Source of the DNA: a virus
Length of the DNA stretch: 20,178 nt
Strand: one strand, 5' to 3'
IMG/VR virus record: IMGVR_UViG_3300025872_000400
Coordinates: 1-20,178 of that record
The first letter of the stretch is position 1. Each line of letters begins with the position of its first letter. Position numbers and translations under genes: made by a program. The notes beneath the pieces are model-generated. The model was given only the letters and a program-made list of their open reading frames with translations. It ran no database searches and was not told the origin of the DNA. Shown here one piece after another: positions 1 through 20,178 of this stretch.

Positions 1-102
1 TCACCACGTCCACCACCGCCACCGCCGCCACCGCGTCGAGCCGTCGTTTCGCGCCTCGCCGTCTCGCGACTTCGCAATCTCTTTGATCTGAATGACAGCC
101 AT
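1..102 (-). CDS. Short ORF downstream of tape measure (33 aa, possibly a truncated tail gene)
   Basis: An ATG at 102 is preceded by GGGAGCCAAGG, a good ribosome binding site, and reads MAVIQIKEIAKSRDGEARND before passing into a GGC/GGT-rich tract (about 1-35) and stopping with TGA at the window edge. The first 20 residues look like a genuine structural protein start. The C-terminus (arginine and tryptophan only) looks like a simple-sequence tract read in the wrong frame; in the +1 frame the same tract codes for a run of glycines. It follows the tape measure gene, where a distal tail or baseplate gene is expected. It may be a real mini-protein, or a gene broken by an indel in the repeat tract. 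Function unknown. Confidence 0.35.
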   Translation of the reverse strand: MAVIQIKEIAKSRDGEARNDGSTRWRRWRWWTW

Positions 103-114
103 CCTTGGCTCCCA

Positions 115-174
115 GTTCGTAGTTCCGCCTTGAGGCGGCTGCATCCCTCACCGCCTAAAGGCGGAACTACGAAC
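115..174. repeat. Palindromic element family B, copy B1
   Basis: Arms GTTCGTAGTTCCGCCTT and AAGGCGGAACTACGAAC flank a short loop. It fills the spacer between the tape measure stop (174-176, at the edge of the element) and the next ATG at 102. The same arms recur at 3362, 4968 and 13909. Confidence 0.9.
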
Positions 175-1580
175 TACCGCACGCCCACCGCTGCAACTTC
201 AGCGTTCTCGATGTTGCGATTCAGCCGAGCCGCTTCATCTGCCGCACGCTTGGCCTCGTCGTACTGCTTTTTGGAGATCTGATACTGTCGATCCGCCTGC
301 TGATTGCCGGCCGCTGCAAACAACGTCTTGAAGAACTCACCCGATCCAGCCGTGATCGCACCCGCGCCACGCTGACCGATTCGTCGCTCGCGATCTCGAA
401 AGCGGCTCTGATCCTCCCACTCTTTTTTCTGCTGAGCCGCAACAGCCGCGTCGTTTCCGCTGACGTAGTTCGGGTCGTTCGGATCAGCAGAACTGCCGTC
501 GAAAAAGAACGTGCCGCCGTTTCCCTTCTTGAGCTTCGGACCTTTCTCGAACTCCCGCTTTGTTGCAGCCAGAGCCTTTGAAAGTTCCGCAAGCTGATCC
601 GCCGACTCTTTCAGGTTCTCGTTCCAAGTCGTCACCGACACTTGATTGAACTGGCCGCCCGCAAACGCTGTGCGCGACTGCTGAGCCTGAAACTCTTTTT
701 GCGTCTTGTCCCAACCCTTCATTTCCAGTGCCGTGTCGCCGCTTTCGACATCGCCGAGAACGCTCGTGCGGAAGCCGTGGACCTGATCAATCAGCGTCTG
801 TAGCCAGCCTTTGACGTTCAGCTTCTCAAGAAACAGCGTTGCGATGCCGCCGAGCGTCAGGCCGATCTCATCTTTGAACGTGCTCCACAGTCCGGTGAGC
901 GTCGTCGATTGTGTCGCTGCCATATCGTGGAAGCGTCCGCCAGCAGACGTGGCATCGACGAACGCTTGCCGCACTTCATCGAACGAAATTTTCCCGTCCT
1001 CCATGCGTTTCTTTAGCTCGGCCATTGTCTCGCCCGTGCGACGGCTGATCTCTTGCAGCGGGTTGAAGCCGGCGTTGATCAACTGCAACAAGTCCTGACC
1101 CATCAGCCGGCCGGTCGAAGCGATCTGACCGTAAGCCAGGCTGATGCGACCGAGCTTCTCTTCGCTCCCCATCGCGACATCACCGAGCATCATCAGATCG
1201 GGAATCACGCTTTTCGCGTTCACGCCGAAGTTGAGCAGCATCTGCGCCGCGTCGCGGACTCCGCCTTGTGAGTACGGCGTTTTCGAGGCGTACTGCGTGA
1301 GACCGCCGAGCATCGACTTCGCCGCATCCGCGCTGCCGAGCAACGTCGTGAACGACGCTTGAGCCATCTCGCTTTGAGCGGCCACTTCCACGCCCCACTT
1401 CGCCGCCGCCATCACCGACAGGCCGGCCGTCGCCGCCGCCGCGAATCCGAGCAGCTTGCCGCCGACCGCCGAAGCGACCGAACCCAACCCACCAACCTCT
1501 TGACGGACCTGCTGCGCCCCGCTCGAAAACTGAGCGTGATTCATTCGCAGCCCGATCACGATGTCGCCAAGAGTCGCCAT
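174..1580 (-). CDS. Tail tape measure protein
   Basis: A 468-aa protein expected to set tail length and to assist DNA ejection through the membrane. The N-terminal ~230 residues have the usual tape measure pattern: MATLGDIVIGLRMNHAQFSSG, an Ala/Gly-rich hydrophobic segment at about residues 32-58, then a conserved-looking domain with TPYSQGGVRDAAQMLLNFG and GQDLLQLINAGFNPLQEISRR. The C-terminal part is charged and helical, ending in a likely coiled coil. It directly follows the G/G-T chaperone genes, the canonical position. The start ATG at 1580 has CAGGAAACCT upstream. 468 aa is short for this family; at roughly 1.5 angstrom per residue it would imply a tail of about 70 nm (inference). The stop codon lies on the edge of palindromic element B1, so the original C-terminus may have been altered. 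Confidence 0.88.
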   Translation of the reverse strand: MATLGDIVIGLRMNHAQFSSGAQQVRQEVGGLGSVASAVGGKLLGFAAAATAGLSVMAAAKWGVEVAAQSEMAQASFTTLLGSADAAKSMLGGLTQYASKTPYSQGGVRDAAQMLLNFGVNAKSVIPDLMMLGDVAMGSEEKLGRISLAYGQIASTGRLMGQDLLQLINAGFNPLQEISRRTGETMAELKKRMEDGKISFDEVRQAFVDATSAGGRFHDMAATQSTTLTGLWSTFKDEIGLTLGGIATLFLEKLNVKGWLQTLIDQVHGFRTSVLGDVESGDTALEMKGWDKTQKEFQAQQSRTAFAGGQFNQVSVTTWNENLKESADQLAELSKALAATKREFEKGPKLKKGNGGTFFFDGSSADPNDPNYVSGNDAAVAAQQKKEWEDQSRFRDRERRIGQRGAGAITAGSGEFFKTLFAAAGNQQADRQYQISKKQYDEAKRAADEAARLNRNIENAEVAAVGVR

Positions 1581-1594
1581 AGGTTTCCTGAAAC

Positions 1595-1625
1595 GACTTC
1601 CGAAGTCTCAAAGACTTCGGAAGTC
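1595..1625. repeat. Palindromic element family A, copy A1
   Basis: GACTTCCGAAGTC, spacer TCAAA, then GACTTCGGAAGTC. Each 13-nt half is itself a palindrome with one central base and the whole is an inverted repeat. It occupies the spacer between the tape measure start and the stop of the T frame. The adjoining 1622-1640 sequence (agtctgctcgtcaaatcac) is repeated exactly at 2404-2422. Confidence 0.93.
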
Positions 1626-1636
1626 TGCTCGTCAAA

Positions 1637-1966
1637 TCACACCCCAAACGCCATTCGGAAGAAATCAAACGTCTCTTCCGCCGTCATCACGTCTTGTTCT
1701 CGAATCACCTCGTCGCCGCCGTCGAATCCCCACGCTCGCAGAACTTCATCCACGTCGCACGGTTCGCCGCCGAACGCCGTGATCGCACTCAGCACCGTGG
1801 CCATTTGCTCGGCCGGCTTGATCGTGCCGAACGGCCGCAATCTCGCGAACGCTTGCCACTCGGCGAACTGTTCCGGAGTCAGCTCGTCGAGCATCCGATC
1901 CACATCGAGCCGCCCGACCGACTGCGCTAGCTCGAAGGCGAACAGACGGCTCGGACGGCCTCGGAG
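1637..1966 (-). CDS. Tail assembly chaperone, T-like extension expressed by -1 frameshift
   Basis: An open frame with no stop between the slippery site at 1966-1972 and TGA at 1637-1639 encodes about 109 residues, including MLDELTPEQFAEWQAFARLRPFG. The helix followed by a WQAFxRLxPFG-type segment is typical of the T domain of lambda-like G-T tail assembly chaperones. It is offset by -1 from the G gene, so a ribosome that slips on A AAA AAC would make a G-T fusion of about 230 aa (121 residues from G plus 109). An internal GTG at 1903 could in principle start an 88-aa product, but the family precedent, the uninterrupted frame back to the slip site and the lack of a clear ribosome binding site favour frameshifting. 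Role: recruits tail tube subunits onto the tape measure during assembly. Confidence 0.82.
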   Translation of the reverse strand, partial: LRGRPSRLFAFELAQSVGRLDVDRMLDELTPEQFAEWQAFARLRPFGTIKPAEQMATVLSAITAFGGEPCDVDEVLRAWGFDGGDEVIREQDVMTAEETFDFFRMAFGV

Positions 1967-2328
1967 TTTTTTAAGAGTCGCTCCAAATCGCCTCGGTCAA
2001 ACCCGACGTGCGAATTGACCTGCCGATGAATGATCTCGATCACCTTGGAATCGAGCCCACGCACGCGATCGAGATCCGCATCCGTGAACAACGGCGAGCC
2101 TTTTTCATCGCAGACGCAAGCGATCACGAGCCGCGCCTTGGCCGTCTTCAGCCGCTCATCATCGACCTTGTCGAGTTCGTCGGTCAGAACCGACGCCTCG
2201 AAGTCGTCTTTTTCGCGAGCGGTCATCGACCGCATGAACGCTCGAATCTTCCATTGATCGAGACCGGCAATTGGCTCAATTCGCCGAGTCGCCGCTGCCG
2301 TGAAAAAGTCCGTCGCACTCGATCCCAT
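1927..2328 (-). CDS. Tail assembly chaperone, G-like
   Basis: A 133-aa protein starting with ATG at 2328 (MGSSATDFFTAAATRRIEP), preceded by a GGGCAAAAGC stretch. It lies between the tail tube region and the tape measure gene, where the lambda gpG equivalent is always found. Most of the protein is helical and charged (ATDFF..., EKDDFEASVLTDELDK..., DLERLLKNS). Only the last 12 residues follow the slippery sequence, so the 0-frame product stops soon after the frameshift signal. An in-frame upstream extension to 2505 would read through palindromic element A2 and is rejected as the start. As in lambda, both the short G form and a minor G-T fusion are expected. Confidence 0.82.
   Translation of the reverse strand: MGSSATDFFTAAATRRIEPIAGLDQWKIRAFMRSMTAREKDDFEASVLTDELDKVDDERLKTAKARLVIACVCDEKGSPLFTDADLDRVRGLDSKVIEIIHRQVNSHVGFDRGDLERLLKNSEAVRAVCSPSS
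1966..1972 (-). promoter_or_regulatory. Programmed -1 ribosomal frameshift slippery heptamer (A AAA AAC)
   Basis: Read on the minus strand in the G frame the codons are CTC TTA AAA AAC TCC, so the heptamer A AAA AAC is positioned exactly as X XXY YYZ in frame 0. After a -1 slip the frame continues AAA AAA CTC CGA ... into the T-like ORF without a stop. The 0 frame ends at TAG 1927-1929. I could not identify a convincing downstream pseudoknot by eye, though the following 40 nt are G+C rich. Confidence 0.85.
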
Positions 2329-2358
2329 GCTTTTGCCCTTGTCAGTGGTCAGTTGCCA

Positions 2359-2389
2359 GACTTCCGAAGTCTCAAACACTTCGGAAGTC
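2359..2389. repeat. Palindromic element family A, copy A2
   Basis: Same 13+5+13 structure, with one mismatch (CACTTC instead of GACTTC in the second half). It lies in the 91-nt spacer between the G start and the stop of the upstream gene. It is followed by a second partial motif (gaagtctgctcgtcaaatcac, ending 2422) identical to the flank of A1. Confidence 0.9.
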
Positions 2390-2419
2390 TGGTCGTCTGG
2401 TCGAAGTCTGCTCGTCAAA

Positions 2420-2827
2420 TCACGCTCCCGGCCCGACCGCTTCCATCTTCGCGCGTTTCTTCGCTCGGTCGGCCTTGAACTCTTTGACCTGCTCATCGGT
2501 CGCATCCAACGCCGCGATGCCAGTCGCTTGAGCGACTTCCAATCGCTCGGCCCGCACCTTCAGACGGTCGAGCTTCGCGAGCTTGTTGGCACACACACGG
2601 TCGATGCACTCTTGATCGACCGGCTCAGCGATCCCCATTTCCACCAGCCGCCAGGCTTCCGGGTGATCGATAACGGTCCCGATCGTGCCAACCACGCGAC
2701 TCCGCCGGCGAAACTCTTCGCCGTTGATCTTGCCCGACAGTTGCAGATGGATCAGATTTTTGAAGTCGTCGATCGACTTGATGTCCGGATGCGTGATCTC
2801 ACGCTCAACAATCAATTTCGCTTTCAT
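2420..2827 (-). CDS. Conserved-position tail-region protein of unknown function (135 aa)
   Basis: ATG at 2827 with AAGGAAG upstream; the product begins MKAKLIVEREITHPDIKSID. The N-terminal two thirds look globular (FKNLIHLQLSGKINGEEFRRRSR, HPEAWRLVEMGIAEP) and the C-terminal third is a charged helix rich in Lys, Arg, Glu and Asp (LDRLKVRAERLEVAQ... KEFKADRAKKRAKME), possibly a coiled coil. It lies between the tail tube gene and the G/G-T chaperone pair, a slot that in other siphoviruses often holds a small accessory tail or chaperone gene. No family is recognised. The stop TGA lies at the boundary of a sequence duplicated at the end of the T frame, next to element A2. Confidence 0.7.
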   Translation of the reverse strand: MKAKLIVEREITHPDIKSIDDFKNLIHLQLSGKINGEEFRRRSRVVGTIGTVIDHPEAWRLVEMGIAEPVDQECIDRVCANKLAKLDRLKVRAERLEVAQATGIAALDATDEQVKEFKADRAKKRAKMEAVGPGA

Positions 2828-2844
2828 TTCGGCTTCCTTGCCTC

Positions 2845-2930
2845 GTAGGGTGGGTCCACCATCGGGCGACCCACCATTCTGGTTACGTTTGTCCTTCGTG
2901 GTGGGTCGCCCGTTGGTTGACCCACACTAC
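2845..2930. repeat. Palindromic element family C, copy C1 (diverged)
   Basis: Starts GTAGGGTGGGTCCACCATC and ends GGTTGACCCACACTAC, with complementary ACCCACCA and TGGTGGGT parts inside. It is the most diverged full-length copy. It fills the spacer between the tail tube stop at 2933 and the next gene. Confidence 0.8.
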
Positions 2931-2932
2931 GG

Positions 2933-3349
2933 CTACACCGTCAGCACCGGCGAGCCGTCGATCGATGCCTTGAACTTGCCCTTCAGCCCGTCGTTCATTT
3001 TCACGATCGGCTTGAACTCCGCTCCGGCCGTCACGAAGTCGATCTCGGACGCTCCCGTGTTCACGAAGACGACCTGACAAGTCCCTTTCGCCGGAGTCGT
3101 CACCAACGCCAGCAACGCGGCGTGATTGGCCAAGTCCGGATCCCAGAAGACTTCCGCGTCGAGATCGTCGCCGGCCACGTAGCCGGTCAAATCCCGTTCC
3201 TCGCCGACGCCCGATTGATCAAGCGTCATGGCCTCGAAGTCCGAAGACTTCCAGCCTGGCGGACTCAGATCGACGCACTGCGCGATCGTGGTCATCACCG
3301 AGGAAATGCTGAGCTGAAACAGAGTCCCTTTGGATTTTGCACGTGCCAT
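2933..3349 (-). CDS. Major tail tube protein (putative)
   Basis: A 138-aa protein, MARAKSKGTLFQLSISSVMTT..., with a strong ribosome binding site (AAGGAGGAATC) before ATG 3349. The sequence alternates short beta strands and turns, with a conserved-looking core (DFEAMTLDQSG, ERDLTGYVAGDDLDAEVFWDPDLANHAALLAL, CQVVFVNTGASEIDFVTAGAEFK) and the closing DGLKGKFKASIDGSPVLT expected of small siphoviral tube proteins. It sits after the head-tail joining genes and before the chaperones and tape measure, as expected. It should polymerise as stacked hexameric rings around the tape measure. Family assignment rests on pattern and position rather than a diagnostic motif. Confidence 0.78.
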   Translation of the reverse strand: MARAKSKGTLFQLSISSVMTTIAQCVDLSPPGWKSSDFEAMTLDQSGVGEERDLTGYVAGDDLDAEVFWDPDLANHAALLALVTTPAKGTCQVVFVNTGASEIDFVTAGAEFKPIVKMNDGLKGKFKASIDGSPVLTV

Positions 3350-3361
3350 GATTCCTCCTTG

Positions 3362-3433
3362 GTTCGTAGTTCCGCCTTCAGGCGGTCCTGTCGTCGTTTC
3401 CTCAATGCACCGCCTGAAGGCGGGACTACAAAC
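3362..3433. repeat. Palindromic element family B, copy B2
   Basis: Starts GTTCGTAGTTCCGCCTTCAG and ends CGGGACTACAAAC, loop of about 30 nt including CTCAATGCACCGCC, which is shared with B3. The stop TAG of the upstream gene (3426-3428) lies inside the element. Confidence 0.92.
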
Positions 3434-3893
3434 TCGTCACATCCTCACGCCAGCCAACGCGCGCCCGGATCACGCGCGGCCGATCCGTGTTCCCGTGCCC
3501 GATGTCCTCTTCCGGGTCGTCGAACTCAGCCAAAACATCGACTTGCTCAATTGTCACCGTCGCCGCGCCGCCGGTCTCCGGATTCGTCACGCTGACCGTG
3601 CCGCCGTTGCGAATGCCGTGCAGCACTTGCCGAGCGACCTTCGCCAACACCTGAGCCTCTTCCTTCAGCAGCGCGTGAGCGACAAACTCAAAATGAGGAA
3701 ATTGCAAATCGCATTCGGTGCCGTCGAGTTCCTGATTTCGCCGCGCGTCCGCCTGAAACGGCCGCTCGATCGTCAGCGCCGGCAGATCGTCCACATCGAC
3801 GAAGTGCCGCTCGCCAACGAGCACGCGCGTCCCGACAATCGCCGTGATCGCGGTCTTCGACAGGAACTTCGTTTGCAACGCCTGCTCAATCAT
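3426..3893 (-). CDS. Tail completion / terminator protein (DUF3168, gp17-like)
   Basis: A 155-aa protein starting at ATG 3893 (MIEQALQTKFLSKTAITAIVG) with GGGGTGAC upstream. The pattern matches the DUF3168/gp17 family: an N-terminal helix, AIVGTRVLVGER, a strand with LPALTIERP, a central region about a test value (LDGTECDLQFPHFEFVAHA) followed by a helix (EEAQVLAKVARQVLHGI), then C-terminal beta strands ending RPRVIRARVGWRED. This protein caps the tail at the head-proximal end. Genes of this type lie between gp10-like and tail tube genes, as here. The last two residues and the TAG stop derive from or abut element B2. Confidence 0.75.
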   Translation of the reverse strand: MIEQALQTKFLSKTAITAIVGTRVLVGERHFVDVDDLPALTIERPFQADARRNQELDGTECDLQFPHFEFVAHALLKEEAQVLAKVARQVLHGIRNGGTVSVTNPETGGAATVTIEQVDVLAEFDDPEEDIGHGNTDRPRVIRARVGWREDVTSL

Positions 3894-3936
3894 GTCACCC
3901 CGATCGAAGACTTCCGTTCCGAAGACTCGTTCCAAA

Positions 3937-3967
3937 GACTTCCGAAGTCTTCAAGACTTCGGAAGTC
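3937..3967. repeat. Palindromic element family A, copy A3
   Basis: GACTTCCGAAGTC, spacer TTCAA, GACTTCGGAAGTC; perfect. Nearby fragments (gaagacttccgttccgaagac at 3906 and cggaagtctgtc at about 3974) look like degenerate partial copies of the same motif. Confidence 0.93.
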
Positions 3968-3998
3968 TGTCAGCGGAAGTCTGTCCGTCTCATGTTTC

Positions 3999-4628
3999 CT
4001 ATTTCGCCAACTGCTGGACTTCGCGTTCCATTTCGTTTCGAGTCAACGTGTCGATCTGCCGGGTTGAATTCGACAGGCTGCGGAATGACGGTTCGAGCGG
4101 AACCAACCGGCCGGCGCGTTGGACTTTCTTGCCAGTCGCTTTGCGAGTGTTTCCCGATTTGCGGCTGCCGGTTGAACGCTCATCCGTGCCCAATCCAAAC
4201 CAGTGCGCGTTATTTGACGAGATGCCGACACCTTCCTTGGATTTCCGCTGCGAATTGGCTTTTCTTCCCACCGAGAATCCTGCCTTCGCAGTCATCTCGG
4301 TTTTGCTTTGCTTTTTGACCTTGCTTCCAACGGTCAGAGCCATCGCCTGCGCAACCGAGCGATGTCCCATCCGTTTGGAACGTGCGCTTTGCGGATAAGT
4401 CGAGTTCCTCCGCGTCATATTCCGTTCTTCGGTCTCCACCAATTTCATCTGCGCTTTCAGTGCCTTGGTGACGACTCGCGAAACGCCGGCCTTCGACAGT
4501 TCTTCCAGCCGATCCATGATCGGATCGATGTTGTGAGCGATCTGATACTTGGCCTTGAACTTCAAGGCCGGAATCCTCCGAGCCTTGAACTTCACCGCCG
4601 ACCACTCCGCCCGTGACACCGCAGACAT
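3999..4628 (-). CDS. HK97 gp10-like tail component / minor structural protein
   Basis: A 209-aa basic protein, start ATG 4628 (MSAVSRAEWSAVKFKARRIP), overlapping the previous stop as TGATG (one base shared), so translation is coupled. After an N-terminal helix (DPIMDRLEELSKAGVSRVVTKALKAQMKLVE) it is very Lys/Arg/Ser rich and contains NNAHWFGLGTDER, which resembles the aromatic-x-GT-x-R signature of gp10-type proteins. The C-terminus is a charged helix (TRQIDTLTRNEMEREVQQLAK). Position between the gp16-like adaptor and the DUF3168-like protein supports the assignment. The longer in-frame ORF to 4847 only reads backwards over the adaptor gene and is rejected. Confidence 0.68.
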   Translation of the reverse strand: MSAVSRAEWSAVKFKARRIPALKFKAKYQIAHNIDPIMDRLEELSKAGVSRVVTKALKAQMKLVETEERNMTRRNSTYPQSARSKRMGHRSVAQAMALTVGSKVKKQSKTEMTAKAGFSVGRKANSQRKSKEGVGISSNNAHWFGLGTDERSTGSRKSGNTRKATGKKVQRAGRLVPLEPSFRSLSNSTRQIDTLTRNEMEREVQQLAK

Positions 4629-4966
4629 CAGTACCTCGTCAACATCTCGATCTCGCGGCGGTCCTCTTCGTGAGGAAACGCCGCGAGAATCGACAGTTTC
4701 AAACTTCCCCAAGAAATTCGCATCTCGCTGGTGATAGCTTCCGTTTCGCTGCTCCGAATCACCTGAATTCTGTGAGAGACATCCGCATCGACCACGCCGG
4801 CCCGAGTAAACTCCTTTGTTCCGCGGGGAATAATCCGAGCGAAACATTGAAAGTGCGTTTCCCAGTTGTCGTCATCCTCCAGATCGACCTCTTGCAACGT
4901 GTTGAGCGTTGGCGAGGCGACGATTTTTTGAATCGTGATTCGTTCGGAGTAGTTGGAAAGTTTCAT
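4628..4966 (-). CDS. Head-tail adaptor (SPP1 gp16 / phage head-tail joining family)
   Basis: A 112-aa protein from ATG 4966 (MKLSNYSERITIQKIV). It shows the family pattern of a first strand with RITIQ, then WETHFQCFARIIPRGTKEFTRAG, the strand pair VSHRIQVIRSS, and EMRISWGSLKLSILAAF. It should bind below the connector to prepare the neck for tail attachment. It comes directly after the gp6-like connector. The start codon is only one base from palindromic element B3, and the only purine-rich stretch upstream (GAAGGCGGAAC) lies inside the element, so B3 may now supply the ribosome binding site. The ORF extension to 5467 is out of frame over the connector gene and rejected. Confidence 0.82.
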   Translation of the reverse strand: MKLSNYSERITIQKIVASPTLNTLQEVDLEDDDNWETHFQCFARIIPRGTKEFTRAGVVDADVSHRIQVIRSSETEAITSEMRISWGSLKLSILAAFPHEEDRREIEMLTRY

Positions 4967-4967
4967 C

Positions 4968-5039
4968 GTTCGTAGTTCCGCCTTCAGGCGGTCCTGTTGT
5001 CGTGCGCTCAATGCACCGCCTGAAGGCGGAACTACGAAC
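4968..5039. repeat. Palindromic element family B, copy B3
   Basis: Starts GTTCGTAGTTCCGCCTTCAG and ends GAAGGCGGAACTACGAAC; loop shares GGTCCTGT.GTCGT and CTCAATGCACCGCC with B2. It contains the TAG stop of the connector gene (5032-5034) and ends one base before the adaptor ATG. Confidence 0.93.
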
Positions 5040-5637
5040 AAACCTCCGCGATTCGGTCGTCTCGCAGCTTCCACGGAGCGAGCAGCGACTTGAGCGTTCG
5101 GCTGCGGATCGTGTCGGTTCCGCCGAGCGCCACGTCGTTCTCGATCCCTTCGTACATCCAACCGGCCAGCAGCATGACCGCCGTCCGCAGGTCGTTCGGA
5201 ACGCTGGCCGAAGTCGCTCCGAAGCCGCACACAAACTGCACTTGGACGCTGTCCACAAAGTCGCGGCAGGCCGGCCACAGTGTTCCGTAGCTCGGCACAA
5301 TCAGGCCCGGTTCGTTTTTCGTGCTGACGACGTAATCGGCCGAGTCCAGCGTGATCGTGTCGCCGTCGCTGTCGAGATACGTCACCGAGGAAACCGACGC
5401 GAGCGACCCACGCGGCAGCACGATCGGAGCGTCGCCAGACGGGAACCGGTTGAGCGTGATCTTCCAAGTCTGAGTGATCAGCGCTCGCCAGCAGATTTCC
5501 TCAACGTGCCGAGTCGCCGCGTTGAGTAGTTGCGTCAGATAGGTGTCAAAGTCGCTCGAATCAATGCGGCAATGCGCCTTCAGCTCGGTCAGCGAGACCG
5601 GCAAAGCCGCAGGAGCAGTGATCAGCGTCAGAGACAT
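5032..5637 (-). CDS. Head-tail connector protein (gp6-like)
   Basis: A 201-aa protein, MSLTLITAPAALPVSLTELKAHCRIDSSDFD..., with the diagnostic features of the HK97 gp6 / Phage_connect_1 type family: LPVSLTELKAHCRID followed by a short helix (DTYLTQLLNAATRHVEEICWRAL), the beta portion TQTWKITLNRFP...PIVLPRGSLASVSSVTYLDSDGD, and the C-terminal helix VPNDLRTAVMLLAGWMYEGIE. It forms the ring attached to the portal. It normally follows the capsid gene directly; here about 5.3 kb of other virion genes intervene. The TAG stop and the last residues (EVCS) are within element B3. The start ATG 5637 lies 3 nt after the stop of the upstream gene, with no strong Shine-Dalgarno. Confidence 0.88.
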   Translation of the reverse strand: MSLTLITAPAALPVSLTELKAHCRIDSSDFDTYLTQLLNAATRHVEEICWRALITQTWKITLNRFPSGDAPIVLPRGSLASVSSVTYLDSDGDTITLDSADYVVSTKNEPGLIVPSYGTLWPACRDFVDSVQVQFVCGFGATSASVPNDLRTAVMLLAGWMYEGIENDVALGGTDTIRSRTLKSLLAPWKLRDDRIAEVCS

Positions 5638-5640
5638 TGT

Positions 5641-6987
5641 TTAGCCCACGATCGAAGGCAGTTCAAAAGGTTCGTCATCCGGCGGTACGGTGAAATACTT
5701 TTTGACGGTTCCGACAAGCATCTCGTACTCACCGCCCTGAATCAGTCCTGTAAATTCGACATACCCGAGCGCGTCGGACGTGTCCGAGCGATAGCCATCG
5801 TCGGCGATCACACCCGACCCCGGAGCCGTGATCTGTCGCACCTGCACCACCACGTTTGCGACTCGCACGCCGGCCGATTCCGCCCAGCCTCGCCCCGTCG
5901 CATAGCCGGGATCACTGGCCGTCGTCGCCAACTGCGACATCGAATACGTTTGAGTTTCAGTACCATTGACGATCAAGGTCGTCGGCGTGAACGAGTAGCC
6001 CGACCGCGTAATCGTGACGCTGTAGGTGGCGTCATCGAGCGAAAAGGTTGCGACGCCACTTGCGTTGGTCGTCGCCAGGAATGAAGACGCTCCGCTCGTC
6101 AGTCGAACGGTCGCGCTTTCCAGAACGGTCGTACCATCGTTCACTGTGATCGTGACCGATCGTGCTCCAGTTCCCGATCCCGTGTCAATCTCAGAAACTG
6201 CCTCAGACATCGCTTCCAGTGAGTCTGTCACTTCACTGAAGGTTCCGCTCCCGTTGCCAGTCGCCCGCAGTTCTGTGCGTGCGGTCGTGTTACCGGTTTG
6301 CTTGCCGGCCATCAAACCGAGCCACTGAGCCAGCGACGTAATCCCGCTGAAAAGCGTCGCCGTGATCCGAGTCACAAGGTTGCCAGTGTCGGCCTTCACG
6401 GCCGCGATGTCTGCGGAGACTGATACACCGGCTGGCGTTCCGATCTTCGTGTTGATCGCGTCAACGCTGGTCTGACTGGCTCTCGCATCCAGAATCACGT
6501 CGAGCCGTCCGCCGTCGGCCCAATCGGTTTGCAGTTCGTTCGTGTCGGCGAGGATTGCGGCGATCTCTGTGTCGAGGAAGTCGTCGATCGCGTCAACGCT
6601 CGCTTGCGTCGCGAGTGCCGCCTGATAATTCACCACGTCCAACTCAAACTCCAGTAACACCGGCAGCATGTTGGTCGCCCCATAAATTACGACCTCGGCC
6701 CATTTCGCACTTGCCGCGAGCACGGCATCAGGAATTCCGACCTCGTATCCACCTGTGACCGGCCCACCGTCGGCAATGAATCCGCCGCTCGTGAACGTGC
6801 CGACCGTTGCTGTTGCGAGCGTGATCGTCGTCCAAGAATTCTGCCCTTCGCGACGATACTTCGCGGCGAGTCCGCTGCTGTTGTAGACCAGCGAACCGAG
6901 GCCCGCCCCCGTTGTTGAAGACGTGTCTTGAATGAAGATCGGCACCGTGATTGACGTGCTGCCGGCGGTTATTTTTCTGCGACTCAT
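5641..6987 (-). CDS. Putative adhesin/fibre protein with coiled hinge and Ig/regulatory-like beta-sandwich
   Basis: A 448-aa protein starting at ATG 6987, overlapping the upstream gene by 4 nt (ATGA). The N-terminal ~120 residues form a beta domain resembling phage baseplate/BppU-type N-termini (ITVPIFIQDTSSTTG, GLAAKYRREG, GGYEVGIPDAVLA). A helical hinge follows with alternating short repeats (ASVDAIDDFLDTEIAAILAD and LDVILDARASQTSVDAI), typical of fibre shafts. Then comes a carboxypeptidase-regulatory-like sandwich (SVTITVNDGTTVLESATVRL, TTNASGVATFSLDDATYSVT) and a C-terminal beta-rich domain. I infer a surface-exposed virion protein for attachment. The ORF extension to 7191 overlaps the previous gene in an Arg-rich shadow frame and is rejected. 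Confidence 0.72.
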   Translation of the reverse strand: MSRRKITAGSTSITVPIFIQDTSSTTGAGLGSLVYNSSGLAAKYRREGQNSWTTITLATATVGTFTSGGFIADGGPVTGGYEVGIPDAVLAASAKWAEVVIYGATNMLPVLLEFELDVVNYQAALATQASVDAIDDFLDTEIAAILADTNELQTDWADGGRLDVILDARASQTSVDAINTKIGTPAGVSVSADIAAVKADTGNLVTRITATLFSGITSLAQWLGLMAGKQTGNTTARTELRATGNGSGTFSEVTDSLEAMSEAVSEIDTGSGTGARSVTITVNDGTTVLESATVRLTSGASSFLATTNASGVATFSLDDATYSVTITRSGYSFTPTTLIVNGTETQTYSMSQLATTASDPGYATGRGWAESAGVRVANVVVQVRQITAPGSGVIADDGYRSDTSDALGYVEFTGLIQGGEYEMLVGTVKKYFTVPPDDEPFELPSIVG

Positions 6988-8075
6988 GCTGAGATTCCTC
7001 CGGTGAATCCACGCGGCAAAAACAGACCACCACCTGAAGCTGCTTGCGATTGCCACGCGCCGCCGTCGAGGTACGCGGGATAACCAGCGGCTTTGACATC
7101 TGCTCCGCCGCCGGCCGTATCGTTGAGCGTTAAGTCGCTCGACGACGTGAATGGATCGGCCGACAACGCGACTTCTCCGTAGACTGGCCAATCACCTTCG
7201 TTCGTGTCACTCGCGCCGAAGTTTCCGAGAAAGTTCGCGCACTGGAATTGATGCCTGACGGATGTCGTGGAGTTGTACCATTTCGATGATCCGCCGCTTC
7301 CCCAAGCAACGCAGTTCTGCATTGAGATTGGACCGTTTGCGACTCCCTGGCTGATGTAGGTGTTCGTGATATTTCTAAACGAACAGGCCCAGAGTTCCCC
7401 ACTGCCTGACGTCACATAGCCATAACCAGCATCGCGAAACACGCACGCAATCAATGTCTGATTTCCACCACCGCCGTTGATGCAGCCGGCCCCTGATGTG
7501 TTGCCTGTCGCGAGCGACCGGAGCAAAACAAGGTTTGTCCCGCTGAATGCCGAAGCTGACGAACTTGAACTCGCGCACGTCGCGTCACAGTCATCGACGA
7601 TCGTTGTGTTGCTGCCTGATGTCAGACCGATCGCCGACGCTGACGAGGCGTGTGTGTTTGCGAATTTGCATCGTCGCAAGACTCCGTTGTTGCCAGCCGT
7701 GACCGTTGAGCCTGTTCTCGCAGACGTGAAGCTGACTGCCTCTGCGACCATGTAATTCGGCAGCGTCAATCCCCCGGTCGTGTAAGTGACGACCGGAAAG
7801 TTCGTCGTGACGAGCGCACCGCCGCGCGTGCGGCCATTTGCATCCAAGTCGCCATCCGAAGAGTTGATGCCGCGAATGGAAATCGGAGCCGCCGCCGTCC
7901 CCGCGTTGGTGAACGTGTCGCTCGCTGTCGTTCTGCTGATCGTTCCCTGCACGTTCGCTCGCTGACCTGACGAGAGAGATGTGAGCATCGTTGCCCATGA
8001 CCACGCATTCGCCAGCGACGTGCCATCAGCGGCACCCGCTCCAGAGTTCGTCACATATCGCTCGGTCCAAGCCAT
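6984..8075 (-). CDS. Right-handed parallel beta-helix virion protein
   Basis: A 363-aa protein with many short strands separated by Gly, Ser, Thr and Asn turns, and successive rungs with aligned hydrophobics: ISIRGINSSDGD, YMVAEAVSFTSART, NGVLRRCKFANTHA, NTTIVDDCDATCASS, NLVLLRSLATGNTS, NQTLIACVFRDAGYGYV, GELWACSFRNITNTYI, ISMQNCVAWGSG. This is the pectate-lyase-like fold used in phage tailspikes and fibres. No catalytic residues can be assigned by eye. The N-terminus MAWTERYVTNSGAGAADGTSLANAWSW resembles the start of other secreted or virion beta-helix proteins. It is coupled by a 4-nt overlap to the adhesin-like gene downstream. Likely role is surface binding or polysaccharide recognition (inference). 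Confidence 0.78.
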   Translation of the reverse strand: MAWTERYVTNSGAGAADGTSLANAWSWATMLTSLSSGQRANVQGTISRTTASDTFTNAGTAAAPISIRGINSSDGDLDANGRTRGGALVTTNFPVVTYTTGGLTLPNYMVAEAVSFTSARTGSTVTAGNNGVLRRCKFANTHASSASAIGLTSGSNTTIVDDCDATCASSSSSASAFSGTNLVLLRSLATGNTSGAGCINGGGGNQTLIACVFRDAGYGYVTSGSGELWACSFRNITNTYISQGVANGPISMQNCVAWGSGGSSKWYNSTTSVRHQFQCANFLGNFGASDTNEGDWPVYGEVALSADPFTSSSDLTLNDTAGGGADVKAAGYPAYLDGGAWQSQAASGGGLFLPRGFTGGISA

Positions 8076-8086
8076 TCTCTTTCACC

Positions 8087-8596
8087 CTACCACGCGGCAA
8101 CTGCCGACTTGATTTGTTCCTTACCCGCACCGCTCGACACGAGCTGATTCAGCGTTTCGTTAAAGAACGTCGCGACGGCCTGCGTGTCGGCAATCGCCGC
8201 CAACGCCTCGACGATCTCCGCCTCACTCGGCAGAGCATCCAGGCCGACAGCCTGCCATCGCGGAGCAGTAACACGACCGATGGACTTCAACTGCTCGCAG
8301 ACTTCCGCCAGCTCCGGCACCGACTCTGCGATTTGCGTCAGCCCCTCTTGGCTGTCGTCAAGCGACAGGTCGATTCCCTCGGTGACGTACAGGATTGCCG
8401 CGCGTTTCATTCCGCCGGCCTCCATCGCGTCACCAATGGCTTCTGCGACTCTCGCACCATACGCACGAGCGCACGCACCGTATGTTTTCGGCGTGCTGTC
8501 GAGATGCGTGACGACCGTTTGCGAGAGTGCCGCGGTCACGTCACCAACAGAGTGACCAGCAAGTCCCATTGATTCGATCGCTGTTCTCAGTCGCAT
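8087..8596 (-). CDS. Virion-cassette protein of unknown function (169 aa)
   Basis: Start ATG 8596 with AAAGGGACGAAA upstream. The product (MRLRTAIESMGLAGHSVGDV...) is almost wholly alpha-helical: AALSQTVVTHLDSTPKTYGACARAYGARVAEAIGDAMEAGGMKRAA, an acidic middle, and a C-terminal helix with LVSSGAGKEQIKSAVAAW. There is no signal peptide or membrane segment. It lies between small beta-rich proteins and the beta-helix gene, with only 11 nt to the latter, so they are probably co-translated. No family is recognised; a scaffold, chaperone or structural role for the neighbouring fibre proteins is possible but unsupported. Confidence 0.7.
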   Translation of the reverse strand: MRLRTAIESMGLAGHSVGDVTAALSQTVVTHLDSTPKTYGACARAYGARVAEAIGDAMEAGGMKRAAILYVTEGIDLSLDDSQEGLTQIAESVPELAEVCEQLKSIGRVTAPRWQAVGLDALPSEAEIVEALAAIADTQAVATFFNETLNQLVSSGAGKEQIKSAVAAW

Positions 8597-8644
8597 TTTC
8601 GTCCCTTTGTGAATCGAGCGAACTGCGGCCGTACCAACGGTCGA

Positions 8645-8956
8645 TCAGTCCGTTTCAATCGTGATCGTGAGAGTCGCATCGGTTCCCGCTTCGCGAATGA
8701 ACCGCAACGCTTGGATGTTCAAGTTTCCGACGATCGTGACAGAGCCATTCGCGGCGATCAGATGCCCGACGGTCACGCTCGGATCGGCGTTGTCGTATCG
8801 GTACATCACTCCGCCTGTGCGCGCGGAAATCACGGCCTTGTCTGCTGCCGCCAGCACGCCGGCCGTCCAACTGAAATCGGCGTGACTGATCGCCTTCGCC
8901 GTGGTTGAGATCGTGGCCGACTTCGCTTCGCTGAATTTGGTCGTCTGAATCGACAT
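8645..8956 (-). CDS. Small beta-rich virion-cassette protein (103 aa)
   Basis: Start ATG 8956 with a good ribosome binding site (GGGAGGTGCC), overlapping the upstream stop as TGATG. The product MSIQTTKFSEAKSATISTTA... has alternating polar and hydrophobic residues throughout (AVISARTGGVMYRYDNADPSVTVGHLIAANGSVTIVGNLNIQALRFIREAGTD in part) and ends LTITIETD. This is consistent with a single beta-sandwich of decoration-protein size. Capsid decoration or a fibre cap is the most plausible role given that five or more similar genes follow the capsid gene, but no family is recognised. Confidence 0.7.
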   Translation of the reverse strand: MSIQTTKFSEAKSATISTTAKAISHADFSWTAGVLAAADKAVISARTGGVMYRYDNADPSVTVGHLIAANGSVTIVGNLNIQALRFIREAGTDATLTITIETD

Positions 8957-9435
8957 CAGGCACCTCCCACGATCACGAAGTCGATCGTCGAATCCGCATC
9001 GCCCGACGTGAACGAGATTCGTTTTGCCGAACTTCCCACGGCCGACAGGTTGTCTCCGAACGACTTTTGAAACGGTTGTCCGGCGTAAAGGTTTTCGTTC
9101 GTCAGTCCGAGCGAATAGCCGTTTGTCGCGTCGGCCGTCATCACCACCGCCGCCGAGTTGCCGCTCGCCGGCAGCAGCAAGATTTCTTTGATCTTCTTGC
9201 CGTTGAAGTTGAACGTCCGATTGCCGGCCCCGACCAACGCCGTCAGATCGGCGACGAACGCACCGGCCGACAGCGTGATCGTGCCGCTGGCCACCGTGTC
9301 CGCGACGACCGACGAACTCGCGTTAAGGTTCGCTTCGAGGTTCTGAATCTCGTGCGTGATAATGTTCCGCTGCGATCCGCCGGTCAGCGTCTCGCGCACG
9401 AGCAACTTCATCAGCCGATTGACTTCGACAGACAT
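8956..9435 (-). CDS. Beta-rich virion-cassette protein (159 aa)
   Basis: Starts at ATG 9435 (MSVEVNRLMKLLVRETLTGG); the upstream region has no strong Shine-Dalgarno and is next to element A4. The N-terminal 35 residues are helical (LLVRETLTGGSQRNIITHEIQNLEAN), followed by beta strands (VADTVASGTITLSAGAFVAD, NRTFNFNGKKIKEILLLPA, NSAAVVMTADATNGYSL, AKRISFTSGDADSTIDFVIVGGA). The C-terminal strand with DFVIVGGA suggests a jelly-roll-like or decoration domain. The gene is translationally coupled to the 103-aa gene. Function unknown; a virion component is inferred from context. Confidence 0.7.
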   Translation of the reverse strand: MSVEVNRLMKLLVRETLTGGSQRNIITHEIQNLEANLNASSSVVADTVASGTITLSAGAFVADLTALVGAGNRTFNFNGKKIKEILLLPASGNSAAVVMTADATNGYSLGLTNENLYAGQPFQKSFGDNLSAVGSSAKRISFTSGDADSTIDFVIVGGA

Positions 9436-9474
9436 TTGAAATTCAAGACGTTGTAATGAGAGACTTCAATGAGA

Positions 9475-9505
9475 GACTTCCGAAGTCTCAAAGACTTCGG
9501 AAGTC
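9475..9505. repeat. Palindromic element family A, copy A4
   Basis: GACTTCCGAAGTC, TCAAA, GACTTCGGAAGTC; perfect. A partial copy (gagagacttcaat at about 9458-9470) precedes it, as if the half-motif had been duplicated. It lies in the 91-nt spacer 9436-9526. Confidence 0.93.
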
Positions 9506-9526
9506 TGGTCGTCCTATCGGACACGA

Positions 9527-9937
9527 CTAAACCGTGATGCCCGCGATCGTGCCGGCCACCGTGTTGTCCGCCGGCCCGCGACGTCGGCGATACAGCAGAG
9601 CGTAGATTTCGCCGAGCACCGTCGAAGTGCCGCGAGCGCAGCTTGCTCGCAGGTAACGCTTCGAGGGGCTGACGATATCGACGAACTGAACTTCGTCGCT
9701 CGCACCCGGCACGACCGCACCGCCGCTGACGTCACTGTAGGACGAATCATCGTCCGAGTGCGTCGCCTTCAGGATGTTGTCGGCGGCCGCCGTCTCGAAC
9801 GTGGTCAGAAACAGCACGCCGTCGGCGTTCTCGGACTGCATGTCCACCGTGTCGCTGGTGATCGTGGAAGTGCCGGCCGTTTGATATGCCTTGACCTTCT
9901 TGATCGCGATCAGTTCGGACAGTCTCTGATTGAACAT
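9527..9937 (-). CDS. Putative virion structural protein (136 aa)
   Basis: Start ATG 9937 (MFNQRLSELIAIKKVKAYQT) with GGAGAGCCCAC upstream; the longer ORF to 10021 merely reads through element C2. The sequence is rich in beta strands (GTSTITSDTVDMQ, DGVLFLTTFETAAADNILKATH, SDEVQFVDIVSPSKRYLRASCARG) and ends in TIAGITV. The phrase KRYLRA followed by a small hydrophobic strand is common in phage capsid-associated small proteins. It lies downstream of the capsid gene in the decoration cassette. The family is not recognised with certainty. Confidence 0.72.
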   Translation of the reverse strand: MFNQRLSELIAIKKVKAYQTAGTSTITSDTVDMQSENADGVLFLTTFETAAADNILKATHSDDDSSYSDVSGGAVVPGASDEVQFVDIVSPSKRYLRASCARGTSTVLGEIYALLYRRRRGPADNTVAGTIAGITV

Positions 9938-9948
9938 GTGGGCTCTCC

Positions 9949-10026
9949 GTAGGGTGGGTCGAGCATCGCGAGACCCACCGAGTTGACCGGTCGAAATGGT
10001 GGGTCTCGATGCTCGACCCACCCTAC
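9949..10026. repeat. Palindromic element family C, copy C2
   Basis: Arms GTAGGGTGGGTCGAGCATCG and GATGCTCGACCCACCCTAC, with internal GAGACCCACC and GGTGGGTCTC pairing so that each arm can also fold alone. It ends 11 nt before the ATG at 9937. Confidence 0.94.
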
Positions 10027-10071
10027 TTGTTGACTTTGGTTTCTCGCCGTTCGTCGGCCGGACGTGCCGGC

Positions 10072-10398
10072 TTACTGACCGCGCTTGCGTTTGCGGGGAG
10101 CGGCCGGCTCGCTGTCTCCGGAGTTCTCATCGTTCGTCCCTTCGGCATTCGTTTCGTCCGCCGGCTCGTCATCGGTTGAGACTTCCGAAGTCTTCAAGAC
10201 TTCGGAAGTCTGCTCCGTCTGCTCCGTGGAAGTCTGCTCCGTTTCGACCACCTTCGCGGCCGGCTTCGAGCCAACTCGTTTCCCGCCGCCGTGAGCTTCC
10301 AGCCACGCGGCGTTCTCTTCCGTGACTTCGATCGTCTGCCCTTTTTCGCCCTTGCAGCCGGCTTTGTGGCACGTGTGGTTGAGCGTGAATTGCACCAT
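10072..10398 (-). CDS. Small Cys-containing protein with acidic tail carrying an in-frame family A element (108 aa)
   Basis: Start ATG 10398 (MVQFTLNHTCHKAGCKGEKG), GAGGT upstream. The first ~45 residues are compact, with C10 and C15 (CHKAGC) and a motif EENAAWLEAHGGGKRV that resembles the small proteins found between capsid and connector genes in other phages. The rest is low complexity: TEQTSTEQTEQTSEVLKTSE then an acidic Asp/Glu/Asn stretch, ending in basic RKRKRG. The TSEVLKTSEV part is encoded by element A5, read in frame. A 9-nt tandem unit (ctgctccgt) next to it suggests further local expansion. A disordered tail would tolerate such insertion. Function unknown. Confidence 0.65.
   Translation of the reverse strand: MVQFTLNHTCHKAGCKGEKGQTIEVTEENAAWLEAHGGGKRVGSKPAAKVVETEQTSTEQTEQTSEVLKTSEVSTDDEPADETNAEGTNDENSGDSEPAAPRKRKRGQ
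10180..10210. repeat. Palindromic element family A, copy A5 (inside a coding sequence)
   Basis: GACTTCCGAAGTC, TTCAA, GACTTCGGAAGTC; perfect. Unlike the other copies it lies inside the 10072-10398 gene, encoding TSEVLKTSEV without changing the frame. Confidence 0.93.
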
Positions 10399-10451
10399 AA
10401 GAAAAACCTCGTGTTCGATCCTCTTCAGTTGTCACGGTCGCCGTGACGGAA

Positions 10452-10823
10452 TTATTGAACGATGCCCAACGCTTGCAGATCGTCGATCACCGAGTTGACG
10501 AGCTGCTTCACGTCGGCCAGATCCGCGACGAGCTTGTTGATTTCGTCGGCCAGCTCTTGCACAGCCGCGATCACCGAAGCGTCGGCCGTGATCGCTCCGA
10601 TCGTGTTGTCGTTCGTTCCCGCTCCGTCGGTGACGGTCAGCGTTGCGGCCGTCGGCGCTGCGTGCGTTTTGTCCGCCGTCGAGTATGTCTGAGTGTAGGC
10701 CGATCGCTGCGTGCCGTTGGCTTTGACCACCGCACCGGTTTTCAGATCGAGCACTCCGCCGCTGTGAATCTCCAGCGTGTCGCCTTCTTCCGTGTGACGG
10801 ACCTTCGTGTTTTCGTGCGCCAT
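10452..10823 (-). CDS. Putative head fibre / decoration protein (123 aa)
   Basis: Start ATG 10823 (MAHENTKVRHTEEGDTLEIH). Residues 15-40 (GDTLEIHSGGVLDLKTGAVVKA) look like a short beta-solenoid or fibre base; this is the pattern I associate with phage head-fibre-like proteins. Then a linker (THAAPTAATLTVTDGAGTNDNTIG) leads to a C-terminal amphipathic helix with heptad-like hydrophobics (VIAAVQELADEINKLVADLADVKQLVNSVIDDLQALGI), which probably trimerises. It is the first gene after the major capsid gene, so a capsid-surface location is likely. Element C3 separates it from the capsid gene. Confidence 0.68.
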   Translation of the reverse strand: MAHENTKVRHTEEGDTLEIHSGGVLDLKTGAVVKANGTQRSAYTQTYSTADKTHAAPTAATLTVTDGAGTNDNTIGAITADASVIAAVQELADEINKLVADLADVKQLVNSVIDDLQALGIVQ

Positions 10824-10838
10824 CGCGTTCGCCTTGTT

Positions 10839-10919
10839 GTAGGGTGGGTCGAGTCATCCAGACCCACCAGAAACGTGATCGGAAGAGGGTGGGTCTCGCC
10901 CATGCTCGACCCACCCTAC
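10839..10919. repeat. Palindromic element family C, copy C3
   Basis: Arms GTAGGGTGGGTCGAGTCATC and ATGCTCGACCCACCCTAC with inner GACCCACCAG and GGGTGGGTCTC. It lies between the capsid stop (10938) and the next ATG (10823). Confidence 0.93.
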
Positions 10920-10937
10920 GCAACCGCTTCAGCCCGG

Positions 10938-12350
10938 TTAGGCTTGCAGCAAGTGCAGAACCGGAGCCGTTCCCGCGTCGAGCAGGTTGCCGTCGGCTCG
11001 CTGGAACGCGATGAACGCGACCTGATCCTTCTCCGCGTATCGCTCGTCGAGCCGCTTCAATCGCAGCACGCCGGCGCGGCGGATCAGGTATTTGCTGAGA
11101 TCACCGTACAGCAGCGTTTTCGTCGCGGTCGCGACGCTCGACTGCATGAACGTGTTGTACGTCACCGGCTTCCCGTTGATCGTGTCCGGTTCGCCGGCCT
11201 TCACGTTCGGTTCCCACAAGTAACGGCCGTTGCCGTCCTTCTTCTTGCGCAGATGGTTGGTGATGTTCTTGTGGCACATATACCGAGCGTTCATCCCGTA
11301 GGCGTCGTCAAGCGCCGCTTCGAGATCGAACACCTCGTCAATGTCGATGGCCGTCGCGCTCGCGGCCGTCACGCCCAGCGTCGACGCCAACGTGATGCCA
11401 CGCGGTTGCTTCACGCCGGTTCCCAGCGTGAATTTGCGCTCCATCGCTCGGCCGAGTCGCATTCCCAACCAGCCGCCTGTGCGAGCAGCCAGGTTGAAGG
11501 CGTTGTCTTCGAGCAGCTCAAACGGCATCTTCAGCATCTTGCTGCTGAACTTGAACGCGAACATGCTGATCTGCCCGAGCGTCGGATCGGTCGAGCCGTC
11601 CGTGTCCGCAGACTCGCCGACGATCTCGCCCTCGTTCGAGGTATCATCGACCGTCGGGATCGGCAGTTCCGAACCGCTCTCGGTCGTGATCACGTCGGCC
11701 ACTTGCATCATGCCGGAGAACGCGAGCAGGTTTTCCTCGAACCGATTGAGGAATGACATCGGCACCGCGTAGCCGCCGGACGAACCGGTGATCGAAGACA
11801 TGACGCGGGCTTCCCGTTCGTCGAGCAGACGCTGCCGAGCCATGCGGTTGATTTCCCGCTTCGCCGAGCGGGCATCCCGCTCGCGGTATTCGTTGGCGAT
11901 ATCCGACAGGAAGCCGTCGTTTTCGATCCGGACGTTGATTTGCCGCCGAGCCGGATTAAAGTGCATGCGCTGGCAAGCCGCTTCCTGCTCGTTGGTCAGA
12001 TCGTTGCCGCCGCGGAACCACGCTTGCAACGCGAGGGCTCGATCGCGGTACGTCGGCAGGTCGTCCTCTTCGCGCTCGCTGCGAGTGTCGGCGACGCTGA
12101 AATCATCGCGGCCGATGCGTCGGTTCGTGTCGGCCGGAGTCTGTCGCAGGTTCTTCAACCGCGACTCAAACTCTTCGGACTTCTCCGCACGACTGATGCG
12201 CTCCTCGAGGGTCGTCAGCTCGGCTTCGAGCTTTTCGACTTCGGCCTTGTCTTCGGCCTTCCATTCGTAGCCGGCTTGCTCTTCGCGAGCATAGACCGCT
12301 CGAATTTGCTTGACCAACGCCACCCGCTTCTCGCGCAGTTCTTTGAGCAT
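10938..12350 (-). CDS. Major capsid protein, HK97 fold
   Basis: A 470-aa protein starting at ATG 12350 (MLKELREKRVALVKQIRAVY) with GGAAGGGACTCC upstream. Residues 1-70 are a charged coiled coil, the scaffolding delta domain that the prohead protease normally removes. From about residue 190 onward the fold is that of Phage_capsid family proteins: SSGGYAVPMSFLNRFEENLLAFSGM, the P-loop/E-loop region SGSELPIPTVDDTSNEGEIVGE, FAFKFSSKMLKMPFELLEDNAFNL, GWLGMRLGRAMERKFTLGTG, KQPRGITL and the C-terminal RRAGVLRLKRLDERYAEKDQVAFIAFQRADGNLLD. The roughly 100-residue stretch between the delta domain and the core is longer than in HK97. It follows portal and protease, the canonical order. The ORF extension to 12398 is element C4 read through and is rejected. 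Confidence 0.95.
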   Translation of the reverse strand: MLKELREKRVALVKQIRAVYAREEQAGYEWKAEDKAEVEKLEAELTTLEERISRAEKSEEFESRLKNLRQTPADTNRRIGRDDFSVADTRSEREEDDLPTYRDRALALQAWFRGGNDLTNEQEAACQRMHFNPARRQINVRIENDGFLSDIANEYRERDARSAKREINRMARQRLLDEREARVMSSITGSSGGYAVPMSFLNRFEENLLAFSGMMQVADVITTESGSELPIPTVDDTSNEGEIVGESADTDGSTDPTLGQISMFAFKFSSKMLKMPFELLEDNAFNLAARTGGWLGMRLGRAMERKFTLGTGVKQPRGITLASTLGVTAASATAIDIDEVFDLEAALDDAYGMNARYMCHKNITNHLRKKKDGNGRYLWEPNVKAGEPDTINGKPVTYNTFMQSSVATATKTLLYGDLSKYLIRRAGVLRLKRLDERYAEKDQVAFIAFQRADGNLLDAGTAPVLHLLQA

Positions 12351-12366
12351 CGGAGTCCCTTCCGAG

Positions 12367-12397
12367 GTAGGGTGGGTCGAGTCATCGAGACCCACCA
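12367..12397. repeat. Family C half element, C4
   Basis: Only the left arm (GTAGGGTGGGTCGAG, then TCATCGAGACCCACCA) is present. The half copy can itself fold through TGGGTC and GACCCA. It lies just upstream of the capsid ribosome binding site. Confidence 0.9.
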
Positions 12398-12428
12398 AAC
12401 AGCCCGCGAGCCAGTTTTGAAAAGCGAC

Positions 12429-12578
12429 TCACAGGCGAAACGTGTTGGAAATTCGTTTCACCGAATCGCAGAACTCGGCTGCAAAATCGGTCAAAGCAGT
12501 TGCCAGCTCATCCGGCCGGCGTTTCAATTCGCACCACTCATCGAACTCGGCGACGAGGTGCGTAGCACAACTAAGACA
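12429..12578 (-). pseudogene. Coding-like remnant or small ORF without a canonical start
   Basis: The 12398-12625 spacer is otherwise empty, but one minus frame is open from a TAG at 12579-12581 to TGA at 12429-12431. It reads protein-like: ATHLVAEFDEWCELKRRPD followed by ELATALTDFAAEFCDSVKRI. There is no ATG or GTG near the 5' end; the first alternative is a TTG at 12527, giving 32 aa. The amphipathic helix character suggests either a residual piece of a gene once lying between protease and capsid (where small scaffolding or head genes occur) or a small protein with an unusual start. Function unknown. Confidence 0.35.
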
Positions 12579-12625
12579 CTAGACCACCTCGCGAAAGTTT
12601 CGCAAGAGGGAAAAAGTTTCCGAAA

Positions 12626-12656
12626 GACTTCCGAAGTCTCAAAGACTTCGGAAGTC
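12626..12656. repeat. Palindromic element family A, copy A6
   Basis: GACTTCCGAAGTC, TCAAA, GACTTCGGAAGTC; perfect. The protease reading frame runs into it and ends at the TGA (12639-12641) in its spacer, so the last residues DFRSL are element-encoded. A separate short hairpin (GCGAAAGTTTCGC) lies at 12591-12603. Confidence 0.93.
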
Positions 12657-13400
12657 TGTGACCGCAAGTTCCAACGCCCGCGAGCGACGCTGACGGCGTT
12701 CGCGATCACGAGTCCGCTGTGCCGCCGCCGCTTCGGTGTTCGTGATGCCGCGCTGCCAAGCGTCAAACGATTCGCGAGCACTCAGCACGTGAGCGTCATA
12801 CCATGATCGCCACTGAGCCGCCGCCGGCTGTGACTCGGCGCTCGCTGCTCGCCGCTCGCCACTTGTGCCGTCCCGCGTCCCCGCCGTTGTCGATTCGTAA
12901 GCCGGAAAAACCACCGGCCCGACTTCCCACAGTTCCACCTCAGTGATTTCTCGATACCACAGATGCTGATCGCCCACGACAAGCTCGCGCCACGTCGCCG
13001 CCAACGGGATGAACATGAACGACGAGCCGCTCACGTCCCCGCGCCGCACTGACTCCAACACATGCCGAGCCGGCTCACTGTCCGGCGGTTCGACCTCATA
13101 CTTCAGACCGACATTGTCGATCGACAGCAGCAGCGTGCCCGCCGTCGAGCGGCCGAGAATCAAATTCGGATCGTGATTGAAAAACGATCGGCAATCGTCC
13201 TCACGAATCGCTCGATCGAACGCACCGGGCATGATCCGCTCGTAGGTGTCCGACCAGAGTTGATACTCGGTCCCCGGATCGCCTTCGCGAAAGAAAACGG
13301 CACCGTATCCGACGATCGCCGGATGCTTCTCGCCGTCGTTCGCACGAATCAACGAACACGATCGCCGGCTCGTGCCGGGCAAAAGTCGAGTCGATGGCAT
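12639..13400 (-). CDS. Prohead protease, HK97 family (peptidase U35/S78-like)
   Basis: A 253-aa protein, start ATG 13400 with AAAGGGAACAAC upstream. Herpesvirus/HK97-type serine protease features are clear: VGYGAVFF near residue 30, ERIMPGAFDRAI, the catalytic-His segment RSFFNHDPNLILGRS (His about 76), LLLSIDNVGLKYEVEPPD, the catalytic-Ser segment RGDVSGSSFMF (121-130), and ITEVELWEVGPVVFPAYEST (152-171). It should cleave the delta domain off the capsid protein and degrade itself in the prohead. The C-terminal ~75 residues are Arg/Ala/Gln-rich and low in predicted structure. The last five residues and the stop are provided by element A6. Elements flank both ends of the gene. Confidence 0.93.
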   Translation of the reverse strand: MPSTRLLPGTSRRSCSLIRANDGEKHPAIVGYGAVFFREGDPGTEYQLWSDTYERIMPGAFDRAIREDDCRSFFNHDPNLILGRSTAGTLLLSIDNVGLKYEVEPPDSEPARHVLESVRRGDVSGSSFMFIPLAATWRELVVGDQHLWYREITEVELWEVGPVVFPAYESTTAGTRDGTSGERRAASAESQPAAAQWRSWYDAHVLSARESFDAWQRGITNTEAAAAQRTRDRERRQRRSRALELAVTDFRSL

Positions 13401-13412
13401 GTTGTTCCCTTT

Positions 13413-13488
13413 GTAGGGTGGGTCGAGTCATCGAGACCCACCATTTTTGAAACGTGCTGGTGGGTCTCGATGACTCGACCCACCCTAC
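13413..13488. repeat. Palindromic element family C, copy C5
   Basis: Arms GTAGGGTGGGTCGAGTCATC and GATGACTCGACCCACCCTAC are perfectly complementary, and the inner GAGACCCACCA and TGGTGGGTCTC also pair. It fills the 91-nt spacer between portal stop and protease start. Confidence 0.95.
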
Positions 13489-13491
13489 GGG

Positions 13492-15252
13492 TTACACCAA
13501 TTCCGCCGCACGATCCGGCAGACCGTCGAGCAGCTTCTCAAACGATTCGCGAGTCCTCGTCGCGTTCTCGCCGACGTGCTCTTGCAGTTCCGACAATACC
13601 GAGCACTCGAACCAACTCGGCAGCGTGTGCTCGACGCGAGCCTTCGCATCCATCGGCAACCGTCGGCAAAGTGCTCCGGCCGGCGTCAACGCCTGACTAA
13701 TCACGTCCCCATGATCCTCGTCGAACCGCGAGAAAAACTTCTCGACCTTCGCCGCATCAACGCAGCGATCCCACACCGAGCGAACGCGCTTCACCATTCG
13801 ACCGACCGCTTCGCGAACCACGGCGACGTGAGCCTCTCGCAGCGATGTCTCGCGATCGTCCTCATCGTCATCCTCACCGAGCGGCAGATCGTCCGCGACG
13901 AGCCGTTGGTTCGTAGTCCCGCCTTCAGGCAGAACCTCATCCCGCCTGAAGGCGGAACTACGAACCCGCTCGCCACCCTTCTGCCCACCTTCGGCCGACT
14001 TTGCCAAGTTGCCGATATTCAGCGGATCTTTGAATTCGCTTTCCGGAACGGTCGGATCAAGATTCTCTAAGCTGCGAACTTCTTTCCGCACCATCCACGG
14101 CAGACCGCCGAGCGCCGTGCGGTAGTACGCCGCTCGCTGTGCGAGGTTCGATCGAACCATCGCTTGCCGCACGAACTCGAACTTGACGTTTTCCGATTCG
14201 TAATCGGCCTTCGTAAGCAGCTTGTAGGAACACTCCTGTTCCCAAGCGACGAGCCACGGCTCCAACGCATCGTCGAGATATTCCTGATTCGATTGTTCGA
14301 GCGAGGCGTAGGCCGAGTTCCCTTTCGCTCCGACCTTGTGCGGCGGGAGCCCAAGATAGTTCGCAATCGTGATCAGGTCGAACTCTTTCGATTCGAGCAG
14401 TTGCGACTCGGCCGGGTTGATCGTCAGCGCGTTGGCCTTCGCTCCCTCTTCGAGGATCACCGCCTTGTGAGCGCTCTTCAATCCGGCCTTCATCTTCTGC
14501 CAAGTCGCTTGCAGCCGAGCGTACGCTTTATCGCTGAGCGCCTCCGGAGCCTCGATCGTGAACTTCGGAGTCGCCGCGTTCTCGAAGAACACGTTCCCGA
14601 ATTGCTGACGAGCGATCGCACCGCCGAAACCTTCGACCGCGACTTTCAACAGCGAGTAACCGGTGAGTCCATCGAAGCCGAATCCGTGAATGTGCAGCAC
14701 GTTCTCCGGCGCGAGCCTACGCAGTTCCGAAGCCGGATCGTCGAGCGTTCCGCCGAGCGACGTGACGTAATACAGCCGGCCGTTCACTCGGACGGGACAG
14801 GTGCGATCAGGCAGCAGCGGCACAATATCGATCGGCTCGCCCGCCTGGTTTCGGTAGATGTACGCGAATCCGCCGCCTTGAAGGATCGCGTGCCCGGTCA
14901 GCGTTTGCTTCAGGTGAAAGGCCGAAGTCTCTCGACAGGCTCGCAGCCGCACGAACTTCCCACCGGGAATCGTCAAATCGCGCGTCTGCTTGCCGCTCTC
15001 TTCCCACCGAAACGGATAGAACGGCAGCTTGGCCAACGCGCCCGACAGCAGCGAAACGCCACGGTACACGCCCGACAGACGCAACGCCGTTTGCCGGTTG
15101 ACCCGAATCCCGCTGACCGACTTCGTTTCGCCGAACGCCTCGTCCCACGCTTCGGGATCGGACAGCGAGACGCTCGGATTCTCCCACGAGAGCCGCTGCT
15201 CGGTCACACCGCGAGCGTCAACGTCGAACGAACTACACGCCAGAGCTTCCAT
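13492..15252 (-). CDS. Portal protein, HK97 family
   Basis: A 586-aa protein, start ATG 15252 with GAAGGGAAGAGC upstream. The core (about 45-420) has the expected portal blocks: VNRQTALRLSGVYRGVSLLSG, ALAKLPFYPFRW, HLKQTLTGHAILQGGGFAYIYR, VLHIHGFGFDGLTGYSLL, GNVFFENAATPKFTIE, GLPPHKVGAKGNSAYASLEQ and DDALEPWLVAWEQECSYKLL. It forms the dodecameric DNA entry ring at one capsid vertex. The C-terminal ~165 residues are long for the family and include an acidic patch (LGEDDDEDDRE) and charged helices. Residues 430-448 (VRSSAFRRDEVLPEGGTTN) are encoded by palindromic element B4, inserted without breaking the frame and lying beyond the conserved core. Confidence 0.93.
   Translation of the reverse strand: MEALACSSFDVDARGVTEQRLSWENPSVSLSDPEAWDEAFGETKSVSGIRVNRQTALRLSGVYRGVSLLSGALAKLPFYPFRWEESGKQTRDLTIPGGKFVRLRACRETSAFHLKQTLTGHAILQGGGFAYIYRNQAGEPIDIVPLLPDRTCPVRVNGRLYYVTSLGGTLDDPASELRRLAPENVLHIHGFGFDGLTGYSLLKVAVEGFGGAIARQQFGNVFFENAATPKFTIEAPEALSDKAYARLQATWQKMKAGLKSAHKAVILEEGAKANALTINPAESQLLESKEFDLITIANYLGLPPHKVGAKGNSAYASLEQSNQEYLDDALEPWLVAWEQECSYKLLTKADYESENVKFEFVRQAMVRSNLAQRAAYYRTALGGLPWMVRKEVRSLENLDPTVPESEFKDPLNIGNLAKSAEGGQKGGERVRSSAFRRDEVLPEGGTTNQRLVADDLPLGEDDDEDDRETSLREAHVAVVREAVGRMVKRVRSVWDRCVDAAKVEKFFSRFDEDHGDVISQALTPAGALCRRLPMDAKARVEHTLPSWFECSVLSELQEHVGENATRTRESFEKLLDGLPDRAAELV
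13909..13965. repeat. Palindromic element family B, copy B4 (inside the portal gene)
   Basis: Starts GTTCGTAGTCCCGCCTTCAG and ends GAAGGCGGAACTACGAAC. It is 57 nt long, exactly 19 codons, so it is frame-neutral within the portal coding sequence. Its loop is shorter than in B2 and B3. Confidence 0.93.
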
Positions 15253-15264
15253 GCTCTTCCCTTC

Positions 15265-15295
15265 GTAGGGTTGGTCGAGTCATCGAGACCCACCA
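15265..15295. repeat. Family C half element, C6
   Basis: GTAGGGTTGGTCGAG, then TCATCGAGACCCACCA; one substitution relative to C4. Like C4 it is a left arm only, and it lies in the spacer upstream of the portal start. Confidence 0.88.
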
Positions 15296-15301
15296 GATTC
15301 A

Positions 15302-15520
15302 TTATGAAACGGTGAATTTCCCGCGCGGTCCCATCGTTGCCAGTAATGCCTCTTGCAAATCGAAATACACATCCGCGAGCAGATCTTCGTTGATCTTGAT
15401 CTTCGACTGACATTGTCGCGCGACGAACACGACGGGAGCATTCGCTTCCGATGTCGCCTTTCTGATACCGACGATCGAGGCCACACCACCGAACGTAAAT
15501 TGCCTTCGGCTGACTTTCAT
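15302..15520 (-). CDS. Small protein with Tat-like N-terminus (72 aa) between terminase and portal
   Basis: Start ATG 15520 (MKVSRRQFTFGGVASIVGIR), with GGAGAAGATGGAAA upstream. The N-terminus matches the twin-arginine pattern S-R-R-x-F, followed by a short hydrophobic stretch (FTFGGVASIVGI) and a possible cleavage region SEANA. The remaining ~42 residues (PVVFVARQCQSKIKINED and LLADVYFDLQEALLATMGPRG) look like a compact strand-helix unit. It lies between element A7 and half element C6. Tat-type leader peptides are not expected in a phage packaging operon, so this may be a moron gene, a lysis or superinfection factor, or a chance match because the hydrophobic core is short. No family is recognised. 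Confidence 0.55.
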   Translation of the reverse strand: MKVSRRQFTFGGVASIVGIRKATSEANAPVVFVARQCQSKIKINEDLLADVYFDLQEALLATMGPRGKFTVS

Positions 15521-15551
15521 TTTCCATCTTCTCCACACACGCTGACGACCA

Positions 15552-15582
15552 GACTTCCGAAGTCTCTGAGACTTCGGAAGTC
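15552..15582. repeat. Palindromic element family A, copy A7
   Basis: GACTTCCGAAGTC, spacer TCTGA, GACTTCGGAAGTC. The identity with A9 extends outwards to the flanking tgacgacca and tttca on either side (about 45 nt shared). It abuts the terminase stop (15585-15587). Confidence 0.94.
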
Positions 15583-15584
15583 TT

Positions 15585-17519
15585 TCAATCATCGCCCAAC
15601 ACGCGCACGTCTCGTTTGTCATAAACGCTGCCATTCTTCTCGTGAAACAGCAGCTCGCTGTACGCCATCAACACCGACACCATTTCGTCGATCTTCGCCA
15701 GCGGGTTTGACTTGTCCGGCATCCACAGATCGCGGCTGTCGCGGACGATCGTCAGGTTTCCGGCCTGCCACGCCAGACACGGCTCGTTGCCGTGTCGAAT
15801 CCAGCCCTCTTTCAAGTTCTGCTCGAACGATCTAAGCGGCTCGTTGTAAAACTTCGCAATCTGAGTGAACTCGAAGACCTCTTGCCCGTGATCGTTCGAC
15901 AGGTTTTGAGCGACCACGCGAGCGAACATCGGATCGTATGCCCACGACCGAATCGAATACCGCTTCGAGAACGCCGCAATGCGCCGTTCGATGTCCGGAT
16001 AGTCGATCCCGTCTCCCTCGTAACAGATCAGCGAACCGGACTTGATCCAAGCCGCGATCTGCGGAGTCATTAGCGCGTCGTCGCGGCCTTCGCAGGTGAA
16101 GGCTTGCCCGATCAAGTGAATCTCTTCACCGATCGGAAACACCGCCGCAAACGCCGCGAAGTCGTTCGACCGAGCCAGATCAAACCCGCCGAACCCGACC
16201 GCTCCACGCGGCACCGCCGTTGCGCCCGCTCCACGCAGCCACAGCTCCGGCGTGATAAACTTTGCCTTGCTGCTCACTCGGACATTCATGTGATACCGCA
16301 GCAGCGTGTTGAGCGCCTTCGGCCGTTGCCTCGCCTCGTTCGCCCGCGCTTTCAAGTATCGCGGAGCGACCGAGATTCCGAGATTTGGATTCGCTTTCGG
16401 CCAGCAAGCCTCATCAAACGGATCGTCCGCCGCGATCGTTCCGCTGCCGTCGCAGTGATCGTTGAAAAGTGCTGCCCATCCAGCACGACGCGCCAGCGAG
16501 TGGTTCCCCTTTTCTCCAGCGGCAAGACCACTCGCTCGCGCGTCGTGCTTGTGACCGCATTTCACGCAGCCCAAACATGGCCGCTCGTGATTGTCGATCG
16601 CCGCCAGGAAGCCGAAGACCGTGTCGTCAACAACCTCGTCGGTCAAAGCCGATTCGCAGACGCGAGCGAAATAGTCGTGCTCGTTGATCCACAGTTCGGA
16701 GCCGTCGTGTCCGGCCGTCGTGATAAACATGATCAGCGGCTGAAACCGAGCACCGCCGGCCGTGGTGATCTTCTCGAACAGTCCCTCGTGCCGCTTCGCC
16801 CATTCGTGCAGTTCGTCCGCGACGACGGCCGACGTGTTCAAGCCGTCGGTCGATTTGCTGTCGCTGCCGAGAATCTGAATGAAGCTGTTCGTCTTCGAGT
16901 AGTGAATCGACTTGGCCAGCGGTCGCAGCCGTTTTCGCAGCGGCTTGCTCTTCGCGATCATGTTCACCGCTTCGCGGAACACGATCTTCGCCTGCGCCTC
17001 TTTCGTGGCCACGCAGTAAATCTCCGCCGCTTCCTCCGTCGGAAGATCGAAGACCAGCAGCAGCAGCATGATTGCGGCCATGAACGTGGACTTCCCGTTT
17101 TTGCGAGCGATCTCGATCAGAGACCGCTCGAAGCGTCGGCCGCCGTCTTCTTTGCGTCGCCAGCCGAACAGACACCAGATAATGAACTTCTGCCAGTCGC
17201 TCAGCGTGAAGGGATCGCCGGCCTTCGTGTGACCGCTGGGGCTGTTCTTGCTGTGCTTGCAGCAAGATTCGATGAAGACAATCGCCACTTCGGCGTGAGC
17301 CTCGGAAAAGACATAACCACGAGCTTCGGCTTCCACGAGATCGCGGACATGCCGCAGCACAGCCAGACGAACCAATCGGCCAGCGACGATCTGACCTCCG
17401 AGAACACGCCGGCAATACGTCTCGACGTCACGAGCGATCGGAGACGAACCGAACGCCGGGATCGGGTCGGCTCGCTGTCGCGCGGGCTTCTTTCGTTTGT
17501 TCGTGGTTGTTCGTGCAAT
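15585..17519 (-). CDS. Terminase large subunit (ATPase and nuclease)
   Basis: The packaging motor. Numbered from the proposed start, the Walker A-like motif ARKNGKS is at 138-144, Walker B VVADE at about 232-236, and the coupling motif TTAGHDG at about 267-273. The C-terminal RuvC-type nuclease shows GFGGFDLARSNDFAAF, RSWAYDPMFARVVAQNL and AKIDEMVSVLMAYSE. An insertion between the domains has a Cys knuckle (CLGCVKCGHKH) followed by about 23 residues encoded by palindromic element D1. The start is uncertain. The ORF is open to an ATG at 17627, but that reads straight through element C7 and overlaps the previous gene. After the element there is AGGGAAAAG then ACG ATT GCA, and no ATG, GTG or TTG in frame for a long distance. 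I place the start at ATT 17519 (644 aa); the alternative is ATG 17627 (680 aa). Confidence 0.93.
   Translation of the reverse strand: MARTTTNKRKKPARQRADPIPAFGSSPIARDVETYCRRVLGGQIVAGRLVRLAVLRHVRDLVEAEARGYVFSEAHAEVAIVFIESCCKHSKNSPSGHTKAGDPFTLSDWQKFIIWCLFGWRRKEDGGRRFERSLIEIARKNGKSTFMAAIMLLLLVFDLPTEEAAEIYCVATKEAQAKIVFREAVNMIAKSKPLRKRLRPLAKSIHYSKTNSFIQILGSDSKSTDGLNTSAVVADELHEWAKRHEGLFEKITTAGGARFQPLIMFITTAGHDGSELWINEHDYFARVCESALTDEVVDDTVFGFLAAIDNHERPCLGCVKCGHKHDARASGLAAGEKGNHSLARRAGWAALFNDHCDGSGTIAADDPFDEACWPKANPNLGISVAPRYLKARANEARQRPKALNTLLRYHMNVRVSSKAKFITPELWLRGAGATAVPRGAVGFGGFDLARSNDFAAFAAVFPIGEEIHLIGQAFTCEGRDDALMTPQIAAWIKSGSLICYEGDGIDYPDIERRIAAFSKRYSIRSWAYDPMFARVVAQNLSNDHGQEVFEFTQIAKFYNEPLRSFEQNLKEGWIRHGNEPCLAWQAGNLTIVRDSRDLWMPDKSNPLAKIDEMVSVLMAYSELLFHEKNGSVYDKRDVRVLGDD
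16482..16550. repeat. Palindromic element family D, copy D1 (inside the large terminase gene)
   Basis: Left arm AGCACGACGCGCCAGCGAG and right arm CTCGCTCGCGCGTCGTGCT, one mismatch, with TGG and CCA next to the loop. It is read in frame by the terminase as HDARASG ... NHSLARRAG. The arms match those of D2. Confidence 0.92.
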
Positions 17520-17531
17520 CGTCTTTTCCCT

Positions 17532-17607
17532 GTAGGGCGGGTCGAGCATCGAGACCCACCAGAAAAGAAAACGAAATGGTGGGTCTCGATGACTCGACCC
17601 ACCCGAC
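17532..17607. repeat. Palindromic element family C, copy C7
   Basis: Arms GTAGGGCGGGTCGAGCATCG and GATGACTCGACCCACCCGAC with inner GAGACCCACCA and TGGTGGGTCTC. It lies between the 75-aa gene and the probable terminase start. It is open in the terminase frame, which creates the ambiguous long N-terminus. Confidence 0.92.
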
Positions 17608-17613
17608 GAAGAC

Positions 17614-17841
17614 TCACGCCGCTGCATCGCCGCGCGGCATCACGAATTCGCGAGCGTCGGCCAACGCCTCATCGGCCGTTGACCGATAGGGTAAATGCAC
17701 AATTCGGATTCGCCGCGTCGTGCCACGCGGCAACGTGATCACCACACGCCACTCTCCCAAGAGCGTCACCTGCAAAGCGACGTTCTCCAGATGGGGCGCG
17801 ATCCCCAACAGCTCCTCAAGCAACTTCGGCACGTCATCCAT
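17614..17841 (-). CDS. Unknown protein between small and large terminase genes (75 aa)
   Basis: Start ATG 17841 (MDDVPKLLEELLGIAPHLEN) with TGGAGCCTGTC upstream; the GGAG is at the outer edge of element D2. The product has an N-terminal helix, then strands (VALQVTLLGEWRVVITLPRG, RRIRIVHLPYRS) and a final helix (DEALADAREFVM). Total length is 75 residues. The fold looks complete, not truncated. No family is recognised. Genes at this position in other phages sometimes encode small DNA-binding or nuclease-associated proteins, but nothing here shows that. The extended ORF to 17901 is D2 read through. Confidence 0.62.
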   Translation of the reverse strand: MDDVPKLLEELLGIAPHLENVALQVTLLGEWRVVITLPRGTTRRIRIVHLPYRSTADEALADAREFVMPRGDAAA

Positions 17842-17851
17842 GACAGGCTCC

Positions 17852-17919
17852 AGCACGACGCGCCAGCGAGTGTTTGCGGTTCTGTCCGCAGAAACGAACA
17901 CTCGCTGGCGCGTCGTGCT
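17852..17919. repeat. Palindromic element family D, copy D2
   Basis: Left arm AGCACGACGCGCCAGCGAG and right arm CTCGCTGGCGCGTCGTGCT are perfectly complementary, extended by TGTT and AACA, with an inner stem TGCGG / CCGCA. It fills the spacer between the small terminase stop and the 75-aa gene. The terminase stop TAG is formed at its edge (17918-17920). Confidence 0.94.
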
Positions 17920-18445
17920 AGTTTCGTTTCGCTCCCACCATCCGCTCGAACTGTTTCGAGATCTGCTCGATCGGATCGTCGTCCTCTTCGCCGTTGCCGC
18001 CCTGAATTCGCATTCCAGATCGGCTGCTCGGCGTCATCCCGAATTCGCGAGCCAACCGCAGCAGATCATTCCGCGACTTGTGCATGATCGCCGTCACCGG
18101 ATGCTGATAGACCGACGAGCCGATCTCTTCCCCGTCGTTGTTCGTGCGAGTCGATTCGACGAACAGCTTCTCGATGTCGCCGGCAATCCAATTCGAGCAG
18201 TTGCGAAACATTGAAAACGTGTCGCAGAACAATGCGAAGACCACGCCGTCGATCGGAGTCAAAAGGTTGTGCTTGACCAGTCGCGGAGCGAGTTCGCGCC
18301 ACAACTCTTGAGCCGCCTCGTCGAGCCACTCCGGCATGATCGGCTCGCCGGCCGCGACCTCGACGCCCGCATCGCGATCCTTGCGATACGTGCCGCGCTC
18401 TTTCTTCACCGCCGCCGGCGTCTTTGCTGGTCCGCGTCTGCCCAT
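17918..18445 (-). CDS. Terminase small subunit, P27 family
   Basis: A 175-aa protein from ATG 18445. It begins MGRRGPAKTPAAVKKERGTY, the P27-family opening (G-R-P/G-P-A-K-TP, then a basic stretch), followed by MPEWLDEAAQELWRELAPRLVKHNLLTPIDGVVFALFCDTFSMFR and the closing HPVTAIMHKSRNDLLRLAREFGMTPSSRSGMRI, which is diagnostic for this family. It recognises the packaging site and loads the large subunit. The ATG lies one base from a degenerate family C element (C8) and no Shine-Dalgarno is visible upstream (CCAAAACTACG), so translation initiation may be weakened or may depend on upstream genes. The stop is at the edge of element D2. Confidence 0.93.
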   Translation of the reverse strand: MGRRGPAKTPAAVKKERGTYRKDRDAGVEVAAGEPIMPEWLDEAAQELWRELAPRLVKHNLLTPIDGVVFALFCDTFSMFRNCSNWIAGDIEKLFVESTRTNNDGEEIGSSVYQHPVTAIMHKSRNDLLRLAREFGMTPSSRSGMRIQGGNGEEDDDPIEQISKQFERMVGAKRN

Positions 18446-18446
18446 C

Positions 18447-18600
18447 GTAGTTTTGGTCGAGTCATCGGGTAGCGTGCCGGAAGGAAAGACTTCCGAAGTC
18501 TCAAAGACTTCGGAAGTCTGGCAGTCCACGACACGACCTCAAGACCCACCGACTCGCTTTCGTTTGTGTGGTGGTTTTCGCGTTGCTCGACCCACCCGAC
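18447..18600. repeat. Degenerate family C element, C8, interrupted by family A copy A8
   Basis: The left part GTAGTTTTGGTCGAGTCATC resembles the start of family C; after A8 the sequence resumes with AGACCCACC at 18542 and ends with GCTCGACCCACCCGAC at 18585-18600. The right half codes for the HNH C-terminus, and the HNH stop lies within it. Heavily mutated, hence the lower confidence. Confidence 0.6.
18488..18518. repeat. Palindromic element family A, copy A8 (nested in C8)
   Basis: GACTTCCGAAGTC, TCAAA, GACTTCGGAAGTC; perfect. It lies between the two arms of the degenerate C8 element. Confidence 0.93.
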
Positions 18601-19006
18601 CTAACAGCCGATCCTCGGTCATCGTCTTGACCGAATGGCAGCGCCAGCACAGAGCTTGATGATTGGTCGGTTTCCAAAATCCCGGATCATCCGGCCCTGT
18701 CACTGGCACGATGTGATCCGTGCATTCGGAGGGGGTTGCGCGACCGGCCTGGCGACACCGCACGCAGAGCGGGTGTCGAGCGAGGAAGGCTCGCGAATAC
18801 TTTTGCCAGCGGTATCCGTATCCACGCGCGGCCGCGTGAGGAAACTCGGCGCTCGGAGCCGCACGCCCGACCCAGCCGAGGTTTCTTGTGGGCCGAGGGG
18901 CGAGGGGCGAGGGGCGAGGGGATGGGCCGGCAGACGATCCGCTCGCTGCTCGTCCCTCGTCCCTCGTCCCTCGTCCCTCACTCCGTTTCCCGACTCGCTT
19001 GGCCAT
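18539..19006 (-). CDS. HNH endonuclease
   Basis: A 155-aa protein from ATG 19006. The catalytic region runs from residue 60: RGYGYRWQKYSRAFLARHPL, zinc ligands CVRC (81-84), DHIVPV with D97 and H98, a W-x-PTNHQALC segment with N115, and WRCHSVKT (121-128). This is the typical small phage HNH nuclease found beside terminase genes, where it assists DNA cleavage at packaging. The N-terminal 10-40 (SEGRGTRDEGR, SPLAPRPT) is encoded by the 7-mer tandem element E and is low complexity. The C-terminus RVGRATRKPPHKRKRVGGS comes from a degenerate family C element. The enzyme core itself is intact. A Shine-Dalgarno before 19006 is weak and the start could lie elsewhere. Confidence 0.88.
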   Translation of the reverse strand: MAKRVGKRSEGRGTRDEGRAASGSSAGPSPRPSPLAPRPTRNLGWVGRAAPSAEFPHAAARGYGYRWQKYSRAFLARHPLCVRCRQAGRATPSECTDHIVPVTGPDDPGFWKPTNHQALCWRCHSVKTMTEDRLLGRVGRATRKPPHKRKRVGGS

Positions 19007-19176
19007 GAATTCGCCGATCGTTGAAAAAGCATCGACTTCACGAAATCGACCGACGTTTCCAGCGAGGCCAGCCGCACGTGCAAATTCACAATCCCGCCGA
19101 AGATCGTCAAATGCAGCAGAGTCGCCAACGCGATCCAATCACCGACCCCAAGTTGTGTCAGCTTCCGTTCCGACAT
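18700..19176 (-). CDS. Small membrane protein, possibly holin-like, with a C-terminus overlapping the HNH gene
   Basis: Start ATG 19176 (MSERKLTQLGVGDWIALATL). Residues 11-34 (VGDWIALATLLHLTIFGGIVNLHV) form one membrane helix, followed by a short amphipathic segment (RLASLETSVDFVKSMLFQRS). This one-helix plan with a short coiled segment is common for small phage membrane proteins. From about residue 57 the frame overlaps the HNH gene for 307 nt, running through element E in an alternative frame until TGA at 18700. That part is Pro/Arg/Gly-rich, so the original protein probably ended soon after residue 55 and lost its stop. Function unknown; lysis, or exclusion of a second phage, is possible. 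Confidence 0.55.
   Translation of the reverse strand: MSERKLTQLGVGDWIALATLLHLTIFGGIVNLHVRLASLETSVDFVKSMLFQRSANSWPSESGNGVRDEGRGTRDEQRADRLPAHPLAPRPSPLGPQETSAGSGVRLRAPSFLTRPRVDTDTAGKSIREPSSLDTRSACGVARPVAQPPPNARITSCQ
18894..18980. repeat. 7-mer tandem inverted structure, element E
   Basis: Left part is about four copies of GAGGGGC (18894-18920) and the right part about four copies of CCTCGTC (18949-18980), pairing as an imperfect hairpin around a 28-nt loop. It lies inside the HNH coding sequence. Three 7-mers equal 21 nt, so expansion in threes keeps the frame. Confidence 0.85.
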
Positions 19177-19229
19177 CGTGACTCCGAATCTGACGACCAG
19201 ACTTCGACGACCAGACTTCGTGACGACCA

Positions 19230-19260
19230 GACTTCCGAAGTCTCTGAGACTTCGGAAGTC
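19230..19260. repeat. Palindromic element family A, copy A9, with tandem partial copies
   Basis: GACTTCCGAAGTC, TCTGA, GACTTCGGAAGTC; perfect. On its left are two partial units (GACGACCAGACTTC at 19192-19205 and 19207-19220, approximately), so the flank has been duplicated in tandem. It fills the 92-nt spacer between Gam and the membrane protein. Confidence 0.93.
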
Positions 19261-19268
19261 TTTCACTT

Positions 19269-19877
19269 TCATTCACCCACGTTGACCGTGATCTGCTCCG
19301 GTTGCTTTTCCAGCTTCAGCGGCAGCGACTTTGCGTTGAGCGTCTTCTTGTCGAGCGCCGCCTTGGCATAGCTCTGATTCCACGAATACCGGATCGACAC
19401 CAGATCGCCGATCCGCACCTCGGGGACAAGTTCCCCGTTGAGCAGCTCGTCGATCGCCGGCTTCACCTTGTGTTTTTTCAGAAACTCATCGAGCACCTGA
19501 TCGAGCGTCTTGTCGGCCGATCGCGGAACCAGCTTGTCCGCGATGTTCCGAAACGTGATCGAGCCGGCTTCGAGTTCCCGCGTCTTGCCCTCGATGCCGT
19601 CGAGCAGATCGTCGCGATTCTTCTCGGCGTATTGGATCACCGCCTCGGTCAGTGCCGCGCGTCGCTCGTCGAACGATCCGCCGCCGAGTTTCTTATCAAC
19701 GATCAGCTTTTGATCGCGCTCGAAACAAAGCGCGTCGATCCGCGTTTCGTAGTCCAGCACGATGCGAGCCGACTCTTGATCGAGCCACTTGATCTCTGCC
19801 AACGCCCGCTCGACATCGTCGAGAGACTTCACGGCCGGTTTCGCCGGCAACAGGTTTTTGGGCTGAGTCGCGCTCAC
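19269..19877 (-). CDS. gam: Mu Gam-like host-nuclease inhibitor (DNA end-binding protein)
   Basis: A 202-aa protein with a GTG start at 19877, overlapping the upstream stop by 4 nt (GTGA), so the two are translationally coupled. The sequence matches the Gam family: SLDDVERALAEIKWLDQESARI, a long helix through YETRIDALCFERDQKLIVDKK, DERRAALTEAVIQYAEKNRDDLLDG, the hallmark strand segment GKTRELEAGSITFR, and a C-terminal helix TLDQVLDEFLKKHKVKPAID followed by a short strand region. Gam binds linear double-stranded DNA ends and shields them from RecBCD-type exonucleases; it is structurally related to Ku. It is normally in the early region of Mu-like phages. Here it is just upstream of HK97-type packaging genes. 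Confidence 0.88.
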   Translation of the reverse strand: MSATQPKNLLPAKPAVKSLDDVERALAEIKWLDQESARIVLDYETRIDALCFERDQKLIVDKKLGGGSFDERRAALTEAVIQYAEKNRDDLLDGIEGKTRELEAGSITFRNIADKLVPRSADKTLDQVLDEFLKKHKVKPAIDELLNGELVPEVRIGDLVSIRYSWNQSYAKAALDKKTLNAKSLPLKLEKQPEQITVNVGE

Positions 19878-20178
19878 GGAATCACCGCTTCCAATTCGTT
19901 CTCGATGCGATCGGGCAGGCCGACGAACAGGTCGAGACCGCTGATCGACTCCAGTTCGTCGGCCGAGATGCGATGTCTTTGAAAGTCGTCAACGGGATGG
20001 TCCGAGTCATTGGGCAGGCACCAGCATTCGATTGCCTCAACCTTGCCATCGACCTCCCACAGAACCGCTTTCGCGCAGTGTGTTGGAACCCACACGCCGC
20101 GGCCGATCGTCTTCGCGAAAATCCATTGCGTTTTCAGATCGTCGGTTTTCATTCGCCAGATCGGAGCCGTGACCACGT
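19874..20178 (-). CDS. DNA/RNA non-specific endonuclease (NucA/EndoG type), C-terminal part
   Basis: About 100 residues up to TGA at 19874; the reading frame is open at the window edge, so the 5' part, including the expected DRGH active site, is missing here. The visible part is VVTAPIWRMK..., then GRGVWVPTHCAKAVLWEVDG, VEAIECWCLPN, and HRISADELESISGLDLFVGLPDRIENELE. These correspond to the C-terminal signatures of the NUC1/NucA family: a V-T-x-P strand, VPTH-x-x-K-x-V, and S-x-DELE-x-x-G-x-x-x-F-x-x-LPD. The ATG at 20152 is not a likely start because the conserved strand lies before it. Its last bases overlap the Gam start, which implies coexpression of a nuclease with a DNA-end protector. 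Confidence 0.78.
   Translation of the reverse strand, partial: VVTAPIWRMKTDDLKTQWIFAKTIGRGVWVPTHCAKAVLWEVDGKVEAIECWCLPNDSDHPVDDFQRHRISADELESISGLDLFVGLPDRIENELEAVIP

Follow-up and report, generated by a model that had tools for sequence, protein, structure and literature searches.

Palindromic repeats of five families, including GTAG-tagged REP doublets, fill the spacers of a phage late operon

The late operon of a tailed phage, contained in 20,178 nt of DNA from the IMG/VR record IMGVR_UViG_3300025872_000400 (the window, by which we mean this whole stretch), carries 24 palindromic elements belonging to five families: 9 of family A, 8 of B, 4 of C, 2 of D and 1 of E. Families B and C are GTAG-tagged REPs arranged as REPIN-like head-to-head doublets, while A, D and E, which fit less cleanly, are inverted-doublet or tandem-palindrome relatives. 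Elements of this kind are known, but their setting in a phage and their density are, as far as could be found, undescribed, and a literature search found no report of a REP-saturated phage. We consider it likely that they are miniature mobile repeats of the REP/REPIN type from a planctomycete host, which were inserted repeatedly by means of host Y1 transposases and were tolerated at gene junctions, loops and tails.

Results

An intact HK97-type late operon

Three records, 99.98–100% identical, represent this one phage: the source record of the window, the 29,915-bp record IMGVR_UViG_3300006641_000114, which contains window positions 23–20178 at 100% identity together with flanks, and a third that matches at 99.98%. 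Copies of A that seemed absent from contig L005 are explained by the mismatch filter or by a position outside the contig. The gene table, made for this analysis from open reading frames and homology with a few inferred start codons, shows TerS, TerL, portal, protease, capsid, connector and tape-measure genes in the order of an HK97-type tailed-phage late operon, all of them intact. The operon genes all lie on the minus strand, with HNH and Mu Gam-like genes upstream of the structural module.

Late operon and principal genes (window coordinates; assignments from Pfam and PHROGs)
174..19877, minus strand: late operon (tape measure, tail proteins, head closure, connector, capsid, S78 protease, portal, TerL, TerS, HNH, Mu Gam-like)
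10938-12350, minus strand: capsid
12639-13400, minus strand: S78 protease
13492-15252, minus strand: portal
15585-17519, minus strand: TerL
17918-18445, minus strand: TerS

Twenty-four elements of five families

Family A was scanned as AGACTTCCGAAGTCT-N3-AGACTTCGGAAGTCT and family B as GTAGGGTGGGTCGAG, each with ≤3 mismatches and with dinucleotide shuffles as control. The scans returned 9 copies of A against 0 expected and 16 matches to B against 0.45 expected, about 14 of the 16 falling in the 8 B elements. Family C is represented by 8 half-sites (4 elements) and family D by 4 half-sites (2 elements), with 0 expected from dinucleotide shuffles in both cases, and family E by a single GAGGGGC-type tandem inverted array at about 18893-18985. 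The count of 24 copies of five families in 20 kb given by the first-pass annotation is thus borne out, as is its view that several unrelated families have colonized one late operon. Inverted repeats with arms of ≥11 bp and a loop of ≤60 number 22 in the window compared with 5.3 in Markov resamples; by the same criteria the best syntenic relative (L126) has 2 compared with 5.7. The copies range from a perfect 31-bp palindrome to eroded forms. Their dispersed positions and division into five families rule out CRISPR or att arrays.

Palindromic elements (window coordinates; no strand assigned)
112..174: C, GTAG-REP doublet; spacer 103-173, downstream, at the 3' end of the tape-measure gene
1594..1626: A, 15-bp arms, 3-nt loop; spacer 1581-1636
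2358..2390: A; spacer 2329-2419
2845..2930: B doublet, eroded; spacer 2828-2932
3362..3433: C doublet; its GTAG is the stop codon of gene 3426-3893, which ends TTTGTAG
3936..3968: A; spacer 3894-3998
4968..5039: C doublet; supplies the connector stop (TTCGTAG), with 1 nt between the doublet and the ATG of gene 4628-4966
9474..9506: A; spacer 9436-9526
9949..10026: B head-to-head doublet; spacer 9938-10071
10179..10211: A, intragenic; within ORF 10072-10398, in frame (TSEVLKTSEV)
10839..10919: B doublet; spacer separating the capsid gene from gene 10452-10823
12367..12397: single B unit; just 5' of the capsid start
12625..12657: A; last codons and stop of the protease gene, the stop sitting in the A loop
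13413..13488: B doublet, perfect 31-bp arms; portal–protease spacer
13909..13965: C doublet, 57 nt, intragenic; poorly conserved C-terminal tail of portal
15265..15295: single B unit; just 5' of the portal start, spacer 15253-15301
15551..15583: A; follows the TerL stop directly, shares an identical 45-nt stretch with the copy at 19229
16479..16552: D doublet, intragenic; TerL insert between the ATPase and nuclease domains
17532..17607: B doublet; on the 5' side of TerL
17849..17922: D doublet; supplies the TerS stop codon
18447..18600: B, split by A; its right half forms the C terminus and stop of the HNH gene
18487..18519: A, nested in the B element 18447..18600
18893..18985: E, tandem inverted array of the GAGGGGC type; HNH gene, N-terminal part
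19229..19261: A; iterated GACGACCAGACTTC partial copies beside it

Both B (GTAG-GGTGGGTC...GACCCACC) and C (GTAG-TT-CCGCCT-TC-AGGCGG) have an unpaired GTAG at one end of a short stem-loop, and both form head-to-head dimers, with five intact B doublets of 76–86 nt and four C doublets of 57–72 nt in the window and similar pairs in planctomycete genomes. The GTAG REPs described by Di Nocera et al. (2013, PMC3733652) share the tag, the short stem and loop, and head-to-head dimers 20–100 bp apart. They also supply TAG stops through their GTAG end, prefer junctions downstream of genes, include some copies within ORFs and occur in Planctomycetes. C matches features listed for GTAG-1/2 (PMC3733652) in its stem of six pairs (CCGCCT/AGGCGG), its TC loop and the unpaired TT that follows the GTAG. 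What differs is the setting: that survey never mentions phages, whereas here several families saturate one phage late operon. The doublets likewise resemble REPINs and BIMEs, whose likely mobility unit is the inverted REP doublet and whose host genomes also encode Y1 transposases (RAYTs; Bertels and Rainey 2011, PMC3116915). Here, by contrast, no RAYT adjoins the elements in the loci seen, we infer mobility, and the elements reside in phage DNA, whereas Pseudomonas mobile elements map to REP deserts (PMC3390384).

Family A recalls the CGTC-tagged REPs, which carry CGTC, TGTC or CCTC at one end (PMC3733652), in that 5 of its 9 window copies have GACGACC/GGTCGTC or GCTCGTC beside the palindrome. 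The tag is missing from the chromosomal A copies inspected. In addition, the A half-unit, AGACTT-CCG-AAGTCT, has a 6-bp stem and a 3-nt loop (or, taken as a doublet, a single 15-bp stem with a 3-nt loop), compared with 8–9 bp and 4–5 nt in the CGTC families. Because stem and loop of those families are not matched, we do not file A under CGTC REPs.

Elements lie at junctions, stop codons, loops and tails

Every spacer of ≥56 nt holds an element. The spacer table finds at least one in each of the 18 spacers listed by the first-pass annotation, and agrees with it that all spacers longer than 53 nt are occupied: the REP-free junctions are spacers of 23, 3, 11, 48 and 53 nt or gene overlaps, to which we add that one REP-bearing spacer (15253-15301) is only 49 nt. 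When element length is subtracted, most spacers shrink to 1–72 nt, near the size of the REP-free ones, the exception being 12351-12638 with a residual 243 nt. Elements usually lie after a stop codon and ahead of the ribosome-binding region that serves the following gene. The accompanying statement that colonization had left the genes undisturbed was too strong. No ORF is broken, but four copies are intragenic: ORF 10072-10398 contains an A, the portal tail a C, the TerL insert a D and the HNH N terminus an E. Gene 3426-3893 and the connector, TerS, protease and HNH genes take their stop codons from elements. In TerL, the D copy lies within an insert of about 53 residues, which is missing or almost missing from the 12 relatives aligned.

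Rickettsia palindromic elements are palindromic repeats that insert in frame into protein genes without killing them. By this description the D copy in TerL and the C copy in portal are comparable, although the elements here are mainly intergenic and in a phage.

The copy of A nested within a B element shows that this B is older than the A. Given that other copies are eroded and that one B element is split in this way, colonization was stepwise; the recent colonization first proposed therefore applies to some copies and not to the eroded or split ones.

The presence of an element at nearly every long junction could also mean that the elements are kept for a function, as stable intercistronic hairpins that process, protect or insulate the cistrons of the late mRNA. 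The RNA hairpins are stable enough to make a regulatory role possible: six REP-bearing spacers fold on the transcribed strand at -25 to -72 kcal/mol (z -3.6 to -14), while two REP-free spacers are unremarkable, and REPs elsewhere have been hypothesized to stabilize mRNA (PMC3733652). Such a role is argued against by the mixture of families and orientations and by the copies within genes. Five unrelated sequences appear in both orientations, one element is split by another, a C element comes to within 1 nt of a start codon, and syntenic relatives, in which the elements were not found, manage without them. Nor are the elements intrinsic terminators, since the window has 20 terminator-like sites compared with 21.3 in shuffles; a few coincide with elements, but on the non-transcribed strand. 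We judge retention for function to be quite improbable, with insulation of each late cistron by the now inserted hairpins as a secondary possibility.

B and C are chromosomal families of planctomycetes

Exact B is present in 24 of 95 genomes of one GTDB family, that of Planctomycetales SW_37, with up to 165 half-sites, and C (≤1 mismatch) in 6 of the 95, its counts across the family running from 0 to 371 half-sites (371 in G431); both thus reach the high chromosomal copy number of REPs. The exact C unit was found in 7 of 392 planctomycete genomes, with up to 134 copies (G091). One genome, SW_37 itself, has A, B and C together. B and C are found on chromosomes, as is A at low copy, and for these three a phage-specific repeat family is rejected. 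Planctomycetes carry few copies of family A (≤19 at ≤2 mismatches), which is frequent among Anaerolineae matches; it is also present in Chloroflexota, Planctomycetota and other phyla, and some Anaerolineae contigs have 2–3 A elements in 4 kb. D was found on no chromosome examined. This distribution of A and D sits uneasily with a planctomycete source for all families.

Y1_Tnp genes, encoding Y1/RAYT-type transposases, are present in 6 of 6 planctomycete genomes tested. The six RAYT loci inspected had no flanking REPs apart from one B-like site (in L195). No RAYT gene was found beside the elements in the loci examined or among the proteins checked of the 30-kb phage record, an observation that counts against mobilization by such enzymes.

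Relatives of the phage lack the elements

A search of 2.9 million IMG/VR contigs placed the B hairpin and D in this phage only; C turned up in four further contigs, with a single copy in each, and A in one further contig. Neither the C doublet nor the B doublet matches anything in the phage collection. Families A–D were not found in IMG/VR TerL relatives, and no dispersed palindrome families were seen there. The SW_37 family holds syntenic prophages with the same gene order as well as the closest prophage TerL relatives, five at about 41–42%, none with A–D in the prophage contigs examined; the protease of the G428 prophage is at 57%. In the prophages of G428, G492 and G495, families A, C and D were not found, and B-like sequence appears only as isolated single matches (≤3 mismatches) without doublets. 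Repeats near the G428 prophage are a separate array of long repeats, not REPs. The absence of A–D from relatives indicates that they were gained in this phage lineage after divergence. Two outcomes that would have spoken against colonization from the host, namely families confined to the prophage and the same copies in the spacers of the closest available relatives, did not arise for B and C, because both are chromosomal planctomycete families and are absent from the relatives' spacers.

A search of the 392 planctomycete genomes with TerL gave one weak relative. In tetranucleotide usage the phage is nearer most SW_37-family sequences than Anaerolineae, with correlations, from samples of differing length, of 0.77–0.89 for five SW_37-family genomes and G495, 0.60 for the G492 prophage contig and 0.39–0.76 for Anaerolineae. 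The host is probably an uncultured planctomycete bacterium, and the elements most likely come from a host in or near the SW_37 family. As the genome of the exact host was not found in the collections searched, we infer that this source was the phage's own host.

The region could instead be a domesticated tailocin-like or GTA-like cluster, fixed in a chromosome and collecting REPs as old chromosome does. REPs do mark older, stable chromosome (PMC3390384), integrase, lysis and replication genes were not seen in the 30-kb record, and there are three near-identical records. On the other hand, the genes from TerS to tape measure are intact, and the flanks of the 30-kb record carry tail-type, glycosyltransferase, nuclease and Mu Gam-like genes, with no clear host gene flank found. 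Moreover, only 11 of the 95 SW_37-family genomes have a TerL relative at E ≤ 1e-15, and the cluster is therefore not vertically fixed. We regard domestication as unlikely.

Element density exceeds that of every chromosome sampled

As reference we took the richest of the genomes sampled, the sample including the 95 SW_37-family genomes, and scaled their densities to 20 kb. The window has 7 exact B half-sites compared with 0.41 expected at the density of the densest genome (P = 3e-7), 7 C half-sites compared with 0.79, and 9 A copies compared with 0.06. Relative to the densest chromosome sampled, a set that excludes the exact host, the density is about 17-fold higher for B, about 9-fold for C and 150-fold for A. 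With densities above every sampled chromosome, passive residence would be insufficient unless the true host were exceptionally REP-rich. The 9.7 kb of phage flanks contain only two A elements, which also runs against our preferred explanation.

In Pseudomonas, Loper et al. found that mobile elements map to REP-devoid regions ("REP desert") and that REPs mark older chromosome (PMC3390384). Our control agrees with mobile DNA being REP-poor, as an E. coli Y-type REP unit is present in 7 of 50,697 phage records, never in more than one copy, and three or more of the 7 are bacterial contigs of 500 kb or more.

The phage may instead merely mirror a host chromosome that is equally saturated, with about one element per gene junction. 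The exact host is absent from the collections searched, copy number varies greatly between relatives (C in a single family), and, as noted above, A can stand at 2–3 elements in 4 kb in Anaerolineae contigs. Yet none of the 95 family genomes comes near the densities found for B, C and A, and published Pseudomonas genomes mostly hold 500–1500 REPs each (PMC3390384). We give host saturation a real but minority chance; it overlaps with our preferred explanation, because the same origin of the elements is compatible with both.

Discussion

Under the explanation that we prefer, insertion of REP/REPIN-type repeats from a planctomycete host, host Y1 transposases (RAYT, IS200/IS605-like) would mobilize the doublets in trans. 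The doublets would enter the structural operon in several rounds, either while the prophage lay in the chromosome or on single-stranded replicating phage DNA. Purifying selection would then keep insertions at stop codons, between stop and ribosome-binding site, and in dispensable loops and tails. Only insertions at such places would have survived because the ancestral operon had nearly no free DNA, so that nearly every spacer of ≥56 nt now consists of an element and a short remnant. A bolder proposal, which we put forward as doubtful, is that phage DNA is a preferred REPIN target, its single-stranded replication and packaging intermediates being a natural Y1 substrate, so that this phage would be a REP hotspot of higher density than the genome of its own host and might pass REP families from one bacterial lineage to another.

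A phage late operon with 24 copies of five families breaks the rule that REPs belong to old, vertically inherited chromosome and that mobile DNA is a REP desert. The operon is a compact functional template from which the order of REP insertion, site preference and fitness limits can be read directly. It also suggests a possible route by which identical REP families may reach distant phyla, as with A in Chloroflexota, Planctomycetota and others.

The TerL insert that bears a family D palindromic element contains Cys/His residues (CLGCVKCGHKHD...NDHCDG; window 16450-16600) and is placed between the ATPase and nuclease domains, and it is possible that it constitutes a metal-binding loop absent from relatives. 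Once its elements are subtracted, the protease-capsid spacer leaves 243 nt, and these include an open frame of about 50 residues (...LVAEFDEWCELKRRPDELATALTDFAAEFCDSVKRISNTFRL; window 12410-12600) that lacks a usual start codon. This frame is perhaps a small gene that lost its start upon element insertion.

At the start of the window, positions 1-22 mismatch the two further records of this phage and probably represent an assembly-graph end, not genuine sequence. The phage region downstream of the tail genes (L141:152-6772) encodes two heptosyltransferase-like proteins, a fusion of glycosyltransferase 34 and methyltransferase, and two low-complexity Ser-rich proteins. In the right flank, a 437-aa ORF (L142:1594-2907) contains a further GAGGGGC-type stretch (GGGARGEGRGASVPAEP), resembling the family E tandem inverted array. 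Two family A elements are also present in an unrelated 17-kb viral record (IMGVR 3300047160_036239), one of them with tandem inverted arms of the E-like GGGGCGT type at its flank.

G428, a complete planctomycete chromosome, carries a related prophage, and upstream of this prophage's TerS there is an array of repeats that all run in one direction (L215:8000-18000). The repeats are each 40-300 nt (CCGAACCCG-CGCTGCACCGGACC) and are spaced about 400-900 nt apart, with small ORFs in between. This arrangement resembles a gene array of the integron or repeat-companion type adjoining the prophage.
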